This document shows, one piece after another, positions 1-53,466 of a DNA stretch of 53,466 nucleotides. Origin of the DNA: Thermoanaerobaculia bacterium (GTDB lineage Bacteria > Acidobacteriota > Thermoanaerobaculia > Gp7-AA8). How positions within the stretch are numbered: position 1 is the first letter of the stretch; the number at the start of each line of letters is the position of its first letter. Location: assembly GCA_017883235.1 (NCBI GenBank), contig JADGNY010000031.1:1-53466 (forward strand), written 5' to 3'. The notes beneath the pieces were generated by a model. It was not told where the DNA came from and did not search any database. It saw nothing but the letters and a program-made list of their open reading frames with translations. Position numbers and translations under genes: made by a program.

Positions 1-460
1 CAGGAGCGTGTTAACTGCCTCCAAGGGCGTATTAACTGCCTCCAGGAGCGTATTAACTGCCTCCGAGAGGCGGTTCAACTGCCTCCGGGAGCGTGTTAAC
101 TGCCTCCGAGAGGCCGTTCAACTGCCTCCGGGAGCGTGTTAACTGCCTCCATGAGCGTGTTAACTGCCTCCGAGAGGCAGTTCAACTGCCTCCGAGAGCG
201 TGTTAACTGCCTCCAGGAGCGTATTAACTGCCTCCGAGAGGCAGTTCAACTGCCTCCGGGAGCGTGTTAACTGCCTCCATGAGCGTATTCACTGCCTCCG
301 AGAGGCAGTTCAACTGCCTCCGGGAGCGTGTTAACTGCCTCCGGGAGCGTATTAACTGCCTCCGAGAGGCAGTGCAACTGCCTCCGGGAGCGTGTTAACT
401 GCCTCCATGAGCGTATTAACTGACTCCGGGAGTGTGTTAACTGTCTCCGGGAGTCCGTGA
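1..460. repeat. Degenerate 21/22-bp tandem array with a higher-order repeat
   Basis: About 21 copies of a unit ending in aactgcctcc run from the window edge to about position 460. Two unit types are seen: a 22-bp unit beginning gagaggcagttc and 21-bp units beginning ggagcgtgtt or tgagcgtatt. Between about 65 and 420 they mostly cycle as one 22-bp unit followed by two 21-bp units, giving a higher-order period near 64 bp. The 22-bp unit is a palindrome (gaggcagtt-c-aactgcctc). The reverse strand can be read as a 7-residue repeat (EAVNTLP), but the 22-bp units break the frame, so this is not a convincing gene. The array is cut by the window start. Confidence 0.92.
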
Positions 461-549
461 ACCAGTCGCCGGAGCCCCCTCTTCAGCTCCGAACGCTGGT
501 TTTGTCCGGCGACCGCGAAGACACTCCGCCAATCGATCGAGCGCCTCGG

Positions 550-862
550 TCTCGCGGTTGCGCGGTCTCGCAGTGAAAGATTTCTTGTGCGCCGCACTTT
601 CGTCGAGAGGCGGCTATCTATCAGACCGACCGCTTGGATTGGAGAGCGGGCGTCCCCGCCTGCTCCCGACGGGCGTCTCGCCCGGCGGTGGGGACGAAGG
701 CGAACATAGATGTTGGGCAAAGACGGCGATGTCTCCGTCCTCGTTTCCAGGTTCAACCCTGCTGTTCCTTTGGCCCCACCGCCGGGCGAGACGCCACGGC
801 GGGAGCAGGCGAGACGCCCGCTCTCCCCTGGAATCCCCCTCGAGACCGCGTAACCGCGAGAC
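550..862. mobile_element. MITE-like inverted-repeat element, copy 1, nested in a second inverted repeat
   Basis: The core at 642-825 starts gagagcgggcgtc and ends with its complement gacgcccgctctc. Its arms of roughly 45-50 bp (cgcctgctcccg, cgtctcgcccggcggtggg) face each other across a unique centre of about 90 bp. The same element recurs at 39117-39301. Here it also lies between a 22-bp inverted repeat (550-571 and 841-862, gtctcgcggtt.cgcggtctc), as if one palindromic repeat was inserted into another. No transposase is encoded. The stretch from 460 to 549 holds no gene. It includes a 23-bp copy (527-549) of a piece of the neighbouring radical SAM gene. Confidence 0.8.
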
Positions 863-873
863 CCCGCGACCTT

Positions 874-2766
874 TCACACCGCGGCGTCGAGGGCATCAAG
901 GCACGCTGGCATCACCATCCTCACCCTCTCCGCATACTCACGAAGTCGTTCCGCCAATCGATCGAGCGCCTCGCCTTCCGCCTGAACGATTCGATCGAGA
1001 TCGAGGACCAGCCGTTCCTTTCGGCGTTGCAGGCTTGCCGCGAGTCCCGCGGCGAGCCGCTCGGCTCCGGCGACGCTGAGGGTGCCGGCCACGGTCACCC
1101 AGACCGTCGATCCCGGCCGCAGCTCGACTTCGACGCGATGGCCGTCTTCGTCGTCGCCGCGCAGGCGCCGCCAGACGCGGGAAGGAAGCGACTCGTTCGG
1201 AACCCGGAACGTACGGCGGGTGAGGGGCGGGTGCTGGAAGAGTTCCAGCTTCAATGTCACGCCGGTCCATGCGGCAAGGCCGAGAGCGGCCACCGAGGAG
1301 AGACGCTCGCTCATGGTCGGAGCGCCGAGCGCGGCGTGGACCTTTGCTTCGAGCGCCGCGATCCGCTGACGTCCCTGGGCCAGAACCTTTCCGGCCAGGA
1401 ACACCGGATAGGCGCGGCGGATCTCGTTGGCGAATCGTTCCGCTTTCTGCCGCAGTGCCGGGTTCTCGGAGTCCTTCAACGTCTCGTAGCCGAGGAGCCA
1501 GGTCTCGATGGAGCGGAACATCGACGGTCCGAGGCGGCGCAGGTCCTCGGAGAAGCAATGCTCCTGCGCCGTCTCGATCTCCGCCCCGCTCATCGTCGGA
1601 TGCGTCACCATGGCCCGGAAGCCGGTGCAGTTGCGGTAGTAGGTCTCGCGGTCGTCGACGAGATCGCGGTGCAGGCGATCCTCGCGCATCACCTGCTCGT
1701 AAAACGGCGTGCCCGGCGTCGGACCGTAGATGAGGAACTGCGACAGATTCGGATGCAGGTCGAGCAGCCCGGTCAGCTCTTCGTCGATGATGGCGGGGGT
1801 CTGGTAGGGGAGCCCGACGATCATCGAGGCCAGCACGCTGATGCCGTGCTGGCGCAGCTCGCGGAACAGTTCCGCTACCGGGCGCCCCGTCTGCTTGGCG
1901 TATCCGGAGCGCGTCCCCTCGTAGCCGATCCAGAGTCCGTCGACTCCCATCTCCAGGATCTCCGTGACCGTGTACTGGCTGATGGCCTTGATGCTGGCGA
2001 AGGCGAAGATCGATAGCGCGCGGCCTCCGGCGACGACGCAGTCGCGCAGCTCGAGGGCCCGCTTCCGGTTGAGGAGAAAGTCCTCGTCGAGGATGACCAT
2101 CGACATCCCCGGCTCGATCTCCTGATAGCGCTGGATCACGCGATAGATGTCGCGTCCGGTGTCGAGAAGGCGGATGTGTTTTCTCTTGAAGAAGTGCGAT
2201 GTGCAGCAGAAATCGCAGCCGTTGGGACAACCGAGGCCGCCGAAGATCATGCCGGTGCGGGAAACCTCGCGACTGAACAGCCGGAGCCGGCTGATGACGA
2301 CGGGATGCCGCCGCGGTGCGGCCCGCTCGCCGAGGAGCCGTTGCATGAAGCCGGATCCTTCTTCGCGGCAGATTAGATCCGACCACGGCGCCAGCTCCTC
2401 GTCGGACAGCACCGTGCCGTATCCGCCGAGAATGATCTTCGACCCGGGAGAGTACCGGCGCACCAGAGCCGCCGCCTGCTTCATCTTATGAAACGTCGAC
2501 AGCACGAACGAGATCCCGACGTACTCGGGATGTTTCCGCAGCTCGCGAATCAGCTCGCGCCGGCTTGGGTAGTGGAGTACGGTGGTAGGCGCCTGCAGAT
2601 TCTCGGCGATGTACTCGAGCGAGAACTGCACATGGTTCGCGCGGGGACTGAAGAGCCCCTGCTTGCGCGTGACCTGCCCGAAGAGCAGCTCGTACCCGAC
2701 GCTCGGCGCATCGCCGTAGCGCTCTCCAAGGGGCCTGCATACACTGGTGAGAAGTACTTGACTCAT
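874..2766 (-). CDS. B12-binding-like radical SAM protein with a C-terminal STAS-like domain
   Basis: This 630-residue protein belongs to the radical SAM superfamily. The first 150 residues look like a cobalamin-binding Rossmann region (YVGISFVLSTF, IILGGYGTVL). The cluster motif CPNGCDFC near residue 182 supplies the three cysteines for a [4Fe-4S] centre that cleaves S-adenosylmethionine, and SPASM-type cysteines are not evident. The last 80 residues (VWVTVAGTLSVAGAERL, LVLDLDRIVQAEG) resemble a STAS or anti-anti-sigma fold, which is unusual for this family. The ATG follows AGGAGG with short spacing. The substrate is unknown. The gene stands alone, with repeats on both sides. Radical SAM assignment is firm, and the STAS reading is an inference. 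Confidence 0.85.
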   Translation of the reverse strand: MSQVLLTSVCRPLGERYGDAPSVGYELLFGQVTRKQGLFSPRANHVQFSLEYIAENLQAPTTVLHYPSRRELIRELRKHPEYVGISFVLSTFHKMKQAAALVRRYSPGSKIILGGYGTVLSDEELAPWSDLICREEGSGFMQRLLGERAAPRRHPVVISRLRLFSREVSRTGMIFGGLGCPNGCDFCCTSHFFKRKHIRLLDTGRDIYRVIQRYQEIEPGMSMVILDEDFLLNRKRALELRDCVVAGGRALSIFAFASIKAISQYTVTEILEMGVDGLWIGYEGTRSGYAKQTGRPVAELFRELRQHGISVLASMIVGLPYQTPAIIDEELTGLLDLHPNLSQFLIYGPTPGTPFYEQVMREDRLHRDLVDDRETYYRNCTGFRAMVTHPTMSGAEIETAQEHCFSEDLRRLGPSMFRSIETWLLGYETLKDSENPALRQKAERFANEIRRAYPVFLAGKVLAQGRQRIAALEAKVHAALGAPTMSERLSSVAALGLAAWTGVTLKLELFQHPPLTRRTFRVPNESLPSRVWRRLRGDDEDGHRVEVELRPGSTVWVTVAGTLSVAGAERLAAGLAASLQRRKERLVLDLDRIVQAEGEALDRLAERLREYAERVRMVMPACLDALDAAV

Positions 2767-3249
2767 GATCCTCCTGACTCGGCCAAACGCCGAAGGGGCG
2801 GTATTGAACGAGGATCACGCCACATCTGTCTGTGGGGACGGTCACCGCTGCGTGTGCGATCGGAGCTATCGATGGGCTGGACAATCCTGCGGCCGTCTTC
2901 CTGAGCCACTTGCCACGCCCTTTCGTCGAGAGTCCTTCTCCTCCCGCGGTTTTTTGCGGGGGGAGAAGGTGCCGACAGGCGGATGAGGTGGGCGTTTCAC
3001 GCGTATGTGACTTGCGCACAAGCAGTTCCCTCAATCGCTGGTGATGGTGATGCGAGGAAGCTCGCTCGTGGAAGAAGGCATCGGAGCCTCACTGTGGCTC
3101 GCGGCGATGAGGATGGCCACGCCGAAGGGTCGTCAGTGCATGCCGATTCCCATGCAGGGTCGGTGCTGAGTCGATACGCGGATGACGCAGATGGACACAG
3201 ACAGACCCTTCTTCGGAATCTCAGTTACCTGGCCTTCGAGCATGACGAT
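2767..3249. other. Gene-poor spacer with one strong hairpin
   Basis: I find no convincing gene in this stretch. At 2932-2967 there is a strong hairpin (ccttctcctcccgc, loop ggtttttt, gcggggggagaagg) followed by tgccgacaggcggatgagg. This resembles a widespread class of dispersed bacterial palindromes and could also end transcription. Short reading frames at 3000-3255 on either strand have no recognisable domain and look like decayed sequence. Confidence 0.5.
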
Positions 3250-3438
3250 GTCTGAATGCCAGAAGCTGGCTTCATCGCTTCAGATCACTAAATCTGAATG
3301 CCAGATACCAATGATCGAATCGGTAGATCGAATGATTTGATCGCTAGATCTATTAGTCTGACCGTCCAATTCACCGATCTGGCGCTTGGATACGAAGATC
3401 CTTGATCCCAGATCATAGAATCTGACGACCAGATCATG
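3250..3438. repeat. Second 21-bp tandem array, nine degenerate units
   Basis: Nine consecutive 21-bp units fit without a gap, starting at 3250, 3271, 3292, 3313, 3334, 3355, 3376, 3397 and 3418. The approximate consensus is gatctgacgnccagatc plus four variable bases. Each good unit carries GATCTG and CAGATC arms facing each other across about five bases, so the unit is itself dyad-symmetric. The sequence is AT-richer than the surroundings and is unrelated to the array at 1-460, although the period is the same. No long conserved reading frame explains it. From 3439 to 3716 I see no gene or clear repeat. Confidence 0.8.
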
Positions 3439-3716
3439 GCTCGCTCTCGGGAGCAGTTCATCCGGTCGTGCAGAGTCTCTTCCCCCTTCGGGAGGCCAAT
3501 CGCCAACGCTGCAGAAGGCCTTTCAGCCTTCGCAAGTGGAACGTTTGATCGCGGTAGGCGAATTGCTCCCTGAAGGTCGAGCCAGGTAGATCGTTGCGGG
3601 GAAAGACGTGCTTCCCCCAGGTATCGATTACGGATCAGCGGTATCAGCGCGTTACCACGACCCCTGTTTACCTGCCGCCACGGGCAGCGCGGACCTCCCG
3701 GCATCAGCAATCGACG

Positions 3717-3781
3717 CCCGATAGGCAGGCAACGCCGGAGGCAGACAACGCCGAAGGCAGACAACGCGCGAAGCGCAAAAC
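3717..3781. repeat. Short run of gcagacaac hairpin repeats
   Basis: Three or four units of the form caacgcc-gaa-ggcaga are visible, ending in a hairpin gcgc-GAA-gcgc. The run abuts the stop codon of the small gene on the minus strand at 3782. The same family occurs at 31831-31898, 32189-32259, 35118-35262, 46494-46553 and 46910-46980. Confidence 0.75.
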
Positions 3782-4030
3782 CTACAACTGCAGCGCGATG
3801 GCCACCGACGGCACCGCCGCCGCCAGTTCCTCCGCCCGCGCCGAGGCCATGTCTTCCAGCTCGCGCGACAGCACCGCGCCGATCGACGTCCCTTCCTGCC
3901 GCGCCAGATACCGCAGCATCTCTTTCTGATACCGCGGAACGCGCGCCCGCAGCTCCACCAGCCGGATCGCCTCCGGCAGCACCCGCTTCGCATCGCGTCC
4001 CAACGCCTTCTCGATCACCGCAGCTCCCAC
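3782..4030 (-). CDS. Small alpha-helical protein, second gene of a two-gene unit
   Basis: This 82-residue protein is not recognised. It is rich in Arg, Glu, Ala and Leu, is predicted mostly helical and has no signal peptide or membrane segment. Its ATG lies 16 bp inside the end of the upstream gene (4015-4233), a tight coupling typical of co-translated partners such as toxin-antitoxin pairs or regulators. No catalytic residues of known toxins (PIN aspartates, RelE-type basic residues) can be picked out, so a toxin role is only a possibility. The stop codon is followed directly by palindromic repeats. Confidence 0.55.
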   Translation of the reverse strand: MGAAVIEKALGRDAKRVLPEAIRLVELRARVPRYQKEMLRYLARQEGTSIGAVLSRELEDMASARAEELAAAVPSVAIALQL

Positions 4031-4233
4031 CGCGACAACGCCGCTGCCACCATCTCCTCCCGCGTCACCCGCACCCCCATCCCGGTCGAAACCGCTACAA
4101 TCCCCCCATCCTCGATCTCCTTTTTCAGCTCCGCGGGCGGCATCTCCAGCAGATCCGCCACGGTATTCAGCGGGAAGTGGGGACGAGGAGAGAGGAAGAT
4201 GTGGCGGATGCGGGATTGGGTGGTGTCGTTCAT
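4015..4233 (-). CDS. Small helix-turn-helix-like protein, first gene of a two-gene unit
   Basis: A 72-residue protein starts at the ATG reading MNDTTQSR, chosen because AAGGAG sits eight bases upstream. A longer start at 4341 has no such site. The segment FPLNTVADLLEMPPAELKKE looks like a DNA-binding helix-turn-helix or excisionase-like fold, followed by a short strand region. It overlaps the next gene by 16 bp and is divergent from the XRE regulator at 4299, with about 65 bp between the starts that must hold both promoters. The function is unknown. A regulator or antitoxin is plausible by context. Confidence 0.6.
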   Translation of the reverse strand: MNDTTQSRIRHIFLSPRPHFPLNTVADLLEMPPAELKKEIEDGGIVAVSTGMGVRVTREEMVAAALSRWELR

Positions 4234-4298
4234 ATGATTCACTCCTTCCGATATCACAATATGGTTAGTCATCGATCGTTTGTCAAGGCCCAACTGCG

Positions 4299-4562
4299 AT
4301 GACGGACTCACCGCGCAGCGAGGGTGAGATCTTTGGTCCACATCTTCGCAAACTCCGAGTCGCGCGTGGCCTGACTCAAGCGCAACTCGCCGAGCGAGCT
4401 GATACGAACACGATGTTCATCAGCAAGATCGAGCGCGGGGTGACCACCCCGACGATCGGTACGCTCGTGCGGCTGGCCAGAGCGCTCGAATGCCGCGTTG
4501 CCGAGCTCGTTGACGTCTTTGACCGAGGTCACCGCGTATCACCGAAGCCGCGGAAGACGTGA
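4299..4562 (+). CDS. XRE-family transcriptional regulator
   Basis: This 87-residue protein is almost entirely a Cro/C1-type helix-turn-helix: LRKLRVARGLTQAQLAERAD, then the recognition helix region MFISKIERGVTTPTIGTLVRLARAL. Proteins of this size act as dimeric repressors or activators, and they often serve as controller proteins of restriction-modification systems. It lies beside the EcoRII-type island, but on the opposite strand and downstream of it, so it could control that island or the divergent small gene pair. There is no effector domain. The family call is firm and the target is an inference. Confidence 0.85.
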   Translation: MTDSPRSEGEIFGPHLRKLRVARGLTQAQLAERADTNTMFISKIERGVTTPTIGTLVRLARALECRVAELVDVFDRGHRVSPKPRKT

Positions 4563-4621
4563 TTGCCACCGTAGTTTCCAGGTTCTGCTTAGCACCAATG
4601 CCGTGCTGCCATGCCGATGAA

Positions 4622-5584
4622 TCACAATGCATCGAGAGCGGCGGCCGTCAGGGGCGTGAACTCACTCTTCGGTATCTGAACTACCGTGCTTCCACCGCCA
4701 CCCATATTCGTCCCCCCACCTTTGGCGGTCCAGGAGGCGAACCGGGCGAGCTGTTCGAAGGTGATAAACCACCAACCGACCAGTGCGCGCGTCTGCACGG
4801 TGTCGATCTCCCGAACAACGAACAGTGAATGCAAGTTTCCCTTTTTCGCTGCATAGAACGCGAGTTTCACGAAAGGTCCGACGTCCAGGCCGAAGAAGTG
4901 GCCGATCGAAGGGTCCAGCGCGACCGTCTTTTCCTTGATCTCAACGGGATATGTATGCTGATGGCCCCAGAAGACACCATCAACATCTGCTATTTCTGAG
5001 AAGAACTTGGACTGGAAGGCAACCCGAAGATGTTCCTTCGAGAACTCTTCGGCGAGCGCAGTTACAGGGATGTTAGAAGCGTCAGACTTGCCTCTCAGAA
5101 AGTTGAACTTTCTGGATCGGGTGACGAACTGGCCGAGATCATCGGGAAAGGCGACATATGGTTGCTGAACAGGAATGCCCAGTTGCATGGCGAACCAGCG
5201 AATGCTGTCCGCCTCGTCAGTAATCCCAACCTTGGCGGCGCAATAGTAGGCCGCAATCCCGGTTTGATGAAAAGTTGAGCAGATTGTGTGTAGCCCGAGG
5301 GGCGGCTGTGGCAAGGTGCGATCCGGCGCATAGCTCGTGCCGAGTTCGATCACCTCAGGAAAGAACACACACGTCAGGCGACCAAACTGCCCGTCGTCTC
5401 GATTTCGTCGCGCTATCCATCCTCCGGGTGATACCTGCTCTCCATAGCCGAGATCATGGAGGTGAGTTCGGAACTCGACCTCGGCGAGTAGGCCGCGAAT
5501 TTTGTTTAGGTTTGTGCCACTCTTTCCAGAGCTGATGCTCTTCGAGAGAAACTTTCGCATCACTGTTTCTGAGATCGTACTCAT
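4622..5584 (-). CDS. Putative PD-(D/E)XK nuclease of the restriction island
   Basis: This 320-residue protein is the last minus-strand gene of the island, 83 bp downstream of vsr. I do not recognise a named family. The segment DVDGVFWGHQHTYPVEIKEK (about residues 200-220) has the acidic-strand-ExK arrangement of PD-(D/E)XK nucleases, with an upstream Glu in the first helix (GLLAEVEFRTHL). It may be a second restriction enzyme or an accessory nuclease of the same system. Codon choice is less GC-rich than in the flanking housekeeping genes, which fits horizontal transfer of the island. The fold call is moderate and the role is an inference. Confidence 0.55.
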   Translation of the reverse strand: MSTISETVMRKFLSKSISSGKSGTNLNKIRGLLAEVEFRTHLHDLGYGEQVSPGGWIARRNRDDGQFGRLTCVFFPEVIELGTSYAPDRTLPQPPLGLHTICSTFHQTGIAAYYCAAKVGITDEADSIRWFAMQLGIPVQQPYVAFPDDLGQFVTRSRKFNFLRGKSDASNIPVTALAEEFSKEHLRVAFQSKFFSEIADVDGVFWGHQHTYPVEIKEKTVALDPSIGHFFGLDVGPFVKLAFYAAKKGNLHSLFVVREIDTVQTRALVGWWFITFEQLARFASWTAKGGGTNMGGGGSTVVQIPKSEFTPLTAAALDAL

Positions 5585-5667
5585 GCTGTTATCCGATGAG
5601 AGAGCGAATCATATCGCCGTCGCGGCAGCCGGCGTTGAGGTGAAGACGCGAGGCGAGAGGGCTGTGC

Positions 5668-6081
5668 CTACATCCGCGCCAAAAACGACTTGAGGCGTGA
5701 ATCGACGGTTCCCCCATGGCGCGTCCAGCACTCCCAGATAACCAACACACGCCACCCCATCGCTCGAAGTGCTCTCATATCTCGAGTATCACGCGCTGTA
5801 TTCTCGTTGCGCTTGGTCTTCCAGAACTCCTCACGCGTAGCAGGCACCACCCGGCCGTACCGGCAATCGTGCTGATGCCAGAAACATCCGTGCACGAGGA
5901 TCACGGCGCGATGACGTGGCAGCACGAGGTCCGGTCGTCCTGGAAGATCGCGGCGATGCAGCCGGAAGCGATACCCGAGGCGGTGGACGACGCGGCGGAC
6001 GATCATTTCCGGCTTCGTGTCTCGGCCGCGGATTGCGGCCATGTTTCGGCTGCGCTGCTCCTTGTTATGAACGTCTGCCAT
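5668..6081 (-). CDS. vsr: Very short patch repair endonuclease Vsr
   Basis: At 137 residues this has the normal Vsr length. It shows the family hallmarks in order: RSRNMAAIRGRDTKPE, LGYRFRLHR, GRPDLVLP with the metal-binding Asp, then GCFWHQHDC with zinc and active-site residues, and FWKTKRNENTARD. Vsr nicks beside T:G mismatches that arise when 5-methylcytosine deaminates, usually in the CCWGG context, so it protects against mutations caused by the neighbouring methylase. Its start shares one base with the stop codon of the upstream restriction gene, so the two are co-translated. It acts on chromosomal DNA in the cytoplasm. Confidence 0.96.
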   Translation of the reverse strand: MADVHNKEQRSRNMAAIRGRDTKPEMIVRRVVHRLGYRFRLHRRDLPGRPDLVLPRHRAVILVHGCFWHQHDCRYGRVVPATREEFWKTKRNENTARDTRDMRALRAMGWRVLVIWECWTRHGGTVDSRLKSFLARM

Positions 6082-7244
6082 CAGGAAATCCTACGGCGCA
6101 CATCCTTAATGAACTCCTCGATTGTCAACATTGTGATCGGTCGGTCTGGCGGATACTCCTTCTGAAGCTTAGCCGGAACGATGAGGGTCACGCCGGCTTC
6201 GTTCATTTCCGCAAGCTGATTGGTCGAGATTCCGGGCTGCGTCGTGAGGATGTGCTTCGTAGGGACACGTTTGCCTTCGTTCAACACCTGCCGCCACCTA
6301 TCCTTGCACGTAGTCTTCACGCCGACGACAACCAGCTTCTCGACTGGAAAATTGTGGTCCAGGTACTCAGCGCGACCGGGGATCACGACGTCCGGACGGC
6401 CATCGAGATCTGGCCTCATGTCATGTGGGATTCCCGCCGACGCTAGAACCTCCTCGACATGGTTCTCCAGCGAACGGCCCGCACGCGCTTTTCGGCGGTT
6501 CATGATCCGTGCAGCAGTTTCAAGAAAATCATCGACGTTGCGGAATGGCCGAGCGATGTCAGGCTGACAGATCTGGCGTTCAGCCATCCGGAAGAGCTGA
6601 TACTCGGTCGTCATCCATCGGACGAGCGCTTCATCCCGCGTCATCGCCGCCGCTTTGGTGACGCACTCCTGAACGAACTCGCGTGCTGCGCGAGAGAACA
6701 CCTCGCCTGTCGGGAAGGCACTCAGCGGAGCCGTGAAGCGCTGGAAGTTCCTGTTGAGACATTCGTCTTCAGTCTCGAGGTCTGCAACTCCTTCGCGGTA
6801 AACGCCGTCGCGGTCAAAGGCCTCAAGGCCAAGAGCCACCTGAAGTTCTTCAATGTCATCATCGAGATCGAGGACAAAGGCATCAAATCTTTCGAGGCTC
6901 TCAGGAATGAGGACGAGAAGATCGCCGACGTTGTCGGCCGTGCGGTACGGGAAATCGCGTCCGAACCTGGTGAGCCTGTACTCATTTCTTGTCTTGCGGC
7001 CGTACCACTTCACGCGCGAATCGGTAACCTGACCATTCGGCCAGGTAACTGCTACAGCCGTTTCGCAAAACGTCCCCTTCGTTGGCGGACACGTCGTGAA
7101 GATTTCCCAGCCGGCTTTCGGCAGGAGAAAGCCATACTGGTGGTTATTGGTCACACCGGCATCGTTCGGGGAGATGAACTTCAGAAGGGCGTTGCCACGT
7201 GAGAGCGCGAGATCGATGGCGCGTTCGCAGTCTGGTGAGACCAT
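6081..7244 (-). CDS. EcoRII-type type II restriction endonuclease
   Basis: This 387-residue protein has an N-terminal effector-like region followed by a C-terminal catalytic domain of the EcoRII-C type. The signature runs NRRKARAGRSLENHVEEVL, RPDVVIPGR, then VKTTCKDRWRQVLNEG and TTQPGISTNQLAEM, which closely matches my recollection of EcoRII, an enzyme that cuts CCWGG. The metal-binding Glu and Asp and the Lys of TTCKDRWRQ are present, so the enzyme looks intact. It lies 12 bp downstream of the methylase and overlaps vsr by one base, forming an operon. The exact recognition site is an inference from the family. Confidence 0.92.
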   Translation of the reverse strand: MVSPDCERAIDLALSRGNALLKFISPNDAGVTNNHQYGFLLPKAGWEIFTTCPPTKGTFCETAVAVTWPNGQVTDSRVKWYGRKTRNEYRLTRFGRDFPYRTADNVGDLLVLIPESLERFDAFVLDLDDDIEELQVALGLEAFDRDGVYREGVADLETEDECLNRNFQRFTAPLSAFPTGEVFSRAAREFVQECVTKAAAMTRDEALVRWMTTEYQLFRMAERQICQPDIARPFRNVDDFLETAARIMNRRKARAGRSLENHVEEVLASAGIPHDMRPDLDGRPDVVIPGRAEYLDHNFPVEKLVVVGVKTTCKDRWRQVLNEGKRVPTKHILTTQPGISTNQLAEMNEAGVTLIVPAKLQKEYPPDRPITMLTIEEFIKDVRRRIS

Positions 7245-7256
7245 CCTAGAGCCCTG

Positions 7257-8507
7257 TCAGGAGGCTTTTGCCCTCCGGCGTGATGCCTTGAAAAGCGAAC
7301 CGCTGCGCATGATCTGCCATGTCAGAACGCTGATGATCTCACGGGCGACGGCCTGAACGACAGGTGGAACGACGGCGTTTCCGAACTGCCGGTAGGCTTG
7401 TGTATCAGAAACCACAATCGGGTACTCATCGGGGAATCCCATCAGGCGGGCACACTCTCGAGGTGTCAGACGGCGTGGGTTATTGCCCTTCTGAGGGATC
7501 AGGATCTCAGATCCGTCCTTGAAGTAGCGGGCGCTGAGCGTTCGTGTGACGCCGCTGAGATTCGCGAGTCCGTACCCGAAGCCGTTTCCTTTTGCCTTGT
7601 GCCGGTCAGCGTAGTCCTGCAGATACTGCCAGAGGTGATCGCCGAGTGTGTATTTTGGATCGGGGTTAGGCTCAAGGATGTCAGAGAGCCTGGGTCGCGG
7701 TCCCGCCGGAGCTTCGGGGAACCGGAACGGTGGTTTCTCACCAAACCTCTGCTTGTCGAAGCAGACGATGTAGACGCGCTCCCGATGCTGTGGTACCCAG
7801 GCGGCAGCATCGATGACCTTGTGAAAGACGCAGTAGCCGAGTTGTTCCAGTGTGTCCTTGATGACCCCCCACGTCCTTCCCTGGTCGTGTGACTGAAGGT
7901 TTTTCACATTTTCGAGAAATGCGACGGGAGGTCGCTTCTGTTCGATGATGGTCGCGAGGTTGAAGAAGAGGTTGCCCTGAGTCTCACACTTGAAGCCGTG
8001 AGCGTGTCCGAGGCTTCGCTTCTTCGAAACACCAGCAATCGAGAAGGGCTGACACGGGAAGCCCCCAGCGAGGACGTCGTGATCCGGAATCTCCTTCGTC
8101 TTGATCTTCCTAATATCACCTGCGGGGGTGTCGCCGTACCACGTCTTGTATGTTTTCTGAGAGTACTTGTCCCACTCGCATGAGTACCTGCATTCGCCGC
8201 CGAGGCTCTGGAGCGCAGTCCGAAAGCCGCCGATGCCAGCGAAGAAGTCGGCAAAAGTAAACGGAAGGGTGTCCGGGCCGCTTACGTCAACCCTTCGCAC
8301 CGCGGCTGGGAAAAGAGGCAGCTCTTCGCGCCCGAACGCATGTTCAAGAATCGAGACGACGAACTCCTGTTGCGTCATGCCGTGCTCGCGTCGCTCCTGT
8401 TCGATCCATGAGCGTATTCTCTCCGGTACTTTTCTGATCAGAAGCTGGTCGGTCATCCATTCTCCGAAGAACTCTCGCTGGGGAAACGTGATCGCAGGCT
8501 TTTGCAT
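7257..8507 (-). CDS. DNA (cytosine-5) methyltransferase, Dcm/M.EcoRII-like
   Basis: This 416-residue methylase has all the main C5-methylase motifs in order: motif I FADFFAGIGGFRTAL, motif IV GGFPCQPFS with the catalytic Cys, motif VI FLENVKN, motif VIII QHRERVYIV and motif X FGNAVVPPVV. The first 80 residues form an extra N-terminal segment (RIRSWIEQERREHGMTQQEF). In M.EcoRII-type enzymes such segments can bind the enzyme's own promoter. It would protect host DNA from the adjacent EcoRII-type nuclease and create the 5-methylcytosines that Vsr guards. It is the first gene of the island operon. The ATG at 8507 was kept, although an internal ATG at codon 18 is possible. Confidence 0.95.
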   Translation of the reverse strand: MQKPAITFPQREFFGEWMTDQLLIRKVPERIRSWIEQERREHGMTQQEFVVSILEHAFGREELPLFPAAVRRVDVSGPDTLPFTFADFFAGIGGFRTALQSLGGECRYSCEWDKYSQKTYKTWYGDTPAGDIRKIKTKEIPDHDVLAGGFPCQPFSIAGVSKKRSLGHAHGFKCETQGNLFFNLATIIEQKRPPVAFLENVKNLQSHDQGRTWGVIKDTLEQLGYCVFHKVIDAAAWVPQHRERVYIVCFDKQRFGEKPPFRFPEAPAGPRPRLSDILEPNPDPKYTLGDHLWQYLQDYADRHKAKGNGFGYGLANLSGVTRTLSARYFKDGSEILIPQKGNNPRRLTPRECARLMGFPDEYPIVVSDTQAYRQFGNAVVPPVVQAVAREIISVLTWQIMRSGSLFKASRRRAKAS

Positions 8508-8803
8508 GATAGCAACTCTTCCCAGAGGTAGTTAGTCGCTCGTCGCGGGCGGCGAGGCGAGGGTACCTCGGAGGCTGCTCACGCTGCGTTAACTCTACGC
8601 TGTGCTCGATCTGCGGGCTCATATCTCCTCGGAATGGAAACCATTTGAGCTCCGTGTCTACACGCAGTAGAAACATCATTCGGTTGGCGTTGTCATGCTC
8701 TGCGCTGAAGTCCGATCAACCGAAACGGAGCCGCCCCCACCCCCTGTAGAAGATGTTGACTCCTCGCCCGAACCGAGGGAACCTCGGTCGCAGGAGGTGT
8801 GCC
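8508..8803. other. Spacer upstream of the methylase and the unknown gene
   Basis: The spacer must hold the promoters for the minus-strand restriction island and the plus-strand gene at 8804. I see no palindrome of note. A short open frame at 8696-8824 could encode 42 residues rich in proline and glutamate (EPPPPPVEDVD), but it has no recognisable domain and overlaps the next gene, so I do not call it a gene. Confidence 0.35.
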
Positions 8804-9295
8804 GTGACATTGATTCATGAGGAAGAGAACGACCTGATCGCAGAGCTGGAACGGATGGACAGGTTTTTCGAGGGCAAGGAGGCGGGGGAGATTCCGCTGG
8901 AGGTTCTTCGCGGGCGGGGGATCGACATCCCCGCGACGCCGCCGGTTGATGAGGCGGAGCTCCGGGCCAGGTTGCTGGAGATCGTCGAGGGGATGGCTGA
9001 CATCGGGATGATGCTCGAAGATACCGATCATCTCAGCGACGCCGAGCTCTATCGGTATCTGGTCGACGATGCGCTGCTCGAGGAAACGATGCTGTCGCCG
9101 GCAGGAGGCCAATGGCACATCAGTCCGATCGGTGGCGGGAGCGAAGAGGGAAACGAGATCTATCTTCGCTATTACGCGGACGACGAGTATCGCGAGCAGT
9201 GGCATCGGGACTTCGGCGATGCGCTGCCACCGAAAGAGAAGCCGCCATACGATCGCGATCGGTTTCTACCCGGGCATGGGCCGGAGGCGTCGTGA
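8804..9295 (+). CDS. Acidic protein of unknown function
   Basis: This 163-residue protein is not recognised. It is strongly acidic, cytoplasmic by composition and rich in Glu, Asp and Leu, with a helical N-terminal half (NDLIAELERMDRFFE, LLEIVEGMADIGMML) and a C-terminal part with several aromatic residues (EIYLRYYADDEYREQW). The GTG start is chosen because AGGAGG lies six bases upstream, and an upstream in-frame ATG at 8753 lacks a site. It stands alone between the restriction island and a dispersed palindromic element. The composition resembles some immunity or antirestriction-like acidic proteins, but that is only a guess. Confidence 0.6.
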   Translation: MTLIHEEENDLIAELERMDRFFEGKEAGEIPLEVLRGRGIDIPATPPVDEAELRARLLEIVEGMADIGMMLEDTDHLSDAELYRYLVDDALLEETMLSPAGGQWHISPIGGGSEEGNEIYLRYYADDEYREQWHRDFGDALPPKEKPPYDRDRFLPGHGPEAS

Positions 9296-9340
9296 GGATG
9301 ATGATCGCTTTGACGACTCGGAATGCGCGACCTGACAGTC

Positions 9341-9528
9341 TGTCATTCTGAGCGACGCGAAGAATCCCCGGCTGGAATCCGCTTCACGAACGCTGACTCG
9401 GTCCATCCGAGGGCGGGAGGTTGCGCGCCGATCGAACGTTCCGCGCCTGACCACCGCCCTGCACAAATGATGTATGCGATGAGCTGCGGACGCCGGCCGG
9501 GGATTCCTCGCGTCTCTCGGAATGACAA
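9341..9528. mobile_element. MITE-like repeat with gtcattctgagcgacgcgaa ends
   Basis: The left end reads tgtcattctgagcgacgcga followed by agaatccccggc. The right end is its near-perfect inverse (gccggggattcc, cgcgtctctcggaatgacaa). The two arms of about 32 bp flank about 120 bp without a gene. Palindromes with this kind of end are common dispersed repeats in several phyla. It lies between the unknown gene at 8804 and the convergent M28 peptidase gene and may act as a bidirectional terminator. Confidence 0.75.
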
Positions 9529-9555
9529 CGTTACTTCCCCGTCGTGCGGGGGTTC

Positions 9556-10539
9556 TCAATCCTGCGATGCCGCCGCGACATTGAATACCCCATTCACGAC
9601 CGCGGCCATGCGTGTGTAATCGAGCGTCGCGGCGGTGTCGTGCATCGTGTGATAGTTCGGGTTTCGGAGGAACGCGGTGTCGGTCACCATCACCGCGGGC
9701 CATCCGTGGGACCAGTAGTTGCGTTGGTCCGAGGCATCGGAAGTCTCCCGGGGGCCGGTGAAGCTGACGACGTCGATTCCTCCGGCTCCCATGATGCCGC
9801 GCTTGACCCATCGGGCGAGTTCTCGGTCGGGCCATCCACCGGCGACGGCGATGAAGTCGCCGTGCGATGGGTAGAGGAGCGAGAGGAGCGGCGTGGGCCA
9901 GCTCTGTTCCCGCGTGTAGTAGCCGATCATTTCCAGGCAGATCATTCCTCTCACGGCCCGGTTCTCACGTGCCAGCGCCGAGGCGTGAACGGCACTTCCC
10001 ATCTCCTCGTAGCCGAAGAACGCCGGCTCTTCATTTGTATAGGCGACGAGCATCAGCGGTGTGCCCGGATGGGCCTTGCCGAGGAGGCGAGCCAGCTCGA
10101 GAAGAGCGGCAGTTCCGCTGGCGTTGTCGTCGGCGCCGGGGCGTGATCCCATCTCGCCGAAGGCGTCATAGTGCGCGCCGATGATCAGCAGCGGTTGCGA
10201 ATGATCATCCGGTCCGAGCTCCGCCACGATGTTTTCCCAAGTCTGCCCGCGCGCATGAAACGACTGCACGGTGACGCGCGCGCCGCTCTCGCGGAAAGAG
10301 CGGGCGATCCACTCCGCGGTGCGGTGCAGACTGTCGGGGTGCGCCGCGCTGCGCGGCAGTGCGGTGCTGGTGAGGTACCGAACGTCGCGTTCGATCCGCC
10401 GGGCATCTGCTCGAGACCCTCCATTCCAGCGAAGCCCTCCGATCACGGGTTGGCGAAGAGTGATGGCCAGTGCCAGGAGCAGGGTGACCGCGCAAGCTGA
10501 CGTCGCGATCAGTATGCGGAGCAGGGATCGAGCGAGCAT
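9556..10539 (-). CDS. M28-family zinc aminopeptidase, membrane-anchored or secreted
   Basis: This 327-residue protein begins with a hydrophobic segment (LLRILIATSACAVTLLLALAITL) acting as a signal anchor. The M28 metal ligands follow in order: GAHYDAFG (His), GADDNASG (Asp bridging two zincs), NEEP (catalytic Glu and metal Glu), CLEMIG and NPNYHTMHDT (last His). M28 enzymes remove N-terminal residues from peptides and in this form work outside the cytoplasmic membrane. The gene is single, convergent with the unknown gene at 8804 and divergent from the secreted protein at 10628. All catalytic residues appear intact. Confidence 0.92.
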   Translation of the reverse strand: MLARSLLRILIATSACAVTLLLALAITLRQPVIGGLRWNGGSRADARRIERDVRYLTSTALPRSAAHPDSLHRTAEWIARSFRESGARVTVQSFHARGQTWENIVAELGPDDHSQPLLIIGAHYDAFGEMGSRPGADDNASGTAALLELARLLGKAHPGTPLMLVAYTNEEPAFFGYEEMGSAVHASALARENRAVRGMICLEMIGYYTREQSWPTPLLSLLYPSHGDFIAVAGGWPDRELARWVKRGIMGAGGIDVVSFTGPRETSDASDQRNYWSHGWPAVMVTDTAFLRNPNYHTMHDTAATLDYTRMAAVVNGVFNVAAASQD

Positions 10540-10627
10540 TCATTTCTTTGACGGCGGCGATTCCGCGAGGTCTCTTCCGTAACTTCTATCGCTCCGGCGC
10601 CGTCAACTGCCACAAGGGGGAAAACCG

Positions 10628-11353
10628 ATGTGGCGATTGATCGCGGTGGCCTGTGCACTGTTCGCGCTCGGTGCGCGGGCGAATACGCTTGGTGACTTGA
10701 AGTCAGCGGTCGGACGCCTGGCGGCGCGGCAGCCGGTGCATGCGACGTATGCGACGGACACGGCGATGAAGGCGTCCGGAAAGTTCGCGAACGAGTCGAG
10801 TACGAGGAGAGTCACCGCGGAGGTGGGACAGGACGCCAACGGAGTGACGATCACGATTGCGCAGGCGCTGATCGAAAAGGCGGGGCCTGGTGCCGGAGCC
10901 GACGACGCGAAGAACGAGATCAGCGGGATCCGGTCGATGGAAATCGTCGAGGCGCTCAATTACCGCGATGCGCTGCTGCACCTGTTGAACTACAGCACGG
11001 TGGCCGAGGAGAAACGAGTGCCGTTCCGTGGAAGGACGGCGCGCCTGCTCGTCATGACGGTGAAAGAGCCGCTGCGAAAGGAGGGCGGCATCAACATCGG
11101 CAGCGTCAAATCCACCGAAGATCGCCTCAGTGTCTGGATTGGCGACGAGAACCTGCCGCTTGCCGCGGAGCGGGTGCAGAAGATCATCGTCGGTTTCCTG
11201 ATGTTCAAGAGCGAATCGGTCAACCGCACCAGTCTCACCTTCGCCCAAGCTGGTGACCGGCTCATCCTGGCACGGTTGGAGACAAGCGCGAACGGCTCCG
11301 CGATGGGACAGAGCGTTGACGCGACGTCGGTGCAGACGCTGACTGTCCACTAA
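10628..11353 (+). CDS. Secreted protein of unknown function
   Basis: This 241-residue protein has a clean signal peptide (MWRLIAVACALFALGARAN, likely cleaved near residue 18). The mature part has alternating beta-strand-like segments (GVTITIAQAL, RTARLLVMTVKE, DRLSVWIGDENLP) and no cysteines or catalytic motif that I can see. The overall look is that of a periplasmic lipid- or ligand-binding type protein of the kind common in Acidobacteria, but no family can be named. An AGGGGG-type site lies just upstream of the ATG. It is transcribed alone. Confidence 0.75.
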   Translation: MWRLIAVACALFALGARANTLGDLKSAVGRLAARQPVHATYATDTAMKASGKFANESSTRRVTAEVGQDANGVTITIAQALIEKAGPGAGADDAKNEISGIRSMEIVEALNYRDALLHLLNYSTVAEEKRVPFRGRTARLLVMTVKEPLRKEGGINIGSVKSTEDRLSVWIGDENLPLAAERVQKIIVGFLMFKSESVNRTSLTFAQAGDRLILARLETSANGSAMGQSVDATSVQTLTVH

Positions 11354-11490
11354 ACTCATCCCCTCCCGCCCGGGTAGCAGGATGGGGGTCCTTCGACCGT
11401 CCTACGCTGCTTCATCGCTTCGCGACTCGCAGCTCCGGCGGCTCAGGATGACAGGGGAACGTTAGCTCGGCGCGAGCGCGGAATGTTGCG
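11354..11490. other. Short spacer with dispersed-repeat-like sequence
   Basis: The stretch 11390-11455 (ggtccttcgaccgtcctacg, cttcgcgactcgca, ctcaggatgacagggg) looks like a single copy of another dispersed repeat. No partner copy is present in the window. I see no gene. Confidence 0.3.
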
Positions 11491-11860
11491 TTACCTCGCC
11501 TCGGCTGCCTGCTTCCGCTTCGTCTCAATCTGTGCCATCAGGATGTCTCGAACGTAATGCCACTGTGGTTGCAGCTTCAGCGCGGCGCGCGCGTTGTCGG
11601 TGGCGGCGTCGAGGTCGGGTGAGCTTTTGATCATCTGTGCATACGCCAGCGACATCAGCGCCTCGGGTCTTCCCCAGTCGGGGAGGGGAGAGTCGGGCGT
11701 GAGCGGGCCGCTGGCGTCGACCTGTTTGCGATAGATCTCGATGGCGCGTTCCGGGCTTCCGCCATAAGCCGGTGGTGACGATTGTCCTCGCCAGCGGCGC
11801 GCGGATCCCCGCGAGCCGGTCCGGATCGGCGGAGCTGCGGAGGGCGGAGGTGAGGGTGGG
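11491..11860 (-). pseudogene. Remnant of a TPR-type protein gene
   Basis: On the minus strand a frame ending at the TAA at 11491 reads back through LKLQPQWHYVRDILMAQIET, LMSLAYAQMIKSSPDLDAAT and GGSPERAIEIYRKQVDASG. This is a tetratricopeptide-like C-terminus. It has no start codon. Upstream of about 11770 the reading continues only after a frameshift (LRSSADPDRLAGIRAPLART), and it ends at a palindromic repeat near 11870. The piece therefore looks like a truncated and frameshifted TPR gene, perhaps once linked to the TPR-containing membrane protein at 12169. The remnant is seen directly, and its origin is an inference. Confidence 0.6.
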
Positions 11861-11884
11861 GGGGTAACGAGCCGCGGTTACGTC

Positions 11885-11976
11885 AAAGGCTTTCAACCAC
11901 TGAGACACAGAGAACACAGAGGTGGTTTTCTTTGTGTCCTCTGTGCCTCTGTGGTTAAACGCCTTTGGGGCTTGGT
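11885..11976. repeat. Palindromic dispersed repeat (accacagaggcacagagga type)
   Basis: The arms ttcaaccactgagacacag and ctgtgcctctgtggttaaa, with inner parts agaacacagagg and tttgtgtcctctg, face each other. A roughly 90-bp imperfect palindrome results. Repeats of this kind are widespread in bacterial genomes. It sits between the TPR remnant and tRNA-Val. Confidence 0.7.
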
Positions 11977-12050
11977 CGAACCCCCAAAATGGAATAGCAT
12001 CCAACCAGCCCTCTGTTCGTTCGGAGGCAAATTCAACGTCGGTCTTTTCA

Positions 12051-12126
12051 GGCCCTTAGCTCAGTTGGTTAGAGCGCTACCTTGACACGGTAGAGGTCAG
12101 CGGTTCGAGTCCGCTAGGGCCTACCA
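12051..12126 (+). tRNA. tRNA-Val (GAC anticodon)
   Basis: The 76-nt cloverleaf can be read directly. The acceptor stem is ggccctt with agggcct, the D arm gctcagttggttagagc, the anticodon stem ctacc/ggtag around loop ttgacac (GAC at 12084-12086), and the T arm agcgg ttcgagt ccgct. A genomic CCA follows at 12124-12126. The GAC anticodon reads GUC and GUU valine codons. tRNA genes are frequent insertion sites, but no attachment-site duplication was found here. Confidence 0.97.
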
Positions 12127-12168
12127 TCCATCCCCGACCGCGCCGGCCTTCCCGCCACGAAAAGAACG

Positions 12169-14082
12169 ATGGGCCGTAAAGCACGCGAAAAACTGATCCG
12201 GACCGCCGTCGAGCCGCGTGTTGAGACCGCGATCGAGGCGGCGCCGCCCGCCGCGGCCGAATGGAGCTGGCGCGAGTGGACGATCGTCGCCTTCCTGATC
12301 GCCATCACACTCGCCGTCTTCCGCCAGCTCGCCTCGCACGCCTTCCTCAACTTCGACGACGGGCAATTCATCTACGAGAACCAGCACGTCCTGCATGGCG
12401 ACGTCGGCTGGGCTCTGACCTCCGCAGAGATCGGCTGGTATCCGTTGACGTGGCTGTCGCACATGGTCGACGTCGCGGTCTGGGGACAGCGCGCCGGGAT
12501 GCATCTCCTGACCGGCCTCCTGCTGCATGTCATCAGCGCCATCCTCCTTTTTCTGGCGATGCGGCGCCTGACGCGCGCGGTGTGGCCGGCGGCGTTCGTG
12601 GCCGCGCTCTTCGCCATTCATCCGATGCATGTCGAATCCGTCGCCTGGGCCTCGGAACGGAAAGACACCCTCTCCACGCTCCTGGCCATGCTCGCGCTCT
12701 GGCTCTACGCGCGTGCGCCGTGGCGGATGCTCGGCGTCTCCATCGCGCTCGCCCTCTCGCTGATGGCGAAGCAGATGTACATCACGCTGCCGTTCGTCTT
12801 TCTGCTGCTCGACGTCTGGCCGCTGGAGCGCCTGCGCACGTTCGATGACCTTCGCCAACGCGCTGTCGAGAAGTGGCCGCTGTTCGTGCTGGCCATCGCC
12901 GGCGTCGCCGCCGCGATCATCGGCCAGAGCAATCTCAAGGCGGTCCATTCGACGACGTCACTCCCGGTCGGCGACCGCATCGCGAACGCGCTGATCGCCT
13001 GTTCCAGTTACTTTGTCAAACTGTTCATTCCGGTCGATATGGCGGTGCCGTATCCGCTGATGCGTGTTGGCTTCAGCGCTGCCATCATCCCGTTCCTCGT
13101 GCTGGCGGCGATCACGATCGTGGTCGTGGCCGCACGGCGATCTGCGCCGTTTCTGTTCGCCGGCTGGTTCTGGTTCCTCGGCACGCTCGTTCCGGTCATC
13201 GGCATCGTCGCCATCGGCAACCAGTCGATGGCCGATCGCTACACCTATTTCTCATACGTCGGCCTCTTCATCGCCATCACCTTCGGTGTGATCGTGCTGG
13301 CGAAGCGGCTGCGGATTCCGGATGCGGCGCTTGCCGCGATCGCCGGCATCGCCGTCGCGGGATACGCCGCGGTGGCGATGCATCAGGTTGGCTACTGGAA
13401 AGACTCGGAGACGCTCTTCACGCACACTCTGGCGGTCACGCGCGACAACTCGATCGCCGAATACCTGCTCGGCCAGACGCTGCAGTCGGCGAAGCCCGAT
13501 GCGGCCATCATCCATCTGCGCCGCGCCATCGATCTGACGCAACCGCTGCTGCAGATTCCAGACGCGACGACGCCCGATTGGTATCCGCAGGCATACGTCG
13601 GCATCGGTACGGCCACGCTGATGAAAGCGCGTCCGATGCCGCAATCGCCCGCGCGCGACGCGCTGATCGGCGAGGCCATCACCAGCTTTGGCAAAGCGCT
13701 GGAGATCGATCCGAGTGCGGCACACGCGAAGAACAATATCGGCGTTGCGATGCAGATACTCCCGGCTTCATCCCCGACGTCGATGCAACTTCGGTACGAC
13801 GCTCATCTAACGAGCGGGACGTTCCTTTCGCAGCAGGGCCGCTTCGATCAGGCGGTCGCGGAGTTTCGCAGCGCCGTTGAGATTTTCCCGAAGTCGGTCG
13901 AAGCCCACATCTACCTCGGACTCGGGTTGCTTCAGGCGAACAAGAAGCCGGAAGGCATCGCCGAGCTACGCGCGGCGAGAGAGCTCGATGCAAAACAAGC
14001 GAATGCGATCCTGTCGAAGGCGCTGCATCTGCCGGCGGACGAGCGGAACTTCGATGGGTTCATCGAGCAGGCGATGCGGTAG
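12169..14082 (+). CDS. TMTC-like membrane protein with TPR C-terminus
   Basis: This 637-residue protein has about ten hydrophobic segments followed by a soluble C-terminal third. The membrane part carries the marks of the TMTC / O-mannosyltransferase-like group: FLNFDDGQFIYEN in the first loop, HPMHVESVAWASERKDTLS and LALSLMAKQMYITLPFVFLLLDVWPLERL. The C-terminus (about residues 420-630) contains TPR-like helices (FDQAVAEFRSAVEIFPKSVEAHIYLGLGLL). Such proteins are thought to move sugars from lipid carriers onto proteins at the outer face of the membrane. The acceptor is unknown. It starts about 40 bp downstream of tRNA-Val and ends beside a palindrome that may terminate transcription. Confidence 0.85.
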   Translation: MGRKAREKLIRTAVEPRVETAIEAAPPAAAEWSWREWTIVAFLIAITLAVFRQLASHAFLNFDDGQFIYENQHVLHGDVGWALTSAEIGWYPLTWLSHMVDVAVWGQRAGMHLLTGLLLHVISAILLFLAMRRLTRAVWPAAFVAALFAIHPMHVESVAWASERKDTLSTLLAMLALWLYARAPWRMLGVSIALALSLMAKQMYITLPFVFLLLDVWPLERLRTFDDLRQRAVEKWPLFVLAIAGVAAAIIGQSNLKAVHSTTSLPVGDRIANALIACSSYFVKLFIPVDMAVPYPLMRVGFSAAIIPFLVLAAITIVVVAARRSAPFLFAGWFWFLGTLVPVIGIVAIGNQSMADRYTYFSYVGLFIAITFGVIVLAKRLRIPDAALAAIAGIAVAGYAAVAMHQVGYWKDSETLFTHTLAVTRDNSIAEYLLGQTLQSAKPDAAIIHLRRAIDLTQPLLQIPDATTPDWYPQAYVGIGTATLMKARPMPQSPARDALIGEAITSFGKALEIDPSAAHAKNNIGVAMQILPASSPTSMQLRYDAHLTSGTFLSQQGRFDQAVAEFRSAVEIFPKSVEAHIYLGLGLLQANKKPEGIAELRAARELDAKQANAILSKALHLPADERNFDGFIEQAMR

Positions 14083-14087
14083 GGGCG

Positions 14088-14190
14088 GCACAGACAAGAG
14101 TGTCTGTGCCACATTGGCCGCTGCTTTCTTACTGAGGATCTTCGTAAATCGGGAGACCGATGTGGCACAGACACTCTTGTCTGTGCTTAT
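14088..14190. repeat. Inverted pair of ggcacagacaagagtgtctg palindromes
   Basis: The left copy (ggcacagaca-agag-tgtctgtgcc, a perfect 10-bp stem) and the right copy (gtggcacagacactcttgtc followed by tgtgc) are in opposite orientation and flank about 50 bp. The element lies between two convergent genes and overlaps the end of the epimerase gene by a few bases. It is likely a dispersed repeat that doubles as a terminator. Confidence 0.8.
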
Positions 14191-15140
14191 ACAAACTGAG
14201 CCACCGTCTCCTGGATCGCCCGCCGCACGGCCTCGTTGCTTCCCATCTTCGGAGTCCAGCCGAGGGCAGTCATGCGTGACGTGTCGAGACGGACTTTCGG
14301 GACGTCGCCGGGCCAGCCGCGGGAGCCGCCGGTGCGCGACACCGCGACCTTCGCGGGATCGAGGCCCATCGCTTCGATGGTCCACTCGGCGATCTGATTG
14401 ACCGACGTCCAGTCGGAGACGGCGAGGTTGTAGCAGTTGACGAGATCGGCCGCCGTAGCATGGCCGAACATCATCCCGTCGAGGCAGTCTTCGACGTGGA
14501 CGTACGGCTTCGACTGCGTGCCGTCGCCGAGGATCTCGAGACGTGTCGGGTCGCGTTGCAGCTTCAGGACGAAATCGTGGATCACGCCGTGCGTCGGATA
14601 GCCGCCGACGATGTTGCCGAAGCGGAAGATCCAGCACTTCATCTGATACGACGCGGCGAACGCGGTGATCAGCGTCTCGCAGGCGATCTTGCTGGCCGCG
14701 TAGAACGAGATCGGAAAGAGCGGGCCGTAATTCTCCGGGGTCGGCAGGATCGTTGGCTCGCCGTAGATCGCGCCGCTGCTGGAGAAGATCAGCTTCTTCG
14801 TGCTCGACACGCGCATGGCCTCGAGCAGGTTGTAGGTCACCAGCGTGCCGCCCTTGAGATCGAAGTCGGTGTAGCTCGTGCCGTAGCTGATGTCGCTGTT
14901 GGCCGCGAGATGCCAGACCAGTTCCGGCCGAAGGCGCTGGAAGAGCGCCACGAGGCGGTCGCGGTCGAGAAGATCGAACTCGTGGAAAGTGAAGCCGGGC
15001 TTCTCCAGCGAGCGCGCGACGTATTCGCGCTTGCCGAGGAAGAAGTTGTCGATGCCGTGGACCTCGTGCCCCTCGGCGAGAAGACGCTCGAGAAGATTCG
15101 TTGCGATGAAGCCTGCCGCGCCGGTGACGACGATTCTCAT
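14187..15140 (-). CDS. NAD-dependent sugar epimerase/dehydratase
   Basis: This 317-residue protein is an extended short-chain dehydrogenase of the UDP-glucose 4-epimerase type. The NAD-binding motif GAAGFI is at residues 7-12, IDNFFLGK binds the adenosine end, the catalytic Ser lies in IFSSSGAIYG and the YxxxK pair in FYAASK. DGTQSKPYVHVEDC is the usual substrate-side motif. It probably converts a nucleotide sugar for surface glycan made by the genes that follow on the same strand. The epimerase is the last transcribed gene of the cluster, and about 155 bp of repeat separates it from the nucleotidyltransferase. The exact sugar cannot be told. Confidence 0.9.
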   Translation of the reverse strand: MRIVVTGAAGFIATNLLERLLAEGHEVHGIDNFFLGKREYVARSLEKPGFTFHEFDLLDRDRLVALFQRLRPELVWHLAANSDISYGTSYTDFDLKGGTLVTYNLLEAMRVSSTKKLIFSSSGAIYGEPTILPTPENYGPLFPISFYAASKIACETLITAFAASYQMKCWIFRFGNIVGGYPTHGVIHDFVLKLQRDPTRLEILGDGTQSKPYVHVEDCLDGMMFGHATAADLVNCYNLAVSDWTSVNQIAEWTIEAMGLDPAKVAVSRTGGSRGWPGDVPKVRLDTSRMTALGWTPKMGSNEAVRRAIQETVAQFV

Positions 15141-15171
15141 GTGGTGAGTAGATTAGTCGATGAGTGGCGAG

Positions 15172-15301
15172 ACGTAGGTCGGACTCTCTAGTCCGACCGG
15201 TACTTGCGAAACTGCTGATGTAGCCGCGGGATCCGCGTTGATAACAGGACCTCGATCCACATCCGCGCGAGAACCGGTCGGACTGAGAGTCCGACCTACG
15301 T
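15172..15301. mobile_element. MITE-like element with 30-bp acgtaggtcggactctc ends
   Basis: The first 30 bp and the last 29 bp are inverse copies that differ by one inserted base. They flank about 70 bp without a gene. Each end is itself a small palindrome (gtcggact, agtccgac). The right end overlaps the nucleotidyltransferase gene and supplies its last Thr codon and TAG stop. Confidence 0.85.
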
Positions 15302-16015
15302 TTCCAATCCACTCATCGTCCGCGCCAGCTCCTCAGGCGTGCCGATGTCGAAGAAGTCGAGGCCGACGATCTCGCAGGCCAGCCGTCCCTCGGCCGCCAG
15401 ACGCGGGAAGATCGTCTCTTCGAACGAACAGGCGCCGGCCGATGGCAAACGGTCGATGACGCTCGACGGCATCAGCGAAAAGCCGGCGTCGATGTACGGC
15501 AGCTCCGGCGCGTGCTTGTCGAAGCGGATGATGCGATTGCCGGAAACGTCGGCGTTGCCGATTTCACGGCGCGGGTAGACGGCTAGGGTCGGTTTGTCGT
15601 GCTCAGACACGAAGCGACCGTAGTCGAAGTAGCGGAGCACGTCGCCATAGGTCATCACGAAACGTTCGCCGAGTAACGCGCGCGCCTCGCGGATGGCGCC
15701 TCCGGTGCCGAGCGGTTCGGTCTCGCGGCTGTAGGCGATGCGGACTCCGAATCGAGCTCCATCGCCGAAATGCTCTTCGATGACCTCGGCGCGATGGCCG
15801 GTGAGGAGGACGATGTCGCGCAGGTTGCATCGTGCGAACGATTCGATCACCCGTTCGAGATACGGCCGGCCGGCTATCGGGATCATAGGTTTAGGCAGGC
15901 CGCGGGTAAGGTCGCCGAGGCGAGTGCCGAAGCCGCCGGCGAGGATGGCGACGGTTGGAAAGACGGAATGTTTACTGTTTACTGTTGACTGTTGAATGTC
16001 GAATGAAGGGGTCAC
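15296..16015 (-). CDS. Sugar-phosphate nucleotidyltransferase (HddC-like)
   Basis: The protein of about 239 residues has the nucleotidyltransferase signature LAGGFGTRLGDL near the N-terminus, KPMIPIAGRPYLERVI with the substrate Lys, then GTGGAIREA and MTYGDVL with the metal-binding Asp. It couples NTP and a sugar 1-phosphate to give an activated sugar, and the closest group by eye is heptose- or mannose-1-phosphate guanylyltransferase. The GTG start follows a GGAG site, and an ATG at 16039 is also open. The first 20 codons (SFDIQQSTVNSK) run through short tandem repeats and look recently added. The stop codon comes from an inserted palindromic element. Confidence 0.88.
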   Translation of the reverse strand: MTPSFDIQQSTVNSKHSVFPTVAILAGGFGTRLGDLTRGLPKPMIPIAGRPYLERVIESFARCNLRDIVLLTGHRAEVIEEHFGDGARFGVRIAYSRETEPLGTGGAIREARALLGERFVMTYGDVLRYFDYGRFVSEHDKPTLAVYPRREIGNADVSGNRIIRFDKHAPELPYIDAGFSLMPSSVIDRLPSAGACSFEETIFPRLAAEGRLACEIVGLDFFDIGTPEELARTMSGLET

Positions 16016-16070
16016 GGCGGCTCCCCGATCATTCAACATTCAACATTGAACATTCAACATTAAACATTGG
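15970..16070. repeat. Short tandem repeats of the ttcaacatt type
   Basis: Runs of tttactgt, ttgaatgt and attcaacattcaacattgaa lie on both sides of the nucleotidyltransferase start and fill the gap to the GT2 gene. The two runs are roughly inverse to each other (ttgactgttgaatgtcgaat against attcaacattcaacattg), so the stretch could fold back on itself. Confidence 0.6.
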
Positions 16071-16072
16071 TT

Positions 16073-16741
16073 TTATCCCTGCCGCCTCACACCGCGCGCC
16101 CGCCAGAGCCGCTTGAACGTCCATAACGTCGAATTCCACCGCTGCAGCGTCGAGGCTCCGATCCGGTCGCGGTACTCGATCGGAATCTCGGCGACGCGGT
16201 AGCCCATCCGGTAGGGGATGACCAGCATGTCGACGGGGAGGGCCGGCCCCCGCGGGTCCCAGATAACGTTGTCGATCATCGACTTGCGGTAGGCGCGCAT
16301 GCCGCTGTGCACGTCGGTGGTGCGGATGCCGTGAAGAAGGCGCGCGGTCCAGGCGAAGATGCGATTGGCGAGGTAATTCGCGAACGGCATCGCCTTCGGC
16401 CGCTTCGCCAGGCGTGTTGCGTTGACGAGGTCGTAGCCCTCATCGATCAGTGAGACCAGGATCGGGATCGTTTCGACCGGATAGGTGTCGTCGCAATCGA
16501 GCGTGATGACGATGTCGCCCGCGGCGTCGCGCACGGCGCGGTCCATGGCCGGACCGTATCCTTTCGGCGGAAACTGTTTGAAGACGCGGCAGCCGAGCTC
16601 CGTGGCGATCTCGGCGGTGCGGTCTTTGCTGGAGTCGACGAGAAAGATCTCCGCCTCGGGCGCGACGCCGCGGATGTCGCGAACGACCTTGGCGACGGCG
16701 CGCTCCTCGTTGAGCGTGATCATGGAGATGGTGAGTTTCAT
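16073..16741 (-). CDS. Family 2 glycosyltransferase (dolichol-phosphate mannosyltransferase-like)
   Basis: This 222-residue GT-A enzyme starts with the nucleotide-binding strand ISMITLNEERAVAKVV and has the metal-binding motif LDCDDTYP near residue 85. The C-terminal half keeps SGMRAYRKSMID and VAEIPIEYRDRIGASTL, typical of polyprenol-phosphate mannosyl/glucosyltransferases without a membrane anchor. It would load a sugar onto a lipid carrier on the cytoplasmic side, in keeping with the two downstream polytopic GT-C-like genes that could use such donors. Its ATG overlaps the stop of the upstream methyltransferase by four bases, so the two are translationally coupled. Confidence 0.92.
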   Translation of the reverse strand: MKLTISMITLNEERAVAKVVRDIRGVAPEAEIFLVDSSKDRTAEIATELGCRVFKQFPPKGYGPAMDRAVRDAAGDIVITLDCDDTYPVETIPILVSLIDEGYDLVNATRLAKRPKAMPFANYLANRIFAWTARLLHGIRTTDVHSGMRAYRKSMIDNVIWDPRGPALPVDMLVIPYRMGYRVAEIPIEYRDRIGASTLQRWNSTLWTFKRLWRARGVRRQG

Positions 16742-17469
16742 GTTCTCCGTGCTTCGAAAATCATCTGGAACGCCAGCGCTCCCGGCCAGGCCGACGCAAG
16801 TACGCGCTCCATCGGGTAGATCGTTTTCAAGTACAGCTTGTACGGCCGCGATTCGAGCAGCGCCGACGGATCATGCGAATCACCTCCGCCGCCGAGGAGC
16901 TTCTTCGCCAGCGGAACGAACGGCCGCACCAAGCCGGGATTGTACGTGCGCCGGACGATTTTCAGCCCTGCCTGCTCGATCATCTCGCGCGCGGTGCGGC
17001 GCGTGAAGAATCGGAGGTGCGTGTGATCGAGCACGCCGGTCTCCTCGTATCGGAAACGCCCCAGCAGCAGATTGAGGCGAACGGACCAGAGTCCGACGTT
17101 CGGAAGCGAGACGATCACACTGCCACCTTCCTTCAGCAGATCGAGATAGCCGCGCAGCACGCCGATCGGCCAGGCGAGATGTTCGAGCACGTCGGCGAAG
17201 ATGATCACGTCGAAGCGGCGGTGGCCGAGTGCGTCGCGCCGTTGGAGATCGGCGTGGATGACCTCGGTCACGCGGGTACGCGCCACGGCTACGGCCTCCG
17301 CGCTCGACTCGATGCCGGTGACTCGGTTGCCGCGTTCGGCGATGTGCTGCGAGGTCGTGGCGAAGCCGCAGCCGACGTCGAGCACGTCGAGATTCTTCCG
17401 ATCGCCCCAGAGCCGGAGAAGGCCCCAGTTGACGTCTTCGAAGTATTGGTAGGTCGTGGATTCGTACAT
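16738..17469 (-). CDS. Class I SAM-dependent methyltransferase
   Basis: This 243-residue protein has the Rossmann motif VLDVGCGFATTSQHI (residues 29-43), followed by VTGIESSAEAVAVA, FDVIIFADVLEHL and GGSVIVSLPNVG. This is the classic methyltransferase_11/23 layout used in polysaccharide and lipid modification. It is the gene before the GT2 enzyme and overlaps it by four bases, so it probably methylates a sugar or lipid made by this cluster. The gene start lies just inside a block of short inverted repeats. The exact acceptor is unknown. Confidence 0.9.
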   Translation of the reverse strand: MYESTTYQYFEDVNWGLLRLWGDRKNLDVLDVGCGFATTSQHIAERGNRVTGIESSAEAVAVARTRVTEVIHADLQRRDALGHRRFDVIIFADVLEHLAWPIGVLRGYLDLLKEGGSVIVSLPNVGLWSVRLNLLLGRFRYEETGVLDHTHLRFFTRRTAREMIEQAGLKIVRRTYNPGLVRPFVPLAKKLLGGGGDSHDPSALLESRPYKLYLKTIYPMERVLASAWPGALAFQMIFEARRT

Positions 17470-17471
17470 GA

Positions 17472-17552
17472 AGCTCTTAGCTCTTGGCTCTTAGCTGTCA
17501 GGGGAACAATGTCGAGGCTAACAGCTAAGAGCTAAGAGCTAACAGCCAAGAG
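17472..17552. repeat. agctcttagctcttggctct inverted repeat
   Basis: Two arms (agctcttagctcttggct, and its inverse agctaagagctaacagcc) flank a short centre. The right arm overlaps the 3' end of the flavoprotein gene and supplies its last codons and TAG stop. Confidence 0.8.
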
Positions 17553-18839
17553 CTTCGAAAGTGCAACCGCCCTCTCGATGCACACATCACTATTGATGTA
17601 ATCGAACTGCGCGAACCGCCCCAGCAGGTGCAGGCCGGTGGCGGCGACGGCGTTGCGCATGGCGGTCACGTTGGTGCGGTAGTCGAGGTCGTAGACCGGG
17701 TAGCCGTAGAGAAAGCGGACGGCTTTGCGGTAGACGATGGTTTTCGCATCGACCAGGCCGGTGATCTCCAGCTCGCGGATACTGCGGTCGATGATCTCCT
17801 CATCCTTCATCTCCCAGACGCCGTCGCCTCCTTCGTTCGTCGTGATCTCGGCCATCACTGACGACGAGCCGGCCGGCACGCAATGGTCGCTGAACGCTTT
17901 CGGGAACGAGAGGCGGTGAAACAGGAGCGCCGGGTCGGGGACATAGAGCGCGGTGTAGGGATAGCCGCGGTCCTCGTTGCAACCGATCAGGACGTTGATC
18001 AGCGAGTTGTAGCGAAGGGTGGCCGCCAGCCGGCGCACCTCATCCGGCGCGTCGTGCCATACCTTCAGCAATTCGTGGATGGGAAGAGTGGAGACGAGGG
18101 TCTCGTACGTGCGCTCATCGCCATCAGATGAAGTCACGCGCCAGCGTTGACCGTCGCGCGAAACGGAAGCGACGTGCCAGTTGGTGCGGATATCGCCCCG
18201 CACCTTCGAGGCGAACGCGTGCACGAGCGACTCGTATCCCCCGTCGATCGGGTAGTAGAAGTGAAGCTGATGCAGATAGCCCTCGGTCGAGATTCCGATC
18301 GACGACTTGAGCACGTCCTCCATCGGCGGCTTCGGGATCCGCTCCACGAACTCGAGTCCGAGCTTCGTGGCTGGATAGTTCCAGATCTTCTCGTTGTAGG
18401 GGATGAAGTACTTCTCCGAGATGCCGGCGCCGAAGGTTTTGTACGACCACTCGGCCAGGTTCGACGGGACGTCGTCCGCGTGCGGGTTGACGATGTAGCC
18501 GTGGATGCAGTCGAAGTTGTCCTGCGGCGGCAGCGCGGCCAGATCGTTCTCGAACGGGTACTTCACAAAGCGGCCCTTGAACCAGATCTTGTTCTCACGC
18601 CGCCGCTGATGAACGTTGTCGCCGAGGGAGGCCACCATCAGGCGCAGCACCTCTTTGTTCTTGCTGAACATGATGTGCGGGCCGGCGGCGTCGAAGGTAA
18701 AGCCGTCTTCGATGATGGTGCCGCAGAGCCCGCCGATGCGGGGGCGGCGCTCGACGACCTCGACGTCATCGCCGAGGAAGGAAGCGAGGGCGACGCCGGA
18801 AATGCCGCCGCCGAGAATGCCCAAGGTTCGATGGGGCAT
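17532..18839 (-). CDS. UDP-galactopyranose mutase-like flavoprotein
   Basis: This protein of about 435 residues begins with an FAD-binding fold (LGILGGGISGVALASFL, VVERRPRIGGLCGTI) and continues with GFTFDAAGPHIMFSKNKEVL, YPFENDL and EKYFIPYNEKIWNYP, which recall UDP-galactopyranose mutases and related amine-oxidase-fold enzymes. It likely rearranges or oxidises a nucleotide sugar for the neighbouring glycosyltransferases. The chosen ATG begins MPHRTLGILGGG. Two more in-frame ATGs lie upstream inside a 15-bp triple repeat that would add MTHRI and MTHRN, so the longest start is at 18869. The last residues (KLLAVSS) are encoded by a palindromic repeat. Confidence 0.82.
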   Translation of the reverse strand: MPHRTLGILGGGISGVALASFLGDDVEVVERRPRIGGLCGTIIEDGFTFDAAGPHIMFSKNKEVLRLMVASLGDNVHQRRRENKIWFKGRFVKYPFENDLAALPPQDNFDCIHGYIVNPHADDVPSNLAEWSYKTFGAGISEKYFIPYNEKIWNYPATKLGLEFVERIPKPPMEDVLKSSIGISTEGYLHQLHFYYPIDGGYESLVHAFASKVRGDIRTNWHVASVSRDGQRWRVTSSDGDERTYETLVSTLPIHELLKVWHDAPDEVRRLAATLRYNSLINVLIGCNEDRGYPYTALYVPDPALLFHRLSFPKAFSDHCVPAGSSSVMAEITTNEGGDGVWEMKDEEIIDRSIRELEITGLVDAKTIVYRKAVRFLYGYPVYDLDYRTNVTAMRNAVAATGLHLLGRFAQFDYINSDVCIERAVALSKLLAVSS

Positions 18840-18911
18840 GTTTCGATGGGTCATGATGCGATGGGTCATGGAAGAGGGCCGCGCGTCGGCGGCGGCGTAT
18901 TGTAGCCGCGC

Positions 18912-20831
18912 TCACCGCCGGCACGGGCTGCGCGGGACCGGCGCCGCCGTACCGCGGGCCAGTTGGACGAGAGCGCCGAGGTCGGGGACATGCCAGCGCG
19001 GCGGGTCCGAAGCCTCGAGCGTTGTGCCACGCGGCGGTTGGCAGAAGGCCAGCTCATTGTTCGTCATGATCAGCATGATGCCGACCGGCAGCGGCTCGTG
19101 CGAAATTGCCTCGAGGCGTTGTCCGCGGCGGAGAGTGAGCGTTGGCGCGGCGGAGACAGGAGCGCCGTCGACGAGCCATTCGATCTGCGCGTCGCGGTCG
19201 GCCGCCGACGGAGGCGTCACGCCGCGCCAGAGCGGACGCTCGAAATCGAGCGGCTGCCGGTACCACGGATGCGATGCCAGACGCGTCGATGCGTAGACGT
19301 CGTAGGTGCCATCGGCGAGGACGGCCCATCGCGCCGCCGGCGCGAACGGCGTCAATCGCGCGCTCATCCCGGGCAGCCAGATCTCGCGCCAGAGCGGAAG
19401 GTAATGTGTGACGACGAACTCGCCGAACGGCCGGTGCGTGGCCAGCCATTTGCGGACGTCGTAGTCGGCGATGACGGCGGCCGGCGGATCGCGCAGCAGA
19501 TCGGCGATCGTGTACGGCTCGAAGCGTTGGTGCTCCTCCATCACGAAGACATTCGCGCGCAGGAACCAGTAGCGATAGGCCGGGTCGCGGTGCAGCGGCC
19601 ACCCGACGCTGTCGAACACCTTCGCGCCGGCGGGTGTGCGGCGGTCGACTTCGCGCATGATGAAGTCTTCGTAGGCCGTATCGCTCTCTTTGCCGCGGAA
19701 AAGAGCGGCGGCGACGTTGACGATGGCGGCGACGATGACGAGCGCCAGAACAGCGCGGCGGCGCGGCGCCGAGGTGACGAAGCGGTCGATCTCGGTGGCC
19801 GCGAGCGGCGCCATCAGCAGAACGGCGATCTCGAGGTGATAGTTGAAGACGTACTTCATCGCGGCGATGAAAAGGAGGTTGGCGACTTGGAGAAAGGCGA
19901 GGAAGAAATCGTCTCCCGGTGCACGGAAGCCTCGCCTCAGTGCGCGAACGATTCCGATGCCGCCGATGACGAGGATGGCGATGCCTCCCGGATCGACGGC
20001 CGAAAGCTGAAAGTTCGGAGCGGAGTCGACGAGGCGCAGCCCGAAGGCGACGGCGAACCGGTGGGCGAACATCCAGTCGACCGGCGCCTGGGCGAAACGA
20101 TCTGCCACGAAGTTGTCGGTCCAGAGGCGCTGCCATGCGATCCGCGCGGAGTGCGTGGCGGCGAAGTAAGCGCATGCCGGTGCCAATGCCGCGGCCGCCC
20201 CGGCGAAGGACCAGTTCGCGCGCGTGTTGCCGCCCCAGGCGCGCTCGCGGGTGCGTACGACGCGCACGAGGAGAAGCGTGAGGACGGCCAGTGGCCCGAG
20301 GCGGAGGTTCGCCAGTCCGGCCATGCAGAGCATCGCGCCGCCAAAGAACGCGAAGCGGCGGCCGTCGCCGATCTTCTGCAAGAGCGCCAGCGCGGCGATG
20401 TAGATGACGCAGCCGAGGACGTCGACGCGATACTCGACCGCGGGCAGCATGAAGAGCGTGCTGCAGAGCACCAGCGTCATCGCGCTCCACGAGGCCAGCG
20501 CCGAGATTCCGGCGCGCCGCATCCACCCGCGCAGCAGGACAAACCCTACGATCCATAACGGCAGTTGCACCCAGCGCATCAGCAGGATTGCGCTCACGCC
20601 GGTGCTGTGAGTCAGCGCGGTCAGCGGCGCGAAGAGGAACCACTGCAGCGGCGTGTGGTGCTCCCAGAAGTCACGATAGGGCACCAGTCCGCGCCGTACC
20701 CAGTCGGTGGCGCGGAAGAATTCGATTTCGTCCCAAACCAGCGGGTGAAGTCCCTGCAGCGGGAAAAGACGTGCGGCGATCGAAAGAAGCGAGATGCCGC
20801 CGAGAAGAGCCGTTCCGCGCGGCATTTTCAT
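18912..20831 (-). CDS. Polytopic GT-C-like glycosyltransferase, family 39 type
   Basis: This 639-residue protein has about ten transmembrane segments followed by a soluble C-terminal domain of about 200 residues. The first periplasmic loop, PLVWDEIEFFRATDWVRRG, with its acidic DE pair, and YRDFWEHHTPLQWFLFAP are typical of ArnT/PMT-like enzymes that take sugars from polyprenol phosphates. The start is the ATG at 20831, which overlaps the stop of the upstream gene by four bases. A longer open frame on the same strand upstream is antisense to that frame's coding usage and was ignored. Its paralogue lies directly upstream. The acceptor is unknown. Confidence 0.85.
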   Translation of the reverse strand: MKMPRGTALLGGISLLSIAARLFPLQGLHPLVWDEIEFFRATDWVRRGLVPYRDFWEHHTPLQWFLFAPLTALTHSTGVSAILLMRWVQLPLWIVGFVLLRGWMRRAGISALASWSAMTLVLCSTLFMLPAVEYRVDVLGCVIYIAALALLQKIGDGRRFAFFGGAMLCMAGLANLRLGPLAVLTLLLVRVVRTRERAWGGNTRANWSFAGAAAALAPACAYFAATHSARIAWQRLWTDNFVADRFAQAPVDWMFAHRFAVAFGLRLVDSAPNFQLSAVDPGGIAILVIGGIGIVRALRRGFRAPGDDFFLAFLQVANLLFIAAMKYVFNYHLEIAVLLMAPLAATEIDRFVTSAPRRRAVLALVIVAAIVNVAAALFRGKESDTAYEDFIMREVDRRTPAGAKVFDSVGWPLHRDPAYRYWFLRANVFVMEEHQRFEPYTIADLLRDPPAAVIADYDVRKWLATHRPFGEFVVTHYLPLWREIWLPGMSARLTPFAPAARWAVLADGTYDVYASTRLASHPWYRQPLDFERPLWRGVTPPSAADRDAQIEWLVDGAPVSAAPTLTLRRGQRLEAISHEPLPVGIMLIMTNNELAFCQPPRGTTLEASDPPRWHVPDLGALVQLARGTAAPVPRSPCRR

Positions 20832-22375
20832 CGGGGGGACTCCGGATGCAGGTCCCACACGTCGCCGATCATGGGCGTGGCACGGCCGGAGGCGATGAGG
20901 CGTTCGAGACAGCGCCGGGCTTCGGGCAGTCGATCGACGAAGTCGACGCCGGAGACGAAGCGAAGATCCGGCTGCAATCCGCGCTCGGCGCGGCATACGG
21001 GAAGATCGCTCTCCGTCATGACCGGCAGCGGCGTGGCCCCGGGATGCGCGGCGGCGTAGGCGATCGAGAAGGGCGTCAGGTCCCTCATGGCAAACCAGTA
21101 GTAGCCGGCGTCGCGCACACCGATCGGATGATTGGCGGGAAGCATCCAGACCGTCTCGCCGGCCCGCAGTTTCCTCTGCAGATAGGCGCGGATCGGCGAG
21201 GCGTTGACTGTGAAACTGATCGGCATCATCGTGTGCACGGCGATGGCGCAGGCGATAGTGACCGCGATCGTGGCCGCGGCGGCCACTCGATCGCTGGCGA
21301 GATCCAGGAGCTTGGCGGCTGTGATCCCGTAGAGGCATGCCGCGATGAAACTCCACATGAGGTAATACTGCGGCCAGATGTTCGGATAGGAGTAGATGAA
21401 GCGGATCTCCACCGTCGCCGCCGCTGCCAGTACCAGCAGGCCGGCCGGCGCCCGCCTGCGCATGGTGATCACCGCGGCGGCGATCACCGCAATCGGCGCG
21501 ATCCCGCGGAAGGCTGGATCGCAGAACATGTACGGACGTCCGCCGCCGAACGATTCGTTCGTCATCATCGGCTGGTGCACGAACCACTCCATGAAGAGCT
21601 GGTTGTAGCGGAACGAAAAGAAGAGGTAGTCGCGCAGCGGAACCGTGGCCACAATCCAGGTGATGGATGCGGCAACACAGGCAAGCGGCGGGATGACGGC
21701 AAGAGCGACGTTGCGGACGCCTCGCGCGCTCCGTAACACCACCAGATAGGCCACGCCGAGGACGAGCGACTCCAGAGGCCACTTCGGATTCCAGAACGCG
21801 GCCAGGGCAACCAGGCCGATGCCGATCCCCGCCAGCGCCAGTCGAAGCCGTTCCGATTGCCACCGCCCCAGGAGAAAGAGTGCGCCGAGCCAGAAGAGAA
21901 GGATCGTCGGGGGATCGGTGCGGACATCGTTCAGGCCGCGGTACCAGACCCAGGGTGAGGCCAGCAGAGCGGAGAGCGTGACCAGCGGCGCGAGCATGCC
22001 GCGCGAAATCCGGTACGCAAGCATCGCCGCGGCGCCGGCGGCGAGGAGACCGCACGCCCCGCTGAAGAGACGGGCTCGGGAAATGTACGCTGCCGCATCC
22101 CACGGCTCCGGGACCATTCGCTGGAGGATGGTGAAAAGAAACGGCGAATGGTCCTCGCAGAAGTCACGATAGAGACGGAGGCCGGCGCGCATCAGCCACC
22201 CGGCGTGCAACAGTTCGGCTTCGTCACCGTCGAGGGCTCGCAGCAACACGCCATGAACGGCGAGGAGATGGCGCGCCACGATGAAGGCGATACCGGCAGC
22301 GGCCGTGAGAGCAGCAACCTGACGGAGACGGGTCGCGCTCAGCGGCATGGCCCCCAAGCGTACCTCATGAATCAT
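20828..22375 (-). CDS. Polytopic GT-C-like glycosyltransferase, paralogue
   Basis: This 515-residue membrane protein has about nine hydrophobic segments. The first loop, LLRALDGDEAELLHAGWLMRAGLRLYRDFCEDHSPF, carries the DEAE acidic motif and mirrors the corresponding region of the downstream gene, so the two are likely old duplicates. It is the first gene of this pair and is divergent from the ABC-F gene with about 38 bp between starts. An alternative start at MPLSATRL (22348) is possible. It probably glycosylates a lipid or surface polymer at the outer face of the inner membrane, though the substrate cannot be told. Confidence 0.82.
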   Translation of the reverse strand: MIHEVRLGAMPLSATRLRQVAALTAAAGIAFIVARHLLAVHGVLLRALDGDEAELLHAGWLMRAGLRLYRDFCEDHSPFLFTILQRMVPEPWDAAAYISRARLFSGACGLLAAGAAAMLAYRISRGMLAPLVTLSALLASPWVWYRGLNDVRTDPPTILLFWLGALFLLGRWQSERLRLALAGIGIGLVALAAFWNPKWPLESLVLGVAYLVVLRSARGVRNVALAVIPPLACVAASITWIVATVPLRDYLFFSFRYNQLFMEWFVHQPMMTNESFGGGRPYMFCDPAFRGIAPIAVIAAAVITMRRRAPAGLLVLAAAATVEIRFIYSYPNIWPQYYLMWSFIAACLYGITAAKLLDLASDRVAAAATIAVTIACAIAVHTMMPISFTVNASPIRAYLQRKLRAGETVWMLPANHPIGVRDAGYYWFAMRDLTPFSIAYAAAHPGATPLPVMTESDLPVCRAERGLQPDLRFVSGVDFVDRLPEARRCLERLIASGRATPMIGDVWDLHPESPR

Positions 22376-22413
22376 GGAAGGCTAACGGCTGCCTCAGCGT
22401 TGTCCGCTCGGCA

Positions 22414-24378
22414 ATGCTCTATCGCTTCGACAACATCGAGAAATCGTACGGCCCGCACGACATCGTGAAGGGAGCGACGTGGCAGCACAACCCGGGGGAG
22501 AAGGTTGGGCTGGTCGGCCGGAACGGGGCGGGGAAGACGACGCTCTTCCGGCTGCTGCTGAAACAGGAAGACACCGATCACGGTCAGGTCCTGCGCGCCT
22601 CGGGGCTGACCATCGGCCACGTCGGGCAGCATCTCGACGCCGAGCCGGGGATGTCGCTGTTCGACTACGTCGAGACGGCCTTCGCCGACGTGCTGACGAT
22701 CGAGCGGAAGATGCGGGCGATCGAGCACGACCTGGCCGACGCGACGAAGAGCGCGGCCGAGCACGAGAAGCTGCTCCAGAAATACTCCGGACTGCAGCAC
22801 GACTACGAGCATGCCGACGGCTACACGCTACACGCCGAGGTGGAGAGGGTGCTGACCGGCGTCGGCTTTGTGAAGAGTGAGTGGGAGCGGCCAATCGCGG
22901 CCTTCAGCGGCGGCCAGCAGAACCGGGCCATGCTGGCGCGGGTACTTCTGACGGACGCCGATCTGTTGCTCCTCGACGAGCCGACCAACCATCTCGACCT
23001 GGCCGGCATCGAGTTCCTCGAGGAGTTTCTGCAGTCGTTCAAGGGGAGCTACCTTCTCATCTCCCACGACCGCACCTTTCTCAACCGCACGGTCCAGAAG
23101 ATCGTCGAGCTGGCGCACGGAAAGCTGATCGAGTATCCCGGCAACTACGAGCGCTTTCTCGCGCTGCGTACCGAGCGGATGGAGAAGATGGCCGCTGACT
23201 ACGAGCAGCAGCAGGAGCTGATCGACAAGACCAAGGACTTCATCCGCCGCAATCTCGCCGGCCAGAAGACCAAGCAGGCCAAGTCGCGCCGGAAGATGCT
23301 GGAGAAACTGGATGAGGTGGAGCGCCCGGAGACCGACGAGACGCTGGCGAACTTCAAGCTCGAAGCCGGTCCGCGCTCCGGGGCCGTGGCGCTGACGGCC
23401 GATCACGTCACCGCCGGCTACGGCGAGAAGGCCATCGTCCACGACCTGACCATGACCATCCGCCGCGGCGAGCGCTACGCCATCATCGGTCCGAACGGCT
23501 CCGGAAAATCGACGCTGCTGAAGACATTCGCCGGACGCCTGCCGCCGCTGGCCGGCACGGTCACCTACGGACACAACGTGCAGGTCGGCTACTACGATCA
23601 GACCCTCGGCGATTTGAATCCGGCCGGCAACGTCATCGACGAGGTGTGGAACCTCGATCATTCGCAGACGGAAGAACAGGTGCGCAGCTATCTCGCGCAG
23701 TTCTCGTTCTTCGACGACGATGTTTTCAAGAAGACGCGCGACCTCTCCGGCGGCGAGAAGGGGCGGCTGGCTCTGGCGAAGATCATCTACACCGGCGGCA
23801 ACGTGATGCTGCTCGACGAGCCGACGAACCATCTCGACGTCTACACCCGCGAGGCGCTGGAGGAGGCGCTGGAGCGATTCACCGGCGCGCTGATCGTCGT
23901 CTCGCACGACCGCTACTTCATCGACCGCGTCGTCGAGCACGTGATCCTCGTCGAAGAGGGAACGGCCGATGTTTTCGACGGCAACTACAGCGATTACGCG
24001 GAGCGGCTGAAAGCGGGAGCGGCGATTCCGCGCAAGGCGGAAGCCGTTCCTGTGGCCCCTACGCGTTCAGCCCCGGCGTCCTCTCCCGCATCACCTGTCG
24101 GCGACAAACTCGCGCGCGCCGAGCAGAAGAAGCGCGACAAGCGTTTGCGCAAGATCGATGAAGAGATCGCCGATCTCGAGTCGCGCATCGCCTCGGCCGA
24201 ACGCGAGCGCGAGCGCAACGATCTCCTGCTCTGCTCCGAGGAGGTCTTCCGCGACGGTGAGCGCAGCCGGAAGATCCAGTCGCAGAACGCAGATCTCAAG
24301 GCGATGGTGGAGTTGCTGTACGTCAAATGGGAAGCGCTCGGGAAGGAAAAGGAAGAGATTCAGGGAGTCGTGGCGTAA
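22414..24378 (+). CDS. ABC-F family ATPase
   Basis: This 654-residue protein has two ATP-binding cassettes and no membrane domain. Domain 1 has GRNGAGKT, FSGGQQNR and LLLLDEPTNHLD. Domain 2 has GPNGSGKST, LSGGEKGR and VMLLDEPTNHLD. The linker (about residues 245-310, rich in KTKQAKSRRKML) and a C-terminal coiled coil (KRLRKIDEEIADLESRIASAERER) are also as in Uup/YfmR-type proteins. ABC-F members bind ribosomes and help translation or protect against antibiotics, and Uup-like ones with this C-terminus also bind DNA. The protein is cytoplasmic, the gene is monocistronic, and all catalytic motifs are intact. Confidence 0.95.
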   Translation: MLYRFDNIEKSYGPHDIVKGATWQHNPGEKVGLVGRNGAGKTTLFRLLLKQEDTDHGQVLRASGLTIGHVGQHLDAEPGMSLFDYVETAFADVLTIERKMRAIEHDLADATKSAAEHEKLLQKYSGLQHDYEHADGYTLHAEVERVLTGVGFVKSEWERPIAAFSGGQQNRAMLARVLLTDADLLLLDEPTNHLDLAGIEFLEEFLQSFKGSYLLISHDRTFLNRTVQKIVELAHGKLIEYPGNYERFLALRTERMEKMAADYEQQQELIDKTKDFIRRNLAGQKTKQAKSRRKMLEKLDEVERPETDETLANFKLEAGPRSGAVALTADHVTAGYGEKAIVHDLTMTIRRGERYAIIGPNGSGKSTLLKTFAGRLPPLAGTVTYGHNVQVGYYDQTLGDLNPAGNVIDEVWNLDHSQTEEQVRSYLAQFSFFDDDVFKKTRDLSGGEKGRLALAKIIYTGGNVMLLDEPTNHLDVYTREALEEALERFTGALIVVSHDRYFIDRVVEHVILVEEGTADVFDGNYSDYAERLKAGAAIPRKAEAVPVAPTRSAPASSPASPVGDKLARAEQKKRDKRLRKIDEEIADLESRIASAERERERNDLLLCSEEVFRDGERSRKIQSQNADLKAMVELLYVKWEALGKEKEEIQGVVA

Positions 24379-24401
24379 TTGCCTCTCCAGCGGTTGGTTG
24401 G

Positions 24402-26900
24402 TCAGTGCCGGACCGCGTGTTGCCGCGCCGGTGGTGAAGGCTCACCGGGCGTTCCGGTAAATACAACCGCCGCGCCGGTCGAGCCGCCGTCGTAGGGTGC
24501 TCCAACGATGATCGTGCTGCCGTCGTCGGAGAGGGATGCGGACCATCCCTGATGGGCCACTCCCGTGCTGTCGGATGCGAGCAGTTTTGAGCCTCGACGC
24601 GACCAGACCTCCCCGCTTCTGGCCCAGATATAGACGGCTCCCGCCTCCTTGTCTTCGTAGGGATTGGCAACGATGGCGGTATTGCCGTCTCGGGAGATGA
24701 AGACGTTGAAGGAATTGTTCGCCCCCAGCTGGCCATGCTCCTTCCAGACGCCGCCGCTTCTGATCCAGACCGATGCACGGAGCAGGGCCGTGTTCCCGTC
24801 TCCTGAAAGCGCTACGGAAGTTCCATCGTCGATGAGCTTGGGTCCCTGTTGCGTCCAGACTCCGCCGTTTCTGGTCCAGACCCAGGCGGCATGGTCGCCG
24901 ATCGCTCCGACGAGAGCAGTGTTGCCATCGGCGGATAGAGCGACCGAGTAGCCCTGCCCCACGCCGAGGTTATAGCTGAAGACTCCGCCTGTTCCCACGA
25001 GTTTGGGTCCCTGTTGCGTCCAGACTCCGCCGCTCCTGGTCCAAACCCATGCCGCCCCCACACTTGAAGGGGAGTAGCAGCAAACGCCGCTGTGACTATC
25101 GTCCTCGTATCCTCCGACAAGGGCGGTGTTCCCGTCGGCGGAGAGAGCGACGGTGACGCCTTGGTTCGCTGCGCTCACGGCGCCCGAACCGACCAGCTTG
25201 GGTCCCTGCTGGGTCCAGGTTTCTCCACTCCTCGTAAAGATCCAGACCGCGCCGGTACCCCCGTTGTCAGTCCAGGTCGCGCCGGTATCGTTGTCACCGC
25301 TCGCTCCGACGATGACCGTACCGCCATTCCGGGAGATTGCCAAAGCACCTCCCTGATGGATCGAGAACCCATCGGCCGCTGTCCCAACCAGCTTTGCGGA
25401 CTCGGTCCACGTTCCTCCGCTGCGAGTCCAGACCCAGGTGGCACCGAAACCTCCGTGGTCAGAGGATCCTCCGACGACAGCGGTATTTCCGTCTCCCGAA
25501 ATCGCGACCGCGGTTCCTTGCGAGGCCCTTCCAGGAGTCAGTGCAGTCAACTTCGGTCCCTGTTGCGCCCAGTTGCTTCCGCTCCGAGTCCAGATCCACG
25601 CGGCGCCAGTACCAGCAGGTGAATAATCGTCATCGGCCGTCTTGCCGTAGCCGGAAAAGTCGTCTGCGGGACCTCCGATGATCGCCGTATTGCCGTCTGC
25701 AGAAAGCGCTACGGACGTTCCCTGGCGCGCGCCAGGGAACGGGTAGTACGGGATCGGCCTGGAACCGTAGTACGGTGGTGAAGCGTCCGTCCCGACCAGT
25801 TTGGAAGCCTGCAGCGACCAGACGTCGTTCGTCCGGGACCAGACCCACGCCGCAAAGGGATCGGATGGCGATCCGACGATGGCGAGATTGCCATCTCCGG
25901 AAAGCGAGACCGAGGTCCCCTGGTAGATGCCATTTGGTGTCGCGAGACTCGGTCCCTGCTGCGTCCAGACTCCTCCCTTTCGCGTCCATACGCAGACGGC
26001 TCCCCCGCTGGCGGCTCCCGGAACGGTGCCTGGGCCGCCGATGATGGCCGTGCCGCCGTCCGCGGAAAGTGCCACTGAATATCCCTGAAAACCTTCGCTC
26101 GTTGCGACCTTCCCAACCAGCTTGGGCCCCTGTTGCGTCCAGACGCCGCCGCTACGCGTCCAGATCCAGGCGGCGCCCTGAGACCCAGCTGTTTGTGAGG
26201 CGATATTAGAAGGTACCGGATCGTCGAAGGGTCCTCCCACGATCGCTGTGTTTCCGTCGGCGGAGAGCGATACGGAAAAGCCTTGCTCCGAGTTCCAGAT
26301 CGCCCCAGTGCCGGTCAGACCCGGTCCCTGCTGGGTCCAGACGCCGCCGCTCCGTGTCCATACCAGAGCTGCTCCGGCGTATACCCCGATCCCGTCGAAG
26401 GTTCCGCCCTCCAGCGGACGTCCGACGATCACTGTGTTTCCATCGGCCGAAAGGGCCACCGACATCGTCTGTTGATAGGGGTTTGTGCCGGTCAGTCCGG
26501 ATGCCTGCTGGCTCCAGAGGCCGTTATTCGCGCTCCAGATCGAGGCACCATAGCCTCCTCCAACCGCGACCGTCAGTCCGTCGCCGGAGATGGCCACCGC
26601 GATTCCCTGGAAAACGACTCGGTTGCCCGTTTCGCTGAGTTTGGCCGACCTGGCCCAGACTCCTCGATCTCTGGTCCAGATCCAGGCGGCCCCCCGGTAA
26701 TTATCGATGATGTCGCCTCCGACAACGGCGGTGTTGCCGTCCGCCGAGAGAGCCACGGAGAATCCCTGTCGAGCAGCCGCCATGGCGGCAGTCCCAACCA
26801 GCTTCGGACCCTGCTGCACATACTGCGCGAGGGACTGATGGGAAGAGAACAGCGTGCCGCACGCGAAGAGCAGCGGCAGGACTACCTGGCGAATCTTCAT
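24402..26900 (-). CDS. Secreted FG-GAP / beta-propeller repeat protein
   Basis: This 832-residue protein has a signal peptide (MKIRQVVLPLLFACGTLFSS, cleaved near SLAQ). It then carries about fourteen repeats of roughly 55 residues with the core SVALSADGNTAIVGGP and GAAWIWTRSGGVWTQQGPKL. This matches the FG-GAP_2 type of beta-propeller repeat found on many secreted bacterial proteins. The repeats probably build one or two extracellular propellers for binding. The repeat DNA is nearly uniform, which suggests recent duplication or gene conversion. It is convergent with the ABC-F gene and divergent from cinA. No enzymatic domain or anchor is seen. Confidence 0.88.
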   Translation of the reverse strand: MKIRQVVLPLLFACGTLFSSHQSLAQYVQQGPKLVGTAAMAAARQGFSVALSADGNTAVVGGDIIDNYRGAAWIWTRDRGVWARSAKLSETGNRVVFQGIAVAISGDGLTVAVGGGYGASIWSANNGLWSQQASGLTGTNPYQQTMSVALSADGNTVIVGRPLEGGTFDGIGVYAGAALVWTRSGGVWTQQGPGLTGTGAIWNSEQGFSVSLSADGNTAIVGGPFDDPVPSNIASQTAGSQGAAWIWTRSGGVWTQQGPKLVGKVATSEGFQGYSVALSADGGTAIIGGPGTVPGAASGGAVCVWTRKGGVWTQQGPSLATPNGIYQGTSVSLSGDGNLAIVGSPSDPFAAWVWSRTNDVWSLQASKLVGTDASPPYYGSRPIPYYPFPGARQGTSVALSADGNTAIIGGPADDFSGYGKTADDDYSPAGTGAAWIWTRSGSNWAQQGPKLTALTPGRASQGTAVAISGDGNTAVVGGSSDHGGFGATWVWTRSGGTWTESAKLVGTAADGFSIHQGGALAISRNGGTVIVGASGDNDTGATWTDNGGTGAVWIFTRSGETWTQQGPKLVGSGAVSAANQGVTVALSADGNTALVGGYEDDSHSGVCCYSPSSVGAAWVWTRSGGVWTQQGPKLVGTGGVFSYNLGVGQGYSVALSADGNTALVGAIGDHAAWVWTRNGGVWTQQGPKLIDDGTSVALSGDGNTALLRASVWIRSGGVWKEHGQLGANNSFNVFISRDGNTAIVANPYEDKEAGAVYIWARSGEVWSRRGSKLLASDSTGVAHQGWSASLSDDGSTIIVGAPYDGGSTGAAVVFTGTPGEPSPPARQHAVRH

Positions 26901-27014
26901 GAGAGCTCAGACCTTGGAATGCCGATTTTCGGAGTGACTCGTGATGCGGTCCCCCTCCGAGCAATGTTACTCTCAAGTTGCCGCGGGCGAGTTTGCTGGA
27001 TAGGCTGCGCCGCG

Positions 27015-28307
27015 ATGATTGACGCCGGAAAACCGAAGCCTGACGATTCTCACAACAGCGAGACCGCAAAGCCGCACACAGCCTCCTTCATCGCCATCGG
27101 CTCCGAAATGCTCGGGCCTACCCGCGTCGATACGAACTCGTTGAAAGTCACGGCCGCGTTCGAGTCATTTGGGATCGGGGTCATCCGCAAGAGCGTCGTG
27201 GGCGATACGCAAGGTGAGCTGGTGGACGAGATCCGCTACGCACTGGCGCACGCGGACATCCTCGTTACATCGGGAGGCCTGGGGCCGACCGAGGACGACA
27301 TGACGCGCGAAGCGCTGGCGGAGGCGCTCGGGCTGGAGATGGAGGTCGACGCCGGGATCATCGACCGACTGGAGAAACGCTTCGCCGCGCGCGGTTGGAA
27401 AATGCCGGAGGTCAACAAGCGGCAGGCCAACGTCTTCATCGGCCAGACCACCCTTACGAACGAGCGCGGGACGGCTCCCGGGTTTCACATCGAGCAGGGG
27501 GGCAAGCACGTCTGGGTCTTCCCCGGGGTGCCGCACGAGTTGGAGTGGATGGTTGCTTCGTATCTGACGCCGTGGCTGGCGTCGATCACGGCCGGCCAGT
27601 CGCGTTTCCGGCGCGTTCTGAAGATCGCCGGGATGACGGAGTCGGGGGTGGAGGAGCGGCTCAAGCCGTACTACACCGCCCATCCCGAGCCGTTGACGAT
27701 CCTGGCCACCGGCGGTCAGATCGAGCTGCACCTCGCTGCCGACGGTGCCGAATCGGAGGCGCTGGCGCTCATCGCCGCACTCGAGGCCGAACTGCTGGAG
27801 ATCTTCGGCGACAAGATCTTCGGCGCCGATGACGACACGCTGGAGGGGATCGTCGGCCGGATCCTGACCGAGCGCGGCGAGACCGTCGCCACCGCCGAGT
27901 CGTGCACTGGCGGCCTGCTGGCATCGCGCATCACCGACGTTGCCGGGAGCTCGGCCTACTTCATGGGGGGCGCCGTCTGCTACACCGCCGCGGCGAAGAC
28001 GGCGTTGGCCGGCGTGGATCCAGGACTCATCTCGGAACACGGCGAAGTCTCCGAGCCGGTGGCTATCGCGCTGGCCCGCGGCGCGCGCGAACGCTTCGGA
28101 ACGACGTACGGGATCGGCGTCACCGGCATCGCCGGACCGGGCGGTGGGACGCCGGAGAAGCCGGTCGGCACCGTTCACATCGCCGTCGCCGGTCCAGGGA
28201 CGCACAAACACCGCAAGATGCTCTGGCCGATGGAGCGCAGCCTGTTCAAACGGATTACGACGCAGTCGGCGCTCGATCTGTTGCGGCTGTTCATCGTGCG
28301 CGCATGA
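27015..28307 (+). CDS. cinA: CinA-like protein with nicotinamide-nucleotide amidase domain
   Basis: This 430-residue protein has the two usual CinA parts. The N-terminal MoCF-like domain (SFIAIGSEMLGPTRVDTN, DILVTSGGLGPTEDDMTREALAE) hydrolyses ADP-ribose or related compounds. The C-terminal domain (VATAESCTGGLLASRITDVAGSSAYF, YGIGVTGIAGPGGGTPEKPVGTVHIAV) deamidates nicotinamide mononucleotide and so recycles NAD breakdown products. The ATG at 27015 places the start about 30 residues before the first conserved strand. A 57-bp remnant of a second cinA 3' end lies at 30067-30123. A 21-bp tandem array begins just downstream. Confidence 0.94.
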   Translation: MIDAGKPKPDDSHNSETAKPHTASFIAIGSEMLGPTRVDTNSLKVTAAFESFGIGVIRKSVVGDTQGELVDEIRYALAHADILVTSGGLGPTEDDMTREALAEALGLEMEVDAGIIDRLEKRFAARGWKMPEVNKRQANVFIGQTTLTNERGTAPGFHIEQGGKHVWVFPGVPHELEWMVASYLTPWLASITAGQSRFRRVLKIAGMTESGVEERLKPYYTAHPEPLTILATGGQIELHLAADGAESEALALIAALEAELLEIFGDKIFGADDDTLEGIVGRILTERGETVATAESCTGGLLASRITDVAGSSAYFMGGAVCYTAAAKTALAGVDPGLISEHGEVSEPVAIALARGARERFGTTYGIGVTGIAGPGGGTPEKPVGTVHIAVAGPGTHKHRKMLWPMERSLFKRITTQSALDLLRLFIVRA

Positions 28308-28344
28308 CGGCGAGACGATCGCGAAGGGCACCGCCTCCCTCTCG

Positions 28345-28638
28345 ATCCAGACGGCCTGCCTCGTGAATGGCGCCGAACGCCTCGGGATTGAAGCCGGACG
28401 CCTCGCTATCAAGACACGGCGCTTCGCGATTGAAGACCGCTGCTTCGACATTGAAACCGACTGCTTCGACAATGGAAAATTCTGCTTCGAGATTGAAAAC
28501 GTCTCCTTCGAAGAGTGCTGCCCCGTCAATGTCGAGGCAGCCGTTTTCAATATCGAGGCAGCGGTTCTCCCTGTCGAAGTAGTTTTCTCCGTAGCAGTGG
28601 AGACGTTTCTTGATATCGAGGCAGACGTCGTCGCATGA
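28345..28638. repeat. Third 21-bp tandem array, 14 units in two opposed halves
   Basis: Fourteen consecutive 21-bp units fit without gaps. The eight units at 28345-28512 resemble attgaaaccgactgcttcg plus one base. The six units at 28513-28638 resemble gaggcagccgttttcaatat plus one base, which is the reverse complement of the first type with about 17 of 21 positions the same in the best pairs. The array therefore has a dyad centre near 28512/28513 and could fold into one long imperfect hairpin. Heptapeptide-repeat frames exist on both strands because 21 is a multiple of three, but none has a plausible start or domain. The sequence is unrelated to the arrays at 1 and 3250. Confidence 0.85.
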
Positions 28639-28789
28639 GAGGCGCCACGCCACGATCGCGAGGCACTCGTTGTCATTCGGAGAGAACCACTGGCCGTTTG
28701 CGGGCGGGCTCCGACGAACACAGGGCGGGCTTGGCCCGCAACCCAACCCTTCTCGATGCGCGAGGAATAGGGGGCCGCAACGCGGGGGA
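28639..28789. other. Spacer without a recognisable gene
   Basis: I see no convincing gene or long repeat here. A small motif gggcgggcttggcccgc at about 28720 can form a short hairpin. Confidence 0.3.
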
Positions 28790-29035
28790 GTTACGCGCGC
28801 GGAGGCGCGCCGGACAATCCAGCCCCGCGCTTTGCGCGGGTAGGTTGCGCCCAAGTTTGCCGGCCGCGGAGGCGGCCGGGACAACACCGGCCAAATCGCC
28901 TGAGAAGCGCGATCCTCCAGTTCCTGTGGCGGCCGCCTCCGCGGCCGCGCTACAAACCATCACCGATACCCCGCGCTCGCGCTACGCCGAGCGCGGGGCT
29001 GAGTTGTGGCAGCGCGCCTCCGCGCGCAACCAGTA
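28790..29035. mobile_element. Nested-hairpin element with mirrored arms
   Basis: Three hairpins appear in order on the left (gcgcgcggaggcgcgc, cccgcgctttgcgcggg, ggccgcggaggcggcc) and in reverse order on the right (ggccgcctccgcggcc, ccgcgctcg...cgagcgcgg, gcgcgcctccgcgcgc). The two arms of about 100 bp are near-inverse copies around a centre of about 50 bp. No gene is inside. The same architecture occurs at 34866-35095 with different sequence. The element lies between cinA and copD, which are convergent. Confidence 0.75.
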
Positions 29036-29149
29036 TCCATGCCGGCTGCGCGGGGGGACGTTGCGCATGGAGAAATCGTCGCGTCGTCGAGGAAACCAAG
29101 GGTTAGTAGTACAGGGTCCGTGATTCCACTCCGATCGGGAGACATACGG

Positions 29150-30010
29150 TTATCGCGGCGAGGGGAGGCTCACGAGCACGGACGTGATGACGAGCACGAT
29201 CGTCGCGGCGATGACCTCAGCGGTGGCCGAACGGCGCAGGACCGCCGCCGCCGATTCGGTGCCGAGGAGCGGCCGCTGGCGGCGCCAGTTCCAGGCACCG
29301 AATCCGACCACGATCAGAACGACGCAGAGCTTGGCGATCAGCGTCAGGCCGTACGCCGTCGTCCAGAGTGCATCGAGCCGTTTCAGGTGGGTCCATGCGG
29401 TGATCACGCCGGTGAGTCCCAGGACGGCGAAGGCACTGAGCGCGAGCGGCGAGAAGCGGTGGACCATGTTGGCGGAGATGGAACCGCGGCGGATGGGTGG
29501 CAGATCGCTGTTCATGACGGTGGTGAAGCCGGCCACGAGCATGATGAAGAGCGTCCCGATCCAGAGGCCGCCGGCGAGGCGATGGATCGGATTTACGGCG
29601 CGGCTCCACTGGCCGTAAAAGAGGCTGGTCAACGGGCCGACGACGACGCCCGCGGCCGCGAGCGCCCAGCCGAGGCGAACGTGCGCCAGCGCCAGGGCCA
29701 GACCTACAACGGCCAGGGCGATGCACAGCGTCTGAACCAGCGTCGCGCCGTTGCCGGTGATCGCGCCGGCGATCGACGTGTGATTCTTTGCTGCCAGGCG
29801 TGGGAGCGTGAGCACGTAGAGGATCGTGGTGACCAGCGCGCCGATGAATCCGAACAAGGCCGCGCGCTGTGCGGCGCGCCGGGCGATGTCCACCTCCGCG
29901 GCGGCATCCGCGCGGAGGACGACGTAGCGAAAGGCGACGGCGCCGGTGGCGAAGAACGCTGCCAGGAAGCCGGTCAACTCGGTGAGTGCTTCGGAAATCG
30001 TAAAGTCCAT
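29150..30010 (-). CDS. CopD-family copper resistance / membrane protein
   Basis: This protein of about 286 residues has eight hydrophobic segments and the family features of CopD: the region FYGQWSRAVNPIHRLAGGLWIGTLFIMLVAG with its His, and VHRFSPLALSAFAVLGLTGVITAW. CopD proteins sit in the inner membrane and are linked to copper uptake or homeostasis. The ATG MDFTISEAL at 30010 is chosen, since the longer start at 30034 lies inside a 35-bp direct repeat. No CopC gene is nearby, so the partner is not visible. The family call is solid, and the copper role rests on the family. Confidence 0.85.
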   Translation of the reverse strand: MDFTISEALTELTGFLAAFFATGAVAFRYVVLRADAAAEVDIARRAAQRAALFGFIGALVTTILYVLTLPRLAAKNHTSIAGAITGNGATLVQTLCIALAVVGLALALAHVRLGWALAAAGVVVGPLTSLFYGQWSRAVNPIHRLAGGLWIGTLFIMLVAGFTTVMNSDLPPIRRGSISANMVHRFSPLALSAFAVLGLTGVITAWTHLKRLDALWTTAYGLTLIAKLCVVLIVVGFGAWNWRRQRPLLGTESAAAVLRRSATAEVIAATIVLVITSVLVSLPSPR

Positions 30011-30030
30011 GGCGCGCGTTAAAGCGTATT

Positions 30031-30065
30031 CCATGCCCGGAGTAATCGCGAGGCTCGATCCGTTA
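30031..30065. repeat. 35-bp direct repeat, left copy
   Basis: The 35 bp beginning ccatgcccggagtaatcgcg are identical to 30853-30887, which lie at the start of the serine dehydratase gene. The two copies bracket the cinA remnant and the vapBC module. Confidence 0.95.
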
Positions 30066-30066
30066 A

Positions 30067-30123
30067 CGGATCACGACGCAGTCGGCGCTCGATCTGCTGC
30101 GATTGTTCATCGTGCGCGGGTGA
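30067..30123 (+). pseudogene. 3' remnant of a second cinA allele
   Basis: These 57 bp match the last 57 bp of cinA (28251-28307) at 51 positions and translate to RITTQSALDLLRLFIVRG plus stop, against RITTQSALDLLRLFIVRA in cinA. Four of the six differences are silent third- or first-position changes (ATT/ATC, TTG/CTG, CGG/CGA, CTG/TTG). The other two lie in one codon and change the last residue. The pattern shows that the remnant came from a cinA that was once under protein-level selection, so it is a different allele rather than a passive copy. It follows the 35-bp repeat by one base. Confidence 0.8.
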
Positions 30124-30139
30124 CGTACACTTTGTGTGC

Positions 30140-30445
30140 ATGAAGCGGATGCATGTGACTCTGGACGAAGAGGCGCTGGAACAAGCGCGGCGGCTGACCG
30201 GAAAGAAGAGCTATTCCGAAACGATCAACCACGCGATCGCGCAGATCGTGAAGCAGGATCGCCTGCGGCAGGCGATCGATGCTCTGGCGAAAGACCCGAA
30301 CCCGTGGTGGCCCGGATACGTCGAGGAAATGGCGCCGGATGTTGCTGAATACCTAAAGAAGAAAGAGAAGCCGCGCCGTCGAACAGCCGCGAGCACCGTC
30401 CGAGCGCCGCGCGTCAAGCAAGCGAAACTCCGTGGTTCTCGTTGA
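30140..30445 (+). CDS. VapB-like antitoxin, ribbon-helix-helix
   Basis: This 101-residue protein starts KRMHVTLDEEALEQARRLTG, a strand-helix pattern of the VapB/Arc antitoxins, followed by KKSYSETINHAIAQIVKQDR. The basic C-terminal tail (KKKEKPRRRTAASTVRAP) would wrap around the toxin or bind DNA. It overlaps the PIN toxin gene by 14 bp, the usual order of antitoxin before toxin. The pair is expected to repress its own promoter just upstream. The ATG at 30140 or 30149 could be the start. The module lies between 35-bp direct repeats. Confidence 0.85.
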   Translation: MKRMHVTLDEEALEQARRLTGKKSYSETINHAIAQIVKQDRLRQAIDALAKDPNPWWPGYVEEMAPDVAEYLKKKEKPRRRTAASTVRAPRVKQAKLRGSR

Positions 30446-30824
30446 CACGAGCGTCTGGATCCAGAAGCGGTCTGCCGACGAGCTTTTCGCGTTGGCCAAC
30501 GATGAGTCGCTGGCAATTTGTCCGCCGATTCTTCAGGAACTGCTGCTGGGTGCGTGGGATCAAGTGCGAATGAACCGGGTGCACACGATTGCGGACAATT
30601 CGGGGATGCTTGACTCGCCGGTTCCCGTAGAGCGCTTCGAAGTGGCCGGCGCGATGTACTGTACCGCTCGCGCTCGATCGTTCACGATTCGTTCGTCGAA
30701 CGATTGCCTTATCGCTGCGATCGCCATGCATCACGACGTCCTGCTGCTGCACGGCGATCGGGACTTCGATTACATCGCGCGGCTTTTCCCGCTACGGGCG
30801 CGCAACATCAACCCTTCCGCCTGA
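30432..30824 (+). CDS. VapC-like PIN-domain toxin ribonuclease
   Basis: This 130-residue PIN-domain protein shows the acidic metal-binding residues in the expected places: VLVDTSVW with Asp near residue 5, a conserved Glu in PPILQELLLG, NDCLIAAIAMHHD and LLHGDRDFDYIARLF. VapC toxins cleave tRNA or rRNA and stop translation when the antitoxin is degraded. A GTG start is used, 14 bp inside the antitoxin gene. The protein appears intact. The natural target cannot be read from sequence. Confidence 0.92.
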   Translation: MVLVDTSVWIQKRSADELFALANDESLAICPPILQELLLGAWDQVRMNRVHTIADNSGMLDSPVPVERFEVAGAMYCTARARSFTIRSSNDCLIAAIAMHHDVLLLHGDRDFDYIARLFPLRARNINPSA

Positions 30825-30852
30825 ACGCGTTTGTGATCACGTCGTTTTAAAG

Positions 30853-30887
30853 CCATGCCCGGAGTAATCGCGAGGCTCGATCCGTTA
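30853..30887. repeat. 35-bp direct repeat, right copy
   Basis: This copy is identical to 30031-30065. It overlaps the extreme 5' part of the serine dehydratase reading frame (MPGVIARLDPL), which is why the downstream ATG at 30897 is preferred as the start of that gene. Confidence 0.95.
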
Positions 30888-30896
30888 CGGAGCCGC

Positions 30897-31832
30897 ATGA
30901 TCGAAAGCTTTGCCCACCTCCAGCAAATTGCCCTCGACCGCGACCTCGCCGACGTCTTTCTGGAGAGCGACGAGCAGGAGCACGCCGTTCCCGGGGACCA
31001 GATCCTCGAAGCGCTGCGCCGCCGCCGCGCCGTGATGCGCGATTGCGTGGAGCGCGGCAAGGGCGGCGGCACGTCGATGGGGAAGCTGGTCGGCAACGAG
31101 GCCAAGCTGCTCAATGACGCCTTCCTGGCCGGGCGTACGTTCCTCGATCCGCTGACGGTCAAGGCCGAGATCTACGCGCTGTCGGTGATGGGGGAGAACT
31201 CGCGGATGGGGGTCATCGTCGCCGCGCCGACGGCCGGTGCTGGGGGCGTCGTCCCGGGCATGCTGCTGGCGCTGGAGGAAGAGCGCAACATCGATATTGA
31301 AAAGACCGTCCGCGCACTCGTCGTCGCCGGCGGAGTGGGCTCGATCATCGCCCTTTCAGCCAACATCTCCGGCGCCGCCGGCGGTTGTCAGAACGAGGTT
31401 GGCGTGGCCGCGGCGATGGGCGCGGCTGCCGTCGCCTACATGATGGGCGGAACACCTCGTCAATCCATTCACGCCGCCGCGATCGCTCTCAAGAACACCC
31501 TCGGCCTGGTCTGCGATCCGGTCGGCGGCCTGGTGGAAGTGCCGTGTGTGAAGCGCAACGCCATCTTCGCCGTCCATGGCCTCACCGCGGCGCAGCTCGC
31601 CCTCGCCGGCGTCGAGTCGGTCATCCCGATGGACGAGGTCGTCGAAGCGATGGTTCGCATCGGCCGTGCCCTCCCGCGCGGCCTTCGCGAGACCGCCGAA
31701 GGCGGCCTGGCCACCACCCTCACCGGCTGCACCATCGGCGATCGCCTCAAGACCGAAGCGAACGAACGCCGGGCGGAGCGGGCGGCGGAGAGGGAGCGGG
31801 CGGCCCAGGAGAGGAAGGAGTCGGTGCACTAG
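30897..31832 (+). CDS. sdaAA: L-serine ammonia-lyase, iron-sulfur, alpha subunit
   Basis: This 311-residue protein matches the SDH alpha domain: GTSMGKLVGNEAKLLND, APTAGAGGVVPGMLLAL, AGGCQNEVGVAAAMGAAA and LVCDPVGGLVEVPCVKRN. The cysteines in these motifs hold the [4Fe-4S] cluster that removes water from L-serine to give pyruvate and ammonia. The beta subunit or domain is not present next to it, so it must be encoded elsewhere or be a two-gene form. ATG 30897 follows GGAG. A longer start at 30855 would read through a 35-bp direct repeat. The stop is followed at once by the palindromic end of the next cassette. Confidence 0.93.
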   Translation: MIESFAHLQQIALDRDLADVFLESDEQEHAVPGDQILEALRRRRAVMRDCVERGKGGGTSMGKLVGNEAKLLNDAFLAGRTFLDPLTVKAEIYALSVMGENSRMGVIVAAPTAGAGGVVPGMLLALEEERNIDIEKTVRALVVAGGVGSIIALSANISGAAGGCQNEVGVAAAMGAAAVAYMMGGTPRQSIHAAAIALKNTLGLVCDPVGGLVEVPCVKRNAIFAVHGLTAAQLALAGVESVIPMDEVVEAMVRIGRALPRGLRETAEGGLATTLTGCTIGDRLKTEANERRAERAAERERAAQERKESVH

Positions 31833-31898
31833 CTGCGCGGAGCGCGTTATCTGCGCTAACGCGCGTTGTCGGTTGTCTGCGCGCTGCGGCGCGCGTGG
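31831..31898. repeat. Left inverted end of the DUF2442 cassette
   Basis: The inner 38 bp (31861-31898, including gttgtcggttgtctgcgcgc) are the exact reverse complement of 32189-32226. The outer part (agctgcgcggagcgcgtta) matches the outer right end imperfectly. The end starts on the last base pair of the serine dehydratase stop codon. Confidence 0.93.
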
Positions 31899-31945
31899 AC
31901 CAGACGGAGGAGTCAGCCGAGTGCTGGTGAACCCTTGGAGTAGCT

Positions 31946-32188
31946 ATGCCTGACGTTATCGAAGTTCGTTATGTGCGCGACTACACCGTCTGGATCAAGT
32001 TCGACGACGGTACGCAGGGTGATGTCGATATTTCGCGGTCCTTCAAAGGTCCGGTGTTCGAGCCGTTGCGCGATCGCGAGTACTTCAGGCAGGTACGGGT
32101 AAACCCTGATCTGGGTACGATCGTCTGGCCGAACGGCGCAGATGTCGCTCCGGAAACGTTGTACGAACGGGTCCAGGTGACGGCCTGA
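31946..32188 (+). CDS. DUF2442 protein, cargo of an inverted-repeat cassette
   Basis: This 80-residue protein matches the DUF2442 pattern: VRYVRDYTVWIKFDDGTQGDVDIS, GPVFEPLRDREYFRQVRVNPDLGTIVWPNGADVAPETLYE. The family often sits beside DUF4160 genes and is suspected to be the antitoxin-like half of a toxin-antitoxin pair, but no partner gene is present here. The ATG has GGAG six bases upstream. The gene is bracketed by 38-bp perfect inverted repeats. The right one begins at the base after the stop codon and the left one ends 47 bp before the start. This packing suggests that the gene moves as a unit with its ends. Confidence 0.88.
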   Translation: MPDVIEVRYVRDYTVWIKFDDGTQGDVDISRSFKGPVFEPLRDREYFRQVRVNPDLGTIVWPNGADVAPETLYERVQVTA

Positions 32189-32259
32189 CCACGCGCGCCG
32201 CAGCGCGCAGACAACCGACAACGCGCGCGAAGCGCAGACAACGCGCGAAGCGCAGTTAC
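32189..32259. repeat. Right inverted end of the DUF2442 cassette
   Basis: The first 38 bp are the perfect inverse of 31861-31898. The rest (gcgaagcgcagacaacgcgc, then gaagcgcagtta) continues with hairpin units with a GAA loop. It ends beside the stop codon of the GWxTD gene on the other strand. Confidence 0.93.
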
Positions 32260-34832
32260 GGGTAATACCCCCGAATCGTCTTCGCCTTCCCCTCGCTCAC
32301 CTGCACATCCACTGTGCGCCACTTCGATCCCGGCTTCACCCCCTCCGGCGGATAGAAGCCGAGGATGTATTGGGAGCGGAGCTCGTTCTGGATGTCGGTG
32401 TAGATGCGGCCCAGGTCGGAGGCTTGATCGATGTAGTAGGCGTTCCCTCCGGTCTCGCTGCAGAAGTGGCTGAGTTTGTAGCGGGCGTCGACTTCGCTCA
32501 TCCGGATGCCGATGCCGATGGCGTAGATGGGAACGGCGGCGCGGCGGGCGTACTCGATGGCCTGATCGTACGAGAACTTCGAGGACGTGTCGTTGCCGTC
32601 GGTGACCAGGACCAGCGCGCGCTGTCCCTTCACGCCGAGGAAGTTGTAGAGCGAGTAGACGATGGCGTCGTAGAGAGATGTCGACTCTTCCGCGCGCAGT
32701 TTGGCCAGGCTCGCGTTCATATCAGCAAGGTGAGGTGACCAATGCTGGATGAGCTGAGGCTGTGAATCGAACGACACGAGAAAGGCGCGATCGCCCTTGC
32801 GCATCACGTTCGTGAAGAACTGCGAGGCTGCCTTCTGCGCCTCGGCCATCCGCGGCTGCATCGACGCCGAGGTGTCGATGGCAAGGCCGATCGAGAGTGG
32901 GAGGTTGGTCACGTGCTCGAACCTGGCCACCTTCACCGGCTTCCCTTCATCGAGCACGGTGAACGCCTGTTGCTGCAGGTCATTCACGGGATGGCCGTCG
33001 CGCAGGACGGTGGTCGGCATCTCGACGAGATGAACGTTGACCTCCTCCATGAACTGCGGCGCGTTGAACGTCACTACGTCTTCGATGGGTGGCTGCTCGG
33101 GAACGTCCTTGAGCGACGCCACCGCGCGGAGGTAGCCGATGCTACCGGTCGATGGGATGTCGATGACCTGCACGTACGGTGGTCCGAAGAGCGTGGCCAC
33201 ACGCGCTTCGTTGAGGAAGAGCTCGAGTCTGTCGAGTTGCTTTCCCTCGGGGACGTTGACGGCCATCTCCACGCGCGTGCGCCCATGCAGCTTCAAGGCG
33301 ACGCGGGGCGAGACGATGTGGACGCGGAATGGATCGTTTCCGGTGTTCACGGTGGCCTCGTCGCCCCCGATCATTTCTCCTTTGTCGTTCAGGGCCATGG
33401 CGCGAATGCGATGGACCTGGGGAACGCTGCCGAAGTCGAGATCGAGGGCGTAGGGCGGCTGGCGTTTGCTCATGATCTTTCGTCCGTCGAGGTAGAACTC
33501 GACGGCGGCGACGCCTTCGCCCTCGACGACCGTATCGATGTGCTGCGTCCCGCTGAGCAACTCGTCCGGCAGAGGGAGGATGCGCAGCATCGGCGCGTTC
33601 GACTCGATCCTCTCCTTGATCGTCTCCAGCGCCGCCGCCGAGGTCTCCTTCAGCCGCTGCGCCTCGGGCGAGCCGGCGATCTCCGGGACGGTGATCTTCT
33701 GCTCGATGATCGCCTCGGCTGTGCCGTTCAAGTCGGCGATCTTGATGCGCGCCTGGTACTCGGCCGGCTGGAGGAGCCGGTCGACGACGACCGCGAGCTG
33801 GTCGGACTTGACGTCGGCGGGGTAGTCAAAGCGGTACCGATAGCTTTCGAAGAGTCTGTCGTCCTTCAGCACCTCGCCGACGACGTCGAGGCTGTAGAGC
33901 TTCGCTCCACCGACCTCCTTCAGGACGAGCTGCGCCCGCGGCACGAGAATCGTCATCTCGGCGGCGGTGCGGCTGCCCTGTTTCGCGGGATAGGAGACGG
34001 AGAGCTGCGCCGGCAGCGGCTTCGCGCCGGATGTGGGCATGACTACCGAATGGAAGATCTTGCGAACCTGCTCCGGATCGACCGCGGGCGGTTGGAAAAG
34101 CCGGGCGTTGTCGAGCGTCCGGAGTTGCACCGCTCGGATGGCACTCAGTGTCTGGTCGGATCCTGTGCACTCATCCTGCAGGTGAGTGATGAGCATGCGC
34201 GGCACGAGCCCGAACACTCGTTGCATTGCCGCTTCCTTGCTGCTGGTCGTGGCCACAACCATGTTCGAAAAGAGGTCGTATAGCGCATCCGAGCCGTTCG
34301 AATACGGTTGCCACAAGAGGTAGTCGGAACCCAGGCGCGGAAGATAGAAGAGGAATCGCGCTTGGCCCTCGAATCCCTTCAGACCGCGGTACGTCCAGAA
34401 CTCCATCGGCTGAAGGAGGACGCAGTCGGGCGGAACCCAGATCTCGGGTTCTCCATGGAGTACGTAGGCACGCGCGCGGTCTGTGCTGAGCGATCGATAG
34501 CGTTCCTTTGCCGTGACCAGGCGCTCGTAGTAGACCTGCCGGAAGTCGCCGATTCCCTCGGTCAGGCCGTGCCGGCGCCAGAAGTCGTCAATGTAGAGGT
34601 CGCGCTGGACGTCGCTCTCCAGGATCAGGAAGGTATCGAGCTCCGTCTCCTGCATGATCGGCTCGACGTCGGTGAGGAACTGCCGGTAGATATCCGCGAG
34701 CTTCGCGATCCGCTCCTTGCGCTCGCGGCGCGAAAGCTTGACGACGCCTTGGGCCGACGGCGGCGGAAGCGTCTGTGCGACCCCGGCCAGGCCGAACGCA
34801 AAGAGGAGAAGAACGGCCGTGGCCACGGACAA
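32256..34832 (-). CDS. Secreted GWxTD / VWFA-related protein 1
   Basis: This protein of about 858 residues begins with a signal-like hydrophobic segment (ATAVLLLFAFGLAGVAQ). Next comes a GWxTD-type region (SRRERKERIAKLADIYRQFL, DDFWRRHGLTEG, VLHGEPEIWVPPDC) and, from about residue 600, a VWFA-related domain with the MIDAS motif IDTSASM and the Acidobacteria-type ending YILGFYPPEGVKPGSKWRTV. It is about 60 percent identical by eye to the next gene, so the pair is a tandem duplication. Such proteins are thought to be extracytoplasmic adhesion or assembly factors. The TTG start follows AGGTGG. A longer frame to 35327 would run through repeat arrays and is rejected. Confidence 0.85.
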   Translation of the reverse strand: MSVATAVLLLFAFGLAGVAQTLPPPSAQGVVKLSRRERKERIAKLADIYRQFLTDVEPIMQETELDTFLILESDVQRDLYIDDFWRRHGLTEGIGDFRQVYYERLVTAKERYRSLSTDRARAYVLHGEPEIWVPPDCVLLQPMEFWTYRGLKGFEGQARFLFYLPRLGSDYLLWQPYSNGSDALYDLFSNMVVATTSSKEAAMQRVFGLVPRMLITHLQDECTGSDQTLSAIRAVQLRTLDNARLFQPPAVDPEQVRKIFHSVVMPTSGAKPLPAQLSVSYPAKQGSRTAAEMTILVPRAQLVLKEVGGAKLYSLDVVGEVLKDDRLFESYRYRFDYPADVKSDQLAVVVDRLLQPAEYQARIKIADLNGTAEAIIEQKITVPEIAGSPEAQRLKETSAAALETIKERIESNAPMLRILPLPDELLSGTQHIDTVVEGEGVAAVEFYLDGRKIMSKRQPPYALDLDFGSVPQVHRIRAMALNDKGEMIGGDEATVNTGNDPFRVHIVSPRVALKLHGRTRVEMAVNVPEGKQLDRLELFLNEARVATLFGPPYVQVIDIPSTGSIGYLRAVASLKDVPEQPPIEDVVTFNAPQFMEEVNVHLVEMPTTVLRDGHPVNDLQQQAFTVLDEGKPVKVARFEHVTNLPLSIGLAIDTSASMQPRMAEAQKAASQFFTNVMRKGDRAFLVSFDSQPQLIQHWSPHLADMNASLAKLRAEESTSLYDAIVYSLYNFLGVKGQRALVLVTDGNDTSSKFSYDQAIEYARRAAVPIYAIGIGIRMSEVDARYKLSHFCSETGGNAYYIDQASDLGRIYTDIQNELRSQYILGFYPPEGVKPGSKWRTVDVQVSEGKAKTIRGYYP

Positions 34833-34865
34833 AAACCGCCCACCTTGAACGCGCGCGAAGGGCTT

Positions 34866-35095
34866 ATGCGCCGCGTTAGCGGCGACAAAGACGGTAGCCG
34901 GGGGTGCGAGCGTTTTTTGCGAGCACCCCTGGACCGATGCGATCCGAAATCGTGCCGCGTCAGCGGCACTGGAGTGGATGCCGGATGCTCCGGTGCCGCT
35001 GACGCGGCACGATTCTTGGGGATCTTCGTACCAGGGGTGCTCGCAAAAAGCGCTCGCACCCCTGGCTACCTTCTGTCGGCCGCTGACGCGGCGAC
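34866..35095. mobile_element. Nested-hairpin element between the GWxTD paralogues
   Basis: Two arms of about 110 bp face each other. The best part, 34893-34932 against 35031-35070, agrees at 38 of 40 positions. Each arm contains three hairpins: gccgcgttagcggc, ggtgcgagcgttttttgcga with cacc, and gtgccgcgtcagcggcac. The arms hold no gene. The hairpin spelling differs from the element at 28790-29035 but the mirrored triple-hairpin plan is the same. It lies upstream of GWxTD gene 1 and may hold or block its promoter. Confidence 0.85.
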
Positions 35096-35117
35096 GTAAC
35101 ATCCAAGCCCCATCACG

Positions 35118-35262
35118 CGCGAAGAGCGCAGACAACGCGCGGAGCGCAGACAACGCGCGGAGCGCAGACAACGCGCGGAGCGCAGACAACGCGCGGAGCG
35201 CAGACAACGCGCGGAGCGCAGGCAACGCACGAAGTGCAGACAACGCGCGGAGCGCAGCTCTC
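35118..35262. repeat. 18-bp tandem array of gcagacaac hairpins
   Basis: About eight units of cagacaacgcgcggagcg run at exactly 18 bp from 35129. Each unit has the spacer agacaac and a small hairpin gcgc-gga-gcgc. One unit (35219-35236) reads gcac-gaa-gtgc, where both sides of the stem changed together. The array ends at the stop codon of the second GWxTD gene. Confidence 0.9.
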
Positions 35263-37918
35263 ACGGGTAGTAACCGCGAATCGTCTTCGCCTTGCCGTCG
35301 CTGACCTGTACCTCCACGGCTCGCCATTTCGAGCCCGGCTTGACGCCCTCGGGCGGGTAGAAGCCGAGGATGTATTGGGAGCGCAGCTCGTTCTGGATGT
35401 CGGAGTAGATGTGTCCCAACTGGTTGGCGTTATCGATGTAATAGGCGTTGCCGCCGGTCTCGCTGCAGAAGCGGCTCAGTTTGTAGCGCGTGTCGACTTC
35501 GGTGCTCCGAATGCCGATGCCGATGGCGTAGATTGGAACCGCGGCGCGGCGGGCGTACTCGAGGGCCTGATCGAAGGAGAACTTCGATGAGGTGTCCATG
35601 CCGTCGGTGACGAGCACCAGCGCGCGCTGCCCTTTCACGCCGAGGAAGTTGTAGAGCGAGTAGACGACGGCGTCGTAGAGCGCCGTCGACTCCTCGGCGC
35701 GAAGCTTGGCCAGCCCCGCGTTCATGTCGGCAAGGCGCGGCGACCAGCGTTGGATGAGCAGCGGCTGGGTATCGAACGACACGAGGAATCCCCGGTCGCC
35801 CTTCCGCATGACGTTCGTGAAGAACTGCGAAGCCGCCTTCTGTGCCTCCGCCATCCGCGGCTGCATCGACGCCGAAGTGTCGATGGCCAGGCCGAGCGAG
35901 AGCGGCAGATTGTTCACGTGCTCGAACTTCGACACCTTCACCGGTTTCCCTTCGTCCGTCACCTTGAACGCCGCTTCGAGAAGGTCGTTGATCGGATGGC
36001 CGCCGCGCATCACGGTGGTCGGCAGCTCGACGAGGTGGACGTTCACCTCCTCCATGAACTGCGGCGTATTGATCATCACCAGGTCTTCGACCGGCGGTTG
36101 TGCATCCTCCTGCAGCGAAGCGACGGCGCGGATGTAGCCGACTCCTTCCTGGGCCGGGATCTCGATGGTCTGGACGTACGGCGGTCCGTACAGAGAGGCC
36201 ATCTTCGTGTCATTGAGGAACAGCTCGACGTGATCGAGCTTCTTCCCCTCGGGGACGTTGACGGCCATCTCCACGCGCGTGCGGCCGTGAAGCTTGAAGG
36301 CGATGCGCGGCGAGATGATGCGCACGCGGAACGGATCGTTGCCGGTATTGAGGACGATCTCATCGCCGGTGATGGCCTCGGCGCTGTTGTTGAGCGCCAC
36401 GGCGCGCACGTGGCGCACCTGCGGCACGTTGCCGAAGTCGAGATCGAGCGTGTACGGCGGCTGGTGCTTGGTCATCACCTTCTTGCCGTCGAGGTAGAAC
36501 TCGACCGCCTTGATGTCGTCGCCGAAGGCGATGGTCTCGATGTGCTGGATCCCGCTGAGCAGATCGTCGTTGAGCGGCACGATGCGCAGCCGCGTGGTGT
36601 TCGAATCGATGTCGTCCTTGAGCTGAGACAGCGCCGTGGTGGCGCTCTCCTTCGCTTTCTGCTGTTCCGGCGTGTCGAAGATCTCCGGCACGGTGAGCTT
36701 CTGTTCGACGATGGCCTCGGCGCCGGAGTTGATGTCCTGAACGCGCACGCGGGCCATGTACTCGTTGGGACGGAGGAAGCGATCGATGACCACGGCAACC
36801 TTGTCGTCCTTGATGTCGCCGGGGTAGTCGAAGCGGTAGCGATAGTTTTCGAAGAGCTGGCCCTCTTTCAGCACTTCGCCGGTGACGTCGAGGCTGTAGA
36901 GCCTGGCGTTGTTGACTTCCTTCAGCGTGAGCTGCGAACGGGGCACGAGGATCGTGATCTCTGCGTCGGTGCGGCTGCCCTGCTTGGCCGGGTATTTCAC
37001 GCTGATCTCATGGGGGAGTTGAGGCGCGCCCGGGGTCGCCAGGACGACGGAGCGGAGGATCTTGTGGACATCTTCCTCATTGACCGGCGGCGGCTCGAAG
37101 ATACGCATGAGGTCGAACTTGTTCAACTGCGCCTGATAGACAGCGCGCAGGAATTCATCGCCGTCCTTGCACCGATACTCGAGGTTCGTCATCGACGTGC
37201 CTGGAGACGCCGGCCCGAAGACCCGTTGCGTGGCGGAATCGCCGTTGATGTCAGTTCCGATCTCGTCCTGCGAGATCAGCTCCTTCATGGCTTCGTTGTC
37301 GAACGGCGCGAAGAGCTTGTAGTCGATTCCGGCGCGCGGCTTGTAGAAGAGGAAGCGAACGTCGTGCCCAAGGTTCTGGACGAAGCCGTACTTCCAGATC
37401 TCGGCGGGCTGCATCAGCCGGCAATCGAACTTGATGCGCTCGTCAGGCTGGCCATGGATCAGAAAGATGCGGCCGCGGTCGGAGGAGACGTTCTTGAACT
37501 CCTCCCTCACGGTCTCGAGACGCTCGTAATACTGATCGCGAAAGCTGTGATTGGTCGTGCCGTTGGCGACGTCGCGGCGGCGCCAGAATTCGGTGATGTA
37601 GATGTCGTGCTGCGGGTCGGTCTCGAGAATGAGGTAGGTGTCGAGCTCCGCAGGATTCATGATCGGATCGACGTCGGTCAGGAACTGGCGGTACTTTTCG
37701 CTGAGGTTCTTGATGCGGTCTTTGCGCTCGCGGCGGGAGAGTTTGCGCACGCCTTGATCGGGGGCGGGCGGTTTCGCTTTCGCATCTGGTGCTGGGGCGG
37801 GAGCGGCCGCTGGTGCCGGCGGCGCCGGCTGCGGATCAGGTTGCGCGGGAGGGGTTTGTGCGAACGTCGCCACCGCGGCGAACATCACGGCAATCAAGAC
37901 GGCAATGATCTTGTTCAT
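35261..37918 (-). CDS. Secreted GWxTD / VWFA-related protein 2
   Basis: This 885-residue protein has a clear signal peptide (MNKIIAVLIAVMFAAVATFA), then a proline-alanine linker of about 35 residues, a GWxTD-type region (SRRERKDRIKNLSEKYRQFL, ITEFWRRRDVANG, FLIHGQPDERIKFDC) and a VWFA-related domain with IDTSASM and YILGFYPPEGVKPGSKW. The middle part, with FYLDGKKVMTKHQPPYTLDL, looks like immunoglobulin-type beta domains. It is upstream of its paralogue on the same strand and starts 38 bp from the divergent cysteine desulfurase gene. Its role is likely at the cell surface or in the periplasm, but the partner is unknown. Confidence 0.9.
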   Translation of the reverse strand: MNKIIAVLIAVMFAAVATFAQTPPAQPDPQPAPPAPAAAPAPAPDAKAKPPAPDQGVRKLSRRERKDRIKNLSEKYRQFLTDVDPIMNPAELDTYLILETDPQHDIYITEFWRRRDVANGTTNHSFRDQYYERLETVREEFKNVSSDRGRIFLIHGQPDERIKFDCRLMQPAEIWKYGFVQNLGHDVRFLFYKPRAGIDYKLFAPFDNEAMKELISQDEIGTDINGDSATQRVFGPASPGTSMTNLEYRCKDGDEFLRAVYQAQLNKFDLMRIFEPPPVNEEDVHKILRSVVLATPGAPQLPHEISVKYPAKQGSRTDAEITILVPRSQLTLKEVNNARLYSLDVTGEVLKEGQLFENYRYRFDYPGDIKDDKVAVVIDRFLRPNEYMARVRVQDINSGAEAIVEQKLTVPEIFDTPEQQKAKESATTALSQLKDDIDSNTTRLRIVPLNDDLLSGIQHIETIAFGDDIKAVEFYLDGKKVMTKHQPPYTLDLDFGNVPQVRHVRAVALNNSAEAITGDEIVLNTGNDPFRVRIISPRIAFKLHGRTRVEMAVNVPEGKKLDHVELFLNDTKMASLYGPPYVQTIEIPAQEGVGYIRAVASLQEDAQPPVEDLVMINTPQFMEEVNVHLVELPTTVMRGGHPINDLLEAAFKVTDEGKPVKVSKFEHVNNLPLSLGLAIDTSASMQPRMAEAQKAASQFFTNVMRKGDRGFLVSFDTQPLLIQRWSPRLADMNAGLAKLRAEESTALYDAVVYSLYNFLGVKGQRALVLVTDGMDTSSKFSFDQALEYARRAAVPIYAIGIGIRSTEVDTRYKLSRFCSETGGNAYYIDNANQLGHIYSDIQNELRSQYILGFYPPEGVKPGSKWRAVEVQVSDGKAKTIRGYYP

Positions 37919-37956
37919 CTGGGACCTCGGGATACGAAGGACAATAGACGACTCTC

Positions 37957-39087
37957 ATGCGCATCTACCTCGACAACAACGCCACCACACCGCTGCACCC
38001 GGCGGTGCTGGAAGCGCTGGAAAGATCGCTGCGGGATGTCTTCGGCAACGCATCGAGCATTCATAAGGAAGGCCAGTCCGCACGCCGTGCGATCGAAGAT
38101 GCCCGCGAATCGGTGGCGAGTTTGATCGCCGCCGAAGCGCGGGACGTTGTCTTTACGAGCGGCGGCACCGAGTCTAACAACGCGGCGATCTTTGGCGTGG
38201 CAGGACAGGATGGTCGTCATCACATTGTCACAACGGCCATCGAGCATCCCTCTGTTCTCGAACCGGTTACCGAACTGGAACGGCGCGGACACGCGGTGAC
38301 GATCGTCGCTGCGTCGCGCAGCGGGGTCATCAACGCCGGTGCGGTGATCGCCGCCATCCGCCCGGAGACGCGGCTCGTGTCGATGATGCTCGCCAACAAC
38401 GAGACGGGAGTCCTCCAGCCGGTGGCGGAAGTCGCGCGTGTCTGCCGCGAGCGGTCGGTCCATTTCCACTGCGATGCCGTGCAAGGGGCGGGCAAGGTCG
38501 ACATCGATGTGTCGGCCCTCGGCGCCGACACGCTGGCGCTTTCCGCCCATAAGCTGCACGCGCCGAAGGGGATTGGTGCGCTTTACGTGCGCCGCGGGCT
38601 TTCCCTCGACCGCCACATCCTCGGCGGCGCCCAGGAGCGCCGGCGGCGGGCTGGAACCGAGAATGTGCCTTTGGCCGTGGCGTTCGGCGTGGCCGCGGAG
38701 ATCGCGCGCGACCGCATTGACACCGGCGCATTGCGCGATGCGCTGGAGCGCGCGTTGCTCGCGGCCGGCTTTCCGATCGTCATCAATGGTGCCGATGTTC
38801 CGCGCATCCCGAACACGAGCAGCGTCACCTTCCGCGGCGCCGACGCCGAGGGGATCGTCATCGGGTTGGATCTCAGCGGCGTGGCGGTCTCCACCGGCGC
38901 TGCCTGTTCCTCGGGACGGATCGAGCCGAGCCACGTCCTGCTGGCAATGGGCCTGACCCCGGAGGAAGCCCGCGCCACGGTCCGCTTTTCGCTGAGCCGG
39001 TTTACCACGGTGGATGAGATTCAACGCACGGTGGCGCTTCTGAGAGAGATCGTGCCGCGGTGCGTACGCCAGGCAAAGGAAGCGTAG
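37957..39087 (+). CDS. Cysteine desulfurase, NifS/IscS family
   Basis: This 376-residue PLP enzyme starts MRIYLDNNATTPLHPAVLEAL and has all family marks: GGTESNNAAI, IEHPSVLEP, the cofactor Asp in HCDAVQGAGK, the PLP Lys in LSAHKLHAPKG, and the catalytic loop Cys in GAACSSGRIEPSHVL. It removes sulfur from cysteine to give alanine and a persulfide for iron-sulfur clusters and tRNA thiolation. No iscU or nifU scaffold gene is next to it. It is divergent from the GWxTD gene. The short loop around the Cys fits group I enzymes (NifS/IscS). Confidence 0.95.
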   Translation: MRIYLDNNATTPLHPAVLEALERSLRDVFGNASSIHKEGQSARRAIEDARESVASLIAAEARDVVFTSGGTESNNAAIFGVAGQDGRHHIVTTAIEHPSVLEPVTELERRGHAVTIVAASRSGVINAGAVIAAIRPETRLVSMMLANNETGVLQPVAEVARVCRERSVHFHCDAVQGAGKVDIDVSALGADTLALSAHKLHAPKGIGALYVRRGLSLDRHILGGAQERRRRAGTENVPLAVAFGVAAEIARDRIDTGALRDALERALLAAGFPIVINGADVPRIPNTSSVTFRGADAEGIVIGLDLSGVAVSTGAACSSGRIEPSHVLLAMGLTPEEARATVRFSLSRFTTVDEIQRTVALLREIVPRCVRQAKEA

Positions 39088-39398
39088 TCCGCCATTTCCC
39101 ATTCGCACTTCGAGAGGAGAGCGGGCGTCCGCGCCTGCTCCCGACGGGCGTCTCGCCCGGCGGTGGGGCCGAAGGCGAACGTAACTTTTGGGTGAGAGAC
39201 GGCGATGTCTCCATCCGCGTTTTTGGGATTCAACCTGCTTGATGGCTGACCCACCGCCGGGCGAGACGCCACGGCGGGAGCAGGCGAGACGCCCGCTCTC
39301 CGTCTTCGGCGCCTTCTACTCCGAACCCGAGTCCGGCCCTCACATCGAATAACCCTTGCCCAGTCACGGTTTGTTTGGCACAGTTGTCGACGGTCCTG
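39088..39398. mobile_element. MITE-like inverted-repeat element, copy 2 (core 39117-39301)
   Basis: The core starts gagagcgggcgtc and ends gacgcccgctctc, with arms cgcctgctcccg and cgtctcgcccggcggtgggg, as in the copy at 642-825. The arms and even parts of the centre (aaggcgaac, gacggcgatgtctcc) match the first copy. The unmatched centre differs by indels. It lies between the cysteine desulfurase and DUF4388 genes. The remaining 39302-39398 holds no gene that I can see. Confidence 0.9.
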
Positions 39399-40532
39399 AT
39401 GTCTAACCACCACATTCTCGAGGGCGATCTCTCGCGCATTCAGTTGCCGGACGTTCTGACCTTCGTGTCCATGATCCGTGGGACGGGCAAACTGTTTCTG
39501 CGGCACGATCGGCTGGAACGGTCCATCCACTGGAAGGACGGCGAGATCGTTTTCGCTTCTTCCAACTCTCCCGAGCACTCCCTCGGCATGTTCCTCCTGC
39601 GCAACGGCAAGATCACGCAGGAGCAGTACGAGGAGTCGAAGCGGCGGGTGACCGCGCAGACGCGTCACGGCAAGCTCCTCGTGCAGATGGGAGCCATCTC
39701 GCCGAAAGAGCTCTGGTGGGGCGTGAAGAATCAGGCGCTGGAGATCATCTTTTCGCTCTTTAGCTGGAAGGAAGGGAGCTTCATCTTCGGGGACTCCACC
39801 GATGAGCTGGTGAACGAGCGGATCGTCCTGTCGATCAACACCGCCACCGTGATCATGGAAGGGATCCGCCGCCTCGACGAGACGGCCGTGATCCGGGAAA
39901 AGATCACCAGCCTGGAGATGGTCTTCCTGAGGGTGCCGGGGACGGTGCCGGATTTCGGATCGCTCGAGATGAGCGAGCACGAGGTCGCGCTCTATAAAAG
40001 CCTGGACGGGAAGCGGTCGATCCGCGCTCTGATCGGCGGCTCGGAAATGACCGAGTTCGAAGTGACGCGCATCCTCTTCCAGCTCCTCTCGGCGCGCCTG
40101 GTGGAAGTGGTGCCGGAGGAGAAGTCGTTCGGCCCCGTTTTCCTCGACGTCGAGGACTCGCCGGAGCTGCTGAAGGTGATCTCGACGTACAACGACATGT
40201 TCGGCCGCCTCTACGACGCGCTGCTGAACGCCGTCGGCGAGGAGTCGGCCCGCGACATCGTTATGACGGCGATGCAGAACGCCGAGAGCGACGAGCTCTG
40301 GAGCGGCGTCTTCTTCGACCAGTACGGCCGCTTCGACGAGAACATGCTGATCGCCAATATCTCCGAGCTTCCGTTCGAGCGCCGCAAGGCGGTGTTGGAT
40401 GAGGGGCTGAACACGCTGCTGTCCGTCCAGCTCTTCGAGGTCTCGCAACACCTCGACTCGGCCGGGAAGGTGGATGTGTTCCGGTTCATCAGCGATCAGA
40501 AGGCGTCGCTGGAGTATTCGAGCCCATCCTGA
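39399..40532 (+). CDS. DUF4388 (PATAN-type) protein
   Basis: This 377-residue soluble protein opens with the DUF4388 region: LEGDLSRIQLPDVLTFVSMIRGTGKLFLRHDRLERSIHWKDGEIVFASS. A second similar part follows (LLVQMGAISPKELWWGVKNQALEIIFSLFSWKEGSF). DUF4388/PATAN domains occur in gliding, motility and response-regulator proteins (PatA, FrzS partners) and are thought to be protein-interaction modules. There is no receiver domain here. The ATG was chosen over a weak TTG eight codons earlier. Its TGA stop lies inside the first palindrome of the cluster that follows (catccTGAcgg). Confidence 0.85.
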   Translation: MSNHHILEGDLSRIQLPDVLTFVSMIRGTGKLFLRHDRLERSIHWKDGEIVFASSNSPEHSLGMFLLRNGKITQEQYEESKRRVTAQTRHGKLLVQMGAISPKELWWGVKNQALEIIFSLFSWKEGSFIFGDSTDELVNERIVLSINTATVIMEGIRRLDETAVIREKITSLEMVFLRVPGTVPDFGSLEMSEHEVALYKSLDGKRSIRALIGGSEMTEFEVTRILFQLLSARLVEVVPEEKSFGPVFLDVEDSPELLKVISTYNDMFGRLYDALLNAVGEESARDIVMTAMQNAESDELWSGVFFDQYGRFDENMLIANISELPFERRKAVLDEGLNTLLSVQLFEVSQHLDSAGKVDVFRFISDQKASLEYSSPS

Positions 40533-40941
40533 CGGCTCGGGATCTCATCCTGACGGCGAGCACCGCGAGCCTGTCAGGATCTTCGGTGAGACCGCGCGAC
40601 AGGTGTCGTTGATCTCATCCTGACGGCGAGCGCAGCGAGTCTGTCAGGATCTCTGGTGATACCGCGGGACCGTTGAGTTATTGATCCCATCCTGACGGCT
40701 CGCGCAGCGAGTCTGTCAGGATCTCTGGTGATACCGCGCGACAGTTGATTCGCTCAGGTTAGACGGTATCCAGTCGCTGGGGTCGTTGATTCCATCGTGA
40801 ACAAACCAACTGCCGCGCGGCACCACCGGAGATCCTGACAGGCTCGCTGCGCGAACCGTCAGGATGGACTGCCCCCAAATCAACTGCAGCGCGGCACCAC
40901 CGGAGATCCTGACAGGCTCGCTACGCTCGCCGTCAGGATAG
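40525..40941. repeat. Cluster of atcctgacgg palindromes (three left-type, two right-type)
   Basis: Five main hairpin units lie in 400 bp, plus one truncated copy at 40525. Three read atcctgacgg...ctgtcaggatct followed by ctggtgataccgcg, starting at 40547, 40617 and 40689. Two read in the opposite sense, accaccggagatcctgacag...gtcaggat, near 40815-40866 and 40890-40940. The stem loops keep pairing while bases vary. A short spacer of about 55 bp lies between the last left-type and first right-type unit. The same repeats bracket the GIY-YIG gene at 41766. The first unit includes the stop codon of the DUF4388 gene, and the last ends 16 bp before lgt. Confidence 0.9.
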
Positions 40942-40955
40942 ACTGCACCACCAGC

Positions 40956-41756
40956 ATGTATCCGACTCTCCTCAAAATCGGCTCCTTCGAGATCACCACC
41001 TTCGGCCTGATGATGTTCGCGGCGTTCATCATCGGCGGGTGGGTGTTGACGCGGCAGTTCCGCCGCTACGGTCTCAGCGACGACGCCGCGTCATCGATCG
41101 TCATGGCGGCCGCGCTCGGCGGAATCGCCGGAGCGAAGATCTATTACGCGATTCTTTTCCGCGACTGGCACCTTCTGCTCGACCGCGCGGGCCTGGTCTG
41201 GTACGGCGGCCTGATCGGCGGCCTTCTTGGCTGCAGCGGCTACATCCTGGTGAAGAAACTCGATTTCTTCAACGTCGCCGATGCCGCCGCCCCGGGGCTG
41301 GCGATCGGTTACGCGCTCGGCCGCATCGGATGTTTCCTCGTCGGCGACGACTACGGCCGGCCGACGGATTCGTGGATCGGTATCGCCTTCCCCAAGGGAT
41401 CGCCGCCGACGACCGCCGAGTCGCTCCGGCAGTTCGGAGTGCATCTCGACCCCTCGATTCCTCCTGATCAGATCTTGCGCGTGCATCCGACGCAGCTCTA
41501 CGAGTCCGCCTCCGCGTTCGTGATGTTCGCGATCCTGATGTACGCCTCCCGCCGCCCCCACCCGAAGGGACGGATCTTCGGCCTCTTCCTGATCCTGATG
41601 GGCATCGAGCGCTTCCTCGTGGAGATCGTCCGCGCCAAAGACGACCGCTTCCTCGGGCCATTTACAGTGGCGCAGTTGATTAGCGTGATCGTGTTCGTGG
41701 TAGGGGTTGGTTTAATCCTGAACCGTCGCGAAGCGAGGGTTCAGGATCTCCGGTGA
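40956..41756 (+). CDS. lgt: Prolipoprotein diacylglyceryl transferase
   Basis: This 266-residue membrane enzyme has about seven hydrophobic segments and the Lgt signature GRIGCFLVGDDYGRPTD, with the Arg and conserved Gly, preceded by WYGGLIGGLLG. HPTQLYES and KGRIFGLFLILMGIERFLVEIVR complete the pattern. It transfers diacylglycerol from phosphatidylglycerol to the lipobox Cys of prolipoproteins in the inner membrane and is usually essential. The final residues (NRREARVQDLR) and stop codon come from a palindromic repeat that has been inserted at the 3' end, so the natural C-terminus may be a few residues different. Confidence 0.95.
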   Translation: MYPTLLKIGSFEITTFGLMMFAAFIIGGWVLTRQFRRYGLSDDAASSIVMAAALGGIAGAKIYYAILFRDWHLLLDRAGLVWYGGLIGGLLGCSGYILVKKLDFFNVADAAAPGLAIGYALGRIGCFLVGDDYGRPTDSWIGIAFPKGSPPTTAESLRQFGVHLDPSIPPDQILRVHPTQLYESASAFVMFAILMYASRRPHPKGRIFGLFLILMGIERFLVEIVRAKDDRFLGPFTVAQLISVIVFVVGVGLILNRREARVQDLR

Positions 41757-41764
41757 GGCCGCGC
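41715..41764. repeat. Left inverted end of the GIY-YIG cassette
   Basis: A hairpin (atcctgaacc...ggttcaggat, 41715-41747) is followed by ctccggtgaggccgcgc. The segment 41744-41764 is the inverse of 42073-42093 at 19 of 21 positions. The hairpin overlaps the end of lgt. Confidence 0.92.
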
Positions 41765-41765
41765 T

Positions 41766-42068
41766 GTGGGTGGCTATGTCTACATCCTCAGCAATAAGAG
41801 CCATCGGCTCTACATCGGTGCCACGACCGACCTTGTTCGGCGGATCACAGAGCACTGGCAGAAGAAATACCAAACAGCGTTCACAGCGCGATACCACTTC
41901 GATCATCTGGTCTACTACGAGGTAATGTCGGACTTTGCCGCTGCACTCGTGCGCGAGAGCGCGATGAAGCAGTGGCATCGTGCAAGAAAAGTGGCGTTGA
42001 TTCAGCTCAAGAATCCGAACTGGCTCGATCTCACATGGCAATTGAACGATTTGTCGTTTCTGCGATGA
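41766..42068 (+). CDS. GIY-YIG nuclease-like protein in an inverted-repeat cassette
   Basis: This 100-residue protein is a single GIY-YIG domain of the UPF0213/YhbQ size: GYVYILSNKSHRLYIGATTDLVRRITEH, with both tyrosines and the Arg, then YYEVMSDFAAALVRESAMKQWHRARKVALI with the catalytic Glu. It could nick DNA. The GTG start comes one base after the left inverted end, and the TGA stop is four bases before the right one, so the gene fills the space between the two palindromic ends almost completely. It has no homologue elsewhere in the window. The nuclease activity is inferred from the family. Confidence 0.85.
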   Translation: MGGYVYILSNKSHRLYIGATTDLVRRITEHWQKKYQTAFTARYHFDHLVYYEVMSDFAAALVRESAMKQWHRARKVALIQLKNPNWLDLTWQLNDLSFLR

Positions 42069-42072
42069 GCCG

Positions 42073-42123
42073 GCGCGGCGCCACCGGAGATCCTGACAGG
42101 CTCGCTGCGCGAGCCGTCAGGAT
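42073..42123. repeat. Right inverted end of the GIY-YIG cassette
   Basis: The first 21 bp are the inverse of the left end, and a hairpin follows (atcctgacaggctcgc, loop, gcgagccgtcaggat). It ends on the stop codon of the convergent aroC gene. Confidence 0.92.
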
Positions 42124-43295
42124 TAATACTTCGCAACCCGCGCTACATAACCATCAAAGTTCGCCCTCATCTCCCCAAGAGAATCCCCCCCGAACTTCTC
42201 CCTCATCGCGTCCGCCAGCGTAATCGCCAGCATCGCCTCGCAGACGACGCCGCAGGCGGGGACGGCGGTGACGTCGCTTCGTTCCCACTGCGAGCGATGT
42301 GGCTCGTGCGTTTCGATGTCGACCGAGGGCAGGCCGCGGCGCAAGGTGGAGATCGGCTTCATGTACGCGCGGACGACAACGTCCTGTCCGTTGGTCACGC
42401 CTCCTTCGAGGCCGCCGGCGCGGTTCGACGTGCGGTGATAGCGCCGTTCTTCGTCGAAGTAGATCGGGTCATGAACCTCGGAGCCGGCACGCCGCGCGGC
42501 AGCCACGCCGTCGCCAACGGACACGGCTTTGACGGCGTGAATGGAGAGGATGGCCTGGGCGATGCGGCCGTCCAGCTTCTCGTTCCACTGTACGTACGAC
42601 CCGAGGCCGACGGGGACGTTGTGCGCGGCGGCGACGATCGTGCCGCCGAGCGTTTCGCCCGCTTCCCGGGCCTTGTCGACCGCGGCCACCATGGCGTCCT
42701 CGGCGTGGCGATTCACGGCGCGCAGCGGAGAATCGTCATCGACTGCGAGGAGCTCGTCCCACGACGGCGCGTAGTCAGAATCTCCCGCGGCGCCGACGGA
42801 GACGACGCCGGAACGCAGCTCGATACCAAAGTTGCGCAACAGTTCCTTGGCAATCGCCCCGGCGGCAACGCGCGAGGCCGTTTCGCGCGCCGAAGCGCGC
42901 TCGAGGATGTCGCGGAGATCGCGGCGGTCGTACTTCATCCCACCGATCAGATCGACATGTCCCGGCCGCGGTGCATGAACCCGCCGTTTCGCCACCTCGG
43001 CTGGATCGACATCCCACACACCCATCGCCGCTTCCCAGTTCCGGAAGTCGTCGTTGCGGACGACGATGGCGATCGGGGAGCCGAGCGTTTCGCTGCCGCG
43101 CACGCCGCCGGCGATCTCGACCTCATCGTGCTCGATCTTCATCCGCCCGCCGCGCCCATAGCCGTGCTGCCGGCGCGCCAGGTCGCGGTTGATCCGCCCG
43201 CGGTCGAGCCGCACCCCTGCCGGCATTCCGGTCACGATGACCGTCAGTTGCGGCCCGTGCGACTCGCCGGCGGAGAGGAACGTGAAGTGCGGCAT
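42123..43295 (-). CDS. aroC: Chorismate synthase
   Basis: This 390-residue enzyme matches chorismate synthase throughout: FTFLSAGESHGPQLTVIVTGMPAG, RRQHGYGRGGRMKIEHDEVEI, GGMKYDRRDLRDILERASARETASRVAAGA, and RYHRTSNRAGGLEGGVTNGQ. It converts EPSP to chorismate using reduced FMN, the last step of the shikimate pathway, and so feeds the trp operon encoded further on. The length is typical. It is followed by the ICMT-like gene 11 bp upstream on the same strand, so the two may be co-transcribed. The stop codon overlaps the palindromic end of the GIY-YIG cassette. Confidence 0.96.
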   Translation of the reverse strand: MPHFTFLSAGESHGPQLTVIVTGMPAGVRLDRGRINRDLARRQHGYGRGGRMKIEHDEVEIAGGVRGSETLGSPIAIVVRNDDFRNWEAAMGVWDVDPAEVAKRRVHAPRPGHVDLIGGMKYDRRDLRDILERASARETASRVAAGAIAKELLRNFGIELRSGVVSVGAAGDSDYAPSWDELLAVDDDSPLRAVNRHAEDAMVAAVDKAREAGETLGGTIVAAAHNVPVGLGSYVQWNEKLDGRIAQAILSIHAVKAVSVGDGVAAARRAGSEVHDPIYFDEERRYHRTSNRAGGLEGGVTNGQDVVVRAYMKPISTLRRGLPSVDIETHEPHRSQWERSDVTAVPACGVVCEAMLAITLADAMREKFGGDSLGEMRANFDGYVARVAKY

Positions 43296-43306
43296 CGTGG
43301 GGAAGT

Positions 43307-43864
43307 CTAGTAGATGCCGGGGATCAGCCGCTTCGAGCGCCGCATGTACTCGCGATAGCGGTCGCCGAAGTGCTCGACCAGCGCGCCTTCCTCCACCGCG
43401 ATGCGATACGAGAAGCCGGCGATGGTCGCCGCCGCGATGATAGCCACACTGAGCCAGTTGCGGAAGGCGAATCCGAGCCCGAGGAACGAGAGCAGCGAAC
43501 CGGTGTACGCGGGATGGCGAATGACGCCATAGAGCCCGCGGTCGACAAGCTCGTGACCCTCGCGGATGGAGACGTCGACGGTGAAGTAACGCCAGAGCGT
43601 GGCGATGGCGATCGCGCGGACGATGATGCCAATGACGATGAGACCAAGTCCGAGCCAGAAGGTGTCATATCCAATCCTCGCCGGCCGATAGCCCTTGACC
43701 ATCGATCCAGCAAACGTAGCGATGGTGATCCCTCCCCACAACAACCACAGCGATCCGCGATCGCGCCGCGAAGCGTTGCCGCGGGCGTGTTTGAGGACCA
43801 TGACCAGGAGTTCCGAAGCGACCCAGATGGAGGAGACGATAGCGAGGAGTTTTCCGTGAGTCAT
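43307..43864 (-). CDS. ICMT/PEMT-like integral membrane methyltransferase
   Basis: This 185-residue protein has four or five hydrophobic segments and the family ending GLYGVIRHPAYTGSLLSFLGLGF, followed by EEGALVEHFGDRYREYMRRSKRLIPGIY, with the RHP and GE-like motifs of isoprenylcysteine carboxyl methyltransferases. These enzymes use S-adenosylmethionine to methylate small or lipid substrates at the membrane. It lies 11 bp upstream of aroC on the same strand. The substrate is unknown in bacteria of this kind. Confidence 0.88.
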   Translation of the reverse strand: MTHGKLLAIVSSIWVASELLVMVLKHARGNASRRDRGSLWLLWGGITIATFAGSMVKGYRPARIGYDTFWLGLGLIVIGIIVRAIAIATLWRYFTVDVSIREGHELVDRGLYGVIRHPAYTGSLLSFLGLGFAFRNWLSVAIIAAATIAGFSYRIAVEEGALVEHFGDRYREYMRRSKRLIPGIY

Positions 43865-43947
43865 GGCGGAATGGTACGTGCTTGCTAGATGGGAGTTTCA
43901 CACGCCGCACGCTACGTTTTTTTGCCCTCGCGCTACACTCGTCATCA

Positions 43948-45087
43948 ATGGACAAGTCCTCCCTCCGCGACCTCTTCCCCGTCACGAAGAACGTCGTCTA
44001 CTTCAACCACGCCGCCGTCGGACCGCTGTCGACGCGCGCGTACGAGGCGATGGAGACGTTCATCCGGGATCAGCGCGACTTCGGGGCGTTGCACTGGAAG
44101 GATTGGTACGCCGAGTACGTCCATCTGCGTGCGTCCGCGGCGAAGCTGATCGGCGCGGAGCCGGGCGAGATCGCCATCCTCAAGAACACCTCCGAAGGGT
44201 TGTCGTTCGTCGCGGAGGGGTTTCGCTGGGATCGGGGAGACAACGTCGTCACCACCGATCTCGAGTTTCCTTCCAACTCCACGCCCTGGAGAAAACTTGA
44301 CAGGCGAGGGGTTGACGTGCGCGTGGTGCGGAGTCACGACGGCGCCTTCACCGTCGATGACGTCGCGCGCTGCATCGATGGGCGGACGCGCATCGTCACC
44401 GTTTCGTCGGTGGCCTTCCACAACGGCTTCGCCGCCGACCTCGACGCTATCGGCGACCTGTGCGCGCGGCGCCACGTCCTCTTCTGCGTCGATGCCATCC
44501 AATCCGTCGGCGTCCTCCCGATCGACGTGAAGCGGTCGAAGATCGCCTTCCTGGCCGCCGACGGGCACAAGTGGATGTGCGGCTCCGAGGGGGCGGCCAT
44601 CTTCTTCGTCGCGGCGGAACATCGCCACAAGTTGGAAGTGCTCGAAAACGGCTGGACGAACATCGAGCGCAAGGGGAAGTTCATCGACTGCCCGATCGAC
44701 CTGATGCCGGACGCGCGGCGATTCGAGGCGGGGTCGTTGAACACCAGCGGCATCTACGGACTGCGCGCCGCCATCGACCTGCTGCTGGAGATCGGGATTG
44801 CTGATATCAGCGAAGAGACGACACGTATCGCCGCGCTGCTGGCGAACCGGCTCGACGACATCGGCTGGCGGGTGGCCTCGCCGCGTCCTATCCGCTCCGG
44901 GATCGTCGGTGCGATTCCGCCGCCGGGCGAAACGTCACTCCTGAAGTGGCACCGTCTGCTGGAGGAAAACGGCGTCATCTGTGCGCCCCGCGAGGGGATG
45001 CTTCGCTTCTCACCGCACTTCTACAATGTGGAGAGTGAGATCGACCGGGTCATCGACGTGCTGAGAGGCGCTGCCGCGCACGCTTGA
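43948..45087 (+). CDS. Class V aminotransferase-fold PLP protein
   Basis: This 379-residue enzyme belongs to the aminotransferase class V superfamily (cysteine desulfurase / serine-glyoxylate / isopenicillin epimerase group): VVYFNHAAVGPLSTRAYEAM, LKNTSEGLSFVAEG, NVVTTDLEFPSN, the cofactor Asp in VDAIQSVGVLPIDV and the PLP Lys in LAADGHKWMCGSEG. No catalytic Cys loop like that of NifS is visible, so a desulfurase role is not supported. The ATG reading MDKSSLRD is chosen, as an upstream start would add a Phe/Arg-rich stretch without a site. The reaction is unknown. Confidence 0.9.
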   Translation: MDKSSLRDLFPVTKNVVYFNHAAVGPLSTRAYEAMETFIRDQRDFGALHWKDWYAEYVHLRASAAKLIGAEPGEIAILKNTSEGLSFVAEGFRWDRGDNVVTTDLEFPSNSTPWRKLDRRGVDVRVVRSHDGAFTVDDVARCIDGRTRIVTVSSVAFHNGFAADLDAIGDLCARRHVLFCVDAIQSVGVLPIDVKRSKIAFLAADGHKWMCGSEGAAIFFVAAEHRHKLEVLENGWTNIERKGKFIDCPIDLMPDARRFEAGSLNTSGIYGLRAAIDLLLEIGIADISEETTRIAALLANRLDDIGWRVASPRPIRSGIVGAIPPPGETSLLKWHRLLEENGVICAPREGMLRFSPHFYNVESEIDRVIDVLRGAAAHA

Positions 45088-45118
45088 CCATCCGAGAGGG
45101 AGACCTCATCATCGTTTC

Positions 45119-46489
45119 ATGCCTGTCATGACGATTCTTCTCAGCGTGATCGCCCTGGTCATCGGCGCGATTCTTGGCGTGATCAGCGGCTGGGTGGTTG
45201 CGAGCGCGAGGAAAACCGGCGAGATTCAGCGTGCCCTGGCCGAGCGCGATCTCGCGCGCGCGGAGCGCGAGCGCAGCGAGGCGGTGGCGGCCGAGGCGCG
45301 CCGCGTGGCGTCCATCGAATCGCAGGCCCGCGCGGTCGCCGAGACCCAGGCCGGCTTTCTGAGTGATACCCGCAAACAGATGGAAGAGGCATTCGCCGCC
45401 ACAGCGCAGAAAACGCTCGCATCGATCAGCACGACCTTCCTCGAACTGAACAAAGCGCACCTCGACGGCTCCAAAGGGGAGATCGTCTCCTCGCTCGACA
45501 CCAAGAAGGCTGAGATCGGCACGATGCTCCAGCCGTTGCGCGAAATGCTCGACCGCTACGCCGGAGATCTGACCAAGAGCGAGCATTCGCGCAACGAGGC
45601 TTACGGCGGCCTGCAGGAGCAGATCCGCTCGCTGCTTGCGGCGCAGGAGCTCTCGCAGCGCGAAGCGACGCGCCTGGCAAACGCACTCGACTCGCCGGCC
45701 GTGCGCGGCTCGTGGGGGGAGAACTCACTGCGGCGCTGCATCGAGCTGGCCGGAATGAGCGAGTTGTGCGACTTCGACGCGCAGGAGACCTTCCTGAGCG
45801 ATGAGGGACGGCGTCTGCGGCCGGACGTCGTCATCCATCTCCCCAACAAGCGCGTGATCGCCGTCGACGCCAAGGTGCCGCTGACCGACTACAGCATCGC
45901 CGCCAACGAGAGCGATGAGCCGCGCAAACGGGAGGCGCTCGTCGCCCACGCCCGCACGCTGCGCCGCCACATCGAATCGCTCAGCCGCAAGGAGTACCAG
46001 GCCAGCGTAGGCGACAGCCTCGATTTCACGGTCATGTTCCTCCCCGGCGAGCACTTCCTCTCCGCGGCCCTGGTCACCGATCCGATGCTCTTCGAGTACG
46101 CGGTCGAAAAGAAGATCTATCTGGCCTCGCCAACCGTCCTCCTGCCGCTGTTGCGCGCCGTGGCCGCGGGATGGAAAGCCGAGCGCACCGAGGAGAACGC
46201 CAAGAAGATGCACGACGCCGGCGTCGAGCTCTTCAACCGTTTCGTGAAGGTGATGGACCTCATCTCCGAGATCGGCGGTGCGCTGGCAAAGACCGTCGAG
46301 CAGTACAACAAAGCGATCCGTTCCATCGACACGCGCCTCTGGCCGAAAGGACAGGAACTGCAACGGATGGCCGGCAGCGGCAAAGAGCTGGAGCCGCTCT
46401 CCCAGGTCGACACCGTCCCCCTCGAGTCGTCGAAGCTGCGTTTGACGATGCAAGGGGAGGAGCCGGCGGAGGTGTTGCCGTTCCCGTGA
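45119..46489 (+). CDS. rmuC: DNA recombination protein RmuC homologue
   Basis: This 456-residue protein starts with one membrane segment (ILLSVIALVIGAILGVISGWVV), continues with a coiled coil rich in Ala, Glu and Arg (residues 35-160), and ends with the RmuC domain: RGSWGENSLRRCIELAGM, RLRPDVVIHLPNKRVIAVDAKVPL, MFLPGEHFLSAAL and VLLPLLRAVAAGW. The DVVI...DAKVPL core resembles a PD-(D/E)XK nuclease fold. RmuC limits recombination at inverted repeats in E. coli, which is noteworthy in a genome so rich in palindromes. The stop is directly followed by the left palindromic end of the next cassette. Confidence 0.93.
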   Translation: MPVMTILLSVIALVIGAILGVISGWVVASARKTGEIQRALAERDLARAERERSEAVAAEARRVASIESQARAVAETQAGFLSDTRKQMEEAFAATAQKTLASISTTFLELNKAHLDGSKGEIVSSLDTKKAEIGTMLQPLREMLDRYAGDLTKSEHSRNEAYGGLQEQIRSLLAAQELSQREATRLANALDSPAVRGSWGENSLRRCIELAGMSELCDFDAQETFLSDEGRRLRPDVVIHLPNKRVIAVDAKVPLTDYSIAANESDEPRKREALVAHARTLRRHIESLSRKEYQASVGDSLDFTVMFLPGEHFLSAALVTDPMLFEYAVEKKIYLASPTVLLPLLRAVAAGWKAERTEENAKKMHDAGVELFNRFVKVMDLISEIGGALAKTVEQYNKAIRSIDTRLWPKGQELQRMAGSGKELEPLSQVDTVPLESSKLRLTMQGEEPAEVLPFP

Positions 46490-46493
46490 GAGC

Positions 46494-46553
46494 GCTTCGC
46501 GCGTTGTCTGCGCCTTCGGCGCGTTGTCGGTTGTCTGCGGCTATCGCCGCGTG
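46494..46553. repeat. Left inverted end of the antitoxin cassette
   Basis: The 60 bp including gcgttgtcggttgtctgcgg and ccgcgtgg are the inverse of 46910-46980 with small indels. They start five bases after the rmuC stop codon and belong to the same family as the ends of the DUF2442 cassette. Confidence 0.92.
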
Positions 46554-46611
46554 GACGACGTTGGAAGAGTAGGGCGAGAGGGCAGGGCTCGAAGTGGGGT
46601 TAGATGGATCC

Positions 46612-46896
46612 GTGAAAACAACCATCGAGATTTCGGACGAGTTGTCCATGAAAGCCGAAGAGGCTGCCGCCTCGAGAGGCGAAACACTCCAAGAGTTCGT
46701 CATCGGAGCGCTCACGGCACGCATCGAGTCAGTGACCCAGCCGGCGTCTCATCTATCCGGATGGCGTAGCGTTTTCGGACTCGCCGACCCGAAGATGGTT
46801 CAGGGGATTGACACGCTGATCGCCGCAGAGTTCGAACAGGTGAATCCCTCCGAGTGGCTCCCCTCACCCCGACGAGGCCGCCGACGTCACAAGTGA
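46612..46896 (+). CDS. Ribbon-helix-helix antitoxin-like protein, cargo of a cassette
   Basis: This 94-residue protein begins KTTIEISDELSMKAEEAAASRGETLQEFVIGALTARI, the strand-helix-helix fold of small antitoxins related to VapB/Arc. The C-terminus (VFGLADPKMVQGIDTLIAAEFEQVNPSEW) matches the usual toxin-binding tail of VapB-like proteins. No toxin gene is adjacent: trp genes follow on one side and rmuC precedes on the other, so it looks like an orphan antitoxin. A GTG start at 46594 or 46612 is possible. The gene is bracketed by inverted palindromic ends of the same family as the DUF2442 cassette. Confidence 0.78.
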   Translation: MKTTIEISDELSMKAEEAAASRGETLQEFVIGALTARIESVTQPASHLSGWRSVFGLADPKMVQGIDTLIAAEFEQVNPSEWLPSPRRGRRRHK

Positions 46897-46909
46897 CCAC
46901 CGACAACCG

Positions 46910-46980
46910 ACCACGCGCCGCAGCGCAGACAACCGACAACGCGGCGAAGCCGCAGACAACGCGGCGCGAAGCGCCGCAGT
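46910..46980. repeat. Right inverted end of the antitoxin cassette
   Basis: This end runs ccacgcgccgcagcgcagac, then aaccgacaacgcg and two hairpins with a GAA loop (gcggcgaagccgc, gcggcgcgaagcgccgc), and closes with cagtta. It aligns along its whole length with the right end of the DUF2442 cassette at 32189-32259. It lies about 20 bp upstream of the trp leader. Confidence 0.92.
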
Positions 46981-46999
46981 TATGCTATTCTCGCCCCCC

Positions 47000-47068
47000 A
47001 TGAACGCCCCCCTGAACGAGGTAAACGAGTCGACGGTTTGTCCGGTCGACTCGTCGCTTTGGCTATAG
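47000..47068 (+). promoter_or_regulatory. Possible trp leader peptide with hairpin
   Basis: An open frame of 22 codons starts MNAPLNEVNESTV and ends SSLWL, with one Trp codon two positions before the stop. A 10-bp perfect hairpin (acgagtcgac...gtcgactcgt, 47025-47054) lies inside it. The trp operon starts 84 bp downstream. The arrangement recalls trp attenuation or another leader-based control, but there is only one Trp codon and no U-rich terminator was recognised, so this is tentative. No T-box signature (AGGGTGG) is seen. Confidence 0.35.
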
Positions 47069-47151
47069 CGCCTCCCTTCTGACAACCTCGTCTCGATGGT
47101 GTAGCGCCTGATCCCGTCAGTATCCACGCGCCGACGTTCAGGAGCTTCCCA

Positions 47152-47724
47152 ATGATCACCGTTGTCGATAACTACGATTCGTTCACGTACAACCTGGTCC
47201 AGCAAATCGAGCGGATCTCCGCGTTCGAGCTCCAGGTCGTCCGCAATGACGCCTTCGAAGTCGATGCCCTGCTCGACCAGGAGCCGGAAGCGATCGTGAT
47301 CTCGCCCGGCCCCGGTACGCCGGCGCGCGCGGGCCGGATCCTCGAGCTGATCCGCGCGAACGAGTCCATCCCGCTCCTCGGCATCTGTCTCGGGCACCAG
47401 GCCATCGGCCAGGCGTTCGGGGCGCGCATCGTCCGCGGGCGCGTGCCGGTGCATGGCAAGCTCAGCGAAGTCCGGCACGAACGGCGCGGCCTCTTCGCTG
47501 GCTGTCCGACGCCGATGCAGACAGCGCGTTACCACTCGCTCGTCGTCGACCGCGATTCGCTCCCGGACGAGCTGCGCATCGACGCCGAGACCGACGACGG
47601 CGTAATCATGGCCATCGCTCATCGCGACCGGCCGATCTACGGCATCCAGTTCCATCCCGAGTCGTATGGCACCGAGGGGGGCGACAAACTGATCGCCAAC
47701 TTCCTGGCGGAGGTGCGCCAGTGA
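47152..47724 (+). CDS. trpG: Anthranilate synthase component II (glutamine amidotransferase)
   Basis: This 190-residue class I amidotransferase has the expected catalytic triad: Cys in LLGICLGHQAIGQAF, and His and Glu in YGIQFHPESYGTEGG. The start MITVVDNYDSFTYNLVQ and VISPGPGTP are TrpG/PabA hallmarks. It supplies ammonia from glutamine to the TrpE subunit to make anthranilate from chorismate. It is the first gene of trpGDCFBA and overlaps trpD by four bases. trpE is absent in the window and must be elsewhere. The same protein may also serve PabB. Confidence 0.95.
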   Translation: MITVVDNYDSFTYNLVQQIERISAFELQVVRNDAFEVDALLDQEPEAIVISPGPGTPARAGRILELIRANESIPLLGICLGHQAIGQAFGARIVRGRVPVHGKLSEVRHERRGLFAGCPTPMQTARYHSLVVDRDSLPDELRIDAETDDGVIMAIAHRDRPIYGIQFHPESYGTEGGDKLIANFLAEVRQ

Positions 47725-48731
47725 TCGACATCGCCATTCGACGGGTCGCGGAAGGGCAGCACCTCGACCGCGACGAAATGCACGAGGTGTTCAGCGAAGT
47801 GATGGACGGCCACGCCACCGACGTCCAGAAGACCGCCTTCCTCATCGCATTGCGCATGAAAGGGGAGACGGCGGACGAGATCACCGGAGCGGCCATGGCC
47901 ATGCGTGAGCGCGTCACGCCGCTGACGGTCGACCGCGAGCGGATCATCGACACCTGCGGCACCGGCGGCGACGGGCGCGGAACGTTCAACGTCTCCACGG
48001 TCGCCGCGCTCGTCGCCGCCGGCGCGGGCGCCTCGGTGGCCAAACACGGCAACCGTGCGGTGTCGTCGTCGTGCGGCAGCGCCGATGTTCTCTCCGCGCT
48101 CGGTGTGAACATCGACCTCGACGCGGCCAGGATGAGCGAAGTCCTTCGCCGCACCGGCATCTCCTTTCTCTTCGCCCCCAAACTCCATCCCGCCATGGGG
48201 GCGGTGGCGGCAATCAGGCGCGAGCTCGGCGTGCGGACGATTTTCAACGTCCTCGGTCCGTTGACGAATCCTGCCTTCGCACGCCGCCAGGTTCTCGGCG
48301 TCTATTCGCTCCATCTCGTCGACGTCGTCGCCCGCGTTCTGCTGGCCCTCGGCGCCGATCACGCCGTCGTCGTCCACAGTCACGACGGCCTCGACGAGAT
48401 CTCCATCTCCGCGGCCACCTGCGTCTGCGAGGTGCGCGGCGGCGAATTGCGCAGTTACGAGTTGCGGCCGGAGGAGATCGGCGTCGAACGCCACAACATT
48501 GATGAAGTCGCCGGCGGCGACAGCCGCGAGAACGCGCGAATCGCGAGGGAGGTACTCGGCGGCGGCAGCGGTCCGCGTACCGAGATCGTGGCCGCCAATG
48601 CCGGGGCAGCGCTCTACGTATCGGGCGCCGCACCCACCATCCGCGACGGCGTGACGATGGCGCGCGAATCGATCGCCAGCGGAAGCGCGATGGCGAAGTT
48701 GCAGGAGCTCGTGGCGGTGACGAATGAGTAG
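47721..48731 (+). CDS. trpD: Anthranilate phosphoribosyltransferase
   Basis: This 336-residue enzyme matches TrpD: MKGETADEITGAAMAM, DTCGTGGDGRGTFNVSTVAALVAA with the PRPP-binding glycine motif, KHGNRAVSSSCGSADVLSALG and FLFAPKLHPAMGAVAAIRRELGVRTIFNVLGPLTNPA. It joins phosphoribosyl to anthranilate, the second committed step of tryptophan synthesis. It overlaps trpG by four bases and trpC by eight. Its length and motifs are normal. Confidence 0.96.
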   Translation: MIDIAIRRVAEGQHLDRDEMHEVFSEVMDGHATDVQKTAFLIALRMKGETADEITGAAMAMRERVTPLTVDRERIIDTCGTGGDGRGTFNVSTVAALVAAGAGASVAKHGNRAVSSSCGSADVLSALGVNIDLDAARMSEVLRRTGISFLFAPKLHPAMGAVAAIRRELGVRTIFNVLGPLTNPAFARRQVLGVYSLHLVDVVARVLLALGADHAVVVHSHDGLDEISISAATCVCEVRGGELRSYELRPEEIGVERHNIDEVAGGDSRENARIAREVLGGGSGPRTEIVAANAGAALYVSGAAPTIRDGVTMARESIASGSAMAKLQELVAVTNE

Positions 48732-49491
48732 CGGCACGTCCATGACCATCCTCGACGACATCGTCTCCCGCACGCGCGCGCGCCTCGGCAATGAACCGCC
48801 GCCCGGCCGCGCCGTCGCCCACGATCCGCCCTTCGCACTCACGGCGGCGTTGCGAAAGGACCGCGTCAACGTCATCGCCGAGATCAAATCCGCCTCGCCG
48901 TCAGCCGGGCCGATCGTCGACAATCCTGACGTTGAGGCCATCGCCGCGGCGTACAAGGAAGGCGGCGCCGCGGCCGTCTCCATCGTCACCGAGCATGAGT
49001 TCTTCCACGGTTCACGGGAGTGGATCGCGCGAGTGGCCGGCCTTCCGGTCCTGATGAAAGACTTCATCATCGACGAGTCCCAGCTCATCCGCGGCGTCGC
49101 GGCCGGCGCAAGCGCCATCCTGCTCCTGGCGTCGCTGCTCGATGCCGCGCAGATCCGCGACTTCATCGCCTGTCTCGATTCGTATTCCTGCGATGCCCTC
49201 GTCGAAGTTCATGACGAGGCAGAGCTGGATCGCGCGATCGGCGGGGGCGCCCGCATCATCGGCATCAACAACCGCAACCTGCGCGATTTCAGCGTCGACC
49301 TCGGCGCGTCCGAGCGGCTCGCGCCGCGGATTCCCGACGGCGTTCTCCGCGTCGCCGAGAGCGGGATCAAGACGCGAAGCGATATCGATCGGCTGCGCGC
49401 CGCCGGCTTCGACGCCTTTCTCGTTGGCGAATCGCTGCTGCGGCAGACGGACCGCGCCGCCGCAGTGCGGCAACTGGTGCTCGGGATATGA
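48724..49491 (+). CDS. trpC: Indole-3-glycerol phosphate synthase
   Basis: This 255-residue TIM-barrel enzyme shows the TrpC pattern: VNVIAEIKSASPSAGPI with catalytic Lys, YKEGGAAAVSIVTEHEFFHGS, LPVLMKDFIIDESQL with catalytic Lys and Glu region, and GIKTRSDIDRLRAAG. It closes the indole ring from CdRP. The start at 48724 overlaps trpD by eight bases, and an ATG at 48742 is also possible. It is followed by trpF with a four-base overlap. It is separate from TrpF, unlike the fused form in enterics. Confidence 0.95.
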   Translation: MSSGTSMTILDDIVSRTRARLGNEPPPGRAVAHDPPFALTAALRKDRVNVIAEIKSASPSAGPIVDNPDVEAIAAAYKEGGAAAVSIVTEHEFFHGSREWIARVAGLPVLMKDFIIDESQLIRGVAAGASAILLLASLLDAAQIRDFIACLDSYSCDALVEVHDEAELDRAIGGGARIIGINNRNLRDFSVDLGASERLAPRIPDGVLRVAESGIKTRSDIDRLRAAGFDAFLVGESLLRQTDRAAAVRQLVLGI

Positions 49492-50101
49492 CCAAGATCA
49501 AGATTTGCGGCATCACCAGAGAAGACGACGCGCTCTTCTGTGCCGAGTGCGGCGCCGACTTTCTCGGCTTCATCTTCGTGCCGGCGTCGCCGCGGTATGT
49601 CGAGCCGGAGAAGGCGGGAGCGATTGCGGCCCGGCTGCGCGAGAGCGGCCACGCGCCGAAATTCGTGGGCGTCTTTCAGGATGCCTCGGCCGGCTACATT
49701 CGCGCGATCAGCAGCGTGGCCGGGTTCGATATCGTTCAACTGCACGGCAGCGAAACCGACGACGACATCAGCGCGCTCGGTATCCCGGCCATCAAGACGC
49801 TCCACGTCGGCGAGACGCTGCCCGACACCCACGCCGCCCCGACCGCGGCCTGGCTGCTGTTCGACACCTACGACGAACGCCGCAGCGGTGGTACCGGGAA
49901 ACGTTTCGACTGGGCGCTGCTGGCCACGTATGAGCGCTCGAAACCGTTCTTCCTTTCCGGCGGCCTCAAACCCGACAACGTCGTAGCCGCCATCAGCCTC
50001 GTGCGCCCCGACGCCATCGACGTCGCCAGCGGCGTCGAGGCTTCGCCCGGCGTGAAGGATCACGCCAAAGTAGCGCGTCTGTTCGAGCGTGTGAGGAGAT
50101 C

Positions 50102-50105
<4 letters not shown>
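49488..50105 (+). CDS. trpF: Phosphoribosylanthranilate isomerase
   Basis: This 205-residue TIM-barrel protein has [28 protein letters not shown] with the catalytic Cys, [19 protein letters not shown] and the C-terminal [12 protein letters not shown] and [18 protein letters not shown] phosphate-binding parts. It converts phosphoribosylanthranilate to CdRP, the substrate of TrpC. Start and stop overlap the neighbours by four bases on both sides, so it is tightly coupled in the operon. Confidence 0.95.
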
Positions 50106-51291
<1,186 letters not shown>

Positions 51292-51295
<4 letters not shown>

Positions 51296-52068
51296 ACCGC
51301 GTTCGCAAGCTTTTCCAGCGATTGAAAACCGAGCATCGCTGCGGGCTCATCGCCTACATCACCTGCGGCGACGGCCCGACGATCGAGATCATCCGCGCGC
51401 TGGAGGATGCCGGTGCCGATGCCATCGAGCTCGGTGTGCCGTTCTCCGACCCGATCGCCGACGGACCGGTCATCCAGGCCGCCGCGATGCGGGCGCTGAA
51501 GAACGGGACAAAGATCAGCGACATCTTCACGATCGCCCGCGCCGTCCGGGAGCGTAGCGAGATTCCGCTCATCGCCTTTTCCTATCTCAATCCAGTCCTG
51601 CGTCATGGGATCGAGAAATTTGCGGACCATGCCCACGCCGCCGGTATCGACTCCGTGCTGCTGACCGATCTCCCCGCCGAGGCCGCGGCGGAAGTGAAGC
51701 CGGCATTCAAGGCTAAAGGACTCGGCTCGATCTTTCTCCTCGCGCCGACATCGAGCGATGCGCGGATCGCGGTCGTCGATCGCGCCAGCGACGACTTCAT
51801 CTACTACGTCTCGACGATGGGCGTCACCGGCGCCCGCAGCGAGCTCGATCCCGCGCTCCTGACGCGTCTCGATGAAGTCCGCGCGCAAGTCAGGAAACCG
51901 CTGGCCGTCGGCTTCGGCATCTCCAAACACGAACACTTCGCCTTGCTCCAGGACCGCTGCGACGCCATCGTCGTCGGCAGCGCCATCGTGCGCGCGGTGG
52001 CGGATGGCGATGAGATCGGCGCGGCAACGCGTGCTGGCGAAATTGTTCGGTCCATTAGGATGATATAA
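51292..52068 (+). CDS. trpA: Tryptophan synthase alpha chain
   Basis: This 258-residue TIM-barrel protein starts at the ATG that overlaps the trpB stop. It shows [46 protein letters not shown], with the catalytic Glu and Asp, then [30 protein letters not shown] and [14 protein letters not shown], and finally [12 protein letters not shown] for phosphate binding. It splits indole-3-glycerol phosphate to indole for the beta chain. It is the last gene of the operon. A surface protein gene begins 27 bp after it, so read-through is possible. Confidence 0.97.
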
Positions 52069-52095
52069 GTGAATGAGAAGCGAAAGGAAGAGACG

Positions 52096-53466
52096 ATGAA
52101 AGCCTTCATGTACGTTGCGCTGGTAGCCATACTGTCACTCGCCATTTGTCACACCGAACCTTTGCTTGCACAATGCCCCGATTGGCAGGCCAATGGGACG
52201 CAGGCAGCCACTTTGACGAACTGCCTTGTCGGCATCGGCATCGGCACAACGACCCCGACCGCCCCATTGGACGTGAGCGGAAAAATTCGCTCTCGTACGA
52301 ACAATGCGTTCGGACTTCAATTCAATAAGGCCGATGGAACCGCCGGTGACGTTGCGGGCCTCGACTTTCAAAATGCCCTGATCCTCAAGGGTAGCGGTGG
52401 TGGCCTGCTCATCCGCGACGCGACGAATTTCAACACGCGTATGACGATTCAGGACGCGGGCAATGTCGGCATTGGCGTGGCCGTGCCCCAACAACTTCTG
52501 CATGTAGGCACTGGTGCGATCGAGATCTCTTCCGGGACAGCCAGCTCCGATTCCTATCAGAACCGTGCCGTGTCTCTCGTGTTCAGCCGACCCGACATAC
52601 CGACGTCCTGGCTGAATAGGATCACCAACAGCTGGAGCGGAAACAACTTCAGCTCAACAATGAATTTCGAAGTCAACAGTGGCCAGTCAACGTATGCCAC
52701 GCCTCTGACGTTGACCGGCAACGGGAGGGTGGGGATCGGTACGCCTTCCCCGGAATGGCCGCTCCATGTGAATGGCCGAATGATGACGGGAGTAATACCG
52801 CCGAACGACACCACAGAGGGCATCCCGGGGCTGCTGCTGGCGAGCCGTGGTCCTGTTGGCGGCAATTACACCTGGCAGCTCCTCAGCAGCTCGAACTACA
52901 ACCCTTCGGGTATATCCCCGAATGGCGTGGATCTATGGGAGTATCCGGACAGCGGGACGTTCGGCTGCTGTATACCGCGTATCACCATCAAGAGAACGTC
53001 GGTTGCGGCGCCGCAGACGTTGATCATCGACGGAGCCGGGCATGTCGGAATCGGCATGAGTCCCGGTAGTGGGTATTCGCTCGACGTCGCAGGATCAATT
53101 CACGCCACGCAGGTCATCGGCGCCACGTATCAGGATGTCGCCGAATGGGTTCCTGCGACCGTGAAGATGTCACCCGGTACTGTCGTCGTGGTGCAGCGCG
53201 GCGCGAAGAACACGGTCATGCCGTCGACCGCTGCGTACGCGACCAGCGTCGCCGGCGTCGTCTCCGAAAAGCCGGGCGTAATTCTCGGCGAATCGAGTGA
53301 GTCAAAGGCAATGATCGCTACGACCGGCCGCGTGAAAGTGCACGTGGATGCGAGCGGCGGAGCGATTGAGGCCGGCGACCTCCTCGTTACCAGCGGTAAG
53401 CCGGGAATGGCGATGAAGTCGCAGCCCGTCGACCTCGGCGGCGTGAAGATCCACCGTCCCGGGACG
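52096..53466 (+). CDS. Tail-fibre-like surface protein, 3' end cut by the window
   Basis: The reading frame is open from the ATG at 52096 to the window end, 457 codons with no stop. A signal peptide is likely (MKAFMYVALVAILSLAICHT, cleaved near LLAQ). The protein then contains repeats of the form VGIGT-P-P--PL-VNG (GIGIGTTTPTAPLDVSG, GRVGIGTPSPEWPLHVNG, GHVGIGMSPGSGYSLDVAG), typical of tail-fibre-like and peptidase S74-linked surface proteins, and ends in QVIGATYQDVAEWVPA and SGKPGMAMKSQPVDLGG. The C-terminus is missing. It starts 27 bp after trpA but is unlikely to share its role. Confidence 0.85.
   Translation, partial: MKAFMYVALVAILSLAICHTEPLLAQCPDWQANGTQAATLTNCLVGIGIGTTTPTAPLDVSGKIRSRTNNAFGLQFNKADGTAGDVAGLDFQNALILKGSGGGLLIRDATNFNTRMTIQDAGNVGIGVAVPQQLLHVGTGAIEISSGTASSDSYQNRAVSLVFSRPDIPTSWLNRITNSWSGNNFSSTMNFEVNSGQSTYATPLTLTGNGRVGIGTPSPEWPLHVNGRMMTGVIPPNDTTEGIPGLLLASRGPVGGNYTWQLLSSSNYNPSGISPNGVDLWEYPDSGTFGCCIPRITIKRTSVAAPQTLIIDGAGHVGIGMSPGSGYSLDVAGSIHATQVIGATYQDVAEWVPATVKMSPGTVVVVQRGAKNTVMPSTAAYATSVAGVVSEKPGVILGESSESKAMIATTGRVKVHVDASGGAIEAGDLLVTSGKPGMAMKSQPVDLGGVKIHRPGT

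Follow-up and report, generated by a model that had tools for sequence, protein, structure and literature searches.

Gene and repeat content of the locus

Three small genes in the window (the whole stretch of 53,466 nucleotides that was analysed) were confirmed to lie between inverted repeats, as originally predicted: a DUF2442 gene, a standalone GIY-YIG nuclease gene and an antitoxin-like open reading frame (ORF). The repeats were of two types, designated F1 and F2. The features, by position and strand, are as follows.

31846–31898, minus: left F1 arm of DUF2442, with a 39-nt perfect complement to the right arm
31946–32188, plus: DUF2442 gene, 80 aa (PF10387, E 3.3e-19), ending where the right F1 arm begins
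32189–32255, plus: right F1 arm of DUF2442
35115–35257, plus: tandem array of F1-type 18-nt units, gene-free
40547–40939, both orientations: array of five F2 palindromes (three plus, then two inverted) upstream of lgt
40956–41756, plus: lgt, left neighbour of the GIY-YIG locus, with its stop at 41756 inside the left palindrome
41715–41755, plus: left F2 palindrome, stem ATCCTGAACC and tail CTCCGGTG, directed toward the GIY-YIG gene and overlapping the lgt stop codon
41766–42068, plus: standalone GIY-YIG nuclease gene, 100 aa, GTG start (PF01541, E 1.1e-14)
42083–42123, minus: right F2 palindrome, ACCGGAG followed by ATCCTGAC..GTCAGGAT, the inverse of the left copy, abutting the aroC stop
42123–43295, minus: aroC, right neighbour of the GIY-YIG locus, with its stop at 42123
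46492–46552, minus: left F1 arm of the antitoxin-like ORF
46594–46896, plus: antitoxin-like ORF, 100 aa (TacA1/ParD matches sub-threshold; no Pfam family at E 0.01)
46897–46980, plus: right F1 arms of the antitoxin-like ORF, two tandem units

The elements had also been said to start and end at the stop codons of neighbouring genes. This was borne out at sdaA (31832), a GWxTD/VWA-like gene (32256, minus strand), lgt (41756), aroC (42123, minus strand) and rmuC (46489), but not at the right end of the antitoxin-like cassette, which touches no stop; trpG starts at 47152.

F1 repeats and the genes between them

The F1 arms were complementary over 39 nt (100%) at DUF2442 and over 40 nt (95%) at the antitoxin-like ORF. 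No adjacent partner toxin gene was found between the arms: the DUF2442 interior contained a single ORF of 55 aa or more, and the antitoxin-like interior one such ORF and an antisense ORF. The match of DUF2442 to the antitoxin DhiA lay far under its cut-off, and PADLOC returned no match for either gene. The other eight DUF2442 matches in this genome had no F1 or F2 bracket within approximately 1.5 kb, where isolated weak motif matches were the only ones seen.

F1 sites numbered 127 in this genome, 18 in genome G002 and 0–2 in the other 28 genomes. Facing F1 pairs were common, and DUF2442 or the antitoxin-like gene was contained in two of 38 tight ones (61 stretches of the genome). Under a looser arm definition (57 stretches), four of 32 pairs enclosed a plausible gene and 28 held no convincing gene by eye; ORFs were judged by eye in interiors longer than 230 bp only, and Pfam was applied to the window genes and to loci L107 and L088. 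Nested repeats were present inside some pairs. The possibility that F1 interiors are copies of one another or of sequence elsewhere in the genome was discarded, the matches listed being F1 units or other nested repeats.

F1 and F2 have no sequence relationship, and in most F1 pairs no gene is apparent; on these grounds the original prediction of a single family of interchangeable cassettes was rejected. The F1-bracketed DUF2442 and antitoxin-like genes instead appear to be a phenomenon separate from the GIY-YIG gene and its palindromes. F1 pairs might constitute a non-autonomous element of their own, with arms that carry interchangeable accessory cargo and are moved by another enzyme. The four pairs with a plausible gene all hold accessory genes (DUF2442, the antitoxin-like gene, a 23S rRNA IVP, and PIN_12 with a partner ORF), and the two arms at DUF2442 match at 39 of 39 nt. 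Consistent with cargo, the rmuC–trpG junction of genomes G001 and G002 has neither the antitoxin-like gene nor F1, and no DUF2442 match was found in the relatives' stretches with both sdaA and a GWxTD-like gene (six stretches; four junctions read). Against it stand the 28 pairs without a convincing gene, the nested repeats, and the near restriction of F1 to this genome, and we regard this reading as unlikely.

The GIY-YIG protein

PF01541 was present in all 28 aligned standalone GIY-YIG members, in which residues Y16, G18, R26, H30, E64 and N83 were invariant; the conserved Y, R, E and N columns we take to be of the catalytic type. The nearest solved structure by sequence was UPF0213 (1zg2, E 8.5e-7). 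Foldseek likewise placed 1zg2 first, followed by 1ywl, Slx1 and UvrC, with E-values of 0.088 or worse beyond 1zg2; the match to the Slx1 fold was weak, with E above 0.1 at Foldseek probabilities of up to 0.97. A defence role gained no support from PADLOC, whose matches to the protein were limited to a partial one for UzuA (3.8e-6) and weaker ones for PDC. Comparison of the gene with its G002 ortholog (dN 0.119, dS 1.52, dN/dS approximately 0.08) demonstrated purifying selection.

Conservation of the lgt–aroC locus

Of 18 lgt–aroC junctions, 14 were read. A GIY-YIG gene lies between lgt and aroC in G000, G002, G008 and G013, with aroC in varying orientation, and remnants of the gene were found in G007 and, by eye, in G012. 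Diverged CTCCGG-like palindromes frame each of these genes and remnants, the left one being truncated in G007. The junctions of G001, G015 and G011 contain neither gene nor palindromes. In G009 the palindromes are kept and the gene is missing, which counts against a two-part system of nuclease and palindromes. The five-palindrome array upstream of lgt is missing in G001 and G002, with one degenerate palindrome present in G002.

F2 palindromes and CGTC REPs

Local inverted alignment of the GIY-YIG flanks scored 28. The F2 repeats are REP-like (repetitive extragenic) palindromes, with 212 near-exact copies in this genome. As in CGTC REPs, their stems (ATCCTGAC..GTCAGGAT) begin with AT and they occur as minus/plus inverted pairs approximately 60 bp apart. 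The CGTC/TGTC/CCTC tag was not found in F2: GTC directly preceded the stem AT in none of nine dimers read by eye. F2 is probably a clade-specific derivative from which the CGTC tag is absent. The sequence ACCGGAGATCC was rejected as a universal head; it was raised (14 or more) in only six of 60 relatives, and the palindromes therefore vary between lineages. It was also scarce in G002 (6), although the G002 GIY-YIG gene is framed, another observation against the two-part arrangement.

The other two small GIY-YIG genes of this genome had no F1 or F2 bracket within approximately 1.5 kb, where the motif matches seen were weak and isolated; GTCATCC-type repeats lie near them instead. At the C43 gene of this genome the nearest repeats face inward, again contrary to the two-part arrangement. 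The nine Y1_Tnp loci of this genome had no F1 or F2 within approximately 1.5 kb beyond two isolated weak matches, leaving a RAYT as mover of F1 or F2 unsupported.

Framing of GIY-YIG genes by REPs across phyla

A cross-phylum sample was taken as the best 80 of at least 558 confirmed matches, chosen by protein only and blind to repeats. Standalone genes less than 80 bp from a contig end were left out, as were GIY ORFs longer than 260 aa (UvrC-like), and 77 genes were analysed. As controls we used simple longest ORFs with a minimum length of 70 aa and a distance of more than 400 bp from the GIY gene.

Among these 77 genes from the best 80 of at least 558 matches, 50 had a flank inverted-match score of 14 or more, versus four of 199 control ORFs (Mann-Whitney p 1.5e-22 for the scores); among small control ORFs the count was three of 105. 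CGTC-type REPs, with the tag beside an AT-initial stem, were present on both sides of 51 of the 77 genes versus five of the 199 controls. Of the same 77 genes, 70 had the motif GTC+ATnnn with a complementary nnnAT on one side or both; a recognised REP was missing on at least one side in 26, and on both in seven. The nearest elements around these sampled genes were oriented HH in 26 cases, TT in five and tandem in 20. Intergenic gaps adjacent to GIY genes held REPs in 94 of 117 cases versus 11 of 94 other gaps, with an excess in every gap-length class. Facing plus/minus REP pairs approximately 70–115 bp apart were visible in G434.

In the phylum of the window, no more than 17 of 80 loci carried the strict motif on both sides; this set combined the best PF01541 matches with hand-chosen loci from families f21 and f1, and its rate is a biased estimate because those loci include REP-rich genomes. 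All six loci fetched from named organisms (of 33 matching records) were framed, four by motif script and two, with variant palindromes, by eye. Framed loci were read in Azospirillum lipoferum, S. meliloti and Neisseria, taxa that have been named for CGTC REPs (PMC3733652). Unlike the window gene, KGAxYT-type GIY-YIG proteins, judged to be UPF0213-like, had REPs on both sides in none of 17 cases, a comparison confounded by their occurrence in mostly REP-poor genomes.

These data establish, for many phyla, that CGTC-type REPs frame standalone GIY-YIG genes at a much higher rate than they frame other genes. The enrichment of bracketed small genes that the original prediction had proposed to look for was thus strongly positive for GIY-YIG, and the trans-acting nuclease it had sought is most likely the supposed cargo, the GIY-YIG protein itself.

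Stem type, copy number and gene presence

Each locus took as its label the stem seen most often in the 300 bp to either side, giving labels for 95 of 146 proteins; the 51 unlabelled proteins were left out. Mapped onto a quick tree of the GIY-YIG proteins, stem type required 38 changes. Free shuffles of the labels required a mean of 61.1 (minimum 53), and shuffles within phylum or, for loci of the window's own phylum, within family code a mean of 51.3 (minimum 45); none of 300 was as low as 38 in either test. REP stem type therefore follows the protein tree. Together with recurrence of the gene beside its own repeat type and its conserved locus in related genera, this is at odds with the idea of GIY-YIG as interchangeable cargo.

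Drawn from 23 ATTGC-labelled cross-phylum loci, 19 genomes were tested, and the bracket stem was multi-copy in 17 and scarce in two; in four of five genomes with other stems it had 1–16 sites. The REP type beside the gene is thus multi-copy in most genomes checked. In family f21, REP copy number correlated with the number of PF01541 matches (rho 0.48, p 0.0013, 43 genomes). No small GIY-YIG gene was found at E 1e-5 in nine of 37 genomes with at least 20 copies of GTCATCCYGAGC, among them the two richest, G021 (378) and G009 (356). By eye, 28 of the 37 had at least two PF01541 matches (KGAxYT-type genes included) and nine had one.

Relation to known systems

Di Nocera, De Gregorio and Rocco (2013) counted Neisseria dRS3 and Rickettsia RPE-4/RPE-6 among the CGTC REPs, detected no transposase gene linked to these repeats, and proposed a possible early disappearance of CGTC REPtrons (PMC3733652). 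The cross-phylum brackets share the GTC tag and AT-initial stem of these repeats; unlike CGTC REPs as described, they have a recurrent partner in the GIY-YIG gene, and the F2 copies of the window differ further in having no tag and longer loops. RAYT/REP, rightly named earlier as a partial parallel, is the nearest one. Like RAYT/REPtrons (GTAG REPs), the locus combines a small single enzyme gene, an inverted REP frame, amplified REPs and type-specific pairing, but the framed gene encodes a GIY-YIG nuclease fold and not an HUH (Y1) tyrosine transposase.

An integron cassette depends on an integron integrase and carries a single attC, in contrast to paired inverted arms around one gene. Free-standing GIY-YIG homing endonucleases have the same catalytic domain and possibly a similar sequence-directed spread; they differ from the present genes, which have a multi-copy palindrome frame and no single defined target known. 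UPF0213 (PDB 1zg2, 1ywl) is the nearest relative of solved structure by both sequence and fold. Slx1, with its weak fold similarity, and ANKLE1 are described as junction-acting GIY-YIG nucleases; unlike the window protein, they are repair proteins of eukaryotes that have partner subunits or additional domains. An association of GIY-YIG with repetitive extragenic palindromic sequences was not found among the papers listed from the open-access PMC literature, in agreement with the original view that something apparently undescribed was present.

Model and alternative explanations

Together, the GIY-YIG gene and the inverted palindromes around it are probably one local copy of a widespread RAYT/REP-like system, composed of a single-domain nuclease and its REP family. 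The association of gene and repeats is established, whereas cutting by the nuclease and mobility of the REPs are inferred. The nuclease would recognise its own REP hairpin, as single-stranded DNA or as a cruciform, and cut at or near the hairpin base, as Slx1 and ANKLE1 do at junctions. The break may then be repaired with another REP copy as the template or be joined to such a copy, by which REP dimers would spread as non-autonomous elements; the gene itself would mostly be inherited in place and sometimes lost. Counting against this model are the REP-rich genomes in which no small GIY-YIG gene was found, the two of 19 genomes in which the bracket stem is scarce, the 26 of 77 sampled genes that miss a recognised REP on one or both sides, the low rate of framing by the strict motif in the window's own phylum, the missing tag in F2 and the weak Foldseek E-values beyond 1zg2.

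The nuclease is accordingly put forward as a candidate partner enzyme of CGTC REPs. These repeats are present in several phyla, and the 2013 paper did not settle where they came from, stating that they ‘apparently lack a dedicated transposase’ (PMC3733652). That single-domain GIY-YIG nucleases created and spread them, Neisseria dRS3 included, as a second and HUH-independent REP system working by hairpin cutting and host-repair copying of REP dimers, is a tentative proposal with a little under an even chance of being correct. Given a recurrent, type-matched nuclease gene, a single small protein and a single hairpin would suffice to test the origin of CGTC REPs. Should the nuclease indeed move the repeats, two or more unrelated enzyme chemistries would underlie the evolution of REP systems, and a function could be assigned to a gene whose only public annotation is ‘GIY-YIG nuclease family protein’.

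Alternatively, a selfish GIY-YIG gene could home into REP dimers by cutting CGTC REPs that multiply by other means. Free-standing GIY-YIG homing enzymes are known, and homing would account for the framing, the stem specificity, the REP-rich genomes without the gene (G009, G021) and the position of the A. lipoferum gene between sufB and sufC. Alone, it leaves REP amplification and the positive copy-number correlation unaccounted for, and it fits poorly with retention of the gene at one locus in related genera and with the low dN/dS between two species; we consider it a minor possibility. Still more doubtful is a host maintenance nuclease that resolves REP cruciforms, hairpins or transcripts, with its gene beside REPs for autoregulation and no part in their spread. 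Purifying selection, conserved position and the presence of the branched-DNA nuclease Slx1 among the nearest folds, at weak E-values, agree with such a role. It would not, however, lead one to expect identical framing in so many phyla, or stem types that track the tree, and the gene is missing from some REP-rich genomes. Chance framing of small isolated genes by REPs that crowd intergenic DNA is scarcely credible: REPs are abundant and intergenic and frame some control ORFs, but coincidence is already contradicted by the gap control in every length class, and the tree-tracking stem types and the six framed loci from named organisms also speak against it.

Two unrelated bracket repeats in the window

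The original prediction placed three small genes of the window in one family of palindrome-bracketed cassettes.

31946-32188, DUF2442 gene, bracketed by the repeat F1
41766-42068, GIY-YIG nuclease gene between lgt and aroC, bracketed by the REP-like palindrome F2
46594-46896, antitoxin-like ORF, bracketed by F1

The genes and their bracketing were confirmed, and the single bracket system was abandoned since F1 and F2 are unrelated repeats. The F2 stem is ATCCTGAC..GTCAGGAT; in the direction leading away from the GIY-YIG gene, CCGGAG comes before it. Its sequence CCGGAGATCCTGAC has 212 copies in the 6.92-Mb genome (at most one mismatch), with many minus/plus pairs approximately 60 bp apart among 100 sites listed. 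F1 contains GCGCAGACAACCGACAACGCG, which has 104 genome sites (at most two mismatches), frequently as facing pairs. Di Nocera, De Gregorio and Rocco (PMC3733652) split REPs into GTAG and CGTC superfamilies; RAYTs are the partners of GTAG REPs, and no dedicated transposase is reported there for CGTC REPs. The CGTC tag is missing from the window F2, which is therefore a derived form and not a typical CGTC element.

GIY-YIG genes are framed by REPs across phyla

The pairing of GIY-YIG genes with REPs is general. A cross-phylum sample was formed by the 80 top loci of a protein-pattern scan (the best 80 of at least 558 confirmed matches), with one genome per species and repeats ignored. A flank inverted-match score of at least 14 was reached by 50 of 77 scorable GIY-YIG genes, compared with 4 of the 199 ORFs that served as controls within those loci (Mann-Whitney p 1.5e-22). 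Among the 50 best pairs listed, the arms mostly resembled [CT]GTCATnnnGAG..GAnnnATC, with exceptions. When the motif was tested directly (GTC, then ATnnn, then the complement of ATnnn), it lay on both sides of 51/77 GIY-YIG genes compared with 5/199 controls (2/105 small controls), and on at least one side of 70/77 and 46/199, respectively; its density was about 9 times that of reversed sequence. Because REPs reside in gaps, gaps were also compared with gaps: 94 of 117 beside a GIY-YIG gene held a REP, against 11 of 94 elsewhere (Fisher p 7e-25), a difference present in every gap-length class. The 51 framed genes carried 16 phylum labels, with four further loci whose records had no phylum.

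Within the window's own phylum, the inverted-match threshold was reached by 47 of 80 GIY-YIG genes and 1 of 130 controls, in a set chosen partly from families including REP-rich genomes. The strict GTCAT motif framed just 17 of the 80, partly because F2-type elements have no tag. Inverted repeats also flanked further small GIY-YIG genes in related genomes; many of these repeats were of type GTCATCCTGAG, and some of the genes had none.

A tblastn search of a plasmid collection matched 33 records. Six loci were examined, a choice guided in part by the species mentioned in PMC3733652, and the motif script found elements on both sides in four.

Bracket elements of GIY-YIG loci in named organisms
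Azospirillum lipoferum 4B: CGTCATCCCC..GGGGATCCAGG; locus L368, 1474-1767, between sufB and sufC, a palindrome pair per side; motif script
Neisseria gonorrhoeae: CGTCATTCCCGC..GCGGGAATCTAG; motif script
Rhizobium sp. CIAT894: CGTCATCCCAGGG..CCCTGGGATCCACAG; motif script
Planktothrix agardhii: TGTCATTCTGAG..GAAGAATCTC; motif script
Sinorhizobium meliloti: CTCATCCCTG..CAGGGATCCAG, tag CTC; variant palindromes on both flanks by eye, script negative
Novosphingobium aromaticivorans: CGTCGCCCCGTG..CACGGGGC, stem without the initial AT; variant palindromes on both flanks by eye, script negative

From its sequence, and from the classing of dRS3 as CGTC-1 in PMC3733652, we take the N. gonorrhoeae bracket to be dRS3. 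The term GIY-YIG is absent from that paper, and the main text of a 2025 REP survey (PMC12306157) contains neither "GIY" nor "transposase". In the mainly open-access literature searched, no paper mentioned both GIY-YIG and repetitive extragenic palindromic sequences, and none among the papers listed dealt with an association between them.

REP type follows protein type

REP stem type matched GIY-YIG protein type. On the protein tree, in which 95 of 146 proteins were labelled, stem type required 38 changes. Freely shuffled labels gave a mean of 61.1 (minimum 53), and shuffling within phyla, or within family codes for the own phylum, gave 51.3 (minimum 45); 0 of 300 shuffles reached 38 in either case. 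The matching repeat was also multi-copy in most genomes checked. Among the cross-phylum loci, 23 have a REP with an ATTGC stem next to the gene, and 19 of their genomes were searched for GTCATTGCGA. It had 14 to 473 sites in 17 (lowest in G436, with 14 where the control gave 4) and was scarce in G433 (5) and G435 (3). Five genomes with other stems had 1-16 sites in four cases and 28 in one. Within the sampled phylum, 39 of 46 NPxWxDL-type proteins reached the inverted-match threshold; REPs lay on both sides of 0 of 17 KGAxYT-type genes, a control confounded because these come mostly from REP-poor genomes.

The GIY-YIG locus between lgt and aroC

Sixty relatives were searched with lgt, and neighbour genes served as landmarks in 18 loci. 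The GIY-YIG gene was present in the source genome (G000), G002 (81% amino-acid identity), G008 (57%) and G013 (53%), and remnants lay in G007 and, by eye, G012. Palindromes with a CTCCGG-like tail and differing stems framed each gene or remnant (14 of 18 junctions viewed), the left one truncated in G007. G009 kept the palindromes and lacked the gene, G001, G015 and G011 had neither, and the four loci outside those 14 (L155, L158-L160) gave no GIY match. Relative to lgt, aroC varied in orientation. Between G000 and G002, dN was 0.119 and dS 1.52, indicating that the gene is under constraint. The predicted protein fold (mean pLDDT 88.9) was closest to UPF0213 (1zg2, E 1.2e-4), followed, with weak E-values, by 1ywl, Slx1, UvrC and, lower, I-TevI.

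Proposed role of the nuclease

These loci most likely represent a REP system in which the GIY-YIG nuclease takes the place held by the RAYT, a tyrosine transposase, for GTAG REPs, the enzyme role being analogous. The nuclease would cut the REP hairpin or cruciform, and repair would then spread REP dimers. The main rival, less likely but possible, is a homing gene landing in pre-existing REPs, which better accounts for REP-rich genomes without a GIY-YIG gene. At least 20 sites of GTCATCCYGAGC were found in 37 of 396 phylum genomes, of which 28 had at least two PF01541 matches and nine had one (by eye), presumably UvrC; the two richest genomes, G021 (378 sites) and G009 (356), were among the nine. 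Hundreds of CGTC-type repeats occur in these two, in which no small GIY-YIG gene was found, making them candidates for gene loss after amplification. In family f21 of the phylum, copy number correlated moderately with PF01541 matches (Spearman 0.48, p 0.0013, 43 genomes taken as independent). G002 has a framed GIY-YIG gene and few ACCGGAGATCC sites, and at another small GIY-YIG gene of the source genome (C43), the nearest GTCATCC-type repeats point inward, not outward.

F1 pairs and their interiors

Across 30 genomes searched, F1 is nearly restricted to the source genome, with 127 sites (at most three mismatches) there, 18 in G002 and 0-2 in each of the remaining 28. The window and 60 further stretches (L083-L142) contained 38 facing pairs of under 800 bp, with interiors of 27-666 bp. 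Most interiors appeared non-coding and were unlike one another, several containing other repeats; genes were found in three, the two originally named and one in L107. A looser arm definition with interiors up to 3 kb gave 32 pairs in 57 stretches, four with a plausible gene. The remaining interiors were judged by eye, with ORFs listed solely for those above 230 bp.

Plausible genes enclosed by F1 pairs
1: DUF2442
2: antitoxin-like ORF
3: L107, 4265-4675, 136-aa 23S rRNA IVP protein (PF05635, E 3.2e-32)
4: L088, PIN_12 protein (E 1.6e-12) and a partner ORF that matched no Pfam family

From these four cases, accessory genes may be F1 cargo. The rmuC-trpG junction of G001 and G002 had neither the antitoxin-like gene nor F1, and DUF2442 matched in none of six relatives' stretches having both sdaA and the GWxTD-like gene (four of these junctions read). 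At the latter junction, the inverted-repeat pairs differ among relatives L175, L177 and L181, so it may be a recurrent palindrome landing site.

Other repeats in the window

28249-28309 and 30065-30125, direct repeat of 61 nt, 90% identical
32256-37918, minus strand, two paralogues in tandem, spaced about 3.0 kb and read as GWxTD/VWA-like
34889-35074, nested inverted repeats

The 61-nt repeat is the 3' end of a gene that we take to be CinA-like, recurring just before a VapB-like/VapC pair (30134-30824), a pattern that would fit an insertion with duplication of the target gene's end. Inside the F1 pair with the PIN_12 gene (L088, 5230-5600), the sequence that lies beyond the right arm seems by eye to occur a second time, which recalls this duplication. 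The tandem paralogues are 73-86% identical in aligned blocks and have an 18-nt F1 tandem array at their junction. The nested repeats consist of an outer pair, GGTAGCC..GGGGTGCGAGCG..GCGAGCACCCC, similar to a GTAG-tagged REP, enclosing an inner pair whose core is GTGCCGC..GCGGCAC.
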